From Bacteroidota bacterium (GTDB taxonomy: Bacteria > Bacteroidota > Bacteroidia > Bacteroidales > UBA4417): DNA of 57,782 nucleotides. The stretch lies in NCBI GenBank assembly GCA_013376995.1, contig JACAAZ010000024.1:1-57782 (forward strand), written 5' to 3'. A model generated the notes under the pieces. It saw nothing but the letters and a program-made list of their open reading frames with translations. It did no database searches and was not told the origin of the DNA. Shown here one piece after another: positions 1 through 57,782 of this stretch. The position numbers and the translations under genes are program-made. Each line of letters begins with the position of its first letter. Position 1 is the first letter of the stretch.

Positions 1-7
1 GTTGTAG

Positions 8-82
8 TGGGAGCACATGGATTCGAACCAAGGACCCTCTGCTTGTAAGGCAGATGCTCTGAACCAGCTGAGCTATGCTCCC
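8..82 (-). tRNA. tRNA-Val (anticodon TAC)
   Basis: Read on the minus strand this 75-base stretch folds as a full cloverleaf. The acceptor stem pairs GGGAGCA with TGCTCCC, with discriminator A at position 8. The D arm contains AGCTCAGCTGGTT, and the T arm contains GGTTCGAATCC. The anticodon stem TCTGC/GCAGA encloses the loop CTTACAA, which gives anticodon TAC (reads GUA valine codons). CCA is not encoded after the discriminator base. It lies at the left edge of the polysaccharide region, about 370 bases from the exosortase gene. Confidence 0.96.
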
Positions 83-448
83 TTAATGGAGGTGCAAAAA
101 TACTGCTTTTTATTAATCATCCAAATGCCTGGCAAAAAAAAGTTCAAATTGATCTGAAAATTTCTTCTTCAGCAGGCATTTTGATTTAAACACTCTTTAC
201 AAATTGAATTATTGAAGATTAGATTAGTACATATCGGCAGGCAAGCAAAATAAGTTATGTAAAGAGTCTCTGCATAGCGTAGCCTGTCTTGGACAAAAAA
301 ATAGCCACAAAGCCACTAAGCCACGAAGGAATCACAATAAAATGTTTAGGAAGTTGCTGATTAATAGATAGTAATAGTTAGAATTGACATTGTAAGTTTT
401 ATACAAGTCTTTTACTATTTTTACAATTCCCTAAACTCGTTGTCCTTT
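83..448. other. Gene-free stretch with one CACAAAG-type repeat
   Basis: No convincing reading frame lies in these 366 bases. The region is AT-rich. At about 303-330 it holds a copy of a CCACAAAG/CACTAAG repeat; the 17 bases 304-320 (GCCACAAAGCCACTAAG) recur exactly, inverted, at 50930-50946 on the other side of the polysaccharide cluster. I could not recognise a clear TAnnTTTG promoter for the following plus-strand gene. Confidence 0.6.
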
Positions 449-1042
449 ATGTTGAAGAAACTCATGGCTGAATGGAACCGGCTGAGGAAAATCCGGAGAC
501 TTGAACCAATTATCGACACCACTCTTTTTATTATTATCACCTTTGCAATCCATTATGCCTACCGCTATTGGGAACACCAGATGGATTTCAGTTTCTTCGG
601 ATTCCAGGTGCTTCCACCTGCCCTATTCTATTGGTTTACGGATGCCGTTTTCAGCAACAGCAGCTGGGTAGTTAGCCACCTTATCCCTATTCAAACCAGC
701 GGACGAACCTTCTTCTTTGAAAACCAGACCTCTATTAATATTGTTCCCAGTTGTTCAGGAATTCAGCAAATGCTGCAGTTCATCCTGCTCATTATTATCT
801 ATCCGGGGCCATGGAAACATAAATCCTGGTTCATTGTGCTTGGCAGCATAATTATCCACCTTACCAATGTATTCAGGATTTCAGGCTTATGTATTGTGAT
901 GGCACATTGGCCCAAATACTGGCATTGGTCGCATGATTACCCATTCAGAATTATCTTCTATGTGGTAATATTCTTCCTCTGGGTTATCTGGAACGATAAT
1001 TTCTACCATGGGAAATCAAAAGCCAAGATGAAAGCCGAATGA
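449..1042 (+). CDS. Exosortase/archaeosortase-family transpeptidase
   Basis: Integral membrane cysteine protease of the exosortase family. This family cleaves C-terminal sorting signals of exported proteins at the inner membrane and is typically linked to extracellular polysaccharide loci. With the ATG start at 449 the protein has 197 residues, several hydrophobic helices and the family's catalytic triad: Cys102 in PSCSG, Arg143 in NVFRISG and His162 in SHDYPF. A TTG start at 440 is also possible, but the ATG fits better. It is the only plus-strand gene next to the cluster, and its last 27 bases overlap the convergent Wzi-like gene. At about 200 residues it has the short, single-domain form seen in Bacteroidota rather than the longer proteobacterial EpsH. 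No protein in the window shows an obvious matching sorting signal. The family call is confident; the exact subfamily (XrtF, XrtN and so on) is not. Confidence 0.88.
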   Translation: MLKKLMAEWNRLRKIRRLEPIIDTTLFIIITFAIHYAYRYWEHQMDFSFFGFQVLPPALFYWFTDAVFSNSSWVVSHLIPIQTSGRTFFFENQTSINIVPSCSGIQQMLQFILLIIIYPGPWKHKSWFIVLGSIIIHLTNVFRISGLCIVMAHWPKYWHWSHDYPFRIIFYVVIFFLWVIWNDNFYHGKSKAKMKAE

Positions 1043-2692
1043 GATGGTATGAGTGTTACCCTGGTAAAATGCAGGTGTAAACATATCAAGGTATTGCTGT
1101 GAGCTTAGTCCATCAACATCAGCTCCTGTTACTGAACGGTTTTCGTAACTAATCCAGATTCCGGTATTGTTTAATAACTGGAAGCTTGCCATGAATTCCA
1201 GTGCTGTTGATTTCCACGTGATATCTGTCAGCATAGGGCGGTCTGCAATTTCAGGTACACGGATATAGGCATATTCATTTCCATGCTCAGCAAAAGTGTA
1301 TTCCCCTGTTAGGCTCAACCTTGCAATAGGTTTATAGCTCAGGGCAACATAAATTTCCCTGGAATTGTCCCTGAGGTAGTGACCTAGATTGTATTGATTG
1401 GATTCAAATGTCACAGCAGGAATGTCATGCTTGTAGGTTATTGGCGTAGTTTGAGTAAACTCAGCAGCTAGCCTGATATTTCGGATCGGGAAGTTTGAAA
1501 GGTCGAATCCACCCTTCCAGCTGATGAAGTTATGAGAAGTCTTGTTTTTGAGCCTTGTAACAGAAAATTCATCGATAAAGCTTGAAAGGTACAGATGCAA
1601 ATGCTTGATCTGCCGGGAACTTATGGTGAAAAACATCTGTGAGTTCTGGTTATCCACTCCGTGAGTTAAGGTATGATCCATGGATTTGTAGAATGCCATA
1701 GGAATCAGGTATGCCGGATGAACTCCTCCCATATCGGAATATACAATTGAGTTACCTAGAGAGATATACAGATTTTTGAATGGAATGATTGTCAGCATAT
1801 TGGCAGCGATGTATTTTTGTTTCATCACCGCCTTGTACTGGCCATTGTTATAATAGGATCGTGACGAATCCGTTACCTCGGAGACAAGCCATCCATGAAT
1901 ATAATTGAAATCGATCCACTTTGCCGGATGCAGGTGCAACCTGATATGAGCAAAGGAGGGTGTGCGGCCTGAGAAAATATTGCTGCCATGATTGTTATCG
2001 CCCCATACAAAATGGTCTTTCACCAGGCCGACATCACCCCATTTCCATTCATAGGTGATTCCACCGCGCATTTCTGAATAATCACCTCCTTTCCTGCCAC
2101 CATTATTCTCCTTGAATGCACCACCTGTTTCCTGGGTAAAATAACCCGGCCGGGCCATCAGCTCTGATTCATGGTTATCGCGCAGGCTTCCATACAAGAC
2201 CAGTTTTCCAATGCTGGCGTGAGCTTCTAAGCCTCCAAATGTATGATAGACATTGCCATTTTCGTTGGTCCTGTAATCAAAGCCATAGATCGGAGATGCT
2301 ACAAAGGTAAAAAGCTGATCCTTATAGATGATTCCTGTTGGATTCAGCGAGGTTGCCAGGTGCTGCTGCTTTTTGAAAATGTTTAATGGTTCCCGCCACC
2401 GGAGAGTATCTGGTTCAGTTCTTTCAGGCCTGTATGTTTTTTCGTAGAAAGTTAATTCACCGGATTGCCTTTTGTTAAGTGCAGTTCGCTTTTGTTCAGC
2501 TTCCTGGAGCTTTTGTCCTATATATGCTTTAGAATAGGGTTTGATAGCACTGTTTACAGAGATAATGCCTTCAGAGGCAAGTTCATCTATAAACAAATAG
2601 ATGTCTGAATTGCTTATATGCTCAGGTACAAATTGCGAAAATGCCCTCAGTGACATCACGAGGGCACTCATCAGGATTATTTTTTTGACCAT
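1016..2692 (-). CDS. Wzi-like capsule assembly outer-membrane protein
   Basis: Predicted outer-membrane beta-barrel of the capsule assembly Wzi family (558 residues), which in Gram-negative bacteria helps anchor capsule or polysaccharide to the cell surface. A signal peptide covers about residues 1-19 (basic MVKK start, hydrophobic core, cleavage after AFS). The N-terminal part contains an SLH-like/Wzi opening with a conserved Asp/Glu-rich stretch. The remainder is alternating aromatic beta strands, ending in a C-terminal phenylalanine (FGFHLGF), the usual signal for barrel assembly. It is the last minus-strand gene of the polysaccharide cluster and converges on the exosortase gene with a 27-base overlap. 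The start ATG at 2692 directly opens the signal peptide. Confidence 0.85.
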   Translation of the reverse strand: MVKKIILMSALVMSLRAFSQFVPEHISNSDIYLFIDELASEGIISVNSAIKPYSKAYIGQKLQEAEQKRTALNKRQSGELTFYEKTYRPERTEPDTLRWREPLNIFKKQQHLATSLNPTGIIYKDQLFTFVASPIYGFDYRTNENGNVYHTFGGLEAHASIGKLVLYGSLRDNHESELMARPGYFTQETGGAFKENNGGRKGGDYSEMRGGITYEWKWGDVGLVKDHFVWGDNNHGSNIFSGRTPSFAHIRLHLHPAKWIDFNYIHGWLVSEVTDSSRSYYNNGQYKAVMKQKYIAANMLTIIPFKNLYISLGNSIVYSDMGGVHPAYLIPMAFYKSMDHTLTHGVDNQNSQMFFTISSRQIKHLHLYLSSFIDEFSVTRLKNKTSHNFISWKGGFDLSNFPIRNIRLAAEFTQTTPITYKHDIPAVTFESNQYNLGHYLRDNSREIYVALSYKPIARLSLTGEYTFAEHGNEYAYIRVPEIADRPMLTDITWKSTALEFMASFQLLNNTGIWISYENRSVTGADVDGLSSQQYLDMFTPAFYQGNTHTISFGFHLGF

Positions 2693-2833
2693 TTTGTATG
2701 TAGTTCTGGTATGGTTATATACCGTTCCTCTTTTATTTTGCCATCCATTACCGGCTATAGGCTGGCTTCGGTTAATGCCAGGATAAGAGGAATCTTAATA
2801 GATCCATCATGTATTCATCAGGATCATGCTTCT

Positions 2834-4456
2834 CTATCCGCTTCGGGCTCTGCGGAAGGCAATATTAACAAACGCTTTCCACAGGTATTTGATGTCCGTC
2901 AGGATGGGATGTCTTTCATACTCATTCAGGTATTTCATTTCCGAAGCCATGATCTCTTGCAGTGTCTTAGGCATATCTGCATAAAATGGAGGTATAAGGC
3001 CTGGTTTGTGCTTTGTTCTTTTCTCCTTCAATTCGCGGGTGTATAAATTGAAATAGTGCTTGCTTAGAGGTCTTACCCCAACCAGTTTCAGATCGCCTTT
3101 TACCAAATTAAAGAGCATAGGCAATTCATCGATCCAGAACTTGCGCATTAGTTTTCCCAGTGTTGAAACCCTGAAATCATCCTTGAATTTTCCACCTTCC
3201 TGGAGGTCATTGTGTTTATATACGTAGTCCTGGAGGTATTCTGCAAACGGATGCATGGTCCGCATTTTATATACATGAATGACCTTACCGTTTTTTCCGA
3301 TTCGCCTAAGGCTAATTAACGGGCCATAAGTGGGGCTCATATCGAACTCAGGTTCTGTAACCTTACGGGCGACAAAAAATAGTTTGTTATTTATCTCCTG
3401 TTCTGCAATAACTTCAAATCCACAGGAATAAAGTCGTCCAAATGCTTCAGCTTTTGAAAGTGAACGGTCAAATCCCCGGGTTACAAAGAAGTATACTTTT
3501 TTCAGAATGAATAGCTTCGGGAAGACCCTCCTGAACATAAAATGGTAGAGGAAATAGAGTGTATAATTGATCACAGGAGGGTAGTTCTTCAGAACTCTTG
3601 CTTTAACGATTTCGTTGGTTTCTACGCAATCAATATATAAGCCTCCTACCGGCAGCTTTGTATTTACAGTTTCGATGAATTTATTAACCCAGCGGATATC
3701 GTTGATCAGCTTTAAATTCACAATGACGTTAAATACATCGGCTGGTACAGCCCTGATGTTGAACCTGGTCGTGGTTGAAACCATGAGCGTCTGGTTACGC
3801 GTCTTGTCAATATGCTGGCACATAAAGTCATATGCCTCAACATTCATTTCTTCGATGATCTCGGATTGGTACTTACCAAGGGTAAAGACCGGGTAATTCT
3901 CAATATTTGCTGTTGCAGGCAATTCTTCAGATTCCCTGGTTTTGGCCAAAGTCTCCATATGATGCAGGAAGACATCTATAGAATCTATCTTCTCCGAATC
4001 ACGATCGAGTTTACGGTGGTAATAGAACAGCAGAAAAAGGATTATTTCAAGGGATACCGACATCAATATCGTCCCAAATACAATCATCCTGGAGTACATG
4101 AAATGATTGAATCCGACAATCATTACCGTAATTACTCCTAAAGCTATGGAATCGCTGATGAGAACAGGGATAATAAAGTCTTTGAGATACTTTTTGTCAT
4201 CATAGGCATACTTCTTACTGGGAATGGATGCAGCCATCCATATACCGAGAAATATAATAAAGGGCTCAAAGTAGTATGGTAAATACACCCTGAGAGATGC
4301 AGGTTTAAGCCATATAAAGAAGAAAAAGGATGCTGTAATGATCAGGACATCAACAATATAAAACATCAGTACACGACGGCTCAAATGGATTGTAAAACTT
4401 TTCATTTTTACATCTGTGTCTGACTTCCCTGAATCAAATTTAACATTAAGTACCAT
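2834..4456 (-). CDS. Divergent initiating sugar-phosphate transferase with methyltransferase-like insert
   Basis: Likely transfers a sugar-1-phosphate to undecaprenyl phosphate to begin the repeat unit. The C-terminal part (residues about 375-465 of 540) carries recognisable bacterial sugar transferase motifs in order: GPLISLRRIGKNG, VYKMRTM, DDFRVSTLGKLMRK, IDELPMLFN, VKGDLKLVGVRPL. Four hydrophobic segments lie at about 29-50, 60-78, 93-116 and 123-146. Two things are odd. The Rossmann (CoA_binding_3-like) domain of WcaJ-type enzymes is missing, and residues 237-365 resemble the C-terminal half of a class I methyltransferase instead. The membrane-hairpin segment with the KR..D..P motif that normally precedes GPLI is also absent. 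The conserved KPGLTG loop reads KPGLIPPFY. The family call is sound; that it still initiates glycan synthesis is inference. Confidence 0.78.
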   Translation of the reverse strand: MVLNVKFDSGKSDTDVKMKSFTIHLSRRVLMFYIVDVLIITASFFFFIWLKPASLRVYLPYYFEPFIIFLGIWMAASIPSKKYAYDDKKYLKDFIIPVLISDSIALGVITVMIVGFNHFMYSRMIVFGTILMSVSLEIILFLLFYYHRKLDRDSEKIDSIDVFLHHMETLAKTRESEELPATANIENYPVFTLGKYQSEIIEEMNVEAYDFMCQHIDKTRNQTLMVSTTTRFNIRAVPADVFNVIVNLKLINDIRWVNKFIETVNTKLPVGGLYIDCVETNEIVKARVLKNYPPVINYTLYFLYHFMFRRVFPKLFILKKVYFFVTRGFDRSLSKAEAFGRLYSCGFEVIAEQEINNKLFFVARKVTEPEFDMSPTYGPLISLRRIGKNGKVIHVYKMRTMHPFAEYLQDYVYKHNDLQEGGKFKDDFRVSTLGKLMRKFWIDELPMLFNLVKGDLKLVGVRPLSKHYFNLYTRELKEKRTKHKPGLIPPFYADMPKTLQEIMASEMKYLNEYERHPILTDIKYLWKAFVNIAFRRARSG

Positions 4457-4624
4457 GCTTGTTTCCTATAACGCCCTGCTGTTTAAAAAGTTGATCGATA
4501 TATAACTATTATCTATATACAATTAATAAAACTGTTGGCTATAGGTAATATGAATTTTGACATGTTTTATGATTAATAATTGTCAAAGTTCCTGTCTGAA
4601 GGAATATTATCCTCCCGTTCGCGG

Positions 4625-5374
4625 TTATTTTTTTATTAAGAAACGTTTAACCTGGTTTTTGACATTCTGCATGATCAATTCACGTGTCCAGGCAACAGGA
4701 TGATCGCTCCATCGCTGGGGGTGAAAAGTGAACATCATCCGGGCCGGAAGTTTATCGACCTGTTCAATGATTTCCTGTGTATTGCGAAAGTTGAAAATAT
4801 GTTTACCGGAGACTTTATCACGTATGCTTACACTTGACCCGTTCCACCTTCTGCCGGTATCGGTCAGGTACCCTACCTCTTCAAAATCCGTGTCCAGGTA
4901 AGGCTCTCCTATGATCCCCAAATCGCGGTAACCGTATTTTTCCCAGAGTAACCGGTTATCATGTGGTGATCTGGGGCTACCATGCATGCAGATGGTTTGA
5001 ATAGGGGCCAGTTCTCGTAAAATTTCAAGGTTTTTGCAGAACTCATTGTAGGCTTTATCTATATCTCCTCCTGTAACATCCATGGTTTCATAGTGATAAC
5101 CAATTTCATGGCCCATGGATGCGATTTCCCTGATAACACCCTTGTCGAAGCTTTGCGGAACCATCCTGAAATAATAGGTTCCGCGTATGCTTTTTTCATG
5201 CTGTATCTTGGCAAATTCAAGAGAATTTTCCTTGCGTGCATCCACATCATGCCTTAATATGACAACCTGTGGAAAGGGAGACTGAATAAATTCAGCATAT
5301 GGTTGGAATCTAAATCTCCTGGATATTAAAGTATCAAGAAATTCCCTGTAGATATTTAGCGTAAAGTCTTTCAT
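4625..5374 (-). CDS. Polysaccharide deacetylase-like protein
   Basis: Carbohydrate esterase-4-type fold of 249 residues that probably removes N- or O-acetyl groups from the polymer or a precursor. The NodB-like motif 1 is RHDVD at residues 41-45, and the metal-binding motif 2 is represented by GHEIGYHYE at 88-96. Later histidines occur in CMHGSPRSPH and in FTFHPQRW near the C terminus. No signal peptide is visible, so it may act in the cytoplasm on a lipid-linked intermediate. Its start codon overlaps the stop of the upstream FemAB-like gene by one base (TAATG), indicating translational coupling. It is one of three deacetylase-type genes in the cluster. Confidence 0.82.
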   Translation of the reverse strand: MKDFTLNIYREFLDTLISRRFRFQPYAEFIQSPFPQVVILRHDVDARKENSLEFAKIQHEKSIRGTYYFRMVPQSFDKGVIREIASMGHEIGYHYETMDVTGGDIDKAYNEFCKNLEILRELAPIQTICMHGSPRSPHDNRLLWEKYGYRDLGIIGEPYLDTDFEEVGYLTDTGRRWNGSSVSIRDKVSGKHIFNFRNTQEIIEQVDKLPARMMFTFHPQRWSDHPVAWTRELIMQNVKNQVKRFLIKK

Positions 5375-6438
5375 TATCCTTGTTTCTTCCTGTCTCGCTG
5401 AAAAGTAATGATCTTGAAAAATGTAAGCACTATGTAGCCCAAACTTGCTAATAAATAGATAGGTTTATTGTTTACCAGCAGGAACCTGCCATAGTTAACG
5501 GTCCTGCCGCCGAACTTTGACTTGAATTCTCTCACTCCGTAGGGAATATCCGGGTTTCCTATTCCCATGAAATCGAATTTCTGGAATCCGTTTTTCGCAG
5601 CGTATTCAATGGCTGAGTATGTGAGCAGGACGCTGGGGTGGATTTTTTGGTAAGCTTTATCCTCGCCACAAATATACCATTCAAATAATGTCTTTCCCGG
5701 GCTTACCGGGCATACTATTCCACCAATTACATGACCTTTAAGCTTAGCAAGCAGTATAACCCCGAGTTTCCCCTTGTTGGATGCCTCAAGGAAGGTCTGA
5801 AAGAAGGATTCAGGAGGTAGTGGCTTATGGATCCTTGTACGGTACATTTTCTCAAGGATAAGATAGAATTCATGAATCTCTTCAACGGTCGTTGCCTGGA
5901 CTACTTCAGCCCCGTTCATAAGACTCTGCCGGGCTTGCCTGATCTTACTCTTGCTAATGCAATTAATTGTTTCTTCAGTATTGGCAGTGCGGACAATCAG
6001 GTTCAGGTGATCATGCTTAACAAAAGACTTACTCCTGAAAACGGGTTCAAACAGCGAAAGGTCAGTCAAATTCCGGATCTGGATGTAGAGTGATTTCTTT
6101 CGGACCTCTTTTATAAGTGCATCCAGGACAATTTCAGTCAGAAGTTCGGGATGTTCAGTATTTAAATCAATGATAGGCCCGCCATAAATAAGGGTCCGGG
6201 ATGAAAACTGACCCATCCAACCTTTGAAATCATCGATAATTACCGCCAGTAAAAGTATCCTGTAGGCGCCGTTCTCATCTTCCAATGCATATACCAAAGG
6301 CTTGTAGGAATTTACCGAAGCATACAGGTCGAACATTTCAGGTGACTGAAATATGGTACCATGTGGATGTGCCGAAACGAATTCGCTCCATTTTTCACGG
6401 TTTATTTCGCTGATTCCAAAAAGGAGTCTGAAATTCAT
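5374..6438 (-). CDS. FemAB/GNAT-type aminoacyl- or acyltransferase (copy 1)
   Basis: Double-GNAT-fold protein of the FemAB family (354 residues). Family members attach aminoacyl groups from aminoacyl-tRNA to peptidoglycan precursors, and relatives are a regular part of exosortase-linked EPS loci. The second GNAT domain carries the family signature near residues 285-311 (KFDFMGIGNPDIPYGVREF, then KSKFGG). A C-terminal hydrophobic helix at about 323-345 suggests membrane attachment, which is unusual for FemAB and fits work on a lipid-linked sugar. It is paralogous to the gene at 8874-9896, with the same GVRE-S/F-K-x-(R/K)FGG block. It is coupled to the downstream deacetylase. The substrate is unknown. 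Confidence 0.82.
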   Translation of the reverse strand: MNFRLLFGISEINREKWSEFVSAHPHGTIFQSPEMFDLYASVNSYKPLVYALEDENGAYRILLLAVIIDDFKGWMGQFSSRTLIYGGPIIDLNTEHPELLTEIVLDALIKEVRKKSLYIQIRNLTDLSLFEPVFRSKSFVKHDHLNLIVRTANTEETINCISKSKIRQARQSLMNGAEVVQATTVEEIHEFYLILEKMYRTRIHKPLPPESFFQTFLEASNKGKLGVILLAKLKGHVIGGIVCPVSPGKTLFEWYICGEDKAYQKIHPSVLLTYSAIEYAAKNGFQKFDFMGIGNPDIPYGVREFKSKFGGRTVNYGRFLLVNNKPIYLLASLGYIVLTFFKIITFQRDRKKQG

Positions 6439-6510
6439 AATTCAATCTTAACCCTGTATTAGCTTTTCCGGGCGATGTTTGCAGGGATTATTCAATCAAG
6501 GAACAATTTT

Positions 6511-6897
6511 TTAGGAAAAATACCTGGGTGGAACCAGGAGTATTATGGAACCGGCAATGAAACCGATCTCATTTGAAATCATGTCGTTGATACTGAAACT
6601 ACGATAGGTGAGGAAATACTGAATTCCTTCCATAATCGCTGCAACCACCAGCCCTGAAATAAGAGTCATGGGGATATTCATGCCTTTGATCCATCTTGCG
6701 ATGAAGGCATAGGGCAGGAATACCAGTCCGTGCAGCAGGTGGTCCAACCGGATATGAATCACCATCGTATTGTTCAGCGCAAAATTACTGCTGCTATTAA
6801 GAGGCAATATTGCAAGGAGCAGAAGTATACCAATATAACCCCAGAACAGCGTATTCCGATACCTGGCAGCCAGATTAAACAAATTAATCTTCAACAT
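6511..6897 (-). CDS. VanZ-family membrane protein
   Basis: Small inner-membrane protein (128 residues) with about four hydrophobic segments and VanZ-like signatures: an HIRLDHLLHG motif in the middle, then IMEGIQYF, followed by FSINDMISNEIGF (the usual E..Q, D..N..G pattern). VanZ proteins confer low-level teicoplanin resistance in enterococci, but homologues are common in polysaccharide and exosortase loci, where their role is not established. It sits between the FemAB copy 1 and DUF354 genes, 17 bases downstream of the latter, so it is very likely cotranscribed. Confidence 0.82.
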   Translation of the reverse strand: MLKINLFNLAARYRNTLFWGYIGILLLLAILPLNSSSNFALNNTMVIHIRLDHLLHGLVFLPYAFIARWIKGMNIPMTLISGLVVAAIMEGIQYFLTYRSFSINDMISNEIGFIAGSIILLVPPRYFS

Positions 6898-6914
6898 TTC
6901 TTGCCGACTTAGAG

Positions 6915-7997
6915 TTACTTGAAGGTTTTCTGATATTCGGGATCAGCTTTCATGATCCCATAGCTTTTAGGCCATTGTTCAACAAACCATTTCATGAATG
7001 CGGTTACATCGATTTTGTCGTCGAGCATTCTCTCCGATTTCTTTTTCCACATTTCCTTTGAAGAAAGATCTTTCAGTAGTTCCAGGCCTTTTGAAACAGA
7101 AGCCTGAAAATCCTGTTCAGAGGTTGTATAATTGAATACCAGGCCATATTGCTCTTCTTCCTCCCGCGTATAGCTTCGTCCTACATTGTCCAGGTATATT
7201 GCGGGGGTCCCCAGGATTGCCGCTTCCGATGCCATGGTCGCACTTTCACCATAAAGAAGGGAAGCTTGAGAAATCAGGTTATGAATTTTTTCGGGTGGAA
7301 TATGCAGAAGGTATTTTCCAAATTCCGGAGGGAGCTCCTTTTCTGAGGAAATAACAACTGTAGCATGTTTTGAGAATTCATTGACAGCGAATAGCTTATC
7401 CTTAATGCTGAGTCCTCTCTGACCGGTATCATGACTGGCATTCCAGGCAACGAACCTCAAGATCACAAAAGGTTTGGAAATGTGCGGTTTATTCTTTGAA
7501 AAGAAATCCGGATCGGGAGTGAAGCGGTTCGGGTGCAGGTAAGCCAGTTCATGATTGCCATAGTAGCGGATCTGCTTACTGCCCAAATCCCTGTGAAATG
7601 AAACCGGTACCAGGATAGCTTTCGTAAAAGGGCGATACAGGACTATTTGCTCCATATTTCCTGTATCTTCAACACTGATATGAGGAATTCCCAGTAACCA
7701 TGACATCTGGGCTGCATACATGGAGCTATGTCCTAAAGTTATGCCGGGCCTGAACTTCAGCAAAGTTCTCATCATTTTGATATTAAAAATGATGAGCCCC
7801 AGTATCTTCCCAATTTTGTTTTTGAACGGGCGGCCAAAGGTGACATACGGCAATTGGTATGCTTTCAGCAATGCAATCACATTTTCTTTTTCACGGCAGG
7901 TAAAAAGTACGTCATGCCCGTCTTTCCCCAGTTCTGAAGCCAGGTTTCGAAAGATGTGCACATGAGCAGGATGCCCTATGTCAATGAGGATTTTCAA
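6915..7997 (-). CDS. DUF354-family glycosyltransferase-like protein
   Basis: A GT-B-fold protein of 360 residues of the DUF354 family. The N terminus MKILIDIGHPAHVHIFRNL is the family hallmark. A glycine- and serine-rich block (LLYGESATMASEAAILGTPAIYL) in the second half corresponds to the nucleotide-sugar binding region of GT-B enzymes such as UDP-GlcNAc 2-epimerase and MurG-like transferases. No transmembrane helix is seen. It probably transfers a sugar or activates one for the repeat unit; donor and acceptor cannot be told. It lies 18 bases downstream of the WecG-like gene. Confidence 0.78.
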   Translation of the reverse strand: MKILIDIGHPAHVHIFRNLASELGKDGHDVLFTCREKENVIALLKAYQLPYVTFGRPFKNKIGKILGLIIFNIKMMRTLLKFRPGITLGHSSMYAAQMSWLLGIPHISVEDTGNMEQIVLYRPFTKAILVPVSFHRDLGSKQIRYYGNHELAYLHPNRFTPDPDFFSKNKPHISKPFVILRFVAWNASHDTGQRGLSIKDKLFAVNEFSKHATVVISSEKELPPEFGKYLLHIPPEKIHNLISQASLLYGESATMASEAAILGTPAIYLDNVGRSYTREEEEQYGLVFNYTTSEQDFQASVSKGLELLKDLSSKEMWKKKSERMLDDKIDVTAFMKWFVEQWPKSYGIMKADPEYQKTFK

Positions 7998-8015
7998 CTT
8001 CGCTGCTTCGTTATA

Positions 8016-8843
8016 TCAATTATCCATGCCGGTTAATGGTGCATTGATGCCTTTGTGAAAGAATCCCGGGATTGAAAAATCCTTTTTTCTCAAAATATAG
8101 GTGCGGAATATCAGGGATGGGATCATCCCAAGCACAACATAGGATAGGTAAACAATTGAATCCTTGAACAACCTCCTTGGCTCCTGGACAAACCGGTATA
8201 ACCATGCTAAACCGATCTTTTTAATAAACCTTGGCGTCGGCTTGGTAAAATCAGCGAGAATATCGATCACTCCCCCGCAGGGAATTATTATTTTGCAATC
8301 AAGGTCATCTTTCCATTTCTGTGCAAATCGTTCCTTCATAGGCGATGAAATTCCTATAAGCAAAATGTCTGGTTTGTTCTTATTAATGAAATCTACGATT
8401 TCCGGTTCTCCATCTTGCTTAAAATATCCATGGTGCCCTTCCTTAACCTGTATCCCGGGAAATTTTTTCCTGATGTTTTCAGTGGCTTTCTTATTGATCA
8501 CATCCTTGGCGCCCAGCAGCATCACAGAATACGAATTCTGATTTGCCAGGTCCAATGAGTGGTTAACCATGTTTGGAATAGATATATCCGATTTAATTGG
8601 GTAGCGAAGGAGTTTGGCAAGCAAATAAAATCCTCGCCCATCAGCTACCAGGATGTCAAATTGATTTGAAAAGATGGCAATTTCAGGGAAGAATTTGAAG
8701 TAAGGCAGAATCCCGAAGGAGTATCCGTAAAGTATCTTCTTCTGACCGGAGTCAATACTTTGCTTAATCTCTTGTACCAAATCGTCCTCTGTAAACGACG
8801 AAAGCTTCAATCCAAAGAAATTGAATGACTTGACTCTATTCAT
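8016..8843 (-). CDS. WecG/TagA/CpsF-family glycosyltransferase
   Basis: GT26-type transferase (275 residues) of the family that adds ManNAc, ManNAcA or glucose to lipid-linked acceptors (WecG, TagA, CpsF). Motifs in order: VADGRG at residues 66-71 (catalytic Asp region), VMLLGAK, GYF, PDILLIGISSPMKERF, CGGVIDILADFTKPTPRF and a terminal WLYRFVQEPRRL amphipathic helix that associates with the membrane in TagA. About 30 extra C-terminal residues follow, with a hydrophobic stretch. It probably acts early in repeat-unit assembly. Confidence 0.88.
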   Translation of the reverse strand: MNRVKSFNFFGLKLSSFTEDDLVQEIKQSIDSGQKKILYGYSFGILPYFKFFPEIAIFSNQFDILVADGRGFYLLAKLLRYPIKSDISIPNMVNHSLDLANQNSYSVMLLGAKDVINKKATENIRKKFPGIQVKEGHHGYFKQDGEPEIVDFINKNKPDILLIGISSPMKERFAQKWKDDLDCKIIIPCGGVIDILADFTKPTPRFIKKIGLAWLYRFVQEPRRLFKDSIVYLSYVVLGMIPSLIFRTYILRKKDFSIPGFFHKGINAPLTGMDN

Positions 8844-8873
8844 AGCTTAACAGGATTTTCAACAGGCTGATCC

Positions 8874-9896
8874 CTATTGTGAATTACTGCTCAGGGATAA
8901 TTTCTGGGTTAATTTTAACCCAGCGACTCCAACCTTGAAAAGCACCTGGTTAAAGATGATTTTATACCGGCCTTCTTCGACGAGGTCGCCGCCAAATCTC
9001 ATTTTCGATTCCCTGACGCCATATTCTTTGTCAGGTTTGCCGGCACCCATTAAATCGACCAGGTGGAGGTTGTTTTTCACTGCAAATTCAATTGCTGCAT
9101 ATACCGCGAGGTGCGCAGGAAATATACTCTTATGATAATCCCTCAATCCGCAGTAATAGTAGGTATAGATCGATTTATTCGGAAGAAAAACGCAGAAACA
9201 TCCTCCAATAACCCTGTCCTCATGCATTACGAGCAATACTTTGCCAATTGTTGATTGTTTAAAGCCCTGGAAGAATTCAAGGGATGGAAGAGGCAGTTTT
9301 ACCCTGCTTTTATACAGATCTACCAGGATGTGGTAAAGATCTGCTATTTCTTCGCTTTTTTCAGCTTCCTTAATATATGCCCCTGCTTTCAGGGACATTT
9401 TTATTTCTCTTCTCCGGTTGTATTTCATTGTTGACAGGATATCCTCCAGTTTGGAATCCCTGATAGGAATTTTCACATTGTAATGAGGATAGTAGGTCCA
9501 GCCTTTCGATTCAAATATATGCTTGTAGTCACTATAATTAAAGAAATTATAGGTTTCACCATAGATTGCACTCCCCTTCAACTGGCTGTTGATGCCATCC
9601 AGGAGTTGTTCAAGGCCTTTCATGCCTTCTTCTCCATCCTTGATCAACGGGCCGCTGTAAACAATGGCCCTGCGTGAAAAATAAGATGCAACTCCTTTTT
9701 CCTTGAGTATGGAAATTACGCACAGCGCCAGCAAGCCATCACCGGAATCAACTGCAAAAGCATTGGCAGTAATGTCGGGCAGTGACTTCATGAACTGGTA
9801 GTACTCAAAGGATTGAAAAGGGCTGGAAAACTTATTTTCTTCTAAAAGCTGGTTCCAGTCTTCAATTTTGATCTCATCGTCAACGAGTAGTTTCAT
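8874..9896 (-). CDS. FemAB/GNAT-type aminoacyl- or acyltransferase (copy 2)
   Basis: Second FemAB-family protein (340 residues), with the same C-terminal signature as the gene at 5374-6438: VDLMGAGKPDKEYGVRE at about 280-296, then SKMRFGG. A basic segment near residue 160 (KYNRRREIK) matches the spacing seen in FemAB relatives, where it contacts the lipid-linked acceptor. Unlike copy 1 it lacks a clear C-terminal membrane helix. Two FemAB genes with an ATP-grasp ligase and an asparagine-synthase-like enzyme in one cluster suggest amide-linked decoration of the glycan. It lies 30 bases downstream of no closer gene than the GT at 9987 (90-base gap). Confidence 0.82.
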   Translation of the reverse strand: MKLLVDDEIKIEDWNQLLEENKFSSPFQSFEYYQFMKSLPDITANAFAVDSGDGLLALCVISILKEKGVASYFSRRAIVYSGPLIKDGEEGMKGLEQLLDGINSQLKGSAIYGETYNFFNYSDYKHIFESKGWTYYPHYNVKIPIRDSKLEDILSTMKYNRRREIKMSLKAGAYIKEAEKSEEIADLYHILVDLYKSRVKLPLPSLEFFQGFKQSTIGKVLLVMHEDRVIGGCFCVFLPNKSIYTYYYCGLRDYHKSIFPAHLAVYAAIEFAVKNNLHLVDLMGAGKPDKEYGVRESKMRFGGDLVEEGRYKIIFNQVLFKVGVAGLKLTQKLSLSSNSQ

Positions 9897-9986
9897 TGTC
9901 TATAGTAATTTCATTGCTGCTGAAAGCAAGAATGTATATTGATTAATGTTTTAAGGAGGTAGAAGTCATACTTTTAACAAGTTCTT

Positions 9987-11054
9987 TTAGCAATCTTCCT
10001 GTTTTTTTGTAATGACTTCTGTGTAAATGCGATAGAGCTTCTGCATGTTGGAAGTAGCAGAGAAATCTTTCTTAATCTTTTGATAATTGTTGTTGCTCAT
10101 TTCTGACCTTAGATCTGCATCCGAAAGCAGTTTAATAACTGCTTTTTTCAAAGCTTCAAGATCGCCGGGTTCTACCAGGATCCCGTTAATGCCATCCTTT
10201 ACAAGGCTGGGAATACCTCCTGCCGTGGTTGAGATAACAGGCAGCCCGAAACTCATGGCTTCAAGGATGGCGAGCGGCATGCCTTCGTTGTAGGTCGGCA
10301 GAACGAATAGCAGGGATTGTCTTAATATCTTTTTTACATCATCGTTAAGCAGCCAACCGGTCAGCTCAACATGCGAATCCATTGATAATTTTTTTAACTC
10401 GCTGTATATTACCCCGATCTCACCGTTTCCGCAAAACTTGAAACTTAGCTCAGGATCGAACCTGATTAGCTCAGGGATAACTTTTACCAGGTCGTAATAG
10501 CCCTTTCTTTTCTCAAGTTGACCGGAGGTTGTCAGGATTTTTGAAGTGTTCTTATAATCGCAGACTTCCGGAAGGTCCACAAAATTATAAACCACTTCTA
10601 CCCGGGTAGTTGATATGGACCTGAATACCTCAGCCCATTCGTTGCTCACGGTAATTATACAATTTGATTTGTTAAGTGTTGAACGAATGAGCTTTTTAAG
10701 TGATTTACCCTGTCGTTCGTAGAAAGAATCAAATTCGCAGGCATTTGGATGGATGATGATCCCCAGGCCGGCCATCCTGCCCAGGTATACAAAAGGAACA
10801 TACCTGAAGAATCCCCAGTTCTCTGAAATGTGTATATGGACAATATCGTATTTCTTTACCAATATCCTGATCAGGAAATAAAGGGTATAAAGAGGTACCA
10901 GGAAGAATTTCTTCAATTTGCTGCCCTCAGGCCGGGCAACATGCATGGTGTATTCATATGCCGGATCTTTGGCACTTGCCAGTATATTTCTTTCCAATGT
11001 TGCAATACCGCCTTTGTTCAGTGGATCAGGGCCAACCATTATAACCTTCATCAA
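9987..11054 (-). CDS. Glycosyltransferase family 4
   Basis: Retaining GT-B glycosyltransferase (355 residues). The N-terminal Rossmann domain shows the glycine-rich PLNKGGIATLERN loop. The C-terminal donor domain has LTTSGQLEKRKGYYDLVK and the E-x7-E block EGMPLAILEAMSFGLPVIST followed by GGIPSLV. One hydrophobic segment at about 50-63 (FFLVPLYTLYFLIRIL) is typical of peripheral membrane association in GT4 enzymes. The sugar specificity cannot be read from the sequence. It is cotranscribed with the adjacent GT4 at 11126. Confidence 0.9.
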   Translation of the reverse strand: MMKVIMVGPDPLNKGGIATLERNILASAKDPAYEYTMHVARPEGSKLKKFFLVPLYTLYFLIRILVKKYDIVHIHISENWGFFRYVPFVYLGRMAGLGIIIHPNACEFDSFYERQGKSLKKLIRSTLNKSNCIITVSNEWAEVFRSISTTRVEVVYNFVDLPEVCDYKNTSKILTTSGQLEKRKGYYDLVKVIPELIRFDPELSFKFCGNGEIGVIYSELKKLSMDSHVELTGWLLNDDVKKILRQSLLFVLPTYNEGMPLAILEAMSFGLPVISTTAGGIPSLVKDGINGILVEPGDLEALKKAVIKLLSDADLRSEMSNNNYQKIKKDFSATSNMQKLYRIYTEVITKKQEDC

Positions 11055-11125
11055 TGCTTGATTTAATTGGGTTTTCTAATAGATAGTTACAAATCCGGAC
11101 ATATTCCTTCCGGATATTCTGAATA

Positions 11126-12340
11126 TTAAGATATTAACTCAGAATAAATATCCTCCAGCTCTAATTCTTTTTTTCTTAGTTCAAGGTTCTCAAAGGCATA
11201 CATCTTTGAATTCCTGGCAATCGAATCTCTTAGAACGGGATCATCCACAAGCCGTTTGATTGATCCAGCTAGCTGGATTACATCCCACTCTTTCACCAGT
11301 AAACCGGAAACTTCATGCCGGATAATTTCAGGAATCCCTGCATGGTAAGTACTTATAACCGGCAAACCGGCTGACATGGCCTCAACCAGTGTCCCGGGAA
11401 TGCCTTCCATATCACCGTCACGAGCCGTTATACTTGGTTGAATGTAGATGTCAGCCTTCGAAAAAAGTTCGTTTAGCTCTTCAGATCCATAGGCATATGC
11501 ACCTGTCAGAGTCACAATGTTTTGCATTTTGTAGACGGCAATCCGGGCTGAAAGCTCTTCTTTCATATTTCCATCCCCGGCAATGATCCATTCAATCTGA
11601 TTCTCCGGGTTCGAAGAAATATATTCACGTAAAGCTTCGAGCAGGAATAGGTGCCCTTTTTTTTCATCCAGCCTCCCGGCTGTTAAAAGCACCGTTTTAT
11701 TCCCGTTTGTTTGTTTATGCTCTGACCGGAATTTCACTGTTTCGCTTCCGTAGTAATGCACCCTGATCTTATCAGGCGGACATCCCAGTTTTACAAGATG
11801 GTCCTTCATGTTCCCGCTCATGGCCAGAATAAGGGAAGCAAATTTGAAAACGCGCCTTTGTAAATAGATTTTCCCCAATCCCCCGAAACGGCCGGGAAAA
11901 GAAGAATAATCATACCCGTAAAAAGAAACGACAGAAGGAATCCCTGCCTTTTTCATCACCCTCCAGTACAAACCGGCATCAGTTCCATAGTGCAGGTGAA
12001 TCAGGCTTGCATGCTGAGATTCAAGGTAACTGACAATTTTGTTCGATTCGTTCCTGCCGATCACCTTGAAAAAGCGATAAAGCAATTGCCCGGTCCGGGA
12101 CCTGTGCTGGCTGCTGCAGAAACCGGGAATAGAATTCAGGTCAAAGCCGGCATATCCGCCATCATTGGTTTTGTCGATATGCCTGGTATAAATGAGCCTT
12201 GGCCTGGCTGATATATGCGACAGAACCTGGTTATGGATAAATGTAGCCCTGAATTGTGATGATTTGCGAACACAATGTGCAACGATCATTTCCTGGTTCA
12301 TCCCGGGTATTATCAAAATTTTCCTACTTCCTTCAACCAT
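11126..12340 (-). CDS. Glycosyltransferase family 4, WcaL-like
   Basis: GT-B glycosyltransferase of 404 residues. The donor domain begins with LLTAGRLDEKKGHLFLLEAL and contains the catalytic region DGDMEGIPGTLVEAM followed by SAGLPVISTYHAGIPEII. The N-terminal half has LIHLHYGTDAGLYW, as in colanic-acid-type enzymes (WcaL/AmsK). Its first 28 bases overlap the end of the upstream asparagine-synthase-like gene, so the two products are probably made in a coupled manner. The start at 12340 was kept because the MVEGSRKILIIPGM opening fits a GT4 N terminus. Confidence 0.9.
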   Translation of the reverse strand: MVEGSRKILIIPGMNQEMIVAHCVRKSSQFRATFIHNQVLSHISARPRLIYTRHIDKTNDGGYAGFDLNSIPGFCSSQHRSRTGQLLYRFFKVIGRNESNKIVSYLESQHASLIHLHYGTDAGLYWRVMKKAGIPSVVSFYGYDYSSFPGRFGGLGKIYLQRRVFKFASLILAMSGNMKDHLVKLGCPPDKIRVHYYGSETVKFRSEHKQTNGNKTVLLTAGRLDEKKGHLFLLEALREYISSNPENQIEWIIAGDGNMKEELSARIAVYKMQNIVTLTGAYAYGSEELNELFSKADIYIQPSITARDGDMEGIPGTLVEAMSAGLPVISTYHAGIPEIIRHEVSGLLVKEWDVIQLAGSIKRLVDDPVLRDSIARNSKMYAFENLELRKKELELEDIYSELIS

Positions 12341-14130
12341 AGCCTTAATGAAACCTGTTTGGCCAGGTCGTAGGCACTGCTGTTTTCAATGACAGGTGTC
12401 AATGCATTCAGAGAAGAATTTCCTGCATCAAATAAATCACTCCTGTCCTGCCTGAATAATTTGACCCATAGCTTCAGGTCAAAGGTGTCATCTTTTTTGC
12501 GCCGTTTCTTGTGTTTGATGTAGGCCGGAATAATATTCAAAGGGAAAAAGACCGAATTTAACTGGGCCGGGCTGTAGAATCTCCCGGTGGGTAGATGCAT
12601 CAGTGAATCCAGGTTCTCCTTCAGCACAGGCAGATAAATGGATTGCCCCAGCTTGAGTGATTTTGAGTTTCGCTGGAATGCTTTTTTGTTCAGCAATGGT
12701 ACTGGCGTGCGCAGGATGAACTCAACAAAATCATCGTCAATGTAGGGCGATAGAATGCTTACATATTGCCTGCAACAATTGATTTCATGACCAAAGTATT
12801 TCCTGAATCCTTCAGTCAGGGAAAAATAGTACAACTGCTGGTACTTGCTCCCGATTGAGTTGAGATGCCTGAAATAGTGAGCTGTTCTGTCTATAAATTC
12901 CCCTCTGTGATCCTGTATGAGCTGTTCCGGGATAAACCCTTTTCTGATTTCCTCCCCGAGCAAATTATTGAGCTGCTCTTCAGAGTTTTCGGCATAGAAT
13001 ACATTCACAAACTCCTGGTTGAAGATATGCCCGACTGAATTGGCAGGCCGGAGCAGTTCGCTCCCAAACAAGCCTGTTATTACGGTTGTTGAATGTTTCG
13101 ACAATATGGAATAGCCATAGGTATGATTTGCTCTTCGAATAGTTCCTTTTCCCCCTGACCACATTACAGCCTGTGTCCCGTAATAACTGAAACGGCTTTC
13201 AAAGTTTTTATCCAGTAGCACCGGTGAATAATGGAAGCCCAATTTTTCCGATATGAGTTGCGGTATGCTGATCTCAATGCTTCCGGGCATTCCCCAGGAA
13301 TAATAGAGTATATCCTTTTTTGAGTGGAAGAGTCTTGAAAGATTGGTCCTGCTGTCGAAGCCGGAAGTGAGGGATGCACATAGTTTAGATTGGTCCTTGT
13401 TCAGAAGGTCGATGCATTCGTTGAACAATTCCCGGGTCTGACGGTAGGTTTCTTTCCAGCTTAGTGAGGTGTTTTGTGTCACTGAAGCAGTGTAATTGTA
13501 GTACTCAGTAAGTACTGCTGATTTCAGGTCATATGTGAGAATGGAAGATGGTGGTAAAGGCTGGATTCCCTTGAATAGTGTGCATTCACCCAGGGGATAA
13601 TCAAATATGGAATGCTGCAGTAGTACTACCGGATCTACTTCTGAGGGAACCCCGGGGAAATCGATAATATTTTGGATGGAAGTACTGATCAGCAGGAAAT
13701 CCTTGCTTTCGTGGTAATATATGTCAAGTAGGCCGCTCTTGCAGGAGAAAACCTGGTATTTTTCAAGTTCTTCGTCAATAAGGAATATGATAAAAATGCC
13801 CTTAATATAATTGATGAAGCCTGGGCCATCCTTTGTGATCATCTGCAACAGGTCTGCAGGTAATAACCTTGATGGCCTGGTGTTCCTGGAATGAGCGTAT
13901 TCGCGGTTCGTAAAGATATCACCAAGAACAATGATATGTTTACCAGCCTCTGTAGCAGAAAAAGGAGTCATATTCTCTTTATGCCTGAGTCCGGATATTT
14001 CGAAATTCTTGCCCTGGATCGATTCCGGCAAAACCTCAATCCCTTCCAGGTAAGAGGTTAGAGGTTTGACTTTCTGCCTTAGCTCAACGGATAATGGTCC
14101 CGGGGTAATAAGAAGTGTAATATCAAACAT
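12313..14130 (-). CDS. Asparagine-synthase-like amidotransferase lacking the N-terminal cysteine
   Basis: A 605-residue relative of asparagine synthetase B. The C-terminal synthetase domain has the PP-loop SLTSGFDSRT at about 253-262, used to adenylate a carboxylate. The N-terminal glutaminase-like domain is degenerate: the protein starts MFDI, and the catalytic Cys2 required for glutamine hydrolysis is missing. It would therefore have to use free ammonia or another amine, as beta-lactam synthetase-type relatives do. Similar amidotransferases are a recurring part of exosortase-linked EPS loci. With the GDP-mannose-dehydrogenase-like gene nearby, amidation of a uronic acid is a reasonable proposal but not shown. 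Confidence 0.82.
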   Translation of the reverse strand: MFDITLLITPGPLSVELRQKVKPLTSYLEGIEVLPESIQGKNFEISGLRHKENMTPFSATEAGKHIIVLGDIFTNREYAHSRNTRPSRLLPADLLQMITKDGPGFINYIKGIFIIFLIDEELEKYQVFSCKSGLLDIYYHESKDFLLISTSIQNIIDFPGVPSEVDPVVLLQHSIFDYPLGECTLFKGIQPLPPSSILTYDLKSAVLTEYYNYTASVTQNTSLSWKETYRQTRELFNECIDLLNKDQSKLCASLTSGFDSRTNLSRLFHSKKDILYYSWGMPGSIEISIPQLISEKLGFHYSPVLLDKNFESRFSYYGTQAVMWSGGKGTIRRANHTYGYSILSKHSTTVITGLFGSELLRPANSVGHIFNQEFVNVFYAENSEEQLNNLLGEEIRKGFIPEQLIQDHRGEFIDRTAHYFRHLNSIGSKYQQLYYFSLTEGFRKYFGHEINCCRQYVSILSPYIDDDFVEFILRTPVPLLNKKAFQRNSKSLKLGQSIYLPVLKENLDSLMHLPTGRFYSPAQLNSVFFPLNIIPAYIKHKKRRKKDDTFDLKLWVKLFRQDRSDLFDAGNSSLNALTPVIENSSAYDLAKQVSLRLWLKEVGKF

Positions 14131-14192
14131 TCTGAAGAATAGGGTATTAATGTTAGTCAGTAATTTTCAACCTGAATATTATGGTTCAAGAT

Positions 14193-15392
14193 CTATTTTG
14201 ATGACCGGTTTCTCGTCAGGTACCTGAAAAGTTTCCTGAGGTAAAGGGTGTACATGAGCTTAGGCTCGGTTAAGTAAATATCAGCATAGTATACTCTTCC
14301 GAAATAGGATTTGAGCCAGGAAAAAGTACTCAAGGATTTTTCGCGATGGTAATCAATATAGGTTCGGACATCCCTGGTAATGGAAAGCCATTTGTAATCA
14401 ATATCGAGGGGTGTAAGCTGTTGAACCTGCATTCCTGTAAGGTCCAGGTAAGCCTGGTAGAAGATATCCACTCCAAGCTTGGCGCCCATTACATCCCATA
14501 ATCCAAATCTCGTATTGATCTCTACCAGTTTGAAGTCGCCTGTATCATCATCTTTCTTAAATTCCACTCCGGCAGGCCCCCAGTATTTGTTGTCCTTCAG
14601 GATCTTGAGCGCTGAATCCAGCACAGGTGCTGCATTTACCGTTTTCATGTAGGATGCGCTGCCAAAATGAATAGGGGTGATCCTGAGTTTTTGCCCGCAG
14701 AAGTAACCCAGGCACCGTTGATCTTTAGTCATGTAGATCACCAGGTAAAACAGGTTTTTATCGGGACCAGGGATCATCTCCTGTATCATCAGTTCATCAT
14801 CATACGGTAGTATTTTCGACAACCAGCCTTCCACTTCGGATGCATTTTCAACCCTGATAAGCTTATGCCCGTGAACAATGGTTTTGAGCGGATCTTCCCA
14901 CCATTTTTTACCATACGAAGGCCGGATAAGGCAGGGATATTTAAGTTCCCCGATTTCATCCAGGAAATCATTACCCTTTTTGTAGAAAATGGTTTTTGCA
15001 ACCGGAACCCCTGAACGTTGTGCTGCCAGAACAAGCCCCTGCTTGCTCATCAGCTTTTCAGTGGCATTTTCATAGGAGTGATGGAAGAGGAAAACTTCGG
15101 ATAGTTTTTCTGAATATTTCAGGACCGGCAGGACGAACTTGTCGGAGGTTATCAGCAACACTGGCTTCTTCCCATTGGTACCCCTGAACTGCATTATGAA
15201 TTCAAGCCATTCTTCCTGATGAGATTCCGGGTCGGGGCAAACGAAGGTGCTGGTCCTTTTTAAAGAAAAACCCGGTTCACGGGCATAGCAATCCATTCCG
15301 ATGCACTGAATTCCCCTTTTCTTAAAATCCCTGAGGATGTCAATTCCCGGGAAATAAAGCCCCAGCACTATAACCGTATGTGAATGAACCAT
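14193..15392 (-). CDS. ATP-grasp carboxylate-amine ligase-like protein
   Basis: A 399-residue ATP-grasp enzyme, related to carbamoyl-phosphate-synthase-like and D-Ala ligase-type proteins. Such enzymes form an acyl phosphate from a carboxylate and couple it to an amine or thiol. Seen here are CLIRPSYGKKWW (ATP-binding lysine region), ELMIQEMIPGPDKN, and the metal-binding GPAGVEFK with LVEINTRFG near residue 315. The N terminus (VIVLGLYFPGIDILRDF) is the pre-ATP-grasp Rossmann part. The last 90 residues are specific to this subfamily. It ends about 60 bases before the asparagine-synthase-like gene and lies 3 bases after an SDR gene. The substrate is unknown; amide linkage of an amino acid or amine to a sugar acid is one possibility. 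Confidence 0.82.
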   Translation of the reverse strand: MVHSHTVIVLGLYFPGIDILRDFKKRGIQCIGMDCYAREPGFSLKRTSTFVCPDPESHQEEWLEFIMQFRGTNGKKPVLLITSDKFVLPVLKYSEKLSEVFLFHHSYENATEKLMSKQGLVLAAQRSGVPVAKTIFYKKGNDFLDEIGELKYPCLIRPSYGKKWWEDPLKTIVHGHKLIRVENASEVEGWLSKILPYDDELMIQEMIPGPDKNLFYLVIYMTKDQRCLGYFCGQKLRITPIHFGSASYMKTVNAAPVLDSALKILKDNKYWGPAGVEFKKDDDTGDFKLVEINTRFGLWDVMGAKLGVDIFYQAYLDLTGMQVQQLTPLDIDYKWLSITRDVRTYIDYHREKSLSTFSWLKSYFGRVYYADIYLTEPKLMYTLYLRKLFRYLTRNRSSK

Positions 15393-15395
15393 ATT

Positions 15396-16157
15396 TCAGT
15401 ACTTAGTTAGCCATGTGAAATGCTTACGCATGTCACGATATAAATATCCCAGTTTATCACGTAGGCTGATGATCGGAATTACCTGTCCCGTAACACCGGA
15501 ATTGATGATCCTGGTAATTGAGGTAAAGACCCTGGCAGGATCAATCAGGGAACCTGGAGCCGGAGTGCCGGTGAGTGCTGCAGGTTCCAGGCTGCTGAGG
15601 CTGGAAGGGCTGACAGCATTGATGGTAACACTGCCTGGCAACTCCTTCGAATATGCCTGGGTAAATAAATGTAATGCCCCTTTTGAGGAGCAATAGGCTG
15701 TTCCTTTGGAATATCCTTCAAAGCCCGCATTTGAAGCTATATGAATGATCCGCCCGTAGTTTTGCCGGGCCATATAAACAGCAACCTCTTTTGAGAGCAG
15801 GGCAGGAGCCATGAAATTCACATCCATCACTTTCGAAAAATCACCGGTTTCATAATCCTCAAGTTTCCTGAAGGATTTCAGACCTGCATTGTTGATGAGG
15901 ATATCAATATGTTGATTTTCTGAAATAATCCTGGAAATCAATGACTTGATATCGTTGATATGGGTAAGGTCAAAAGAATAGTAGCCTTCAAGCTGGTCTT
16001 TGGCTTCCTGGCTCAATTCATCATGAGCCGGTAAATCCAAGCCTATTACCCGAAAATTAGCCTCATGCAATCGTTTAGCCAGGAAGAGCCCGAGTCCCCT
16101 GGTGGCTCCTGTTAGCAAAATGTTTATACGGTCGCTGTTAATTGCTTTGTCTGACAT
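15396..16157 (-). CDS. Short-chain dehydrogenase/reductase
   Basis: Classical SDR (253 residues) with cofactor motif TGATRGLG near residue 17, the structural NNAG motif, catalytic Ser in HIASNAG and the catalytic pair YCSSK. The two arginine/aspartate positions after beta-strand 2 (GLDLPAH) favour NAD(H). It probably oxidises or reduces a sugar or a modifying acid during precursor synthesis. It is only 3 bases upstream of the ATP-grasp gene, suggesting a common task. No closer assignment can be supported. Confidence 0.86.
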   Translation of the reverse strand: MSDKAINSDRINILLTGATRGLGLFLAKRLHEANFRVIGLDLPAHDELSQEAKDQLEGYYSFDLTHINDIKSLISRIISENQHIDILINNAGLKSFRKLEDYETGDFSKVMDVNFMAPALLSKEVAVYMARQNYGRIIHIASNAGFEGYSKGTAYCSSKGALHLFTQAYSKELPGSVTINAVSPSSLSSLEPAALTGTPAPGSLIDPARVFTSITRIINSGVTGQVIPIISLRDKLGYLYRDMRKHFTWLTKY

Positions 16158-16187
16158 GATCTTTATTTAGCTGCCCTTGGTTCCTGC

Positions 16188-16841
16188 CTATTTTTCCATC
16201 ACTTTTTTTCCATCCCTTTTAACTACATAACCAGGATCAGAAATTACAACGCAATTTGAATCTATATCTTTTATAATCAATGAGTTAGGTCCGATTTTAA
16301 CATTGTCTCCAATCATGAGGCCTCCTGAAATAACAGCCCCCGTGCTAATACTGACATTATTCCCAATGACAGGAGCCAGGTCATTCTTGAAACCAATAGT
16401 GACACCATGCCATACCTTGCAATTTTCACCCATGGTATCCGGGCTAATTACCCCATAATAACAATGATAAAGCACTAGCCCACCTCCAATCTTACCATCG
16501 ATTAATAATGTATTCAACCTTTTAACAAGTATTTGAGAAATGAATAGGATCAATCCTAAAATTAATCTTCTAATGGTTGAGGTTTCACTGTGCTTCATAT
16601 TTACTCTGATCCGATAGTAGAAGAGGTTTCGAAAATCTCTGTATTTGATCATTAGAGCTAAAAAAAGGATTATTTGACTCGAATAATCCTCATATCGAAG
16701 TTTTTTCCACTGTGCCAAATCCTTCTTCAAATCAGACCTATCACTCATGATTGAATAATTAAATAGAGCAGGCAAAAGAATAGGGAGATAAAGAAATATC
16801 CTGAAGTAATGGAAGAAAGAAACAACGGATGAATACTTCAT
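16188..16841 (-). CDS. Serine-acetyltransferase-like hexapeptide acyltransferase
   Basis: A 217-residue left-handed beta-helix acetyltransferase. The C-terminal half has the hexapeptide pattern (VISPDTMGENCKVWHGVTIG, then IGNNVSISTGAVISGG, IGDNVKIG) of CysE/NodL-like enzymes, with the HGVTIG active-site histidine. The N-terminal 110 residues contain hydrophobic stretches (FFHYFRIFLYLPILLPALF) that may attach it to the membrane. In this context it most likely O- or N-acetylates a sugar of the repeat unit, in balance with the deacetylases. The gene is visibly more AT-rich than its neighbours. Confidence 0.82.
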   Translation of the reverse strand: MKYSSVVSFFHYFRIFLYLPILLPALFNYSIMSDRSDLKKDLAQWKKLRYEDYSSQIILFLALMIKYRDFRNLFYYRIRVNMKHSETSTIRRLILGLILFISQILVKRLNTLLIDGKIGGGLVLYHCYYGVISPDTMGENCKVWHGVTIGFKNDLAPVIGNNVSISTGAVISGGLMIGDNVKIGPNSLIIKDIDSNCVVISDPGYVVKRDGKKVMEK

Positions 16842-16908
16842 GTTTTTTGGTATTTATGTGCTTTGTATAAAAGCAGAGTCAAAAGATGCAGTTCTTTGGA
16901 AGCCTATT

Positions 16909-17949
16909 CTACAGTCCCGATTCCTTTAGCCATTTAACATATTCCCCTTTGGTAACAAGCCATATTTCATTTCGATGCCTGTTTAACCAATCAAAGACTT
17001 TAGGCATAATATTTTTAATAAACCTGGAGTCGAGGCTGGGATGGAACCAAAGATAGGCAAGGGTGTGATGTTCCAATGCCCTGTTAAACAATGTGATATA
17101 GCGTTTAACCTGGGTACTGTCCGACCAGTCGGGATAATAGTCAAATTCGAGTGTAGTGGTAAATTCCCATAGACCATGTTCGTCCTTATGTGGGAATCCA
17201 AGTATATTGGCATAATCTGTCCGGTAATTGGTAAACCCCATTTCTGCCAATGCCGGCAGGTTTCCAATGGTATGCCCCGGGTGTACGAACGAAGTTACAT
17301 TCTCAATTCCAAAGCGTTTTGAAGCCTGGAGCCAGGCTTCCATCTCTTTCCTGAAAAGTTCAGGAGAACAGACAACATCCCTGCAGTCGATGTGAGAGAA
17401 AGTATGGCAGCCGATTTCATGAGCGGTTTTTGAAGCGAGGATCTGATCAATCAGGTCAGGGCAGTACCAGAGCGGATCCTTATGGAAATCGGTACAAGGG
17501 TCATTCTCAAACCAGTCTTTGCCGGCATATTTCCAGAAGTTGTTTTCGAAATGTGGTAACCTTGGGATTTCAGGATGGGTTAGGTGCTCACCACGGGTGC
17601 AGCTATCAAGAAACAAATGCCCAACGGTGAGCCATGTAATCGGAATATTGTATTCGTCGCAAAGCTTCAGCAGCCTGGGCATGTTTTCACGTTCCTGCTT
17701 TGCTTTTTGAATGGCCAACTGCAAGGGGTCCTTGCTTCTTTTTGCGTATTGCCAGGCCCAGGCAAGTTCAAAATCAGATGATAGGATTACAACTGCTTTA
17801 TAGGGCTGAGGTATGAATGAACGCCAGTCAGCCTTTTTCTGCAGGCGAGGATTTCGTCCGAGGTAAAAATTAAGCTGTTGAAGGATGGCTTTGGCTTTTC
17901 TGCGCAGCATAAAATTGTGATCAATTAATTCAGGCGCCGGCTGATACAA
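16909..17949 (-). CDS. Polysaccharide deacetylase family protein
   Basis: Carbohydrate esterase-4-like protein of 346 residues. Motif 1 is SSDFELAW at residues 57-64, where the canonical second Asp is replaced by Glu. Motif 2 is HEIGCHTFSH at 177-186, with the H-x3-H metal ligands. FVHPGHTIGN and YLWFHPSLDS supply further histidine regions. No signal peptide is present. The reading frame ends with GEYVKWLKES, as in bacterial NodB-domain proteins of surface polysaccharide loci. The start overlaps the end of the GT4 at 17930 by 20 bases, so the two are likely coupled. Confidence 0.85.
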   Translation of the reverse strand: MYQPAPELIDHNFMLRRKAKAILQQLNFYLGRNPRLQKKADWRSFIPQPYKAVVILSSDFELAWAWQYAKRSKDPLQLAIQKAKQERENMPRLLKLCDEYNIPITWLTVGHLFLDSCTRGEHLTHPEIPRLPHFENNFWKYAGKDWFENDPCTDFHKDPLWYCPDLIDQILASKTAHEIGCHTFSHIDCRDVVCSPELFRKEMEAWLQASKRFGIENVTSFVHPGHTIGNLPALAEMGFTNYRTDYANILGFPHKDEHGLWEFTTTLEFDYYPDWSDSTQVKRYITLFNRALEHHTLAYLWFHPSLDSRFIKNIMPKVFDWLNRHRNEIWLVTKGEYVKWLKESGL

Positions 17950-18997
17950 TGCCTTTGTAAAGATTAGTCAGGGAGGCAAGGTGGGTTTCTTCTCCGAATA
18001 CCGATCCGCAAAATTCTTTGGCAGCCTTGCTCATTTGCTCTCTTTCAGCCGGTTGATCCATTAAGTATTTAACCTTGTCAAAGAGTTCATCCTTCGTTTG
18101 GACTATATAGCCTGTAACTCCATTCCTGATTATTTCATCATTTCCGCCAACTGCAAATGCTATGGATGGTATTCCCCATACACCGGCATCAATAAGTGCA
18201 ATCGACAGGCATTCTTCCCTTGAAGGAAGGATAAAGAGGTCAAACTTAGCATAGAAATTTGCAGTATCGGACCTGAAACCCATGAAGTGAACCTTGTCGG
18301 AAACACCTGCTTCCGATGATATCTTTTCCAGCCGCTCTTTTTCAGGGCCGTCACCAACTATTTCAATTTCAAAATCATTGCAATCCCTGCTTTTTAGCCA
18401 TCCGGCAAGTTCTACCAGGAATTCCACCCGTTTCAGCTCAACCAGCCTGCCAATGAACCCGATTCGGATGGGCTTGCCTTGATGGAAATGCACTTCAGCA
18501 GGATGTTGCTGGGCTGAATTGTACATGATGATACATTTCTTCACAGGAAAGCCATAATGGTCGCCTAAAAAATAATCCCTGAGTTCTGTGTTAACGAAAA
18601 GGAGTTTTTTTACGCTTCTCAACCTCGACAGCCATTTTAGGGTTGCTTTTCCTTTACTTGGGCTTTCGAAACGGTGAGCATGAAAATGCCAGATTACAGA
18701 TACGGAAGTAAGGAGGCTTGCCAGGGCTGAAATTACGGAACTGGCAAAAAGATGTGCATGAATAATCTGGATGTTATGTTCTTTTACTAGCCGGGCAATA
18801 CTTAATGCCGTTTTGAAATAGCCCGATTTTTGTACCCTCAGCAACTTGACTCCGGGCTGGATCTGCTGTTCAAGAGGTCCTCCGAAAAAGGAACAGAGAT
18901 AAACATTCTGGCCCGTTGACAGCATATTGGCATCGAGCAGAGCTTGTTTCTCGGCTCCGCCATAATTCAACGAACTTACCAGTATTAAAATGTTCAT
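17930..18997 (-). CDS. Glycosyltransferase family 4
   Basis: GT-B enzyme of 355 residues with the typical N-terminal SSLNYGGAEKQALLDAN loop and the donor-domain motifs IGFIGRLVELKRVEFLVELA and SREECLSIALIDAGVWG (E-x7-D/E region), then VGGNDEIIRNGVTG. It resembles capsular glycosyltransferases such as PimA/WcaL relatives. Its ATG shares a base with the stop of the upstream GT4 (18997), and its end overlaps the deacetylase start by 20 bases, so this is a tight three-gene unit. Confidence 0.9.
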   Translation of the reverse strand: MNILILVSSLNYGGAEKQALLDANMLSTGQNVYLCSFFGGPLEQQIQPGVKLLRVQKSGYFKTALSIARLVKEHNIQIIHAHLFASSVISALASLLTSVSVIWHFHAHRFESPSKGKATLKWLSRLRSVKKLLFVNTELRDYFLGDHYGFPVKKCIIMYNSAQQHPAEVHFHQGKPIRIGFIGRLVELKRVEFLVELAGWLKSRDCNDFEIEIVGDGPEKERLEKISSEAGVSDKVHFMGFRSDTANFYAKFDLFILPSREECLSIALIDAGVWGIPSIAFAVGGNDEIIRNGVTGYIVQTKDELFDKVKYLMDQPAEREQMSKAAKEFCGSVFGEETHLASLTNLYKGIVSAGA

Positions 18998-20202
18998 CAG
19001 TGTTGCCGGCTTATTGTTTTTTTGTAGATATCTACCATCTTGTCGCCAATGAAATCCCAGGACATTTCAGGGATCTCAAGCTTCTCAATATGTTCGCCCA
19101 TTGACTTTAATTTCGCTGTATCCGATGTCATTTCTTTCAGGGCTCCATACAATGCTTCAGAGTCATCCGGTGGAATCAGCATTCCGGTTATCCCGTGCCT
19201 GATCACTTCTGATAATCCCCCTACATCGGTTGCCAGTACAGGCTTGTTGAATGCATAGGATGAGATTACTACAGCGCTATGCGTTGCATCTGTGTAAGGC
19301 GCTACAACAAAAAGGCAGTTTTTTATCAATGCTGCAAGTTCATTTGTTTCAATGTAGCGATGAAGAAAGATGATCTGATCGTTTATAGTGATTACTTCCC
19401 GGTCAAACCATAGTTTACCTCCTCCTGCAATCACCAGTTTTACATCCTTGTTGCTTTCAGTGAGCCTGTTAAAAGCTTCAACCAGGCGATCCAGCCCTTT
19501 GTACCGGGATATACGTCCAAAAAAAAGTATATAGTTCGTTGGAGTGCTGAACTTACCGTCATCGTAATTGTGGTATATATCCAGTTTGCCGGTATAAACC
19601 TGGTGGACCCGTTCAGGTTCCTTGATAGCGAAATAGTTGACGAATTCTTTTTGCAGGTATTTGTAATGCTGCAGGAAATCGAAGTTAAGGTAGGTGTAGA
19701 ATTTATTTACAAAATTATTTTGCGTGCTCTCTTCTCCGCTATGCGACTTGTAATCGTGAAGTGTCCATAATTTGGGATAGCCGGGAAGCAGCAGGTGAAA
19801 ATAGCCGACAAACCCACCGGAACCATTGAAGTGGATCAGGTTAAAACCTTCTTTACGTATTACAGAAGAAGCACTTCGGATGATCCTGAAGTTCTTGAGC
19901 CACTTATCCCGTAGGATTTTTCGTGAAGGTGTGCGGACAAACCATAAACGAAAGGAATTCCCAATAAACTTTTTGATCTCATCGGGGATGATCTCCAGGT
20001 TCTTTTCGTGATCATTGGATAAGCCATACGGCAGTTGTGCAAGGTCCATTTTGAGGATTCCACCCTGGTATGAAGAGCCTGCAAAGACAAAGATCAGGGT
20101 GAGGTCAACCTTTGATGACATGGCTTTGGCATGTGAAAGGACATTCTCCACATTGCCGAAGGCTATAAGGGCGATTTTCAGCTTACCAGCAGAGTCCTTC
20201 AT
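18997..20202 (-). CDS. Glycosyltransferase family 4
   Basis: GT-B glycosyltransferase of about 401 residues. The ATG at 20202 (MKDSAGKLKIAL) was chosen because the upstream extension to 20238 begins with TTG and gives no GT4-like sequence. Motifs include FFGRISRYKGLDRLVEAF in the donor domain and THSAVVISSYAFNKPVLATDVGGLSEVIRHG near the C terminus. The N-terminal part (NLIHFNGSGGFVGYFHLL) is acceptor-side. The start overlaps the GDP-mannose-dehydrogenase-like gene by 20 bases. The donor sugar is unknown. Confidence 0.88.
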   Translation of the reverse strand: MKDSAGKLKIALIAFGNVENVLSHAKAMSSKVDLTLIFVFAGSSYQGGILKMDLAQLPYGLSNDHEKNLEIIPDEIKKFIGNSFRLWFVRTPSRKILRDKWLKNFRIIRSASSVIRKEGFNLIHFNGSGGFVGYFHLLLPGYPKLWTLHDYKSHSGEESTQNNFVNKFYTYLNFDFLQHYKYLQKEFVNYFAIKEPERVHQVYTGKLDIYHNYDDGKFSTPTNYILFFGRISRYKGLDRLVEAFNRLTESNKDVKLVIAGGGKLWFDREVITINDQIIFLHRYIETNELAALIKNCLFVVAPYTDATHSAVVISSYAFNKPVLATDVGGLSEVIRHGITGMLIPPDDSEALYGALKEMTSDTAKLKSMGEHIEKLEIPEMSWDFIGDKMVDIYKKTISRQH

Positions 20203-21484
20203 AATTTTCCAATCCTTTGAGTGAATCCAGCCTTGCAAGGTCTATGATCCTTTGGCCGGGTTTTGGTTTCAGTGCCAGGAATTCATCCTCCTTGTTTGTA
20301 ATGACCAATACCTCAGCCCAGGAGACAACTTCATCGAGGTTCTCTGACAACATCTGGCTTATATGGGGCAGTTTTTCTTCAATAAAGCTTTTGTTTTTAC
20401 CTACAAGCCTCGATAATATTACATTCTTATCATAAATCCTGATCTCACTCCCTTTACCATAGAGCCATTCAATAACCTCGATAATCGGGCTGTAGCGGAG
20501 GTCATCAGTCCCTGATTTGAAACTCAGGCCAAGTATTCCTACTTTATTCGCAGGAGATGATTTTATAAGGTTAAGAGCCAGTTGCTTCTGAATATCATTA
20601 CTGGCTTCGATGGAGTTTAAAACCGGGGTTTCAAGGTAGTTGTCATGTGCCAGTGTTTTCAGCGCTTTCAGGTCTTTCGGAAGGCAACTTCCACCGTATG
20701 CGAAACCGGGTTTAAAATAATAGGGTGAAATGTTGAGCTGTTTATCCATGCAGAAAATGCGCATCACTTCATGCGAATCAATGCCCAGGTTTTTGCAAAC
20801 ATTCCCTACTTCATTGGCAAATACAATCTTAAGGGCGTGATATGAATTGTTGATATATTTGATCAGTTCAGCCACCCTGATATCTACCTTTTCGATAGGC
20901 CCGTTCACTTTTGAATAAATGCCGGCCATGATATCCAGGGCTTTTTCATTGTCGCTTCCGAGTACCGTAAGAGGCGGATTGAAATAATCTTCTACGGCAG
21001 TGCCTTCACGCAGGAATTCCGGGTTTGAAACAACTGCAAAACCCTCATTTCTTTTTTTGCCGGAAGCCTTTTCAATGATTTCGCCGACCCTGGCATTGGT
21101 GCCGGGCAAAACAGTTGACCGGATAGCCACTATATGAAAGCTGTCTTTATCCCTGAGGGATTCGCCAAGCTGTTCCGCAGTCTGGTAGATGTAGTCAAGA
21201 TTGAGGTGTCCCTGGGGAGTGGAAGGTGTACCAACACATAGAATGGAAATGTCAGTTTCGTGTACCGCTTTCCTGTAATCCATGGTGGCGCTTATATTGC
21301 CTTTCGAATATTGTTCAAGGATGATGCGATCAATATCCTTCTCAACTATAGTAGCTTTCCCCTGGTTAATGAGATCTACCTTAATGGGTATGGTGTCGAC
21401 ACCAATAAGCTTATGACCGTTTTGTGCCAGGCAACCCATACCCACGCAACCTACGTATCCGAGACCGAAAATGCTGATGTTCAT
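20183..21484 (-). CDS. GDP-mannose 6-dehydrogenase-like nucleotide sugar dehydrogenase
   Basis: NAD-dependent four-electron dehydrogenase (433 residues) that makes a nucleotide-linked uronic acid. It has the N-terminal GLGYVG motif (residues 7-12) and the active-site Cys267 in GGSCLPKD (264-271). The sequence NISPYYFKPGFAYGGSCLPKD and the opening MNISIFGLGYVGCVGMGCLAQNGH resemble AlgD, the GDP-mannose dehydrogenase of alginate synthesis (whose catalytic Cys is 268), more than UDP-glucose dehydrogenases, which read GFGGSCFPKD. GDP-mannuronate is therefore the likeliest product. UDP-glucose or UDP-GlcNAc dehydrogenase remains possible. The gene follows the PaaK-like ligase with one base between them. 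Confidence 0.84.
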   Translation of the reverse strand: MNISIFGLGYVGCVGMGCLAQNGHKLIGVDTIPIKVDLINQGKATIVEKDIDRIILEQYSKGNISATMDYRKAVHETDISILCVGTPSTPQGHLNLDYIYQTAEQLGESLRDKDSFHIVAIRSTVLPGTNARVGEIIEKASGKKRNEGFAVVSNPEFLREGTAVEDYFNPPLTVLGSDNEKALDIMAGIYSKVNGPIEKVDIRVAELIKYINNSYHALKIVFANEVGNVCKNLGIDSHEVMRIFCMDKQLNISPYYFKPGFAYGGSCLPKDLKALKTLAHDNYLETPVLNSIEASNDIQKQLALNLIKSSPANKVGILGLSFKSGTDDLRYSPIIEVIEWLYGKGSEIRIYDKNVILSRLVGKNKSFIEEKLPHISQMLSENLDEVVSWAEVLVITNKEDEFLALKPKPGQRIIDLARLDSLKGLENYEGLCW

Positions 21485-21485
21485 A

Positions 21486-22838
21486 TTATTTGATATCCGA
21501 TTTGGTGTACATTAATTTTCCTGATTTTTCACGCGGAATGTCATCTACAAACCTGAAGGTATATTCCACTTCATTTCCTGTATAGTAGGTGAAATAGCCT
21601 GTTAACTCGCTGATAAACTTCCCCCTGTCTTCTATAATGCCTGGAACAATAGAAATCGTAATTGATTCATGTGCAGTCTGGTGAACCTGGAAACACTGTA
21701 TCTCATCCACAAGATCAAATAGTTTCCTGGAAAACATATGCCCGTAGATCTGTTTCCCGCTTTTTAATTTAAAAACGTTGTAAACCCTTCCCATCACAGG
21801 ATTGAGCTTGGGGAATTTACTCCCGCAGCTGCATTCATCCATAAGAAAGGATGAGATATCGTCATTCTTATACCTGATAAAGGGCATTATAAAGTTTTCG
21901 AGGTCTGTAACCACTATATAGCCGGGTTCATCAGGACCAAGACTTTTACCCTCAGCATCCAGGATTTCAACATAGCGGGAATCTGCATGAATATGAAGAC
22001 CCTTGTGAGCGTTGCATTCCGTTGCTATATGGAGTATTTCACTGGAACCGTACTGGCTGTATGTTGGACATTGAAATACCTCTTCAATGAGCTGGCGCTG
22101 GATTGCTTCAACCGGTTCTGCCGTCAGCCAGATAGCTGTAAGCGGGTAGAACTTTATCCTGTTTTGCTTGAGGAAATGCGCGTATTCAAAAAGTGAACTT
22201 ACATAACTTATCATCAGCTCCGGCTTGAATTTGAATGAAAAAGCAGCGAATTCACGCATACTTTTGTCATTCATATCGAAACCGTTGTACCAGCTTGTGT
22301 TTTTGATATGTTGCGACTTAAAATCATGATTCCTGAAATCCAGGTACTCATTTTCCTTCTTTAATCCCCAAATCCAGGCAGTTTTTGAACCAACGCTACA
22401 ACCGTACATTTTAGTAGTGCGGAGGTACATGGCAGTCATCAGGTCCTTTGCAGCTTCATCCCTGTAGAGTTTCATCGGGATCCCAGTTGTGCCGCCGGTA
22501 TTGACTACATCCCTCCGGCTGGTGGGCAGGTTTGAAGCTGTGATTGTATCCAGGTTATCCCGTATCTCCGACTTTGAAAGCAGGGGTATCTTTTCAATAT
22601 CCTTTAATTCCCTGAAATTATCCGGGTGAAATCCCGCCTTATCAAATTTCTCCCTGTAAAATGGACAGTTCTCATAGGCATGATGCAGTAGTTTGCTTAG
22701 CTTCTTAACACGTATATCACGCAACTCTTCAGCAGGGAGGTATTGATTTTTCCAGGCTATAACAATATCCCTGATTAGCTGTGGTTTCATCAGGCGATTC
22801 TTGGTATAGAAGATGGAATTATAAAGATGTTTATTCAT
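21486..22838 (-). CDS. PaaK/CapK-like adenylate-forming ligase
   Basis: Adenylation-domain enzyme of 450 residues, related to phenylacetate-CoA ligase and CapK. The phosphate-binding loop is NTGGTTGIP at residues 113-121. Downstream signatures include TYSQYGSSEI and a late DDIPREKSGKL that matches the C-terminal lysine region of acyl-adenylating enzymes. A CxC-type pair with acidic neighbours (DECSCGSKF) is present, as in many PaaK proteins. In polysaccharide clusters such proteins are thought to activate an acid for transfer to the glycan or a carrier. Here it precedes the uronate-forming dehydrogenase by one base. The activated substrate is unknown. Confidence 0.85.
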   Translation of the reverse strand: MNKHLYNSIFYTKNRLMKPQLIRDIVIAWKNQYLPAEELRDIRVKKLSKLLHHAYENCPFYREKFDKAGFHPDNFRELKDIEKIPLLSKSEIRDNLDTITASNLPTSRRDVVNTGGTTGIPMKLYRDEAAKDLMTAMYLRTTKMYGCSVGSKTAWIWGLKKENEYLDFRNHDFKSQHIKNTSWYNGFDMNDKSMREFAAFSFKFKPELMISYVSSLFEYAHFLKQNRIKFYPLTAIWLTAEPVEAIQRQLIEEVFQCPTYSQYGSSEILHIATECNAHKGLHIHADSRYVEILDAEGKSLGPDEPGYIVVTDLENFIMPFIRYKNDDISSFLMDECSCGSKFPKLNPVMGRVYNVFKLKSGKQIYGHMFSRKLFDLVDEIQCFQVHQTAHESITISIVPGIIEDRGKFISELTGYFTYYTGNEVEYTFRFVDDIPREKSGKLMYTKSDIK

Positions 22839-22955
22839 TGGAAGTATTCAGGCAGAGAGAAGAAAAACGTTATCCGGGTGAATTACAGACAATCAGAGTC
22901 CTGGTATTTTTTCAAAGATAAAGCTTGCCTCCGCTAAGATTTCTCACAGGTGCTT

Positions 22956-23897
22956 TTAAATGAAGTGCTTAAGGGTCAATTTTTTATTCCTGAATCCCCA
23001 GGAGAGAAAACTCAGGTAACCATGTATGATTTTAAATGCATATTTGAACCTAAGATGAGTAAGTGACCTTAACAGGGGGCGAAATACCATGTTTTTAAAA
23101 TGCCAGCGGACATAAACCCGGAAGTAAGCCTGGTCCTTATGAAGCAGCCTCAGCAGCAGGGTATTCCGTACATCATAAAAAACTTTGAATGGTGAAGATT
23201 TCCCTATCGTAATGCTGTCCTTATGCCAGATCATCGCTCTAGGACTGTAAAACACACGGAAACCCTCCTGTTTTGCCCTAACCTGCCAGTCTAATTGTTC
23301 TCCCTGGAATGCAAAAATGGTATTGTATCCCCCGACAGCATCATAAACTTGCTTCCTTACCAGCATGAAGATATCATCACTGTAAGGTAATTCCAGTTCT
23401 TCCTCAAATTGTCCTGTATCTTTTACCCTGTCACCCCGATGGCCACCAATCCATTTTACGGGATCCTCGTAATAACCAACACTTTGTATTGTTTCAGGAT
23501 TTTCATAGAAATAAACTTTGCCTGTAACAAAGCCAATGTTGTTGTCTTTTTCAGCAGTGGCTACCAATGAGCTTAAGACTTTTGAACCAGCCTTTACATC
23601 GTTGTTGGTGATAAGGACATAGTCGGCCCGCTGTTTTTCAAAAGCATAACTCAAGCCGAAATTGAATCCGCCGGAATATTTCAGGTTTACATCTGTGCGC
23701 AGTAAGGTCACTCCGGGATAATTCTTCTCTACATATTCTTTGGTCCCATCCGTCGACCCATTGTCAATAACGGCTACTTCAAAATTGGGGTAGTCGTTGG
23801 CAAGGTAGGTTGAAATGCTTTCGTCAAGCAGCGATTTGCCGTTATAACTAAGGATGAGTACAATTACCCTGGGGTATTTAGTTGCGTTTATTTCCAT
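22956..23897 (-). CDS. Glycosyltransferase family 2, rhamnosyltransferase-like
   Basis: Inverting GT-A enzyme of 313 residues. Motifs: VLILSYNGKSLL at the nucleotide-binding start, VIDNGSTDGTKEYV, NLKYSGGFNFGL, and NNDV at 98-101 as the DxD equivalent. Later come the acceptor-side VGGYNTIFAFQGEQLDWQVRA and a C-terminal basic helix. The pattern matches the rhamnosyltransferase/WcaA-like subgroup. The start directly abuts the stop of the epimerase gene at 23898, so they share an operon. Confidence 0.9.
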   Translation of the reverse strand: MEINATKYPRVIVLILSYNGKSLLDESISTYLANDYPNFEVAVIDNGSTDGTKEYVEKNYPGVTLLRTDVNLKYSGGFNFGLSYAFEKQRADYVLITNNDVKAGSKVLSSLVATAEKDNNIGFVTGKVYFYENPETIQSVGYYEDPVKWIGGHRGDRVKDTGQFEEELELPYSDDIFMLVRKQVYDAVGGYNTIFAFQGEQLDWQVRAKQEGFRVFYSPRAMIWHKDSITIGKSSPFKVFYDVRNTLLLRLLHKDQAYFRVYVRWHFKNMVFRPLLRSLTHLRFKYAFKIIHGYLSFLSWGFRNKKLTLKHFI

Positions 23898-24752
23898 TTA
23901 CTGGTTCTTTGCTGAAGCAATGATTTTCCTTAACCCCTCTTCCAGGTTTGTTTTGGGGTTCCAGCCCAGCAAGGCCGAGGCTTTACGGATATCACAGATG
24001 GTATCAAGTACTTCATTTTCCCTGGTCTCATGGCTGAAATGAACATCGATTTCCTTATCCAGTATAATTTGTAAGGAATGGATAATGTCAGGAATTGAAC
24101 TGCTTTTACCGTACCCCAGGTTGAAAATGTCAACTCCCGGGCCGGAATAGGAGAGGGCAGCTATGCATGCATCAACCACATCATCAACGTAGATAAAATC
24201 TCTCCTTGGCCTTGGGTCTTTGAGCATTACCTGCCCTGTCAGGCATTGGCTTATTATATTCGGGATCAGGAAATGCGGATGCTGCCCTGGCCCGTATATA
24301 TTAAAAGGCCTGAATATGGTCACCGGCACTCCAAAGTCCCGGTTATAAGCGTTACACAGCTCTTCACCCAGTATCTTCGATTGGGCATAAGGATTAAAGG
24401 GAGAAAGAGGGTGTAACTCGTCAATTGGCTGGTACTCCGGGGTCCCATAGAGGTAGGAACTGAAGAAGATCATCTTCGCCCCGCGAAGCCTGCAAAGTTC
24501 GAGTATATTGAGAGTCCCGAGCACATTGGTTGTGTAGTAGGCATGAGGAATTGAATAAGATTCCGGTACCATCAGCCTGCTTGCCAGGTGGATTGCCAGG
24601 TCGAATTCCGGCAATAGCGTTAGTTTCCCAAGATCCAGTATGTCGTCTCCATGCAGCAGGTCAACCCGGATGGTTTCATGCCCTAACGCGTCCAGTCGCT
24701 TTGTTAGCAAACGGCCGATAAATCCTTCAGATCCCGTAACAGCTATTTTCAT
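23898..24752 (-). CDS. NAD-dependent epimerase/dehydratase (extended SDR)
   Basis: Extended SDR of 284 residues with GSEGFIG at residues 7-13 and catalytic Tyr122/Lys126 in YAQSK. It also has PFNIYGPGQ and RDFIYVDDVVDA, the common signature of nucleotide-sugar epimerases and dehydratases. It could be the 4-reductase of a deoxysugar pathway or an epimerase. The sequence alone does not decide. It sits between the nucleotidyltransferase (24753) and the GT2 (23897), each with no spacing, which suggests these three handle the same sugar. Confidence 0.84.
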   Translation of the reverse strand: MKIAVTGSEGFIGRLLTKRLDALGHETIRVDLLHGDDILDLGKLTLLPEFDLAIHLASRLMVPESYSIPHAYYTTNVLGTLNILELCRLRGAKMIFFSSYLYGTPEYQPIDELHPLSPFNPYAQSKILGEELCNAYNRDFGVPVTIFRPFNIYGPGQHPHFLIPNIISQCLTGQVMLKDPRPRRDFIYVDDVVDACIAALSYSGPGVDIFNLGYGKSSSIPDIIHSLQIILDKEIDVHFSHETRENEVLDTICDIRKASALLGWNPKTNLEEGLRKIIASAKNQ

Positions 24753-25457
24753 CTATTTCAGGAAATCACTTTTATGCGCTTCGAATTCATCCAACGCAAT
24801 TGCATAGTCGTCCTGCCTTCCGATATCAAGCCAGTACCCGTTGAATTTGTAGCTTTTAACAGGGATGTTCTTACGGATCATAACCTTTATCAATTCCGGG
24901 AAATCAAAGTAGGCATCCTTTGGGATATAGTCTACAGCCTCTTTTCTAAAAGAGTAGATACCCATGCTGACACTATATGTAAATTTCGGCTTTTCCGTAT
25001 AGTTGGTCAGCTCATGATTTTCATTGATATCCAGTACACCCAGGTCGATTTTTACCTCCTTGTCGTAGGTTGCAATAGTACATAGACTGCCCGACTCACG
25101 GTGAAACCTGAAGAATTCGTTATAGTCGATATTTGCCAGGATATCTCCGTTCATGACCAGGAAATTATCCTCCAGGGACTGGATCAGTTTGAGTGGGGCA
25201 GCAGTACCCAGGGGCTCATTCTCATATGAGTAGGTGATGTTGACACCCCATTTTTCACCATTGCCAAAATACGCCCTGAGCAATTCGCTCAGATAGCCGA
25301 CTGCAAGGACAATATCAGTAACCCCGCTGGTTTTAAGTTGCCGGATAATGATCTCAAGTATCGGTAAGTCACCCAGTGGCATCAGGGGTTTCGGAAGGAT
25401 GGTAGTATAGGGTTTTAACCGGGTCCCTTTTCCCCCGGCAAGGATAACAGCTTGCAT
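24753..25457 (-). CDS. Sugar-phosphate nucleotidyltransferase
   Basis: Nucleotidyltransferase of 234 residues. The pyrophosphorylase motif GGKGTRLKPYT lies at residues 8-18, KPLMPLGD is the substrate lysine region, and MNGDILANIDY is the metal-binding aspartate region. The short length and lack of a hexapeptide domain place it with HddC or mannose-1-phosphate guanylyltransferase-like enzymes, not the long ManC type. The nucleotide and sugar are not assigned. It abuts the epimerase gene at 24752 with no gap. Confidence 0.85.
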   Translation of the reverse strand: MQAVILAGGKGTRLKPYTTILPKPLMPLGDLPILEIIIRQLKTSGVTDIVLAVGYLSELLRAYFGNGEKWGVNITYSYENEPLGTAAPLKLIQSLEDNFLVMNGDILANIDYNEFFRFHRESGSLCTIATYDKEVKIDLGVLDINENHELTNYTEKPKFTYSVSMGIYSFRKEAVDYIPKDAYFDFPELIKVMIRKNIPVKSYKFNGYWLDIGRQDDYAIALDEFEAHKSDFLK

Positions 25458-25483
25458 ATACCTGGTATTAAGTTTGGAATTTT

Positions 25484-26737
25484 TCAGGGCTGCTCACCCT
25501 GGCAGTTCTTGAATACTTGAATAAACTTATTTGCCACGTTGGGCCAACTGAATTCTTTTTCAGCCATGGTTCTGTCAAAAGGCAAGGGGAATTTTCCTGA
25601 AAAGCTGAGTGATAATTGCTTTTCCCATTGCTCATAATCTGATTTTTCCAGCACAATGCCAACATTGTGTTCCTGCATCAATTCGGCAGTGTATCCAACG
25701 TTGGTTGAGATGACCGGCACTCCGCAGGCAAATGCCTTTTGAACACCCACCGGTGAGCCTTCGGTCAGAGAAGTGAGGATGAATAAATCAGCTGCGTTGT
25801 AATAATCGAGTAACTCTTCATTGCTCACATACCCTGTAAAAAGGATCTGCTTTTTTTCGATAAGCGGTTGAGCAAGGGTCCTTAAATATTGTTCATACTC
25901 CCTGGTTCCATGCCCGGATACCACGTAAACGAAGTCATGCGTTAGCGATATCCTGTTTAAAATGCTGATGAGTTTATCAACCTGTTTCAATTGGATCAAA
26001 CGTGAACTTGAAAAAAGAATGATTCGGTCTTTTGGCAGGTTAAGTGCTTTTCTGCATGCAGCTTTATCTTTCTTGGTCCAGTATTCGGTATCTATTCCCA
26101 TTGGCACAATAGAATATGGCCCTGGGTAGACTTTGCTGAAGTCTTTTAGGAACTTATGATTGATCAATGTGAAAGAATTTACATGAGCAAGTATCTTTTT
26201 CAAAATAAAATGCTCTCTAAAAAGATAAAATTTAGAAAGTACGTTTAAACTAAATTTTCCTAAGCGATTAAGTGGTAAATGTAAGTCACCCAAACAGGTC
26301 ACAACTATCTTTTCATTCTTGAAATGATTTATTACTGATTTAACAAGCGGAAAATGAGGGAAAGGGAGATGAAGAATTGTTATTTCAGATAAATTTGATT
26401 TAATTAGATTAATTAGTTGATTACTAGATATATAATTATGTCTTTTTAATCCATACCAGAAATACTTTTCCTGTGCAGGGAAATGCAGGTGCTTCAATCC
26501 TCCATCAAAGGTGTGGCTATATACCTTGTCAGCACGAAGATCAGGCTGCCAGACCTCAAATTCGATTTCAGGATCTGCTTTCATGATCTCTGCACCCATC
26601 AGGTCGCCCCATTCCTCACCCCAGATCCCAACCCATTCACCATTGGGCAGAACCCAATGTACTGGGGGCTTTTCCTGGTTCGAGAATTCACTATACGCCG
26701 GGGGGTGATCCATAAGATGGATAATCTTACATTTCAT
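25484..26737 (-). CDS. Glycosyltransferase family 4
   Basis: GT-B glycosyltransferase of 417 residues. The donor domain has ILFSSSRLIQLKQVDKLI and the E-x7-E-like block TSLTEGSPVGVQKAF followed by ACGVPVISTNVGYTAELM. The N-terminal acceptor domain is encoded by an unusually AT-rich patch (about 26160-26460), which may reflect domain exchange. The start overlaps the flippase gene by 11 bases. The donor and acceptor are not known. Confidence 0.88.
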   Translation of the reverse strand: MKCKIIHLMDHPPAYSEFSNQEKPPVHWVLPNGEWVGIWGEEWGDLMGAEIMKADPEIEFEVWQPDLRADKVYSHTFDGGLKHLHFPAQEKYFWYGLKRHNYISSNQLINLIKSNLSEITILHLPFPHFPLVKSVINHFKNEKIVVTCLGDLHLPLNRLGKFSLNVLSKFYLFREHFILKKILAHVNSFTLINHKFLKDFSKVYPGPYSIVPMGIDTEYWTKKDKAACRKALNLPKDRIILFSSSRLIQLKQVDKLISILNRISLTHDFVYVVSGHGTREYEQYLRTLAQPLIEKKQILFTGYVSNEELLDYYNAADLFILTSLTEGSPVGVQKAFACGVPVISTNVGYTAELMQEHNVGIVLEKSDYEQWEKQLSLSFSGKFPLPFDRTMAEKEFSWPNVANKFIQVFKNCQGEQP

Positions 26738-28208
26738 CTTTCACGTAATTTGATAATGCCTTTGGATTAAACAACGAGAAAAGGAACCTGGCATCTTTTC
26801 GCTCGATCCATTTCATCAGGTACATGAATGTATAAAACACTATGATAAAGAAAAGGGGCGAAATATAATAGATCAACTTGTATGAGTGATCCAGCAAGGC
26901 TTTGCATCCCAGGTACCAGAGAAAATAGAAGATTGCTCCAAACAGGATATAGCGCAAGCGGAGGTCAAAACGGATCTTGGTCCTGCGGTATGCATACAAA
27001 AGCGAGACAACAAGCGAGAACAGGTTCAACAATAGATTATTGATAGCCAATCCCATGCTTTTTAATCCGAGGAAATGCGGGTCCAGCAGGAGCACAAGGC
27101 ATGCAGCAAAGAAAAGAAACTGGAAGACATTAATTTTGGCTACGAGCCAGAATTTACCGAGCCCCGCAAGCATATTACCATATGGAGTACCCCATAACAT
27201 TATGAATGAAGCAACTACCAAAATTGAGAAAATATCAACGGATGAAGCGTATTTAGGCCCCAGCAATCCCTTTATGATGAGGGGGGAATACATTGAAAGC
27301 AGCAGAACGAAGGGAAAAACGAACTTGAACAGGAAATCATCAAACTTCCGCGATAATTTCCTGACAGAATCAAAGTCATTATCGGAAAAGTACTTTGAAA
27401 ACAGGGGGAAGAAAACGGTCCCGGCGGATTTGCCAAGGAGAAGGATCATTCCACCTATAGAGAATGCAACGCTGTAATATCCAAGTTCTTTCACATTACT
27501 GTAATATTCCAGGACGAGTTTATCAGAGTATGCCATCAGCGCATTGGTAAAGACGATCACTACAACAGGCAATGATATCAACATATAATTCCTGAAGTAT
27601 TGCTTATTGAACCTGCCAAAAGGGATCTTCCTGAACAATACATAAATAAAAGGCAGCACTATTAACCCGGAAAGTATATTGATATTTACCAGGGCAATGG
27701 CTCCAAATCCCAATGCTACAACTACAATTCTCAGCACATTGTAAACAACGGCCTTAAGCAGGTTTGGCAAATTGGAACGCACCTGTTCAGTGCGGGCAAT
27801 GAAGAAGGTTTCGTTATACTGTGGGAATAATCCGATGACGTACGCTACAATGGATAATAGAATTACCATCTGCAGATCGGCGCTCCCAAAATTGTGGTGT
27901 AAATAGTACTTCTGGATAAAAAAGTACGAAAGGGTGCAAATCAAAAAGACTACAATGGCTGATAAGGATATCATCCAGTAGGTTTTATTGCAATCCCCTT
28001 CATCCTTGCCTTCCGATACCATTTTGATATGCGCAGTACCGAATATTCCAACTATAAAGCTAAATACACCTACATAGGAAGTCCCATAGTTGACCATGCC
28101 CATAACGGACGGGCCTGCCAACCGGGCTACAACAATCCCTGCAAGAGCTGTAATGATCTGAATTGCAAACTTTGCGACAAAGTCAAAAAGGAACTTTTGC
28201 TTTATCAT
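26727..28208 (-). CDS. Wzx-like polysaccharide flippase
   Basis: Polytopic inner-membrane protein of 493 residues with about 12-14 hydrophobic segments and the pattern of the MVF/MOP flippase superfamily: an N-terminal amphipathic start (MIKQKFLFDFVAKFAIQII), a strongly conserved first helix pair (GIVVARLAGPSVMGMVNYGTS), and repeated helix bundles to the C terminus. It would flip undecaprenyl-linked repeat units to the periplasmic face for Wzy. It is coupled by an 11-base overlap to the GT4 at 25484. The family is confident; polymer specificity is not. Confidence 0.88.
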   Translation of the reverse strand: MIKQKFLFDFVAKFAIQIITALAGIVVARLAGPSVMGMVNYGTSYVGVFSFIVGIFGTAHIKMVSEGKDEGDCNKTYWMISLSAIVVFLICTLSYFFIQKYYLHHNFGSADLQMVILLSIVAYVIGLFPQYNETFFIARTEQVRSNLPNLLKAVVYNVLRIVVVALGFGAIALVNINILSGLIVLPFIYVLFRKIPFGRFNKQYFRNYMLISLPVVVIVFTNALMAYSDKLVLEYYSNVKELGYYSVAFSIGGMILLLGKSAGTVFFPLFSKYFSDNDFDSVRKLSRKFDDFLFKFVFPFVLLLSMYSPLIIKGLLGPKYASSVDIFSILVVASFIMLWGTPYGNMLAGLGKFWLVAKINVFQFLFFAACLVLLLDPHFLGLKSMGLAINNLLLNLFSLVVSLLYAYRRTKIRFDLRLRYILFGAIFYFLWYLGCKALLDHSYKLIYYISPLFFIIVFYTFMYLMKWIERKDARFLFSLFNPKALSNYVKDEM

Positions 28209-28293
28209 GCGAAAGAATTCAGTATATGTGACAAGAAAGCCAGCATATGAAATTAATAACCTGGCAAACAGGTGGTTTCAGTGATTGAACTTA

Positions 28294-29430
28294 TTACTGA
28301 TTGTCGAATTCCTTAAGGGCTTCTATTACATAGTCAACTTCCTCATGGGTGAGGTCAACGTGCGAAGGAAGAGTGATAAATGTTTCCCATATTGAATCCG
28401 CTACCGGGCATTCATGGGCATAAGGTTTGAAAAGGGGTTGCATGGATAGGGGATAAAAGTGTACCCCGGTTGCAATACCCTTGTTTTTGAGGTGGAGTAT
28501 CAGTTTATCCCGGTCTTTGCAGCGCACGCCAAAGAACCAATAGGCGCCATTCCCGGTTTCGTATGGAAAGATTTGCACGATGTTTTTCATGCCTTTGATT
28601 CCATCCAGGTATCTCCTGATGATTGCCTCGCGGCGGGCATTCATGGAATCGAGTTTATGCAGCTGGGCAAGCCCGATGGCTGCTGCAACATCATTCATGT
28701 TGTATTTATATCCAAGGACGGAAATTTCGTAATGCCAGTGCATTGCTTCATTTTCAGCATGCTGGTTGGCATTTTCAGCCCTTCTCCAGGTATCTTTGTC
28801 AATTCCGACCCATCTGTAGGCCCTTAAGGGTTCAAGCAACTCCAGGTCGTTGGAACAGATCATACCGCCATCGCCGGTTGTCATACATTTTTTCTCTTCG
28901 AAACTGAAACAACCTATATCTCCCCACATTCCCAGCTTCTTTCCTTTGTATTCGCCCCCGGCGCAGTGGGCGCAGTCTTCAATAACTTTAAGGCCAAGTT
29001 CTTTGGCTATTACCATCAACTTATCCATGGGCACGGGATAACCCCCGTTATGAACAGGGATGACGGCAACACAATCCTTATCATATTTCCGGCGAAGATC
29101 TTCGAGGTCCATTGAAACAGTGTCGACTTCAACATCCACGAAAACCGGGATAAGGTTGTTGTATAAAACTGCTGTTGCTGTGGAAGCGAATGTTATAGCA
29201 GGAACTAATACTTTTTTACCCGCAGGAAAATGATAAGCTGTTAAGGCCAGGTGAAGTGCTGCAGTAGCTGAGTTCACCCCGATGGAGATCCTGGCACCGA
29301 TATACCTGCTCCATTCTTCCTCAAATTTGACAACGGTTGGGCCATTGCCAAGCCATGCGCGGTCAAAAACCTCTTTCAGGTTGTCAAGTTCTTCCTGTCC
29401 CAGGCTGGGTTTAAATAATCGTATGTTCAT
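28294..29430 (-). CDS. DegT/DnrJ/EryC1/StrS-family PLP aminotransferase
   Basis: Sugar aminotransferase of 378 residues. Lys181 in FEEKKCMTTGDGG is the probable PLP lysine (the KxxTTGDGG pattern), and EDCAHCAGGEYKGKKLG carries the PLP-phosphate/pyridine region. It adds an amino group to a keto nucleotide-sugar, as in perosamine- and dTDP-4-amino-sugar pathways. In this cluster the LegB-like or fnlA-type dehydratases could supply a 4-keto substrate. Its start lies about 60 bases from the heptanucleotide tract that precedes it in transcription order. Confidence 0.87.
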   Translation of the reverse strand: MNIRLFKPSLGQEELDNLKEVFDRAWLGNGPTVVKFEEEWSRYIGARISIGVNSATAALHLALTAYHFPAGKKVLVPAITFASTATAVLYNNLIPVFVDVEVDTVSMDLEDLRRKYDKDCVAVIPVHNGGYPVPMDKLMVIAKELGLKVIEDCAHCAGGEYKGKKLGMWGDIGCFSFEEKKCMTTGDGGMICSNDLELLEPLRAYRWVGIDKDTWRRAENANQHAENEAMHWHYEISVLGYKYNMNDVAAAIGLAQLHKLDSMNARREAIIRRYLDGIKGMKNIVQIFPYETGNGAYWFFGVRCKDRDKLILHLKNKGIATGVHFYPLSMQPLFKPYAHECPVADSIWETFITLPSHVDLTHEEVDYVIEALKEFDNQ

Positions 29431-29731
29431 TTATGTGTGCTCTTTATTAGTTATAGGTTGTTGGTTATTTGCTATCGGTATTGAGTCAACTTTATCCTTT
29501 TACTTTTATCTTTTCCGTCAGCTGACGGATTTACCTTTTATCTTTTATCTTTTGTCTTTTATCTTTTACCTTTTATCTTTTATCTTTTGTCTTTTATCTT
29601 TTATCTTTTATCTTTTCCGCCTGGGGCGGATTTGTCTTTTGTCTTTTGTCTTTTGTCTTTTGTCTTTTGTCTTTTATCTTTTATCTTTTATCTTTTATCT
29701 TTTGTCTTTTATCTTTTATCTTTTATCTTTC
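29431..29731. repeat. Heptanucleotide tract (TTTTRYC)n with two embedded palindromes
   Basis: About 300 gene-free bases made largely of near-perfect heptamers reading TTTTATC, TTTTGTC or TTTTACC (about 25 copies from roughly 29531 to 29730, plus imperfect ones upstream). Two palindromes sit inside the tract: TCCGTCAGCTGACGGA at 29514-29529 and TCCGCCTGGGGCGGA at 29616-29630. The heptamers resume directly after each. The first 60 bases (29440-29470) contain AGTTATAGGTTGTTGGTTATT, related to the AATAACC repeat near 51100. The tract lies between the flavin reductase stop and the aminotransferase start. Confidence 0.85.
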
Positions 29732-30475
29732 TTACTCCCACCTGTCATATATCACCCTCTCCCCACTCACGCCCTGCCTGAGGATTTCCTTTTCAAATGC
29801 ACCGATCATGGCAGCAGGCCCTGAAAGGTAATAGACAACTGAAGGGGAGGAGGCTGTGGATTTTACAATTTCACTTACGGGTAGCATCCCTGTATGCTGG
29901 AATGTTGTATCTGCAGACAAACCACGCTCGCAATAGATATGGTAATTAAAGCCCGGCAGGTTCAAGGCACATTCAGAAAGCAATCCATCGAAGATTATCA
30001 GCCCCGGGTTCCTGACGCCATAGTACAACTGAACCGACTTGCATGAAACCTCCTTTTCAAGCTGCGAACGGAGAAAAGACAGGAACGGGCTGATACCAGT
30101 GCCTCCTGCAACCAGGACAACATCCTTCCCGATACTTGAATCGAAATTGAAAACGCCGAATGGCAGTTTGATCCAGGCTTCGGACCCAATCTGTAAATCA
30201 TGGATCATGCGCTGAGTAAATGTTCCTTTCGGAGAAATGAGTATCTCTATTTCAGTATCCCCGGTCGGGGCATTTGCAATTGAAAAAACCCTTGATTCCG
30301 GCCAGTTGAAACTGGGATCATAAGGATCAATAGCAAAGTGAAGAAATTGCCCGGGCTTAAAACGGCAGGGTACTTCTGTCTGTAATTTGAATAGGGTGAT
30401 TTCGCCTTCGTAGCGCTGGATTCCTGTAACGGTTGCCCTGACTTTCCGGGGAGCTGCCATAGATACTTGATACAA
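29732..30475 (-). CDS. FNR-type flavin reductase, AscD/RfbI-like but without ferredoxin domain
   Basis: A 247-residue ferredoxin-NADP reductase-type oxidoreductase. The FAD-binding motif is RVFSIA at residues 62-67, the NAD(P)-binding loop is VAGGTGISPF at 122-131, and YYLSGPAAMI at 215-224 belongs to the NAD domain. It lies next to rfbH, where the CDP-6-deoxy-3,4-glucoseen reductase E3 (AscD/RfbI/DdhD) would be expected. E3 enzymes are about 330 residues with an N-terminal plant-type 2Fe-2S domain (C-x4-C-x2-C). Here that domain is absent, and the protein starts directly with the FAD part. Electron supply to RfbH would then need a separate ferredoxin, not seen nearby. The function is inferred from context. 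Confidence 0.8.
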   Translation of the reverse strand: MYQVSMAAPRKVRATVTGIQRYEGEITLFKLQTEVPCRFKPGQFLHFAIDPYDPSFNWPESRVFSIANAPTGDTEIEILISPKGTFTQRMIHDLQIGSEAWIKLPFGVFNFDSSIGKDVVLVAGGTGISPFLSFLRSQLEKEVSCKSVQLYYGVRNPGLIIFDGLLSECALNLPGFNYHIYCERGLSADTTFQHTGMLPVSEIVKSTASSPSVVYYLSGPAAMIGAFEKEILRQGVSGERVIYDRWE

Positions 30476-30628
30476 TATTTGGGAGCCTGTAGTAATTATC
30501 CCTTTGTTTTTTGAATAAGCGGGAATAATTAAGTTTGGCTGAACTTGTAAAGACTGGTGCCTGGTGCTTTTTGTTGAAAGACTGATTGCTTCGGAGTTTT
30601 TTAAGAATCCCTGTCTGATTTGCCGAAC

Positions 30629-31942
30629 TTATGCCCTCTCCTTGAAGAAACGGCTGAAGGTATCAACCATGTAGTCAATCTGTTGTTTGTCAATACCCGG
30701 GTATACACCGATAAAAAAAGTGTTGTTCATGATAAAATCCGTGTTCTCAAGGGTTCCGACAACCCTGTGCTCGATATTCATGAAGCCTGGTTGCCTCAGG
30801 AGGTTCCCGCCAAAAAGGTTACGGGTATGAACCTTGTTTTGATTGAGATATTGAACCAGTTCAGTCCTGGTAAAATTCTGTTTTTCCCTTACGGTGATCA
30901 GGAATCCGAACCAGCTTGGATCTGAACCGGGTGTTGCATAGGGGAGGATCAGCCTGTCCTCGAATTGTTTCAGCCCTGCGTAAAGCAAGCTGAAGTTCTC
31001 TTTGCGTTTGGCTACAAAACCGGGCAGTTTTTTTAGCTGGGCCCTGCCCACTGCAGCCTGCATATCGGTTACTTTCAGGTTGTAACCAATGTGGGAATAA
31101 ACGAATTTATGGTCGTACCCTGATGGCAACTCGCCGAATTGCTGGGTGAAACGTATCCCACAGGTGTTGTCCTCTCCTGAAGCACAATAGCAATCTCTTC
31201 CCCAATCCCTGAATGAGCGGGATATCCTCGCAAGGTCTTCATTCGATGTTACTACAGCCCCGCCCTCGCCCATAGTCATATGATGAGCCGGGTAAAAGGA
31301 TACAGTACCCAGATCACCATGGGTGCCGGTTAGTTTTCCTCCAAATTCGGAGCCCAGGGCATCGCAATTGTCTTCAATCAGCCAGAGGTTATTTTTACGT
31401 GCTATGTCAAGTATAGCTCCCAGGTCGAAGGGGTTTCCCAGGGTATGCGCCATGAATATGGCTTTGGTTTTCGGGGAAACGGCTTTTTCGATGTTTTCAG
31501 GCTTCGCATTATAGGTTCCTGTTTCTACATCACAGAAAACAGGTACAAGACGGTTTTGGACAATAGGCGCCACAGTGGTAGGGAAACCGGCAGCAACAGT
31601 AATCACTTCGTCCCCTGGTTTCAACTGCCGGTCAAGCAGTTTTGGGGATGTAAGACTCGACATGGCAACCAGGTTGGCAGAGGATCCTGAATTTACAAGT
31701 ATGCTGTCCTCAACACCCAGGTATTCTGCAAACTCGTTTTCGAAAGCTTCAGCATGAGGTCCGGCAGTCAGCCAGAAATCCAGTGACGAATCCACCAGCC
31801 CGGTTAATTCTTCTTCATCGAAAACCCTTCCTGCATATCTCACTATACTTTCTCCGGGAATAAAATCCTTGCCCGAAAATTTTTCATGGTAATACTGTTT
31901 AACCAGTTTCTGTATCTCTTTCCGGATTTGCGAATGATCCAT
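30629..31942 (-). CDS. rfbH: CDP-4-keto-6-deoxyglucose 3-dehydrase (RfbH/E1)
   Basis: PMP-dependent 2Fe-2S dehydrase that removes the C3 hydroxyl of CDP-4-keto-6-deoxyglucose in 3,6-dideoxyhexose synthesis. From the first possible ATG (31957) Cys198, Cys256, Cys258 and Cys266 form C-x57-C-x-C-x7-C, exactly the cluster spacing described for the Yersinia E1 enzyme. The PLP lysine of DegT relatives is replaced by histidine in [13 protein letters not shown] (His225), also a hallmark of E1. The start used here is the ATG at 31942 ([10 protein letters not shown]), one base after the upstream stop. The ATG at 31957 would overlap the preceding gene by 14 bases and remains possible. Confidence 0.93.
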
Positions 31943-31943
31943 C

Positions 31944-32501
31944 CTATAAACCTCCATGCTTTGTTATAAATTCATTTAATGATTGTAACTGATTGTCCTT
32001 GTCAGAAACCAATGGTTTTTTACAAGGCCATACTATGCCGACTTCAGGGTCGTTCCAGCGAATTCCGCTGTCGGCACTTTTATTATAGTAACTGTCATGC
32101 TTGTAATGTATCTCCGCATGCGGTGTTAAACTGCAATACCCATGTGCAAATCCCTTTGGGAGGTAAATCCAGCGTGGTTCTTCTTCAGTAAGTATGAAAG
32201 CTACCCATTTGCCAAGCGTTGGGGAACCTTTCCGTAAATCTACAGCAACATCATAAAGCTGTCCCCTGGTGCACCGGATAAGCTTTCCATCAGTCCAGGG
32301 TGATTGAAGGAAATGCAGGCCGCGGATGGTATTTTTTTCCACATTCATGGAATGATTTTCCTGCACCCATTCTGAAGGCAGCTTAGCCTGTTGGAAGATT
32401 TCCTTGTCGAAAGTGCGCATTAAAAAGCCTCTCTGGTCGGAGTAAGGCTCAAGGGTAATCTCGATAATTCCCTTTATTTGAGGGTTTTCTTTAACCTGCA
32501 T
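31944..32501 (-). CDS. dTDP-4-dehydrorhamnose 3,5-epimerase-family protein (RfbC/AscE-like)
   Basis: RmlC-type cupin of about 185 residues. The ATG at 32501 ([11 protein letters not shown]) was chosen. The longer frame to 32603 adds 34 residues that overlap rfbG and match nothing in the family. Motifs: [16 protein letters not shown] with the catalytic His, [22 protein letters not shown] and [11 protein letters not shown]. Its place between rfbG and rfbH points to AscE, the 5-epimerase that leads from the dideoxy keto-sugar to CDP-ascarylose. A plain RfbC role in rhamnose synthesis is less likely, as no rmlA, rmlB or rmlD companion is visible. The start overlaps rfbG by 11 bases. Confidence 0.85.
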
Positions 32502-33570
32502 GGGAAGTAAACCAATTGATTTGTTGCCGGCAGAGTTCAAGTACGCTGGTGACATTTGAGTACTGACTGTACCAGTCGGCAGTAAGCTGTAAGGTATTGT
32601 CAAAGTTAAGGATGGGTTTCCACCCCAGGCGATTGTATGATTTACTTATATCGAGCGAAAGTAGCCGGGCCTCATGAAATTCAACATTTCCTTCCTGTTC
32701 CCATGAGCCTTTTCCAAAAAATTCAAAGAATTTTTCTACTACTTGTTTTACCGTGTAAGTGCCACTCAGGCCAGGCCCGAAGTTCCAGCCTTCAGCGTAC
32801 AGCTTGCTTTCATAATTCATCATCCCAAGCAGCAGGTAACCGCCTAAGGGCTCCAGTACATGCTGCCAGGGGCGGGTTGCACCCGGGAACCTGAGGAACA
32901 GCGATTTTTCAGCTTCAATTGACCTGACACAATCCGGGATGAGCCTGTTTGCAGCCCAGTCACCTCCTCCAATCACATTCCCTGCTCTTGCGGTAGCCAG
33001 GTTCTGCCCGCTGCCCTTACCCGAATTTAAAAAGGAGTTCCGGTAAGCTGCACATATAAGCTCAGCTGCACCTTTACTGGAACTGTAAGGATCATGCCCT
33101 CCCATTGGATCATTTTCCCTGTAGGGAAATAACCACTCCTTGTTCTCATAGCACTTATCGGAAGTGATAACCACTATTGAGCGCTTATGCTCATTTCTTC
33201 GGCAGGCTTCCAGAAGGTTAACAGTACCCATGATATTAGTCTGGTATGTGCCGACGGGATCAAGGTAGCTGTCGATCACCAGCGCCTGTGCTGCAAGATG
33301 GAATACAATGTCCGGTTGTACATCCTTTATGTTTGCTTCAAGTTCAGGGAGGTTCCTGATGTCAGCACGCGTATCATGGATTATGCTTTCCAGGCCGCAT
33401 AAGTTAAAGTTATCCTTACCTGAGGCCGGATCAAGGGCGTATCCGTAAACTTTGGCGCCCATCATATCCAGCCAGGTGCTAAGCCAGGATCCTTTGAAAC
33501 CGGTATGCCCGGTAACAAGCACTTTTTTATCCCTGTAAAACTGCTTTAAAGCCTGAAAGTCTATTGCCAT
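32491..33570 (-). CDS. rfbG: CDP-glucose 4,6-dehydratase
   Basis: Extended SDR that makes CDP-4-keto-6-deoxyglucose from CDP-glucose. The ATG at 33570 (MAIDFQALKQFYRD) gives 359 residues; a GTG at 33597 would add nine residues that lie inside rfbF. Cofactor motif TGHTGFKG at about 20-27 and the WLS/DMMGAKVYGYAL stretch are typical of RfbG. The catalytic motif is DPYSSSKGAAE. The ARAGNVIGGGDWA and ATRPWQHVLEPLGGYL blocks are diagnostic of CDP-glucose dehydratases. It overlaps the rfbF stop by 10 bases, so the two are translated in step. Confidence 0.94.
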   Translation of the reverse strand: MAIDFQALKQFYRDKKVLVTGHTGFKGSWLSTWLDMMGAKVYGYALDPASGKDNFNLCGLESIIHDTRADIRNLPELEANIKDVQPDIVFHLAAQALVIDSYLDPVGTYQTNIMGTVNLLEACRRNEHKRSIVVITSDKCYENKEWLFPYRENDPMGGHDPYSSSKGAAELICAAYRNSFLNSGKGSGQNLATARAGNVIGGGDWAANRLIPDCVRSIEAEKSLFLRFPGATRPWQHVLEPLGGYLLLGMMNYESKLYAEGWNFGPGLSGTYTVKQVVEKFFEFFGKGSWEQEGNVEFHEARLLSLDISKSYNRLGWKPILNFDNTLQLTADWYSQYSNVTSVLELCRQQINWFTSHAG

Positions 33571-34343
33571 AATTTCCAGATCGGGTTTTCTACCCACATT
33601 TTATTCAACAGCTGGTTATCGCGGAATGTATCCATGCATTGCCAGAAATCACTGTGCCTGTATACCGAAAGCTGATGCTTCTCAACGATGGTGTCGATGG
33701 GTAACTTTTCCAGGTCAACTGTCGGATCATTCGGTATTGCATCCAGGAACTCTCTCTTGAAGACAAAATAGCCTCCATTGATCGGGCTCTGGTGTTCCAC
33801 ATCCTTAAGTTGCTGTTTGAATTTTTTTACCATTTTGCCTTCCAGTATCAGGTCGCCAAAACGGGAAGGCGGGAAAACGCCGGTTACAGTTCCTATGGTG
33901 TCCATTTCCTTATGAAATTTCACAAGGCTGGCAATATCCACATTGCTTACCGCATCCCCATAGGTGAGCATGAAGCGTTCATCCGTCAGGTAAGGCGCGC
34001 AGAGCTTTACGCGATAGCCTGTCATGGAATCGGCACCGGTTTCGACCAGGGTGATTTTCCAGTTTTCGGATTCTGAATGGTTATGAATGGATACTTTCCC
34101 ACCGGCTGAGAGATCGACCGTAAAATCGGAATTGTAATTAAAGTAATTCAGAAAATAATCGCGGATCACATTTCCCTTATAGCCCAAAGCAAGCACAAAT
34201 TCATTATACCCGTAAAAGGAATAATGTTTCATAATATGCCATAGTATCGGTTTGCCACCGATTTCGACCATGGGTTTCGGCTTATACTCTGTTTCTTCGC
34301 GTAAGCGGGTTCCCATTCCCCCGCACAGGATTATTGTTTTCAT
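33561..34343 (-). CDS. rfbF: Glucose-1-phosphate cytidylyltransferase
   Basis: First enzyme of the CDP-sugar branch, forming CDP-glucose from CTP and glucose-1-phosphate. The 260-residue protein opens with ILCGGMGTRLREETEYKPK, the RfbF signature (GGxGTRL...E.KPKPM). It also has NGGYFVFKREFLD and WQCMDTFRDNQLLNKMW near the C terminus, both typical of cytidylyltransferases. It is the first gene of the rfbF-rfbG-epimerase-rfbH-reductase set. Its first 62 bases overlap the tail of the Wzy-like gene. Confidence 0.95.
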   Translation of the reverse strand: MKTIILCGGMGTRLREETEYKPKPMVEIGGKPILWHIMKHYSFYGYNEFVLALGYKGNVIRDYFLNYFNYNSDFTVDLSAGGKVSIHNHSESENWKITLVETGADSMTGYRVKLCAPYLTDERFMLTYGDAVSNVDIASLVKFHKEMDTIGTVTGVFPPSRFGDLILEGKMVKKFKQQLKDVEHQSPINGGYFVFKREFLDAIPNDPTVDLEKLPIDTIVEKHQLSVYRHSDFWQCMDTFRDNQLLNKMWVENPIWKLWQ

Positions 34344-35853
34344 TATATCTGGCTGTTAATCGATTATTGATTTCTAAGTTGGTTTGATGGTAAAATGCGC
34401 TGAAACCAACGAATAGTAAAGAAAGCATTACCCACTTCTCATTGGATTCAAAGCCAACAAAGTACCCGAAGTATTGGGCTGAGGTGGCATGTGTAATCAT
34501 GAGCGCAAATATCGAGACTATAGCCAGTCTGAAACCATTTCGCTCACTTAATAGGATGCCAGGTCGTTTACTTATCTTATTCATCCTACTAATCATTTGG
34601 AAAAAGAATAATAAGAAGACTGCTATTTCAAGTATCCCACCTTCCCTTAGCATATTATGAAAACCAACATGTCCATCCTGGTATTCAATTCCTTCATCTG
34701 AAAATCCCCAGCCAATGATCGGACTCTCATTAAATTTTTTCAATAATCTTGGAATTCTCCGTTCTGTCCGCGCGTTCTCACCTTTCAGAGAGGCGTCTCC
34801 GCTGAAGAGTATTTCAATTGTGCCAAAGCGTTCGGATGAGCGCTCTATCTGGGTATTTAGAACATCGGCACTGTTCAGCGCTATTTTGCCTACAATCAAT
34901 AGAATAAAGGCAAACATAAAGTACCTGAAGTACTGAAGCCTCCATCCGCTTGAAAAGAAGATGTAGATTACAATGGTAAACATGATCACCGAAAAAGTAA
35001 GGAAAGGGCCCCGGGTTGCGGACGTAAAACAGATTAAAAAGTTCAGGAATATAATGACAATCAGGAACAGGGGCTTGAAATTCCTGTCTCCCCTTATGAG
35101 AAGTATGCCACTCACAATAAGCGAGAATGTATTGAGGAAAGAAGCATCAAAAACCCTCGAAACATCTTCTGAACCTTCAGCCAAAGCAGCTCCTGTAGAA
35201 GCAATGGTTGAAGGACCTGATTTGAAAATGGAAATGATGTATTTGCCATACGATATTTCATAAACTTGCCCAATGAACGATAAAATGATAAATGGTAAAA
35301 GCAGCCGGAAAAGTTTTATGAAGTGTGAATAATCAGGAATAAACCTTGGAATAATTAAGAAGAATAGGAATGGAAAAAATGTTGTTCTTCCTATCAGAAT
35401 CATTGACGGCAGTGACATGCCTAAGGAAAAAGAATTAATTAGTAGTACTATTCCATATATAACCAAAACCTTTAAGGAACTCTTGAAAAAATAGCTGTAT
35501 TTAGGTTGAGGTGTAAAAATTGCTTTAACAATGGATGTCATAAAGAATAAGTCATAGAATGAAAAGGAGAATCCCTTTCCAAAGCTGTACATCGGAATTC
35601 GTTGCATGTCAGATGCCGTGCTTCCTGTAAAAAATCCTGCCGGTTGACTGACCAGGATAAAGAAAAAGGCAATCCAGAAATAGCTCTTCTTGCTTTGATA
35701 AAAAATTAGCAGCAGGAGAATAAAATAAGCCTGGCTGATGGTTTTGGGCAGCAGATATACTACAACAGCAGTTATGATGAACAGGGCGAATATCCCATAG
35801 TTCTCTTTGCTCAAAATCTTATTCGTACTAACGGGTTCTCGATAAATAGCCAT
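34282..35853 (-). CDS. O-antigen/EPS polymerase (Wzy/O-antigen ligase-like)
   Basis: Polytopic membrane protein of 523 residues with about 11-12 hydrophobic helices. A large periplasmic loop after residue 380 contains ARTERRIPRLLKKFNESPIIGWGFSDEG and GHVGFHNMLREGGIL, the type of loop (Wzy_C/WaaL family) in which Arg and His are critical in O-antigen ligases and polymerases. It would polymerise repeat units flipped by Wzx. The C-terminal tail of about 20 polar residues is encoded within the start of rfbF. The gene is AT-rich like the neighbouring membrane genes. Confidence 0.85.
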   Translation of the reverse strand: MAIYREPVSTNKILSKENYGIFALFIITAVVVYLLPKTISQAYFILLLLIFYQSKKSYFWIAFFFILVSQPAGFFTGSTASDMQRIPMYSFGKGFSFSFYDLFFMTSIVKAIFTPQPKYSYFFKSSLKVLVIYGIVLLINSFSLGMSLPSMILIGRTTFFPFLFFLIIPRFIPDYSHFIKLFRLLLPFIILSFIGQVYEISYGKYIISIFKSGPSTIASTGAALAEGSEDVSRVFDASFLNTFSLIVSGILLIRGDRNFKPLFLIVIIFLNFLICFTSATRGPFLTFSVIMFTIVIYIFFSSGWRLQYFRYFMFAFILLIVGKIALNSADVLNTQIERSSERFGTIEILFSGDASLKGENARTERRIPRLLKKFNESPIIGWGFSDEGIEYQDGHVGFHNMLREGGILEIAVFLLFFFQMISRMNKISKRPGILLSERNGFRLAIVSIFALMITHATSAQYFGYFVGFESNEKWVMLSLLFVGFSAFYHQTNLEINNRLTARYNENNNPVRGNGNPLTRRNRV

Positions 35854-35921
35854 AAAATTGATCCTTCCTCTAATTTCCGTATCTGTTAATTGACCAAAGT
35901 ATCATTTTGTGATAGCGTTTT

Positions 35922-37214
35922 TCAATAAAGTCGATAGGAAGGTTTTAATTTTTCAAGGATTAAGTTCAGCCCCATCACAGAAATGAGTGTAATTACGGGC
36001 AAAACAGGTAGCAGGTATCTCCAGTCAGTGTATGTGAACATATGGAGGAAAAAATGAAAAATCAGCATTAAGATTAGGCCTAGACCAAACATATCTTTCT
36101 TGCGGGCAATGACAAATAACCCGATAAAAAAGAATGGGTATAATATTCCAAGCATAATTATACGGTTCAGGTTATTTGCTTTTGATGCAGGAGCCTGGAT
36201 GGGTTTGTAAGTAGTTTTAGGTTCATAGGAATACCTGAATTTGAATGGTACCCAAAGGGACAATCCATACTCCAAACGCTGCCTGAAATTAGATTTGCTA
36301 TTTTCTTTAGCAACCAGGTAGTTTACCTGTTCCCGGCTTAGTTTACCTTCCTTGATGAGGCCTTCATGCTGTAAGTTACGCCCGTCAGGAAGGATTATGC
36401 TGTCAAGTTTATGGATCTCGCCTTTATAGACCCAGGATTCCTTGAATTTTTCAGGGGCAAAAGTTTGTTGAAATACGATGGTGTTTACGTCAGAAATAAA
36501 GATAAACCTGTCAAAAACATAATATTCTCTCACAATCCAGGGTGTAATTGTTAACAGTACCAATCCTGCAATTGCCAACATTTTTTTGAAAGCGAGGCCA
36601 AATGGTTTTAGAGGCAGCAGAATCATAAAGGATAATGCTGCTATGTGGGGAATATACCTCATGTCCGTAAGGATGAGTGCACCGATCAGCAATGAATAGA
36701 TGATCAGCAACTTCCTGTTTCCAGGATCTTTGAAAAGGCGGATAGCATATAAGAGTACCAGGGAAATCCAGAATACCACCCATACTCCAGGCTTCATTAT
36801 GTAGATGTGTTGCCAGTGTTTGTTGTTTACCAGGTAGAAAAATGCCACGATCCAGGCGCTCTTTTGTCCAATGTACTCTTCAGTAAACTTGAAAAGGAAG
36901 AGTCCTGTAAAACCATAAATCAAAATCTGGAAGAAGAAAATTTCGTAGAAATCGTTGAATGGCAATTTGATAAGTATTCCAATTATTATTGCATTCAGTG
37001 ACTCTCCAATACCAATTTCCTGGGATGTGAAGAGGTTGTTCAAATTAGCTTTTATTAGCTCAGCAGTCTGAAAGTAATAAGAAGAGTCACCATAACTAAC
37101 CAGTTTGATATTGCCGTATAAAAAATATCCTATTGATCCGGTAATTATTCCAAACAGCAACACCAACAGGTAAGGAAGTTGCTTTTTGTCAATTCTCGAA
37201 AAATATGATTTCAT
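35922..37214 (-). CDS. GT-C (PMT/ArnT-like) membrane glycosyltransferase
   Basis: A 430-residue membrane protein with about ten hydrophobic helices. The first periplasmic loop carries YGDSSYYF (an acidic Asp-Ser... start, as in the DxD-like catalytic site of GT-C enzymes), followed by GESLNAI. Such enzymes use a polyprenyl-phosphate sugar as donor and modify lipid-linked glycans on the outer face. A polyprenyl-phosphate glycosyltransferase-like gene (41305) in the same cluster could supply that donor. Family placement is from the topology and motif; the sugar is unknown. Confidence 0.76.
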   Translation of the reverse strand: MKSYFSRIDKKQLPYLLVLLFGIITGSIGYFLYGNIKLVSYGDSSYYFQTAELIKANLNNLFTSQEIGIGESLNAIIIGILIKLPFNDFYEIFFFQILIYGFTGLFLFKFTEEYIGQKSAWIVAFFYLVNNKHWQHIYIMKPGVWVVFWISLVLLYAIRLFKDPGNRKLLIIYSLLIGALILTDMRYIPHIAALSFMILLPLKPFGLAFKKMLAIAGLVLLTITPWIVREYYVFDRFIFISDVNTIVFQQTFAPEKFKESWVYKGEIHKLDSIILPDGRNLQHEGLIKEGKLSREQVNYLVAKENSKSNFRQRLEYGLSLWVPFKFRYSYEPKTTYKPIQAPASKANNLNRIIMLGILYPFFFIGLFVIARKKDMFGLGLILMLIFHFFLHMFTYTDWRYLLPVLPVITLISVMGLNLILEKLKPSYRLY

Positions 37215-37287
37215 TTTCTCTACTTCTTAATTATTTTCTTTTTTGACAGCCTTTAGCTTTAACTTAAGTTGTTACTATCGCATAATC

Positions 37288-38265
37288 TTAGATAACCGGG
37301 CTTTTTCCAACAATAGTCTTCCTACGTTTAAGCAACAACCAGAATAATGCAATAGCTGAACCAACAGAGTATACAAAAATCGTTATTGAAAAATCCATAA
37401 TTGAGAATAGCACAGCCTTGCTCTTATCAATATTAAGCAGCACAAGCAAACTGATATATCCTCCTTCCCTGATCCCAATTCCGCTGTATGAAATCGGTAA
37501 CATGATTAAGAGGTTAACAATCATTATCAAAGCTGATAATTCTACTATGGAAAGCTGAATTCCAGCCATTTTTGCCAGCAACGCCCTTCCGCCTATTGCA
37601 ACCAGGTAATAAACAAATATCAGGGCCAATATCAGGAAGGTCTTACCTTTTTCAAGCCTGATGAGGTCAATTAGTGGCAGAAGCTTCTGTTTCAATATTC
37701 CATAATACCGCAGGAAGAATTTCCTGAAGATGAAGAAAACTACTACGGAAACTGAAATGGCAATAAGTCCGCCAAGAATCACTGATTGTTTCAGATTAAA
37801 ATCAAACTTGCTAATAATAGCATAAGTTGTAGAATTCAGGAAGAAAAATGAAATGAATATCAAGGTGACGAATACAATCAACCCGATAACCCGCAGGAAG
37901 AAGATCCCTGTCAATGCATTGAAATAGCTGTTGATCTTCTTTCCAAAATAATTCACCAGGAAAAGATCCGAACCGATCAAACCGGGGACTGCCATACCAT
38001 AAAATGCAGCAACAAAATTATTTTTGAAGGTTGGCATTTTGCTAATATCATTGGTATAGATCGAAAACAGTTTTATCTGTGTCAATGTGGTTATGTAAAC
38101 CTGAAGCAAGCCAATAATGGGTACGATTACAACAATATACCAGGGCAATACTTTAAATGATGCACTAAATGAGCTGTAATCAATTCTTTTGTAGATATAT
38201 ATGGCAAGACATATACTTACTACCAGCTGAAATACCCATTTATATTTTTTGATCGTTTCCTTCAT
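37288..38265 (-). CDS. Lysylphosphatidylglycerol synthase TM-region family protein
   Basis: Membrane protein of 325 residues with about eight hydrophobic helices and the UPF0104/LPG_synthase_TM pattern: GMAVPGLIGSDLFLVNYFGKK in the middle, FFLRVIGLIVF and the GIREGGY motif near residue 270. In the MprF family this region acts as a lipid flippase; stand-alone proteins in glycan clusters are of uncertain function. It is found here between a GT-C protein and a GT4, and may move a lipid-linked sugar. No synthase domain is present, so lysine transfer is not expected. Confidence 0.82.
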   Translation of the reverse strand: MKETIKKYKWVFQLVVSICLAIYIYKRIDYSSFSASFKVLPWYIVVIVPIIGLLQVYITTLTQIKLFSIYTNDISKMPTFKNNFVAAFYGMAVPGLIGSDLFLVNYFGKKINSYFNALTGIFFLRVIGLIVFVTLIFISFFFLNSTTYAIISKFDFNLKQSVILGGLIAISVSVVVFFIFRKFFLRYYGILKQKLLPLIDLIRLEKGKTFLILALIFVYYLVAIGGRALLAKMAGIQLSIVELSALIMIVNLLIMLPISYSGIGIREGGYISLLVLLNIDKSKAVLFSIMDFSITIFVYSVGSAIALFWLLLKRRKTIVGKSPVI

Positions 38266-38309
38266 CAGGATCAGTTCTATCTCTTATATCCGTTTTTCAG
38301 TGTTGTCGC

Positions 38310-39458
38310 CTAATCTATTAATTGGAATTCCTCAATAAGCGATGAATACTGATCCCTCATTTTGTCGAATGAATGGAAATCATCGAAAAATTTGCTGATA
38401 TTATCTTCATACTGCTTCCTGATAGCCGGGTTATTGTAAAGGTTAAGAATTTCGTCCGCCATCAGCTGGGCATCAGGTTCAACCAGGCAGGAAATATCTT
38501 TATTTAGCACCAGGTTATGAATGGGCCTGTCGGTTGCTAATATGCATTTTCCCCAACTCATATATTCAATAATCTTGAAAGGAAGGTCATCACCCATTAT
38601 CCTGCAGGAAATCAGTATATCAGCATTCCGGTAATATTCTGTAAGCAGTTGTTGGTCAATTCGTTTGAAAATGTCGATGCTGGTAAGGCCAAGAGATTTC
38701 ACCTTATTGGTTTCAGCAGTATATTCTTCTTCTGTAGCTCCAATAAGTGTGAATCGTATAGAAGAATTCGATTTAAGCTTTTCAGCAATTGAATATAGCA
38801 GCTCAATGTTTTGTACCTGTACAAAAGAGCCGGCATACAATATGTTAAAATTGCTATTTTCGGTTTTTGCTGCAGCAACTCCCCCGGCTTTCTCACTGGC
38901 ATGAAGGATCAATTTGCATTGTTTGCTGTCATAACCCGCATCCAGGTATAAATGCAGCATTTTTTCAATGTTGAATATAAGCATGTCATATTTGCCAAGT
39001 ATGAATTTTTCATACTTCTGTAACATCCTGTAATATAACTTGTTTCCTGAAATATTCCATTTTGTCATTTCTCCGGCAAGTGGAGCATAGATCGTTGCAA
39101 CCACCCTAGCCTTATAAAATGGTTTAATCATCCAGAAAAACAGGTAACTGGCGTTAAAGAGGAAGATCACATCGTACTGCTTATCTTTTTTAAACAGGAG
39201 CCTGCCCATCATCAGGAAGGTGAAAACCAGGATTTTTATATAGTCTCCAACCTGGAAGGATTTGAAGACCTGCCTTTTAGGTACCCGGATGATATGGACA
39301 TTTTCCGCAGGTATATCTTCTCCAATCGGGAAACACATAATGTCGACATCGAATCCTGGATTTGAATAGACAGCTTTTGCCCTGATAGAGTTTTCGGGTG
39401 CCAGACCGCTCTTGAACGGTGACGCCATAACCATTAGTACCCTGGCTTTTCTACTCAT
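38310..39458 (-). CDS. Glycosyltransferase family 4
   Basis: GT-B enzyme (382 residues). The donor domain has ILYAGSFVQVQNIELLYSIAEKL and a C-terminal block with ADILISCRIMGDDLPFKIIEYMSWGKCILAT, in which the E-x7-E motif is replaced by a D/K-rich variant typical of the EpsF/WbaZ subgroup. The start overlaps the end of the deacetylase at 39451 by 8 bases. Donor and acceptor are unknown. Confidence 0.84.
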   Translation of the reverse strand: MSRKARVLMVMASPFKSGLAPENSIRAKAVYSNPGFDVDIMCFPIGEDIPAENVHIIRVPKRQVFKSFQVGDYIKILVFTFLMMGRLLFKKDKQYDVIFLFNASYLFFWMIKPFYKARVVATIYAPLAGEMTKWNISGNKLYYRMLQKYEKFILGKYDMLIFNIEKMLHLYLDAGYDSKQCKLILHASEKAGGVAAAKTENSNFNILYAGSFVQVQNIELLYSIAEKLKSNSSIRFTLIGATEEEYTAETNKVKSLGLTSIDIFKRIDQQLLTEYYRNADILISCRIMGDDLPFKIIEYMSWGKCILATDRPIHNLVLNKDISCLVEPDAQLMADEILNLYNNPAIRKQYEDNISKFFDDFHSFDKMRDQYSSLIEEFQLID

Positions 39459-40302
39459 TTTGGGCTAAAAAGGAAGAAATAAATTCATCCATGCGTTCCA
39501 GTTGTATGTTAAAAGACTCACAGATGCTTCCGATCTTGGCTGCATTTCTTTTCACCCCGTAGTATTGAATGATATTCTCAGTGAAAGACAACTGAACCGG
39601 GTATTTTTGGTATAAAAGTTCCCAGGGATGCAGGTAAATAAAGACGGGCTTACCCTGGCTGTTTTTCATGCGGATAAATGCTTGTACTACAGGGGCGGGT
39701 AGCAGCCTAAGGTAGGTTCCCCCGGCTATTCCGGTTTTGATGATTCCCAGGTTCGCCAACTGCTGGGGTATCTCAATGATGGACGACCCTGCAGCCTTAT
39801 GAATATTACTGTTAGCTCCCGGCATACCGTAAAGAAATGTCTTTGCCGGGAATACCGAGGAGGAGTAAAGGAGGTTCTCACCTTCGAGGGTAGCATAAAA
39901 CCAATCAGCAATTACGGAAGTCACCGACCATGAAGGCGCACGGAATCCTTTGATTTTCTCCCCTGTGAGAGCTTCGAGAATAGAAACGGAGCGGTGCAGA
40001 TCTTCCTTGAATTCTTCAGGCTTCATCGAATATACAAGCTTATGGCCGTAACTGTGCGAAGCTATTTCATGGCCATGCTCATGCAATTTCTTTACTATAT
40101 GAGGTTTCTTTTCAGCAAGCTTGCCTACTACAAAACAAGTACTCCTGATCTGGTAGCGGTTGCAGATATCAATATACAGATCGATCTGTTTTTCTATGGA
40201 CGAAATTTCGTCGAAAGGTTCCGATAGCCTTCTTCTGGGAAGTTCAGCATCAAACCATTCTTCTACATCCAGCGTAAGGAAATTCGGAACTTTCTGTAGC
40301 AT
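39451..40302 (-). CDS. PEP-CTERM-locus-type polysaccharide deacetylase
   Basis: NodB-type deacetylase of 283 residues. Motif 1 is DVEEWF at residues 12-17, motif 2 is HSYGH at 83-87, motif 3 is RAPSWS at 121-126, and a late YLHPWE is present. These motifs, with SSSVFPAKTFLYGMPGA and GGTYLRLLP, match the deacetylase subfamily (TIGR03006 type) linked to exosortase/PEP-CTERM EPS loci. Its occurrence in a cluster that also has an exosortase strengthens the comparison with those loci. No signal peptide is present. It overlaps the following GT4 by 8 bases. Confidence 0.86.
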   Translation of the reverse strand: MLQKVPNFLTLDVEEWFDAELPRRRLSEPFDEISSIEKQIDLYIDICNRYQIRSTCFVVGKLAEKKPHIVKKLHEHGHEIASHSYGHKLVYSMKPEEFKEDLHRSVSILEALTGEKIKGFRAPSWSVTSVIADWFYATLEGENLLYSSSVFPAKTFLYGMPGANSNIHKAAGSSIIEIPQQLANLGIIKTGIAGGTYLRLLPAPVVQAFIRMKNSQGKPVFIYLHPWELLYQKYPVQLSFTENIIQYYGVKRNAAKIGSICESFNIQLERMDEFISSFLAQNE

Positions 40303-40359
40303 TCTTGCTTAATGATTATTTACGCCCGGGGCGGATTCAATCTTTTTCAGATTAAAACC

Positions 40360-41202
40360 TTAAAATGCGTCGAAATCGATGCACCTGAAGAGGATATTCT
40401 CTTTTGATAGCGGGAAATTAGCTCCGTTGAGTTCCCTGAAGATCAGGTTTAGGGGAGAAGGCTTGGCAAACTCAGGAAAATTGAAATAGGCAGGAATTTG
40501 CTTCCAGTTAATTGCTGAATCAATCCCAAGGAAAAGGTTCAGGCCCGCTTGCTTATTATCCAGGTTGCCGTGATTTAAAGGCTCAGAACCAAAAACACCC
40601 ATGATGCTTGAAAGCATTGGGTAATTTTTTTTATAGATGATCGTCTTTCCCCCTTTTTGATTAACTGAATATTTATAGCAGGGGTTTGATAATCTCCAGT
40701 TTAGTGAATCCTGATCCCAGGTCTTTTGGTAGAAATAGGGTGACTTGCTTTTTCCTTCAGGGATGCCGGCCCCGATTTTCACATCCAGGGGACCTATGAG
40801 CCTGAAGCCAAATTTCTTGGTATAAATGGGAGTGCTATTGTTGTTCCCTACACCTATCATGAATTGAAATCCTTTTGCTGCAGCTTCTTCATGCAGACGG
40901 TCGGCTATTCCCCTTAGCAGCCCTTTACCCTGGTTAGCAGGATCGACTGCGGCATTCAGGATGAACAATCCGGAAGTGATCTTTCCGTCAACAAGCGAAA
41001 GGATAGGTTGTGCAGAATAATGCCCGACAATCCTGCCATCATCAAAAGCACAAATTGCAATTGCCTTTCCGGTCGGATTATCAAGATATTGCCATTCAAG
41101 GAACTTTGAAGTGAAGTGATCCTTTTTCATTACAAAATTCAGAAAGGATGCTGCAGCTTCAAGTGATTTCTTATCTTCCTTTATCTGCTGGAAAGAGATC
41201 AT
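40360..41202 (-). CDS. GNAT-family N-acetyltransferase
   Basis: GNAT-type acyltransferase of 280 residues. The ATG at 41202 (MISFQQIKEDK) was chosen. A longer frame from 41259 would translate the palindromic repeats at 41226-41267 and is not credible. The acetyl-CoA-binding motif is VDPANQGKGLLRGIADRL (Q/R-x-x-G-x-G/A type), followed by GVGNNNSTPIYTKKFGF. It probably acetylates an amino sugar, for example one produced by the aminotransferase or dehydratases in the cluster. The last 100 residues carry no recognisable domain. Confidence 0.82.
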   Translation of the reverse strand: MISFQQIKEDKKSLEAAASFLNFVMKKDHFTSKFLEWQYLDNPTGKAIAICAFDDGRIVGHYSAQPILSLVDGKITSGLFILNAAVDPANQGKGLLRGIADRLHEEAAAKGFQFMIGVGNNNSTPIYTKKFGFRLIGPLDVKIGAGIPEGKSKSPYFYQKTWDQDSLNWRLSNPCYKYSVNQKGGKTIIYKKNYPMLSSIMGVFGSEPLNHGNLDNKQAGLNLFLGIDSAINWKQIPAYFNFPEFAKPSPLNLIFRELNGANFPLSKENILFRCIDFDAF

Positions 41203-41225
41203 AAATGAATTAATTTGAGAACGAG

Positions 41226-41267
41226 TCCGCCAGCTGGCGGATGGAAATGAGTCCGCCAACTGGCGGA
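41226..41267. repeat. Two adjacent 16-base palindromes (TCCGCCAGCTGGCGGA family)
   Basis: TCCGCCAGCTGGCGGA at 41226-41241 is a perfect palindrome. TCCGCCAACTGGCGGA at 41252-41267 differs by one central base. They are ten bases apart in the gap upstream of the GNAT gene and belong to the same family as copies at 29514, 29616, 57620 and 57661. Confidence 0.88.
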
Positions 41268-41304
41268 TGCAAATAAGTTCATTAACTTGAATCTAATTTT
41301 CAAA

Positions 41305-42186
41305 TTACTTACTGTTTTTCCGGATCGCGGATAATTGTTCAGCAATCAGTCCTAGCAGGAACACCAGTATAGACATGATCATTAACATGCTGGATCCCAC
41401 GCTTATGCCTAAGTGGTTGAGAAAGAACTTCATGCCCCAGCCAAATCCTGCTATGAATAAAATTATGGATACGGTCAGGAATATTTTCATGGGGTTAAAC
41501 ATGGTAAGAATATTCAGTATCTCCATTACGGTCTGAAAAGCTGTCATCACACCAATGGTGCTCTTACCACCTTTTCGTTCTTCAACAACAATAGGTTCTT
41601 CCAGTACCCTGTGGCGGTTACTAAGGAAAACAAGGCAGATGATATCACTGAACGACATGGTGTCAGGATATAAATGCAGGTATTTTTTGCCAAGTTCGGT
41701 CCTGAAGATTTTCATCCCGGAATTAATATCATAAACAGGAACATCCATCAATAGTTTGGCTATTGAACGGATAAGGGTTTTCCCGATCGACCGGAACCAA
41801 TTACCGCGCTGTCCTTTCCTGCTGCCTATGATCATATCGGCATCTGTTTCCCGGATCTTCTGGAACAGGTTAGTGACATCCTGAAGGCGGTGCTGCCCGT
41901 CTGCATCGATAAAGATTGAATATTCTGTTAAAGAAGCCTGTATGCCACTTTTAAGTGCACCACCATAACCCCGGTTAAGCTTATGGCTTACCACTATCAC
42001 GTTTTCGGAAGACTTAGCAACATGCTGTTCAATGATCTTTGCTGAATTATCCCTGGACCCGTCATTAACCAATACCATGTTAAATTGATTTTTGTTGCAG
42101 AAATCAATAAAACCTGGAAGCACTTTTGGCAGAACAGCTTCTTCATTATAAATGGGAATAACAAGGGTAAGTAGAGCGTTAGTCAT
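41305..42186 (-). CDS. Polyprenyl-phosphate glycosyltransferase (GT2, DPM/GtrB-like)
   Basis: GT2-A enzyme (293 residues) that likely makes undecaprenyl-phosphate mannose or glucose. Motifs: VIPIYNEEAVLPKVLP, LVNDGSRDNSAKII, FIDADGQHRLQDV (DADG metal site), MIIGSRKGQRG and the GGKSTIGVMTAF region. Two C-terminal hydrophobic helices (KIFLTVSIILFIAGFGWGMKFF; MIMSILVFLLGLIAEQL) fit GtrB-like topology. It could feed the GT-C protein at 35922. Confidence 0.88.
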   Translation of the reverse strand: MTNALLTLVIPIYNEEAVLPKVLPGFIDFCNKNQFNMVLVNDGSRDNSAKIIEQHVAKSSENVIVVSHKLNRGYGGALKSGIQASLTEYSIFIDADGQHRLQDVTNLFQKIRETDADMIIGSRKGQRGNWFRSIGKTLIRSIAKLLMDVPVYDINSGMKIFRTELGKKYLHLYPDTMSFSDIICLVFLSNRHRVLEEPIVVEERKGGKSTIGVMTAFQTVMEILNILTMFNPMKIFLTVSIILFIAGFGWGMKFFLNHLGISVGSSMLMIMSILVFLLGLIAEQLSAIRKNSK

Positions 42187-42231
42187 GACAGGGTGTTTTT
42201 GTTAAAAATTAAGCTGGGTCTGTAATTCAGG

Positions 42232-43215
42232 CTATTGATTATAGATCATCGCTTTGTAGCGGCTCAGGTTTTCGGGGATAAGAAACCATTCGATGGTTTC
42301 GCTGAGCCCTTTTTCGATGCTGAATTCAGGCTTAAAACCTGTGAGCTTGTTAATTTTACTATTGTCGCAACACAGCCTGAAAACTTCTGAGTTGGCAGGC
42401 CTGATTCTTTGTTCATCCGAAGTAAAAACTACATCAGAGTTCATCAACTTCTTTATAAGTTGCAGGGTGTCGCCGACACTTATTTCGGTATTGGAACCTA
42501 TGTTAATGGTTTCACCCATAGCAGAATCACATTCAGACAGTTGAATAAATCCACGGCAGGTATCTTTAACATAATTGAAGTCGCGGGTGGGTGTTAAATC
42601 GCCCAGTTTGATTTCTTTGATACCGGAAGCAATCTGTGTTATGATTGTTGGAATTACGGCACGGGCGGATTGCCTTGGGCCATAGGTATTGAATGGCCTG
42701 GCTATGGTAAGCGGCAGGTTGAATGCATTGTAGAAACTCATTGCTATTGCATCGGCTCCGATTTTGCTGGCACTATAGGGTGACTGGGGCTGCAGGGGAT
42801 GCTTTTCATCAATGGGTACGTAGTTAGCTGTGCCATAGACTTCGCTGGTTGAAGTGTGGATTATCCTCTTTACACCCTGGTCAAGAGCTGCCTGGCACAT
42901 GTTCAAGGTGCCTGTAATATTTGTTTCAATGTAACTGTCGGGCGCAATGTATGAATATGGAATTGCAATGAGGGCTGCAAGATGGAAGATCGTATCGCAT
43001 CCCTTTGCCAGTTTCTGGCAAAAATGAGGATCCCTGACATCACCTGAGATAACTTCCAGGTTGGGATGATTTATTCCTTCCAGCCATCCCCAGTAATTGA
43101 ATGAATTATACTGCGAAAGAGCTCTGACCTCAAAACCCCTGGCAAGAAGCATTTCGGTAAGATGAGAACCTATAAAACCATCCGCACCGGTAACCAGAAT
43201 CTTTTTATTTGCCAT
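42232..43215 (-). CDS. legB: LegB-like NAD-dependent nucleotide-sugar 4,6-dehydratase
   Basis: Extended SDR of 327 residues with TGADGFIGSHLTE near residue 8, catalytic YSASKIGAD and PFNTYGPRQSARAVIPTIIT. The block YNSFNYWGWLEG and the HTSTSEVYGTANYVPIDEKHPLQPQSPYSASKIGAD stretch match LegB, the GDP-GlcNAc 4,6-dehydratase of legionaminic acid synthesis, very closely in the family pattern. No legC, legI or CMP-legionaminate genes are visible, so it more likely serves a related deoxyamino sugar. The DegT aminotransferase at 28294 could use its keto product. Confidence 0.82.
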   Translation of the reverse strand: MANKKILVTGADGFIGSHLTEMLLARGFEVRALSQYNSFNYWGWLEGINHPNLEVISGDVRDPHFCQKLAKGCDTIFHLAALIAIPYSYIAPDSYIETNITGTLNMCQAALDQGVKRIIHTSTSEVYGTANYVPIDEKHPLQPQSPYSASKIGADAIAMSFYNAFNLPLTIARPFNTYGPRQSARAVIPTIITQIASGIKEIKLGDLTPTRDFNYVKDTCRGFIQLSECDSAMGETINIGSNTEISVGDTLQLIKKLMNSDVVFTSDEQRIRPANSEVFRLCCDNSKINKLTGFKPEFSIEKGLSETIEWFLIPENLSRYKAMIYNQ

Positions 43216-43249
43216 TTTTCGAAAAATATTTTCTGAATGAATGTTCTTA

Positions 43250-43858
43250 TTATTGCGGACTTTTCCGAATGACTTTTATTGGAACTCCGGAGGCAGTTGC
43301 ATAGGCTTCTACATTTGTGTTTACCATAGAACAGGCAGATATGCTTGCGAAGGCTCCGATGGTAACCCCTTGTTTGATCAAGGTATTGGAGTAAATCATG
43401 GCTCCTTCTTCAATGATCACTTCGCCCCTGAACTCATGGATATCCCTGTTCTCAACGGTTATACCTCTAAAGTAACTGGAATGGGTCCATATCTGCACCC
43501 TTGAACCGATGCTGCAGGCATCCTTCAATATCACCGGCATACTCAGGTCAATGATAACATCATGGCCTATATATACAAAGTTCCCGATGCTCAGGTTTTC
43601 GAAGGGCTTCTTTTTCCATAAAGGCCTGTGTATATAGAATCCGCTTTCAATATGTACTTTTTCGCCAATGGTCGCACCATATTTTCGAAGGTACTTAACC
43701 AAAAACCTGTCCGGGATCCTCTTCAAAACAGATGATAACCCGGTAAATCCATGCAACCTCAACCCATAGTTGCAACGGAAATTCCATATCAGGTCTTCGA
43801 AAAACCAAATTATTGACTTCATCATCAATGAGATTTTGTGAATGAAATATCTATTCAT
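43250..43858 (-). CDS. Hexapeptide-repeat acyltransferase, WcaF-like
   Basis: Left-handed beta-helix acyltransferase of 202 residues with the repeat pattern IGHDVIIDLSMPVILKDACSIGSRVQIWTHSS, then IIEEGAMIYSNTLIKQGVTIGAFASISA and ASGVPIKVIRK. It resembles WcaF-type colanic acid acetyltransferases, with the catalytic histidine in the WTHSS segment. It probably O-acetylates fucose or another repeat-unit sugar, since it lies just before GDP-fucose synthase in position. The first methionine was kept; Met12 or Met13 are alternatives. Confidence 0.84.
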   Translation of the reverse strand: MNRYFIHKISLMMKSIIWFFEDLIWNFRCNYGLRLHGFTGLSSVLKRIPDRFLVKYLRKYGATIGEKVHIESGFYIHRPLWKKKPFENLSIGNFVYIGHDVIIDLSMPVILKDACSIGSRVQIWTHSSYFRGITVENRDIHEFRGEVIIEEGAMIYSNTLIKQGVTIGAFASISACSMVNTNVEAYATASGVPIKVIRKSPQ

Positions 43859-43942
43859 TTTCCTGCGCAGGCCTACTGCAAATTTTCTTGTTGTAATTCC
43901 TGTTTATTTAATTCTGTAATATATGCATTTTTGCTGAATCTA

Positions 43943-45022
43943 TTATTGCCCTTCAAGATACCATTGGTACATTTTCCTGATTCCGGTTTCAAGTTCAGTG
44001 GATGGATTCCATCCCAGTGCATTTATTTTGCTGATATCCAATAATTTGCGATGAGTGCCATCGGGTTTTGAGTTATCATACCAAAAATTCCCTTTGAATT
44101 GTGTGATATTTTTGATCAATATAGCCAATGCATTGATAGATAAGTCTTTTCCAGAGCCAACATTGAAGAAATAATCTTTTTTATGGCCTGGTAAATCGGA
44201 TGCATCCAGGTCATAGTTTTCAAAAAGAAAATGGACTGCATCTGCCAGGTCTTCAACAAACAGGAATTCGCGTAGTACTTGCCCGGTTCCCCAAATGTCA
44301 ATATAAGGCTCAGGGAATGAATGAATTCCATTGTTTTCCAATGCTTCCAATATTTGCTTTTCATCAGCCTTCCCATCAATACCCTCAACCGGATTTTTGT
44401 CAAGATCCTTACGGACTGCATCCCAGTCATTATTTTCCAGGCATTTGGCCAGGTGCATTTTACGCAATAATGCAGATAGAACATGCGATTTTTTAAGATC
44501 AAAATTATCGTGGGGCCCAAATAAGTTGCAGGGCATTACGGAAAAGAAGTTACTTCCATACTGCCTGTGATAGCTTTCGCACATCTTAAGACCGGCAATT
44601 TTAGCAATTGCATAAGGTTCATTGGTTTCCTCCAGGGAGCTGCTAAGCAGGCAATCTTCAGGTATGGGTTGAGGAGCCATTTTGGGATAAATACAACTGC
44701 TGCCCAGGAAAACTAATTTCTTAACGCCGTGCACGAAACTCTGGTGAATGATATTATGCTGAATGATAAGATTTTCGCTTATGAACTGTGCTCTATAGGT
44801 ATTATTTGCGACGATCCCGCCAACTTTAGCGGCTGCCATGAACACATATTCCGGCTTTTCTTTTGTAAAAAAGGCTTCAACTTCCGACTGACTGCCCAGG
44901 TCGAGTTCTGCATGCGTTCGTGTGACAATCTGTCTGTAGCCTGAATCTGTAAGTTTCCTGAGGATGGAAGACCCTACCATTCCACGGTGTCCAGCCACAA
45001 ATATTTTAACATTCTTGTCCAT
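43943..45022 (-). CDS. fcl: GDP-L-fucose synthase (extended)
   Basis: Bifunctional epimerase/reductase that completes GDP-L-fucose from the product of Gmd (51674-52786). The 359-residue protein has the cofactor motif AGHRGMVGSSI, catalytic YAIAKIAGLK, and NLFGPHDNFDLKKSHV. The family-typical VPSCxxLFGP region reads MPCNLFGPHDNFD. An insertion of about 40 residues after residue 190 (HLAKCLENNDWDAVRKDL, then VEGIDGKADEKQ) lengthens it compared with about 320 in E. coli; this longer form is common in Bacteroidota. Confidence 0.93.
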   Translation of the reverse strand: MDKNVKIFVAGHRGMVGSSILRKLTDSGYRQIVTRTHAELDLGSQSEVEAFFTKEKPEYVFMAAAKVGGIVANNTYRAQFISENLIIQHNIIHQSFVHGVKKLVFLGSSCIYPKMAPQPIPEDCLLSSSLEETNEPYAIAKIAGLKMCESYHRQYGSNFFSVMPCNLFGPHDNFDLKKSHVLSALLRKMHLAKCLENNDWDAVRKDLDKNPVEGIDGKADEKQILEALENNGIHSFPEPYIDIWGTGQVLREFLFVEDLADAVHFLFENYDLDASDLPGHKKDYFFNVGSGKDLSINALAILIKNITQFKGNFWYDNSKPDGTHRKLLDISKINALGWNPSTELETGIRKMYQWYLEGQ

Positions 45023-45073
45023 AGTGTCAGTTTAGATAAAGGTAGAGGAGCCTAAATACTCCTGTATTATTAT

Positions 45074-45973
45074 TTATTGTTTCCTGGCAAGTATAGCCCT
45101 CATTATGCCATTGGAATCATTCACAGATTCAACCTGGTAAAACCGGTTAATGTTCTTGCACATTTGCTTCATGAACGGCCCCTGGCCAACACCAATTTCG
45201 AAAATCAGCCATCCGGGCCTGGTTAGAAAGCGAGGTGATTCAGTGATTAGCCGTTTCACGAGGTTTATTCCGAAGGTGCCGCCATCAAAAGCCTGTTCTG
45301 GTTCGTGATCCGATATTTCACTCATCAGGTTGGGTATCATGGCTGTAGAAATATAGGGAGGATTGCACACGATCAGGTCAAATTGCTCATAAAATTCTTC
45401 TGATTCAAAAGGATTGAAAAGATCGCCAAGACTGGTATGGAAGCGATCATCCAACTTTAAGAATGCTATGTTTTCTCTAGTAAGTTCTATTGCCTCAACT
45501 GAGTTATCACTTGCGTAAATTTCAGTATTCGGGTTAAAATAAGCAATCGCTAATCCAAGGTTTCCTCCTCCACAGCCCATATCCAGGACTTTTACCCTAT
45601 GTTTTTGCTGTGCAAGCTGGTAAGAAAGTTCAAGTGCTCTCCTGCCCAGTATTTCAGTTTCTTTCCTGGGTATGAGTGCACGATAATCTGCTATCATTTC
45701 AATACCCATGAAATTCTGCCTTCCTGTAATATGTGCAAGTGGTTTATTATTCAGCCGCTGTTCAAGGAGCTTGTCAAGGCTTTCAACTTGAAGTTCACTC
45801 AATTCAGGTAGGGGAAGAGTTTCAGCCTGTTCTGCAGATACCGGCAATCCTATGGATGCAAACCATAATGCCTTGATTGTAGCGTCAACAGTCTCGTCTG
45901 GCTTATCTTTTGGAATTATCAATTCTCTTTCAAGTTTAACTTTCAGAAAGTTAAACCTTTCTTCGCTATTCAT
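45074..45973 (-). CDS. PrmC/HemK-like protein methyltransferase
   Basis: Class I SAM-dependent methyltransferase of about 299 residues from the ATG at 45973 (MNSEERFNFL). A longer frame to 46018 adds 15 hydrophobic residues. Motifs: PLAHITGRQNF, LIPRKETE, the SAM-binding VLDMGCGGGNLGLA and the catalytic NPPYIS, all as in PrmC, which methylates glutamine of release factors. The genomic place between fcl and fnlC is unexpected for a housekeeping gene. It may be the organism's prmC or a relative that acts on a cell-surface precursor. Confidence 0.82.
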   Translation of the reverse strand: MNSEERFNFLKVKLERELIIPKDKPDETVDATIKALWFASIGLPVSAEQAETLPLPELSELQVESLDKLLEQRLNNKPLAHITGRQNFMGIEMIADYRALIPRKETEILGRRALELSYQLAQQKHRVKVLDMGCGGGNLGLAIAYFNPNTEIYASDNSVEAIELTRENIAFLKLDDRFHTSLGDLFNPFESEEFYEQFDLIVCNPPYISTAMIPNLMSEISDHEPEQAFDGGTFGINLVKRLITESPRFLTRPGWLIFEIGVGQGPFMKQMCKNINRFYQVESVNDSNGIMRAILARKQ

Positions 45974-46124
45974 TTTGAAAATCAGGTTGAAATATAATGG
46001 GAATTTGTCGAGTAGCACCCATTGAGTAAGCGGAGCACATATCCGGCATGCCTGGATAAAGGTGGAGAATTATTTTAGAATGTTTGAAGTAAAGGCAATA
46101 ATCATGGACTTCATATATTGGAAG

Positions 46125-47255
46125 CTACACTCCCCACCAGAGGTTGCTGAGTTTCGCATTTCCCATAATGAGTTTCAATACACGCCAGGATGTATCTGTG
46201 ATGGCATATTCATGTGGAATGTCAGCATGCCGGCCACTTTGTTTTTCAGCTATCACCAGGCCAACGGATTGCATAACAACACCAGGGTCGAAACCTGACA
46301 GGATAATAGTACCGCTATCCTGGGCTTCAGGGCGTTCCATAGATTGCCTTATAGAGATAGCCGGGAAGTTGAGAATCGCAGATTCTTCACTTATGGTGCC
46401 ACTATCTGATAATGTGCATTTAGCATGTTGTTGTAAACGAACATAATCAAAGAACCCGAAAGGTTTTAGGAAGGTTATCTTATCATTCATCTGCAGCCCT
46501 TCAAGGCTTTCCAGCCTTTTACGGGTACGTGGATGGGTGGATACGATTACCGGCAGTTGATACTCTTCAGCCAGCAAATTGAGAACATGCAAGATCTTGA
46601 GCAGGTTTTCCTGCTTATCAACATTTTCTTCTCTGTGAGCCGAAACAACAAAATAATTTCCTTCTGTAAGGGAGAGTTCATTCAGTATCCCGGACTTGTC
46701 AATTCCTTTCCTGTAGTAGTTCAGGACCTCATTCATTGGCGAACCGCTGAGGTAGATCCTCCTGTGCATCAGGCCTTCTGAAAGAAGGTGCCTTCGTGCA
46801 TGTTCTGTATAAACGAGGTTAAAATCCGAAATATGATCAATAATCCGCCGGTTTACTTCTTCCGGAACGTTAAGATCAAAACAGCGGTTCCCAGCCTCCA
46901 TATGGAAGATGGGTATATGCATTCTCTTGGCAATATAGGCGGAAAGGCATGAATTGGTATCTCCGAGTACCAGCAGAGCATCAGGTTTTTCAATTTTCAG
47001 AACTTCCTCGGTACGTTTGAGAATATCGCCTACCGTTGCACCCAAAGAGGAGGTATCTACGTTCAGAAAATGATCAGGCCGCCTTAATTCCAGTTCTTTC
47101 CAGAATATTTCATTCAGTTCGTAATCGTAATTCTGGCCAGTATGCACAATGACCTGGTTCAGGTGTTGATCTAACAGGGCCATAGTTCTTGACAGCCTGA
47201 TGATTTCCGGCCTGGTTCCGACTACAGTGACGATTTTGAGTTTATTTGTTTCCAT
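46125..47255 (-). CDS. fnlC: UDP-N-acetylglucosamine 2-epimerase-like (FnlC/WbjD/CapG)
   Basis: Last enzyme of the UDP-L-FucNAc pathway, a GT-B-fold epimerase of about 376 residues. The ATG at 47255 (METNKLKIVTVVGTRPE) is the true start, as the frame up to 47348 runs through a repeat that overlaps the GxxExxY stop. Motifs: GTRPEIIRL, TGQNYDYELNEIF, GDTNSCLSAYIAKR, HMEAGNRCFD, PEEVNRRIIDHISD and SDSGTISEESAI. With fnlA and capF upstream, the trio makes UDP-N-acetyl-L-fucosamine. A GxxExxY gene and repeats now separate it from capF. Confidence 0.92.
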   Translation of the reverse strand: METNKLKIVTVVGTRPEIIRLSRTMALLDQHLNQVIVHTGQNYDYELNEIFWKELELRRPDHFLNVDTSSLGATVGDILKRTEEVLKIEKPDALLVLGDTNSCLSAYIAKRMHIPIFHMEAGNRCFDLNVPEEVNRRIIDHISDFNLVYTEHARRHLLSEGLMHRRIYLSGSPMNEVLNYYRKGIDKSGILNELSLTEGNYFVVSAHREENVDKQENLLKILHVLNLLAEEYQLPVIVSTHPRTRKRLESLEGLQMNDKITFLKPFGFFDYVRLQQHAKCTLSDSGTISEESAILNFPAISIRQSMERPEAQDSGTIILSGFDPGVVMQSVGLVIAEKQSGRHADIPHEYAITDTSWRVLKLIMGNAKLSNLWWGV

Positions 47256-47283
47256 TCTGGAGTTATTATTTTTTAATCCTGGG

Positions 47284-47327
47284 TTTCTCGCTGATTCTGC
47301 AGATTTATTCGCAGATTCTCGCTGAGA
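47284..47327. repeat. Left imperfect inverted repeat flanking the GxxExxY gene
   Basis: The sequence TTTCTCGCTGATTCTGCAGA... (47284-47327) contains TCTCGCTGA and CGCAGATTCTCGC motifs. Its reverse complement resembles the flank at 47742-47789 (AATCAGCGAGAA..., AATCTGCGAGAAATC). Together they bracket the GxxExxY gene and suggest a small mobile unit. Confidence 0.75.
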
Positions 47328-47344
47328 TAAATTACTGTAAAAAC

Positions 47345-47722
47345 TCAAAGGTTATTTACTATTCGTTTAATGGAATCACTTATTGAAGAAGTATTGAAAT
47401 TTACAAGCAGTCCAAGTTTATAGCCTGTTAATTTCAGGTAAGTCAGTAATTGTTTGTAATGAACATCAGCAAGCAGCTCGACAGATTTAATTTCAATGAT
47501 TACCAGGTTCTCAACAAGAATATCTAATCTGTAACCAACATCAAGCCTGATTTCTTCATATTGAAATGGAATTCCTACTTGTGTTTTGACACTTAACCCT
47601 TCTTTTTTTAATTCGTATGCCAGGGCTGCCTCGTACGCTGTCTCGAGTAAACCAGGGCCTAACTTGTTGTATACTTTGAAGATAGCGCCTCTGATTATGT
47701 ATGAAAGCTCATTTTCATTCAT
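47345..47722 (-). CDS. GxxExxY protein
   Basis: Small protein of 125 residues with the name-giving motif GLLETAYE (G-x-x-E-x-x-Y) after GPG, then the nuclease-like core ILVENLVIIEIKSVELLADVHYKQLLTYLK and KLGLLVNF. The family (TIGR04256) has a PD-(D/E)xK-type fold, is spread in multiple copies in some Bacteroidota and Planctomycetes, and has no established biochemical role. It lies between capF and fnlC, which are normally adjacent, and both sides carry inverted repeats of the AATCAGCGAGAA type. It is thus probably a passenger of a mobile element rather than a polysaccharide gene. Confidence 0.92.
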   Translation of the reverse strand: MNENELSYIIRGAIFKVYNKLGPGLLETAYEAALAYELKKEGLSVKTQVGIPFQYEEIRLDVGYRLDILVENLVIIEIKSVELLADVHYKQLLTYLKLTGYKLGLLVNFNTSSISDSIKRIVNNL

Positions 47723-47741
47723 GAGGATTATGATTCATAAT

Positions 47742-47789
47742 TTGCGGCAATCAGCGAGAACAAATCTCCGCCAATCTGCGAGAAATCAG
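47742..47789. repeat. Right imperfect inverted repeat flanking the GxxExxY gene
   Basis: The sequence from TTGCGGCAATCAGCGAGAAC through AATCTGCGAGAAATCAG (47742-47789) is the partner of the left repeat at 47284-47327. It abuts the end of capF, whose stop codon (47786-47788) lies inside it. Confidence 0.75.
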
Positions 47790-48910
47790 ACTGATTCAAA
47801 AAAAGTATCCGGGTCTTCGGGATTATAGAATTCAGATATCCAGAAAATGGTGTAAAGGTCATCTGTTCCGGTGTTGGTGATGTTATGAGTATACCAGACC
47901 GGCATATCCACATAGGCAGGTTCATCACCGGAGAGTTCAAAATTCAGTACTTCTGAAGTCCCGATTTTCCGGAGTTGTATAAGCGCCTTCCCTTTAATCA
48001 CGGCAAACCGTTCCGATTTCCTTGTATGGAAATGATTTCCCCTCGTAATTCCGGGCTTTGTAGTTGAAAAAGAAACCTGTCCGCCGCTGCTGAGCTTCAC
48101 AGTTTCAACAAAACTTCCCCTTTGATCAGTGTTGAGTTTAAGTTTTACAGGATAATGTGATGCAATATCCTGGTAGCATACAAAAGTGTTGAACAAATTC
48201 CGCTTGAAAGGATTGGTCAGATCCGGAAATATACCTTGATCTGCGTAATTCTTTTTGTATTCAGCCAATTGTTCTAAAATCTCTGTTACATAAGATTCTG
48301 AAGTGTGCTTGATTTTAACTGTTGTTACAATTTCATCAGTGGGATTCACTATCAGGTTTTTGATCTCACTTACCAATTCCTGCACATAAATGAGTTTCAT
48401 CTGGCCGTTAACATCGATAAACGGCACTTCATCGTGAAGCAGTTGGTGACTGAAGGTAGCAACTACTGAGTTATAATATGGCCTTCCAAATGGTCCGAAT
48501 ACATTAGGAATGATAAGCCCGGTAAACCTGGCATTGTTCCTTGAAGCCCATTCTTCCAGCAATTTTCTGCCTTCCAGTTTTGATTTCCCATATAAGTTAT
48601 CCCTTTCTTCCTGCGTGGAAGATGAAAACAGAACATGCGGCTTACTGTTGGTAAGTTCCATCGCATTTATCAGTTGCCTGACGAGCCCGATATTGGTTTC
48701 AAAGATCAGTTGAGGCTCATGATGCCGGTTCATTGCAGCAAGGTGGACAATACAGTCGCAGTCAGAAACGAATTGGTTCAGTTGTTCAGGAGCGTTAAAA
48801 TACTCATCCTTAAAAGGAACTAACCGGATGTTTTCTTTGTCGAGACCTAACAGGTTAAATAAATGGGTGCCTATAAATCCTGGTTGGCCTGTTATTCCTA
48901 CGCTGATCAT
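47786..48910 (-). CDS. capF: UDP-L-FucNAc pathway reductase with cupin domain (CapF/FnlB/WbjC)
   Basis: Two-domain enzyme of 374 residues. The N-terminal SDR domain has GITGQPGFIGTHLF and YGKSKLEGRKLL (catalytic Tyr/Lys). The C-terminal cupin domain begins near residue 260 and contains the zinc-ligand stretch GITRGNHFHTRKSERFAV and HNITNTG. This arrangement is the CapF signature: reduction of the keto sugar made by FnlA/CapE, followed by epimerisation. Its terminal codons run into the repeat that flanks the GxxExxY gene, so the last residues may be slightly altered from the ancestral protein. Confidence 0.93.
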   Translation of the reverse strand: MISVGITGQPGFIGTHLFNLLGLDKENIRLVPFKDEYFNAPEQLNQFVSDCDCIVHLAAMNRHHEPQLIFETNIGLVRQLINAMELTNSKPHVLFSSSTQEERDNLYGKSKLEGRKLLEEWASRNNARFTGLIIPNVFGPFGRPYYNSVVATFSHQLLHDEVPFIDVNGQMKLIYVQELVSEIKNLIVNPTDEIVTTVKIKHTSESYVTEILEQLAEYKKNYADQGIFPDLTNPFKRNLFNTFVCYQDIASHYPVKLKLNTDQRGSFVETVKLSSGGQVSFSTTKPGITRGNHFHTRKSERFAVIKGKALIQLRKIGTSEVLNFELSGDEPAYVDMPVWYTHNITNTGTDDLYTIFWISEFYNPEDPDTFFESV

Positions 48911-48954
48911 TGTATTTGTTTTGACAGGTGTAATTCGGTTATCGATAGTAAGAA

Positions 48955-49965
48955 CTAAGCTGATATTGAATTTCGGATCAGTTCCAGTTTCAACAGCAGA
49001 TCTTTGGTGTGTTGAACATCAAGGCGTTCAGTATTATGCGAATTGTAATCTTCGGCTTCAGCAACCTTTGACTCACCTTCAGTGAAGAATTTGCCGTAAT
49101 TCAGGTCACGGTCGTCGACAGGAATCCTGAAATAATTGCCGAGATCTTCGGCTTTAGCCATTTCCTCGCGGTTGACGAGGGTTTCATAGAGCTTCTCCCC
49201 GTGCCGGGTACCAATGATCTTTAATTCATTACTGGCGTTCAGTAATTCCTTCATAGCCTGGGCAAGAGTACCGATGGTCGAGGCAGGTGCTTTCTGAACG
49301 AATATGTCCCCGTTATTGCCGTGCTGGAATGCATAGACAACAAGCTCAACGGCATCCTCCAGTGTCATCATGAACCGGGTCATCAACGGGTCGGTAAGAG
49401 ATAGGGGAGACCCCGACTGTAGTTGTTCAAGGAATAAGGGGATAACTGATCCCCTTGATGCCATTACATTCCCGTACCTGGTTCCGCATAAAATAGTTCC
49501 TGTATTTCCAAGAGTGCGTGATTTTGCAATCATGGTCTTTTCACTGAGCGCTTTCGATAGCCCCATCGCATTGATCGGGTAAACTGCCTTGTCGGTGCTC
49601 AGGACTATCACTCTTTTCACCATATGTTCAATTGCTGAATCAAGAACATTCTCACAACCCAGTACATTGGTCCTAACAGCCTCAATAGGGAAAAATTCGC
49701 AAGATGGTACCTGTTTCAATGCAGCAGCATGGAATACATAGTCAACATCATTCATTGCATTATCAACAGATCTCTTGTCCCTGACATCGCCGATATAATA
49801 CTTGATTTTCGAATTCTTATAGTACTGCCGCATATCGTCCTGTTTTTTTTCATCGCGGCTAAAAATCCTGATTTCCCTGATGTTTGTATCCAGGTATCTT
49901 TTCAGAACGGCATTGCCGAACGAACCGGTACCTCCGGTTATAAGGAGGATCTTGTTGTCAAACAT
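48955..49965 (-). CDS. fnlA: UDP-GlcNAc 4,6-dehydratase/5-epimerase (FnlA/CapE/WbjB)
   Basis: First enzyme of the UDP-L-FucNAc branch, 336 residues. The cofactor motif is TGGTGSFGNAVLKRYL. The family has Met instead of Tyr in the active site: here STDKAVYPINAMGLSKALSEK shows M-x3-K. GTRYGNVMASRGSVIPLF and the DPLMTRFMMTLEDAVELV block are also typical of this UDP-GlcNAc group. It precedes capF by 44 bases. Confidence 0.94.
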   Translation of the reverse strand: MFDNKILLITGGTGSFGNAVLKRYLDTNIREIRIFSRDEKKQDDMRQYYKNSKIKYYIGDVRDKRSVDNAMNDVDYVFHAAALKQVPSCEFFPIEAVRTNVLGCENVLDSAIEHMVKRVIVLSTDKAVYPINAMGLSKALSEKTMIAKSRTLGNTGTILCGTRYGNVMASRGSVIPLFLEQLQSGSPLSLTDPLMTRFMMTLEDAVELVVYAFQHGNNGDIFVQKAPASTIGTLAQAMKELLNASNELKIIGTRHGEKLYETLVNREEMAKAEDLGNYFRIPVDDRDLNYGKFFTEGESKVAEAEDYNSHNTERLDVQHTKDLLLKLELIRNSISA

Positions 49966-50111
49966 GTTTTATGATTTTTGAATTCAAACTCAGATTGAAA
50001 ATCTCGGTGACGGCTTGGCACAGCTCCGCCCTTTCAGTCACATCCAATAACTTTGGAATTTGACCTAAAGGGCAGATAATAAATATATTCAGGCCTCAAT
50101 GGGCCGGTTCA

Positions 50112-50651
50112 CTAATTATTCTGCTGCCACAAAAGCAGGAACTTTTCCTTACCAGCAGATTGAAGTATACTTTCCTTTTCATCGCTGTCGATAAGCCGGA
50201 AGTGAATTTCCCTTTTAATAAACAGGGAAGCTTTATTGATAAGCATTTCAAGGTATTCCCGATCCACTTTTTTGCCTACAAAAACAAGTTCCAGGAATGA
50301 ACTTTCCTGGCCCCTGGCAAATGCGCCGGTCAGAAATACACTTTCCAGTTCACCAATTCTCAGGGCAACCTGTTCAACAAGCTGATCAATACCAAGGTGT
50401 TTATGGACAATACGCTGAATGTCAATAAACAGGGGGTGATTAACATTTGCAGAATAAACCTTACGATTGCCTTCTGAATGTGAGCAAAGCAGGCCGGCCG
50501 TTTCAAAACGGTTCAACTCAAGCCGGATGCCATTGGTTGATTCACCAAACTCGCTCTCCAACCCTCTAAGGTGAGCACTATTATTGCTATTCAGAAAGAA
50601 TTTCAACAGAAGTTTAATTCTTGTTTTTGAAGTGATCAGACTTTCCAGCAT
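50112..50651 (-). CDS. Winged-helix regulator with nucleotidyltransferase-like domain
   Basis: Predicted DNA-binding protein of 179 residues. The first 65 residues form a winged-helix/ArsR-like domain (LITSKTRIKLLLKFFLN, LRGLESEFGESTNGIRLELNRFETAGLL). The second half resembles the minimal nucleotidyltransferase fold: TGAFARGQESS at 108-118 corresponds to G-S-x-A-x-G-x-x. However, the following catalytic Asp-x-Asp is FLELVF, so it is likely not catalytic and may instead be a sensor. It is placed just upstream (147 bases) of fnlA and downstream of the large repeat-rich gap, which suggests a regulator of the following genes. Confidence 0.75.
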   Translation of the reverse strand: MLESLITSKTRIKLLLKFFLNSNNSAHLRGLESEFGESTNGIRLELNRFETAGLLCSHSEGNRKVYSANVNHPLFIDIQRIVHKHLGIDQLVEQVALRIGELESVFLTGAFARGQESSFLELVFVGKKVDREYLEMLINKASLFIKREIHFRLIDSDEKESILQSAGKEKFLLLWQQNN

Positions 50652-51147
50652 ATGTTGATAAAGAGGATTGAGTAGCTAATTTACTCAAAAAATACTTACG
50701 GGAACTTGGTTTATGTAAAAATAATAGTACTACAAGTATGAACAGTGTGGAGCAGATACCTATTTCTTAATAGCATTTGAAGCTAAAAGTGATACAAAAA
50801 ATTACTCATTTTTGCCTGATTCAAAAATTGAGTCCGCCAGGGAAAGTTAAGAATTTGCCACAAAGGCTCAAAGGCACAAAGAATTACTATGTATTATGTT
50901 GTATTTCAACTCTTTGTGTAACTACAAGCCTTAGTGGCTTTGTGGCATTATTCTATGATTCGATATTTCGGACAGGACTCATACCAAAGAGCCGCAAAGC
51001 CGCAAAGTTGTAAGGAAAATTCTTAGTGCATCATCCTTAAACCACTACCTATGCCCTTCACGCTAAGCTCTAAGCAGTTGAATCACCAATTCAATTAACC
51101 AATAACTAATAACCAATAACCAAAAACTGATACCCACCTGGTGCCAT
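50652..51147. other. Repeat-rich, gene-free region between upxY and the regulator
   Basis: About 500 bases with no credible gene. It holds a half-palindrome TCCGCCAGGG at about 50833, a CACAAAG-type inverted repeat (50852-50952), a GCCGCAAAGCCGCAAAG stretch near 50991 and an AATAACC tandem tract (about 51089-51126). Being immediately downstream of upxY and upstream of the regulator and fnlA, it could carry a leader or attenuator, but no specific structure could be identified. Confidence 0.7.
50852..50952. repeat. Imperfect inverted repeat of the CACAAAG family
   Basis: The left arm (about 50852-50886: ATTTGCCACAAAGGCTCAAA..., ending GGCACAAAG) pairs imperfectly with the right arm (50908-50952: CTCTTTGTGTAAC... 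GCCTTAGTGGCTTTGTGGCA). The right arm, read on the minus strand, contains GCCACAAAGCCACTAAG, which is identical to 304-320 near the left end of the cluster. Confidence 0.72.
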
Positions 51148-51666
51148 CTAGACCCTGCGCAGGCTTGTCCTTGGCACATCAATGATCAGGCTCTGTCCAA
51201 CACAATCAATTTCGACTTTCACGCGATGTTTGCCATGGAAATTCAGCAAAATACCATTAAGCCCCATCATAGGTCCTCGAGTGATCTCAATATTTACACC
51301 GGCTTCAAGATTGATGAGTGATTCTTCATAGGCTGGAGTGCCTTCGTCAATGTAGGCCTTAATTGCTTCAATTTGCTGTGGGGGTATGGAAACAGCTTTT
51401 CCCTCGAAGGTAACATAGCGAACAACACCTTCAACCTGCAAGGCAGTTAGGTATTCTTTCTCGTTGATACAAACAAACAAGTAGGAATTAAATAAGGGAA
51501 CCTCAACTGTTTTCTTCCGGTCGCTCCATTGCCTCACTGTTTTATGCAATGGCAGGAACACATGAATATTCCTTTTGATCAGTTCAGTGTAAACTTTCTT
51601 CTCAGTCCGGGAACGTGTATAAATTGCATACCAATGGGTTTCCGGCGCAGCTTCTTCTTTCACCAT
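51148..51666 (-). CDS. upxY: UpxY-family transcription antiterminator (NusG paralogue)
   Basis: NusG-like protein of about 172 residues from the ATG at 51666 (MVKEEAAPETHWYA). The frame extends further to 51705, but that part overlaps gmd. The N-terminal NGN domain has WYAIYTRSRTEKKV, then RQWSDRKKTVEVPLFNSYLFV; the C-terminal KOW has GPMMGLNGILLN and the closing DVPRTSLRRV. In Bacteroides such proteins are encoded at the start of capsule operons and prevent premature termination in the long transcript. Here it is the third gene after wbpB-like and gmd and lies 7 bases after gmd. Confidence 0.92.
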   Translation of the reverse strand: MVKEEAAPETHWYAIYTRSRTEKKVYTELIKRNIHVFLPLHKTVRQWSDRKKTVEVPLFNSYLFVCINEKEYLTALQVEGVVRYVTFEGKAVSIPPQQIEAIKAYIDEGTPAYEESLINLEAGVNIEITRGPMMGLNGILLNFHGKHRVKVEIDCVGQSLIIDVPRTSLRRV

Positions 51667-51673
51667 CAAGTCC

Positions 51674-52786
51674 CTATTCAAAGTAGTTTTTGATCCTGTA
51701 GCCACCTTCTTTGAGGTATTTCTGACGTTCAGTCAGTTTGAGGTCAGCTTCAATCATATCCTTAACTAGTGAATCAAGGTCATATTCCGGTTCCCAACCT
51801 AGTTTAGTCCTAGCTTTAGATGGATCACCCAGAAGTAGGTCAACTTCAGTAGGCCTGAAATATTGAGGGTCAACCTCAACAACGACTGATCCCTTTGGAA
51901 GCAGGCAGAATTCATTCTTATTTTCGGTTAAAATACCCTTCTCCTGAGCTCCGCTACCCACAAACTCAACCTTCATTCCTGCTTCTTCAAAAGCTTTCCT
52001 TACAAAGTCACGCACTTCAACCGTGATACCGGTAGCTATTACAAAGTCCTCTGCCTGAGGTTGCTGAAGCATTAGGTACATAGCCTTTATAAAATCTTTT
52101 GCATGCCCCCAGTCGCGTTTTGCAGATAGATTTCCAAGGAAGAGTTTTTCCTGCATTCCCATTGCAATCCGTGCAACTGCCATGGTAATCTTACGGGTAA
52201 CAAATGTTTCGCCCCGGACTGGTGATTCATGATTGAAAAGAATTCCATTGCAGGCATATAAACCATATGCCTCCCGGTAATTAACCGTGATCCAGTAAGC
52301 ATAAAGTTTAGCTACGGCATATGGAGAGCGCGGATAAAAGGGGGTTAGTTCTGATTGTGGTGTTTCTCTAACCAAGCCGTATAATTCACTTGTTGAAGCC
52401 TGGTAAAAACGGGTTTTTTCAGCTAGCCCCAGCATGCGTATTGCTTCTAGCAGCCGCAGGGTGCCAAGTCCATCAGCATTTGCCGTATACTCAGGGCTGT
52501 CGAAACTAACTTTCACATGGCTCATAGCAGCCAGGTTGTATATTTCATCAGGTTGCACTTCCTGGACGATCCGGATAAGGTTGGCAGCATCCGTCAGGTC
52601 CCCATAATGCAAGAATAGGTTCCTTTGTGCTGCATGTGGATCCTGGTAAAGATGATCAATCCTGTCTGTATTGAATAAGGAACTTCTCCTTTTAATACCA
52701 TGAACCGTGTACCCTTTCTTCAGCAAATATTCTGCTAGGTAAGCACCATCCTGACCTGTAATCCCTGTGATAAGAGCAACTTTCAT
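51674..52786 (-). CDS. gmd: GDP-mannose 4,6-dehydratase
   Basis: Converts GDP-D-mannose to GDP-4-keto-6-deoxymannose, the precursor of GDP-L-fucose made by the Fcl gene at 43943. The 370-residue protein has [17 protein letters not shown], the [15 protein letters not shown] motif, [29 protein letters not shown] and the catalytic [26 protein letters not shown] and the [10 protein letters not shown] block are characteristic of Gmd. It precedes upxY by 7 bases and follows the Gfo/Idh-type gene by 45 bases. Confidence 0.96.
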
Positions 52787-52831
52787 ATGTGCGAAACTAT
52801 ATAATAATCATTTAATCAGGCAAAATATATC

Positions 52832-53752
52832 TTAGCTGAGGACCTGAGCCCTTATTTCCTGGACAATTTTTATGCTTCTTCTTGAATCCTCCAAACCAAA
52901 ACCATTGCCCCCAATAATTTGTTCATAGGAACGGGTATGAAGATCAGTAAATCCTTCGCTGAATTCTATCTCTGTCCCATCCATTTTTATTGAACGGAAT
53001 GTTCTTTTCCCGGCGGCAATAGCTGATTCAGGTAAATATTCAGGATTTATACTAAGGAACCAGTTTACCCTGGCCTTTTCAAGCAAGAGGAAACCTGAAG
53101 CATGATCCGCTGTATGTTCTTTAACTCTGTTCTCTTTTATATCCCCGAATATCCAGGTAAGCATATCGAAAAAATGGACCCCGATATTGGTTGCAATTCC
53201 ACCAGATTTACTCAAATCTCCTTTCCAGGAAATATAATACCATTTACCACGGCTGGTAATGTATTTAAGATCTACATCATATACTTTATCTGAAGGCCCT
53301 TTTGCTACCTGCTCCCGCAATGCAATGATGGCAGGATGCAAACGAAGCTGAAGGATGGTAAAAATTCTTCTTCCTGTTTCGTGCTCCAGTTCAGACAGAG
53401 CATCCAGGTTCCAGGGATTCAGTACCAATGGCTTTTCGCAAATGGCGTGGGCATCATTCCGAAGTGCAAGCCGGATATGTGCATCATGCAGGTAGTTGGG
53501 GGAACAGATACTTACGTAATCTATTTTGTTATCGGGATTATTTCGCCTTAATTTATCCATGAACCGGTCAAAACGCTCAGGTTCTGTAAAGAATTCAGCA
53601 TCAGGGTAAAAGCTGTCCATAATTCCAACACCATCGTATTTGTCGAGTGCTGCCACCAAATTATTGCCAGTCTCTTTTATTGCTTTTAAATGCCTGGGTG
53701 CAATATATCCTCCCGCTCCAATTAATCCAAAATTCAATGGTTTTTGTGTCAT
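52832..53752 (-). CDS. wbpB: UDP-GlcNAcA 3-dehydrogenase-like Gfo/Idh/MocA oxidoreductase (WbpB/WlbA)
   Basis: NAD-dependent oxidoreductase of 306 residues. N-terminal GLIGAGGYIAPRHLKAIKETGN, VSICSPNYLHDAHI, CEKPLV and the C-terminal TSRGKWYYISWKGDLSKSGGIATNIGVHFFDML and GFTDLHTRSYEQI stretches match WbpB/WlbA from recall of that family. WbpB oxidises C3 of UDP-GlcNAcA in the route to 2,3-diamino-uronic acids. The companion wbpA, wbpD and wbpE genes were not recognised, although a DegT aminotransferase (28294) and acyltransferases exist in the cluster. First gene of the minus-strand cluster, behind a predicted promoter. Confidence 0.85.
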   Translation of the reverse strand: MTQKPLNFGLIGAGGYIAPRHLKAIKETGNNLVAALDKYDGVGIMDSFYPDAEFFTEPERFDRFMDKLRRNNPDNKIDYVSICSPNYLHDAHIRLALRNDAHAICEKPLVLNPWNLDALSELEHETGRRIFTILQLRLHPAIIALREQVAKGPSDKVYDVDLKYITSRGKWYYISWKGDLSKSGGIATNIGVHFFDMLTWIFGDIKENRVKEHTADHASGFLLLEKARVNWFLSINPEYLPESAIAAGKRTFRSIKMDGTEIEFSEGFTDLHTRSYEQIIGGNGFGLEDSRRSIKIVQEIRAQVLS

Positions 53753-53868
53753 ATTCTAGTCAGAATTCTTAAGATGATATCTATTTGTACAGATTAATCA
53801 AGCTAATAAGTGAAAGTAATCAGGAATGTGCATATTTCGACCAACACGCAGATCAATATTCCCAGGTG

Positions 53869-53903
53869 CAAAGTTACTATAATTGATATATTTGTTCACA
53901 AAA
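53869..53903 (-). promoter_or_regulatory. Predicted sigma-ABfr-type promoter for the polysaccharide cluster
   Basis: On the minus strand TTTTG at 53903-53899 serves as a -33-like element and TAACTTTG at 53876-53869 matches the -7 consensus TAnnTTTG. The gap is about 22 bases, within the range used by Bacteroidota. It lies about 117 bases ahead of the wbpB-like start codon (53752), which is suitable for the first promoter of the cluster. The match is by consensus only. Confidence 0.5.
53887..53894 (+). promoter_or_regulatory. Predicted -7 element for the TrmH-type gene
   Basis: TATATTTG matches TAnnTTTG and is 20 bases before the ATG at 53914. A good -33 element is not visible. It interleaves with the opposite-strand promoter in the same 160-base divergent gap. 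Confidence 0.4.
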
Positions 53904-53913
53904 CCAGAGGTAA

Positions 53914-54750
53914 ATGGCGGAAATGATTACTTCTTCACAGAATCCAGGGATAAAGAACCTTATTCTGTTGCAGTCAAAAAGCAGGGAAAGGAAAAAACAA
54001 AATATTGCGGTAATAGAGGGATATAGGGAGATTTCCCGAGCATTGATATCAGGAGTTGAATTGCTCATTCTTTATTTCTGTCCTGAACTAGTTAACAGTG
54101 AAAAAGTTCTTGAAATAGAAGAAAGTTGCCCAAAATTGGAAAAGATTTCTGTTTCTGTTAAGGTTTTTGAACGATTAGCTTATCGTGAAGGTTCTGATGG
54201 ATTGATTGCCCTTATCAGGCCTAAATATTTAAAACTGGCGGAGCTAAATCTCAGCAAGTACCCGTTGCTCATAATCCTGGAATCCGTCGAAAAGCCGGGT
54301 AATCTTGGAGCTGTTTTGCGCACGGCAGATGCTGCCGGGGTGGACGCAGTTATAATTGGAGATCCTCTTACAGACCTGTATAATCCGAATACGATACGAT
54401 CCAGTGTAGGATGCATATTTACCAGGCAAATAGCAGTAGCTGACTCAAAAGAAATAATGAAATGGCTTCTGAAAAATAATGTTACCACATATGCCGCTGC
54501 ATTGAACAGGGAAGCCCGCAATTATGACCTATTCAATTACAAAGGGTCAACTGCTTTCGTTATGGGAACCGAAGCTACCGGATTAAGTCCGAAATGGCTT
54601 GAATTCTGCAATTCACAGGTTATTATTCCAATGTTGGGAATAGCTGATTCCTTGAACGTTTCAGTAAGCACCTCAATTCTGGTGTATGAAGCTATGCGCC
54701 AAAGAAACTTTGAAACAGTCATGATGCATTCAGGGAAAAATCACATTTGA
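53914..54750 (+). CDS. TrmH/SpoU-family RNA 2'-O-methyltransferase
   Basis: SPOUT-fold methyltransferase of 278 residues that modifies rRNA or tRNA ribose with SAM. The N-terminal substrate-binding part contains FIVEGYREISRAL-like AVIEGYREISRAL. The catalytic part has EKPGNLGAVLRTADAAGVDAV (motif 1 with the catalytic Arg), NPNTIRSSVGCIF, VMGTEATGLSP (motif 2) and IPMLGIADSLNVSVSTSI (motif 3). It is a housekeeping gene that marks the right-hand border of the cluster. Met4 at 53923 is an alternative start. Confidence 0.93.
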   Translation: MAEMITSSQNPGIKNLILLQSKSRERKKQNIAVIEGYREISRALISGVELLILYFCPELVNSEKVLEIEESCPKLEKISVSVKVFERLAYREGSDGLIALIRPKYLKLAELNLSKYPLLIILESVEKPGNLGAVLRTADAAGVDAVIIGDPLTDLYNPNTIRSSVGCIFTRQIAVADSKEIMKWLLKNNVTTYAAALNREARNYDLFNYKGSTAFVMGTEATGLSPKWLEFCNSQVIIPMLGIADSLNVSVSTSILVYEAMRQRNFETVMMHSGKNHI

Positions 54751-54869
54751 AAAATGTAATATGTTACACTCCGGTTGGATGCTGCCCTTGGTAATTACAT
54801 GAGGGGCCAACACCAGGGCCTCTGCAAATAAGAAGAAGATCAATTGATTTTTTGCTGAAGGAATTTGCG

Positions 54870-56951
54870 TTAATCGTAGAAAACCCAGCTTACACCTGCC
54901 TTCAGAGCCGCATCGGCACCCGGGTAATGAGGAACCATGAAATAGGAATGATCCATCCAGCCAGAATTCATATGCTGGTACTTGATAAATAACCTGGCCC
55001 TTTTAACTCTCATGTTCAGAAAAGCATCCAGGTAGGGATAATCACCTGTCTGGAACTGGTCTTGCCTGTAGAACATCCTTAATTCAGGGTTGTATGCATC
55101 AGCATAATACTTTGAATAATACTGGCAACCAATCCCGATCTGAGCATGAAGTACTTTGTTGAAAAGGAACATATTATAACTCAGAGAAGCCTTTCCTGCC
55201 AGCGAAGGAAGTTTAAGTATGCTGTCCCTTGATACTTCCTGCCAGGTAATCCTGGTATCCAGGATCCAGTGTCCGGGGTGAAATATTTTGCTCAGGTCGG
55301 CCCTGCTAACAAGAATTGCTGCGCTTGTTTGCTGAGGAACGGAAGATGTATTTAACCAGGTGTAATTTCCAAGGCGGGTAATTCCAAAGGAGGCTGAAAT
55401 CCCGGCAACCTCAACAGAAAGCGTCCCGTTAGTATAATCCTGCAGTTTAAAGTCGTTTTCCCATCGAAAATGGTCAGAAAGAAATCTGTGATAGAAATAA
55501 TCAGGATGATTCTGCCCTTTTATTGCTGAAAGCGCAATCTTTCCGGGTTTTTTCAGGAGTTTGAAGAACTGGTAGAAGTTCCCCGACAATTCATTATCCC
55601 CGCTGTTATATCCACCAAGTGAAAGATGGCCGCTTGCAACAAAGAATGTTTTCCTGGCAATAATACCTTTCAATGTTCCAAATGGAATAAGTTGGTTGAA
55701 GGATTCGCCCTGGATTCTTTGTGAAACAATCTCAGTACCGCTGAAGACAGAAACCGGGTCAAGCTGATTCATCATCTGGTTGACATAACCAAATCCCATC
55801 TTATCATATTGCTCGGTGATTCCAAATGAGTACTGGAAAGGGAAATTCCTGGCAGCAGTATCCGGTTCTATATTTGAATATACAATTGAATTCTCTATAT
55901 GTATGTGAAAAGTTGAATCCAGTGTTTTGGTTGAATCTCCATAGGTTACAGGGTAAAATCCGAATGAGACACCATTTTGCGATTTATCATCTTCAAAAGC
56001 AGTTGTTTGCCTGTAATATTTAAAGGTATGGATGAGCCTGCCAGCATTGAACCTGGGAGCTACCTGCCTGAACGTTCCGCTGGAATCTTTGATAATCCTG
56101 GGCTTTTGCAAATTCAGGTATTGTTGAAAGTAAAAGCCTGAACTTTTATCACGGTTCATTGCATTGGATAACCTTACGGCAATTGTTTGCCTGTTGGTCT
56201 CCAGATTTTTTGTGAAGATGGAGTCATAAGCAATGCCGCCATTTTCGTAATTTCTGAACCTGTCTGTAAGCAAGGCTGCAGATGCTCCGTATCGTTGTGA
56301 TTTAGTAACATACCGTGCGGTAAAGTAACCGGAAGAATAAAAGGTTCTTTGTCGCTGATAAACACCAGGAGTATTGGCAAATCTTGCAAAGATGCCAAAA
56401 GTCAGCCCTTTTCTTACTTCCTGGCTAAGGGTAAACTGCAATTGCTGCTCCTTGAGTTTTCCCATTACATAATTAAGTTCTGAGAAAGGTTTTTCAGGAG
56501 CATAGAATTTGATGCTGTCAAGGCTTATTTTATACATATCGAATGCTCCATGAATGTAGCTGAACCCCATGGGGTTATTCATACGATATGTGATCGCGGT
56601 TGATGCTGAGCCTGGATTACCAAGGAATGCATACATATCATTGCCGCGCTGAATCGGAGTATAATCACTAAAGTTGTGCAGGTGTGCCTGGAATGGGATT
56701 AGTGTATAGGATGCCTGGTAATTTAAGCTGAAATATAAGCATCTTGCAGTGTCGGGGCTCATTGCCTCCTTCGACTTTTCAGTTGACTGACCCTCGGTAT
56801 TAGAAGAAGATTCGTCCTCTTCTGCAGAACTGCCTCTCAACCTGTTGATTTGTGCCTGAATCTGGATTGAACAGGCTAACAATAGCAGGATGACAGGTAT
56901 TATTTTACGGAATGTACTCAAGGGATCCGGGATGTTCAGTTTGTTTTGCAA
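54870..56951 (-). CDS. Putative outer-membrane porin (Porin_10-like)
   Basis: Predicted beta-barrel protein of 693 residues with a signal peptide at about 1-34 (KIIPVILLLLACSIQIQA, cleavage near AQA). An acidic Ser/Glu-rich linker follows (about 38-65). The body has many aromatic beta-strand segments (YFSLNYQASYTLI, YFTARYVTKSQRYGASAALL, AQIGIGCQYYSKYYADAYNPE). The pattern matches the putative porin family (PF14121-like) of Bacteroidota. It ends with GVSWVFYD rather than a terminal aromatic residue. It is transcribed opposite to the TrmH gene and probably unrelated to the polysaccharide genes. Confidence 0.8.
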   Translation of the reverse strand: MQNKLNIPDPLSTFRKIIPVILLLLACSIQIQAQINRLRGSSAEEDESSSNTEGQSTEKSKEAMSPDTARCLYFSLNYQASYTLIPFQAHLHNFSDYTPIQRGNDMYAFLGNPGSASTAITYRMNNPMGFSYIHGAFDMYKISLDSIKFYAPEKPFSELNYVMGKLKEQQLQFTLSQEVRKGLTFGIFARFANTPGVYQRQRTFYSSGYFTARYVTKSQRYGASAALLTDRFRNYENGGIAYDSIFTKNLETNRQTIAVRLSNAMNRDKSSGFYFQQYLNLQKPRIIKDSSGTFRQVAPRFNAGRLIHTFKYYRQTTAFEDDKSQNGVSFGFYPVTYGDSTKTLDSTFHIHIENSIVYSNIEPDTAARNFPFQYSFGITEQYDKMGFGYVNQMMNQLDPVSVFSGTEIVSQRIQGESFNQLIPFGTLKGIIARKTFFVASGHLSLGGYNSGDNELSGNFYQFFKLLKKPGKIALSAIKGQNHPDYFYHRFLSDHFRWENDFKLQDYTNGTLSVEVAGISASFGITRLGNYTWLNTSSVPQQTSAAILVSRADLSKIFHPGHWILDTRITWQEVSRDSILKLPSLAGKASLSYNMFLFNKVLHAQIGIGCQYYSKYYADAYNPELRMFYRQDQFQTGDYPYLDAFLNMRVKRARLFIKYQHMNSGWMDHSYFMVPHYPGADAALKAGVSWVFYD

Positions 56952-57555
56952 AAGTACCGAAAATCATAGTCTGATTCTCTTAAATCAAAGGTTTGAGCGT
57001 AAAAAGTAGTTGCAATTCCAGTAGCAGGGGAGGAGCAGCGAAAAAGCCGGGAGTCGGAAAGCTCAATTATTCTGCAGGTGCAGAAGTTATTGAGAATCGA
57101 TGTCTGACTAATTTGGATAACCTGAATAAGGATTGTATGAATAAATTCTTTTAGAATTCCTGGAAAACTAAGATGGATAGGGTAGGTTAGAGTGGATTAT
57201 TTGGATCGCGGGCCAGGAATATTTCATTTATGCAATTCTGGAGAGGTTAACAAAGATCCCTGACCGTTGAAATGAGATAAAGGTGACAAGCATTCTTTGT
57301 TAAAGCTAACCGGCTTGTGATTGGTATGTATGGTTTAAAGGCCGGAAAGGACATCGAAATCGGGTTTCAGGAACATGTGTATTAACAGGAACATGTGTAT
57401 TAATATGTTGATCTTGTGATCAAAAAATGATATATCCTAAAGGTATATTCCTATCCTAACCCACCCTCTTTTGGCGGGGTTTATCAGGCAGAGCTTTTGT
57501 CTGCAAGGTCGGAAAGGTAAGAGTACAGGATTGAATAAAGAGGAGGGAGGGTTAA
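56952..57555. other. Gene-free intergenic stretch
   Basis: About 600 bases with no credible gene. It holds a perfect tandem duplication of CAGGAACATGTGTATTAA at 57368-57385 and 57386-57403. An imperfect hairpin at about 57457-57480 (AACCCACC...GGCGGGGTT) resembles a decayed copy of the terminator at 57563. Nothing else was recognised. Confidence 0.6.
57368..57403. repeat. Tandem duplication of an 18-base unit
   Basis: CAGGAACATGTGTATTAA occurs twice in direct tandem (57368-57385 and 57386-57403) in the gene-free gap before the 5S-like copy. Confidence 0.85.
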
Positions 57556-57610
57556 AAACAAAAAACCCCGCCACAAGTGACGGGGTTTATAAAGATGGGC
57601 GGCGACATAC
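57556..57610. repeat. 55-base direct repeat (terminator plus 5S 3' end), copy 1
   Basis: This segment is identical to 57728-57782, including the terminator and the first 14 bases of 5S rRNA sequence. The second copy continues past the window. The duplication shows that the 5S/terminator unit is arranged in tandem here, one copy degenerate. Confidence 0.88.
57559..57588 (-). terminator. Rho-independent terminator downstream of the 5S-like copy
   Basis: On the minus strand AAACCCCGTCA-CTTG-TGGCGGGGTTT forms an 11-base-pair stem with one G-T pair and a CTTG tetraloop, followed by more T (GTTTTTTG). It is repeated at 57731-57760 with the same sequence, 172 bases further right. Confidence 0.88.
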
Positions 57611-57695
57611 TCTCCCACATCCGTCAATTGACGGACATTACCATCTGCGCGGACGGGCTTATCCGCCTAAGGCGGATCGGAATTGGAAGAGGATA
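57597..57695 (-). pseudogene. Degenerate 5S rRNA-like copy with two embedded palindromes
   Basis: On the minus strand this reads, from 3' to 5' side, GTGGGAGAGTATGTCGCCGCCC (5S 3' end), then the core GCGCAGATGGTAATG, AAGCCCGTCC and CCTCTTCCAATTCCGA, all recognisable 5S rRNA blocks. At the usual helix IV place lies TCCGTCAATTGACGGA (57620-57635), and at the loop C/helix III place lies ATCCGCCTTAGGCGGAT (57661-57677). The 5' third, which should pair with the 3' end, is not recognisable. I infer a non-functional or strongly altered 5S copy. Confidence 0.6.
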
Positions 57696-57730
57696 TTTGG
57701 GATTGAACATATGGAGTAAAAGCCGGCAAA

Positions 57731-57760
57731 CAAAAAACCCCGCCACAAGTGACGGGGTTT
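57731..57760 (-). terminator. Rho-independent terminator downstream of the next 5S rRNA
   Basis: Same hairpin as at 57559-57588 (AAACCCCGTCA, CTTG loop, TGGCGGGGTTT and a T run on the minus strand). It directly follows the 5S rRNA end at 57769. Confidence 0.88.
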
Positions 57761-57768
57761 ATAAAGAT

Positions 57769-57782
57769 GGGCGGCGACATAC
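57769..57782 (-). rRNA. 5S rRNA, 3' end only (truncated by window)
   Basis: The final 14 bases, GTATGTCGCCGCCC on the minus strand, match a bacterial 5S rRNA 3' end and are identical to the end of the copy at 57597. The rest of the gene, and presumably an rRNA operon, lies to the right of the window. Confidence 0.6.

Follow-up and report, generated by a model that had tools for sequence, protein, structure and literature searches.

A candidate amide-decoration cassette centred on a glutaminase-less asparagine synthetase relative in a Bacteroidales surface-polysaccharide locus

To our knowledge, most of the FemAB, AsnB-like and CapK genes that accompany exosortases in polysaccharide loci have no assigned function. 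One XrtA/PEP-CTERM exopolysaccharide locus, psc1 of Rubrivivax gelatinosus, brings together a NodB-type deacetylase with FemAB, asparagine synthase (wbpS), CapK and GT1 genes (PMC3684757). No other open-access paper in the search united FemAB, asparagine synthase, polysaccharide deacetylase and exopolysaccharide, and PMC4155827 alone did so for asparagine synthase, polysaccharide deacetylase, ATP-grasp and gene cluster. In the Campylobacter jejuni capsule, the C-terminal TupA-like ATP-grasp of Cj1438 forms an amide at C6 of GlcA with ethanolamine phosphate or serinol phosphate, according to the part of the report covered (PMC11800379). The Caulobacter deacetylase HfsH and HfsK, a GNAT-type putative N-acyltransferase, modify the holdfast adhesive polysaccharide, the exact role of HfsK being called unclear in the portions covered (PMC5362036, PMC8449245).

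We analysed a window of 57,782 nucleotides (the whole stretch of DNA) from a Bacteroidales contig. Its interval 5374-22838 holds 16 accepted genes, all on the minus strand, with intergenic gaps of -56 to 90 bases. Every family that a first-pass annotation had placed there, namely two FemAB proteins, an AsnB-like enzyme, an ATP-grasp ligase, a PaaK/CapK-like enzyme, an SDR and an AlgD-like dehydrogenase, was found at its coordinates and in one direction. That annotation had also known of no pathway with exactly this set, and we found no description of it in the open-access literature, to which the search was confined (subscription papers lay outside its scope). Its list did not include two deacetylase-like genes (4625-5374, which touches the interval, and 16909-17949), the DUF354, VanZ, WecG and hexapeptide transferase genes, or an exosortase gene outside the interval. 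The features are:

440-1042, plus strand: exosortase, XrtX-like, convergent with the operon (PF09721 39.6 bits)
1016-2692, minus strand: putative Wzi-like protein, a frame gene (no Pfam match at 1e-5)
2834-4456, minus strand: priming glycosyl-phosphate transferase (PF02397 83 bits)
4625-5374, minus strand: deacA, divergent deacetylase-like protein (no Pfam or NCBIfam match at 1e-3; conserved positions in 22 rows)
5374-6438, minus strand: FemAB-like transferase 1 (PF02388 44 bits and PF13480 50 bits, above Pfam cut-offs)
6511-6897, minus strand: VanZ-like membrane protein (PF04892 41 bits)
6915-7997, minus strand: DUF354 protein, probably a glycosyltransferase of presumed GT-B-type fold (PF04007 59 bits)
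8016-8843, minus strand: WecG/TagA/CpsF glycosyltransferase (PF03808 153 bits)
8874-9896, minus strand: FemAB-like transferase 2 (PF02388 33 bits, above cut-off; PF04339 33 bits)
9987-11054, minus strand: GT4 glycosyltransferase (PF00534)
11126-12340, minus strand: GT4 glycosyltransferase (PF00534), overlapping AsnBL by 28 bases
12313-14130, minus strand: AsnBL, predicted AsnB-fold amide synthetase without the glutaminase Cys2 (asn_synth_AEB, folds, tree)
14193-15392, minus strand: ATP-grasp ligase (CPSase_L_D2 22.5 bits, just above cut-off)
15396-16157, minus strand: SDR oxidoreductase (PF00106 140 bits), 3-base gap to the ATP-grasp gene
16188-16841, minus strand: hexapeptide acetyltransferase, serine acetyltransferase-like (PF00132; EpsC 68 bits, below cut-off)
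16909-17949, minus strand: deacB, polysaccharide deacetylase (PF01522 26 bits; metal-site residues present)
17930-18997, minus strand: GT4 glycosyltransferase (PF00534)
18997-20238, minus strand: GT4 glycosyltransferase (PF00534), real start probably a later ATG
20183-21484, minus strand: GDP-mannose 6-dehydrogenase, AlgD-like (PDB 1mfz 447 bits over residues 1-433)
21486-22838, minus strand: CapK/PaaK-like adenylate-forming enzyme (PDB 4r1l 98 bits; NCBIfam PaaK-type models below cut-offs)

On its plus strand the interval also contains a 125-aa ORF, 8164-8541, in overlap with the WecG gene. The window further carries an FnlA-like gene (571 bits), and an L-FucNAc-type pathway is present.

Residue 2 of AsnBL is F instead of C, and the absence of the glutaminase cysteine, already noted in the first reading of the sequence, extends to its relatives: Cys2 occurs in 0/44 AsnBL homologues (L070 being cut at its 5' end) versus 14/17 AsnB rows from the same loci. 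By this measure AsnBL is not a glutamine-dependent AsnB. It has no Pfam match at 1e-3, and its NCBIfam asn_synth_AEB score of 46 bits lies below the cut-off. A tree computed without two cut rows (L070 and L104) separates the AsnBL clade from AsnB with support of 100/99, and the homologues span five phyla (Bacteroidota, Cloacimonadota, Ignavibacteriota, Omnitrophota and Ratteibacteria). In the ATP loop LTxGxDxR, L254, T255, G257, D259 and R261 are invariant in nine sequences retrieved without use of the motif; because the genome scan used an ATP-loop peptide pattern, invariance across the 44 homologues is partly by construction. The best Foldseek matches of the AsnBL model are TsnB9, beta-lactam synthetase, AsnB and carbapenam synthetase. 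Against 23 AsnB-family chains, E-values range from 5e-20 to 7e-15, with the ATP loop and two-domain fold present, at 11-13% identity and TM-scores of about 0.5-0.7. The neighbouring ATP-grasp model (pLDDT 88) has ATP-grasp enzymes as its top folds (PurK, 2pn1, RizA), and E277, E291 and N293, taken as its metal-binding positions, are invariant in 18 rows. Folds and conserved residues are consistent with the earlier assignment of both proteins to amide-forming families, AsnBL being predicted to be an AsnB-fold amide synthetase of the beta-lactam synthetase type.

Gene linkage was compared with control polysaccharide loci of the same order, centred on PF02397 priming transferases because the window Wzx had only four other matches at E<=1e-12 in 295 genomes. 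PF02397 had matches in 42 other genomes; leaving out G015 and G017, we took the single best locus of each of the remaining 40 as a control. Control genomes G007 and G042 carry AsnBL elsewhere. Near the 44 AsnBL homologues, which are not independent of one another, we found any deacetylase in 39/44 loci versus 1/40 controls, DUF354 in 25/44 versus 0/40, FemAB in 24/44 versus 0/40, and ATP-grasp in 33/44 versus 0/40, the last including a more distant L-amino-acid-ligase-like protein at L080, L091 and L098 (checked in Pfam for L080). The HMMs had been trained on the loci they counted, and the count was repeated with the window proteins alone as queries, which gave deacetylase 30/44 versus 1/40, FemAB 23/44 versus 0/40 and ATP-grasp 15/44 versus 0/40. 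Nine of 53 loci (L110-L118) were dropped before counting as weak matches; including them gives 40, 33, 24 and 25 of 53 for deacetylase, ATP-grasp, FemAB and DUF354, respectively. Seven of the nine are in the tree, five falling with AsnB and two (L111, L112) within the part drawn as AsnBL. These four families keep a similar gene order across phyla; VanZ occurs in 7/44 loci. Deacetylase, ATP-grasp and FemAB stand all together in only 18/44; in the flanks examined, no ATP-grasp was seen at 11/44, no FemAB at 20/44 and no deacetylase at 5/44, and at L079 all three are absent over 21.6 kb. Locus L071, from the cultured relative Nafulsella turpanensis, combines AsnBL with ATP-grasp, deacetylase and AlgD, and has no FemAB in the flank examined.

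AlgD (5/44 versus 0/40), SDR (5/44 versus 2/40) and CapK (2/44 versus 1/40) are far less regular, the latter two without enrichment; the AlgD and CapK absences are affected by undercounting, since no flank exceeded 10 kb and a number of contigs are short. Within these flanks, the six families looked for as a co-occurring set do not behave as a single unit, ATP-grasp and FemAB recurring often with AsnBL and the other three seldom.

Since a deacetylase is the steadiest partner of AsnBL, the amides may be formed on freed amino groups. D59, E61, H182 and H186 of deacB are conserved in 18/18 rows. Read by eye, deacA retains RHDVD and lacks the second His of HxxxH, so some of the proteins counted as deacetylases may lack activity; a deacA-type gene occurs in 20/44 AsnBL loci. 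Of the 42 loci in which an ORF lies upstream of AsnBL, 18 have a deacetylase as the immediately adjacent gene. Loci that do not re-acylate can carry deacetylases too. The window ATP-grasp groups with AsnBL-adjacent ATP-grasps, and a reverse search found it at E<=2e-13 in 14 other genomes, 10 of them with AsnBL on the same contig within ~18 kb. In L036, gene length had hinted at an ATP-grasp or SDR immediately following AsnBL; pairwise comparison did not support this.

The PDB matches of the SDR at 1e-20 are 3-hydroxyacyl/3-oxoacyl reductases. Just upstream of AsnBL, 7/44 loci carry possible acid-supply or acid-modifying enzymes of varying kind: a 2-hydroxyacid dehydrogenase (L068, L075, L076), an SDR (L072), a methyltransferase (L069), or KAS III with an SDR (sister loci L066 and L067). 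In most loci, no enzyme that might supply an acid is seen between the deacetylase and AsnBL.

The families, conserved residues, clade and gene linkage observed here point to amide decoration of a surface polysaccharide, which is well supported as a class of predicted function. For substrates, acceptor and reaction order, we favour, at somewhat under even confidence for the reading as a whole, an exchangeable AsnBL/ATP-grasp cassette that acylates freed amino groups of the polysaccharide. On this view, the genes would make up the decorating section of a variable surface-polysaccharide locus beside the sole exosortase found in the genome, with AsnBL and ATP-grasp at the centre of an exchangeable cassette carried by the frame. 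The deacetylases would most likely free amino groups on amino sugars, and the SDR would supply a reduced acid. Beta-lactam synthetase has no glutaminase function; like that enzyme, AsnBL, with its ATP loop kept and its glutaminase lost, would be expected to activate a carboxylate by adenylation and couple it to some amine that is not ammonia from glutamine. Working with the ATP-grasp ligase, it would form an amide between the freed amine and a new (hydroxy)acyl or aminoacyl substituent. One more acyl or aminoacyl group may come from the FemAB proteins, and AlgD with CapK may add mannuronic acid, possibly a second target. More tentatively, the unnamed glutaminase-less AsnB-type clade, the ATP-grasp and a CE4-type deacetylase might form a plug-in cassette for deacetylation followed by amide linkage, present in at least five phyla with exchangeable acid-supply enzymes.

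Somewhat unlikely is a scheme in which GDP-mannuronate comes from AlgD and the carboxyl of ManA is joined to an amine or amino acid by AsnBL, the ATP-grasp or both, as Cj1438 does with glucuronic acid. The AlgD-like identity proposed in the earlier reading is borne out: the dehydrogenase aligns over its full length with AlgD 1mfz at 447 bits, including the catalytic Cys motif GGSCLPKD, next to 232 bits for UDP-glucose dehydrogenase, so a GDP-mannose-type enzyme is supported by homology. The amide at GlcA C6 in the covered part of the Cj1438 report offers a precedent (PMC11800379), and AlgD stands near AsnBL in 5/44 loci versus 0/40 controls, against a background of 6/294 other genomes of the order with an AlgD at any position. 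A PS-decarboxylase-like gene adjoins an ATP-grasp gene in 7/7 loci carrying one (AlgD also in 3/7) and would fit an ethanolamine amide; it is absent from the window. The decarboxylase-like proteins show a GS motif at their C-termini when read by eye, and a search in them for LGST found none. AlgD is, however, absent from the examined flank of 39/44 AsnBL genes (an 88-bit dehydrogenase at L078 was not scored, giving five rather than six loci), and at E<=1e-80 from all eight strong-AsnBL genomes of the window's order and five further AsnBL genomes, these counts covering the AlgD type and not other NDP-hexose dehydrogenases. The proposal that the set amidates or aminoacylates a uronic acid stands as to the amide class, whereas a uronic acid as the only acceptor is not supported, the deacetylase being a steadier partner than AlgD.

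We consider it improbable that the set supplies FemAB, with AsnBL and the ATP-grasp producing a small amide, dipeptide-like or hydroxyacyl, for activation by CapK and attachment by FemAB. The matches of the ATP-grasp model do include the L-amino acid ligases RizA and 3vot. The CapK/PaaK-like protein, which has no Pfam match, is a PaaK homologue (phenylacetate-CoA ligase 4r1l), and CapK, AlgD and FemAB stand together in 2/6 other AlgD loci (L160, L161); the three also recur without AsnBL in the stretches examined. Both FemAB proteins exceed the PF02388 cut-off, which places them by profile in the FemABX family of aminoacyl-tRNA-dependent transferases. The frame (FemAB, DUF354, VanZ, deacetylase, priming transferase, Wzi and exosortase) was also seen in the same-genus genome G119, where CapK and FemAB are present and AsnBL is absent in the 20 kb examined, a stretch starting at a contig end. 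A Wzi-like homologue lies at the same place in G119 (763 bits) and G156 (579 bits). Against this supply route, CapK is rare near AsnBL and FemAB often missing. The exosortase, the sole PF09721 match in the genome examined, scores 66 bits with NCBIfam exo_archaeo (cut-off 23); as a candidate constant partner of AsnBL, it was searched with phmmer over L066-L118, the controls and L159-L173 and matched only control L121, and the idea was rejected.

Ordinary crowding of a polysaccharide locus by unrelated enzymes acting separately would suit the unenriched SDR and CapK and the fact that such loci are mosaics, but is very improbable given the strong enrichment of deacetylase, ATP-grasp, FemAB and DUF354, in similar order over phyla, against 0-1/40 same-order loci.

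Amide groups on bacterial coats affect how charged and how sticky these are and how they are recognised. A glutaminase-less clade travelling with a deacetylase and an ATP-grasp could serve as a marker for seeking amide-decorated polysaccharides in genomes, and it reduces the problem to one that a handful of assays on purified enzymes could address. If the plug-in cassette is real, cells could swap coat chemistry via exchangeable acid-supply enzymes.

Compared with known systems, the locus resembles XrtA/PEP-CTERM exopolysaccharide loci in that an exosortase flanks it. It departs from them in that FemAB 1 scores 35 bits against the XrtA-type equivalog TIGR03019 (cut-off 260), FemAB 2 has no match, and the exosortase is XrtX-like at 95 bits, below the XrtX cut-off of 170. 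The psc1 asparagine synthases are annotated as glutamine-hydrolysing in two of the three cases covered, whereas AsnBL lacks Cys2, and the covered portion of that report mentions no ATP-grasp or AlgD, both present in the window (PMC3684757). Cj1438 is likened to the window ATP-grasp by reaction class and not by sequence; its ATP-grasp is fused to GT2 and, in the portion covered, has no AsnB-like partner (PMC11800379). For HfsH/HfsK, the portions covered describe no AsnBL, ATP-grasp or AlgD (PMC5362036, PMC8449245). With alginate synthesis, the window shares a full-length AlgD homologue, and a Pfam scan of 40 window proteins recognised neither a polymerase nor any other gene of alginate synthesis. 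Finally, AsnBL shares the AsnB fold with the beta-lactam and carbapenam synthetases and TsnB9, which are natural-product enzymes, whereas AsnBL is encoded in a polysaccharide locus.

Of the window's 57.8 kb, ~53 kb belong to one surface-polysaccharide locus. Between 5374 and 22838, all 16 accepted genes lie on the minus strand with intergenic gaps of -56 to 90 bases, in agreement with the single transcription direction proposed in the first-pass annotation, and Pfam, NCBIfam and PDB sequence searches recovered the families named there (FemAB, AsnB-like, ATP-grasp, CapK/PaaK-like, SDR and AlgD-like). These searches added two deacetylase-like genes (deacA and deacB), DUF354, VanZ, WecG and a hexapeptide transferase, as well as a third deacetylase and an exosortase outside this stretch.

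Selected features of the window
440-1042, +: XrtX-like exosortase, sole PF09721 match in the genome
2834-4456: priming transferase (540 aa), PF02397 match confined to the C-terminal part
4625-5374, -: deacA, divergent deacetylase-like
6915-7997: DUF354
12313-14130, -: asparagine-synthase-like protein (AsnBL)
16909-17949, -: deacB, polysaccharide deacetylase
29732-34343: CDP-3,6-dideoxyhexose set: RfbH (719 bits), CDP-glucose 4,6-dehydratase (469 bits), glucose-1-phosphate cytidylyltransferase (310 bits), E3-like reductase, RmlC-like epimerase
39451-40302: third deacetylase
46125-49965: UDP-GlcNAc 2-epimerase family gene, epimerase with Polysacc_synt_C, FnlA-like gene (571 bits, under the cut-off of 730)
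47345-47722: PDDEXK_3 nuclease-family gene inside the polysaccharide locus

The exosortase is convergent with the polysaccharide operon, and genomes G119 and G156 likewise have one close to the FemAB end. Similarly partial PF02397 matches in long frames recur across other genomes of the order. The trio at 46125-49965 suggests an amino sugar of the L-FucNAc type.

AsnBL itself has no Pfam match at 1e-3, and its NCBIfam matches all fall below cut-off. Among PDB entries, a 45-sequence profile matched AsnB, TsnB9, CarA and beta-lactam synthetase. The predicted structure, with a pLDDT of 91.8, matched TsnB9, beta-lactam synthetase, AsnB and carbapenam synthetase, with 11–13% identity and TM-scores of ~0.5–0.7. 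The ATP loop is kept, as the window protein and eight homologues from a whole-protein search all share L254, T255, G257, D259 and R261. All 45 sequences of a wider set share these residues too, though a pattern of the loop had been used in the scan behind that set. The lack of the glutaminase cysteine, noted in the first-pass annotation, extends to the homologues: Cys2 occurs in 0/44 of them (L070 being truncated at its start) and in 14 of 17 ordinary AsnB rows from the same loci, the other three being truncated or starting otherwise. In a tree that takes in the window row and leaves out two truncated rows, a 100/99 branch separated 43 AsnBL from 14 Cys2-bearing AsnB. Of seven weak matches in this tree, L111 and L112 were drawn within the AsnBL side, and the other five lay on that of AsnB. 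The nearest rows to the window protein are two Cloacimonadota proteins (support 100/100), which suggests transfer between phyla.

A contig scan with the nine-sequence alignment yielded 53 loci, 44 of them clear relatives (L066-L109). We compared their neighbours, using HMMs trained on these same loci, with 40 control loci built around priming transferases from the window's order (723 kb and 692 kb, respectively); flanks were ≤10 kb, several contigs were short, related loci are not independent and the control stems from one order. Deacetylases of any kind (39/44), ATP-grasps of any kind (33/44), DUF354 (25/44) and FemAB (24/44) predominated near AsnBL, followed by ordinary AsnB (15/44), PS-decarboxylase-like genes (7/44), SDR (5/44), AlgD (5/44, leaving out a sixth match of 88 bits that is another dehydrogenase) and CapK (2/44). 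Control loci contained one deacetylase, one PS-decarboxylase-like gene, two SDRs, one CapK and one weak AsnBL match (<60 bits), with no ATP-grasp, DUF354, FemAB, AsnB or AlgD. Because the HMMs had been trained on the counted loci, we repeated the count with the window proteins alone as queries: deacetylase 30/44 vs 1/40, FemAB 23/44 vs 0/40, DUF354 25/44 vs 0/40 and ATP-grasp 15/44 vs 0/40. With the nine weak loci (L110-L118) included, the HMM counts were 40, 33, 25 and 24 of 53 for deacetylase, ATP-grasp, DUF354 and FemAB. ATP-grasp and FemAB were enriched near AsnBL relative to the 40 controls; SDR and CapK were not. Only some loci (18/44) combine a deacetylase, an ATP-grasp and a FemAB gene, and L079 has none of the three over 21.6 kb. 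DUF354 is among the most constant neighbours, also of AlgD in the order (4/6).

The ATP-grasp model (pLDDT 88) matched PurK, 2pn1 and L-amino acid ligases, and all 18 aligned rows share E277, E291 and N293. In a 20-row tree, the window protein, on a long branch, groups with eight AsnBL-adjacent proteins (91/91); two further ones, those of L071 and L073, fall on the side of the ATP-grasps beside PS-decarboxylase-like genes. The branch that parts the two groups is poorly supported (62/36). At E ≤ 2e-13, 14 other genomes among 295 of the order have a match to this ATP-grasp, ten of them with AsnBL on the same contig (nine within a 20 kb stretch, G167 ~18 kb away); in G185, G174, G086 and G157 (3.9 kb contig), no AsnBL lay within the stretches examined.

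FemAB (E ≤ 1e-20) was found in 44/294 other genomes of the order: 6/8 with a strong AsnBL match, an incomplete set since the first search overlooked AsnBL in some genomes, vs 38/286 others (p = 2e-4), so FemAB often occurs without one. The window dehydrogenase is AlgD-like, as first annotated, matching AlgD (1mfz) over its full length with 447 bits vs 232 for the runner-up, UDP-glucose dehydrogenase; four weaker superfamily matches lie elsewhere in the genome. AlgD is present in 6/294 other genomes, none of them among the eight strong-AsnBL genomes or the further AsnBL genomes found in the order. Around these six genes we found FemAB with DUF354 in three, DUF354 alone in one and CapK in three. 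Locus L161 carries VanZ, deacA, DUF354, FemAB, AlgD and CapK nearly in the window's order, with VanZ placed differently, and neither AsnBL nor ATP-grasp on its 13.7 kb contig. In G119, of the same genus, the gene order of the window recurs for CapK, FemAB, DUF354, VanZ, deacA, priming transferase, Wzi-like gene and exosortase; the 20 kb examined, which start at the contig end, lack AsnBL. The locus thus appears to comprise a frame and an exchangeable cassette centred on AsnBL and ATP-grasp.

Judging by its genes, the locus can probably make both an amino sugar (FnlA-like) and a uronic acid (AlgD), so that both kinds of acceptor would be available. The uronic acid, proposed earlier as the target of amidation or aminoacylation, is less favoured, with AlgD near AsnBL in 5/44 loci vs 39/44 for deacetylase. 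Since deacetylases are the steadiest partners of AsnBL and AlgD is not, we lean, by inference, towards amides at amino groups that deacetylation would free. A deacetylase lies immediately upstream of AsnBL in 18/42 loci; deacB keeps its metal-site residues in 18/18 rows, and deacA lacks the canonical second histidine. Other enzymes of varying kind occur just upstream of AsnBL in 7/44 loci: a 2-hydroxyacid dehydrogenase (L068, L075, L076) or an SDR (L072) after an ATP-grasp, a methyltransferase (L069), or, in the sister loci L066 and L067, KAS III together with an SDR and a protein that matches no Pfam family. They look like putative suppliers or modifiers of carboxylic acids, and most loci have none. 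The closest PDB matches of the window SDR are 3-hydroxyacyl and 3-oxoacyl reductases. In the two Cloacimonadota loci, the FabH-like KAS III (L066:6854-7909, L067:2200-3258) lies with SDRs between deacetylase and AsnBL. A PS-decarboxylase-like gene sits directly beside an ATP-grasp in polysaccharide loci L068, L071, L073, L076, L077, L083 and L086 (PF02666 in the one checked, GS motif by eye in 7/7), where it could point to an ethanolamine-type amide.

Our literature search, within the portions of the sources available, found no description of a glutaminase-less AsnB combined with ATP-grasp and deacetylase. Related systems are Rubrivivax psc1, with a NodB-type deacetylase, FemAB, wbpS and CapK (PMC3684757), Cj1438C, a TupA-like ATP-grasp amidating glucuronic acid (PMC11800379), and the Caulobacter holdfast, modified by HfsH and HfsK (PMC5362036, PMC8449245). 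As far as those portions describe them, the window differs from all three in pairing a glutaminase-less AsnB with an ATP-grasp protein and a deacetylase.
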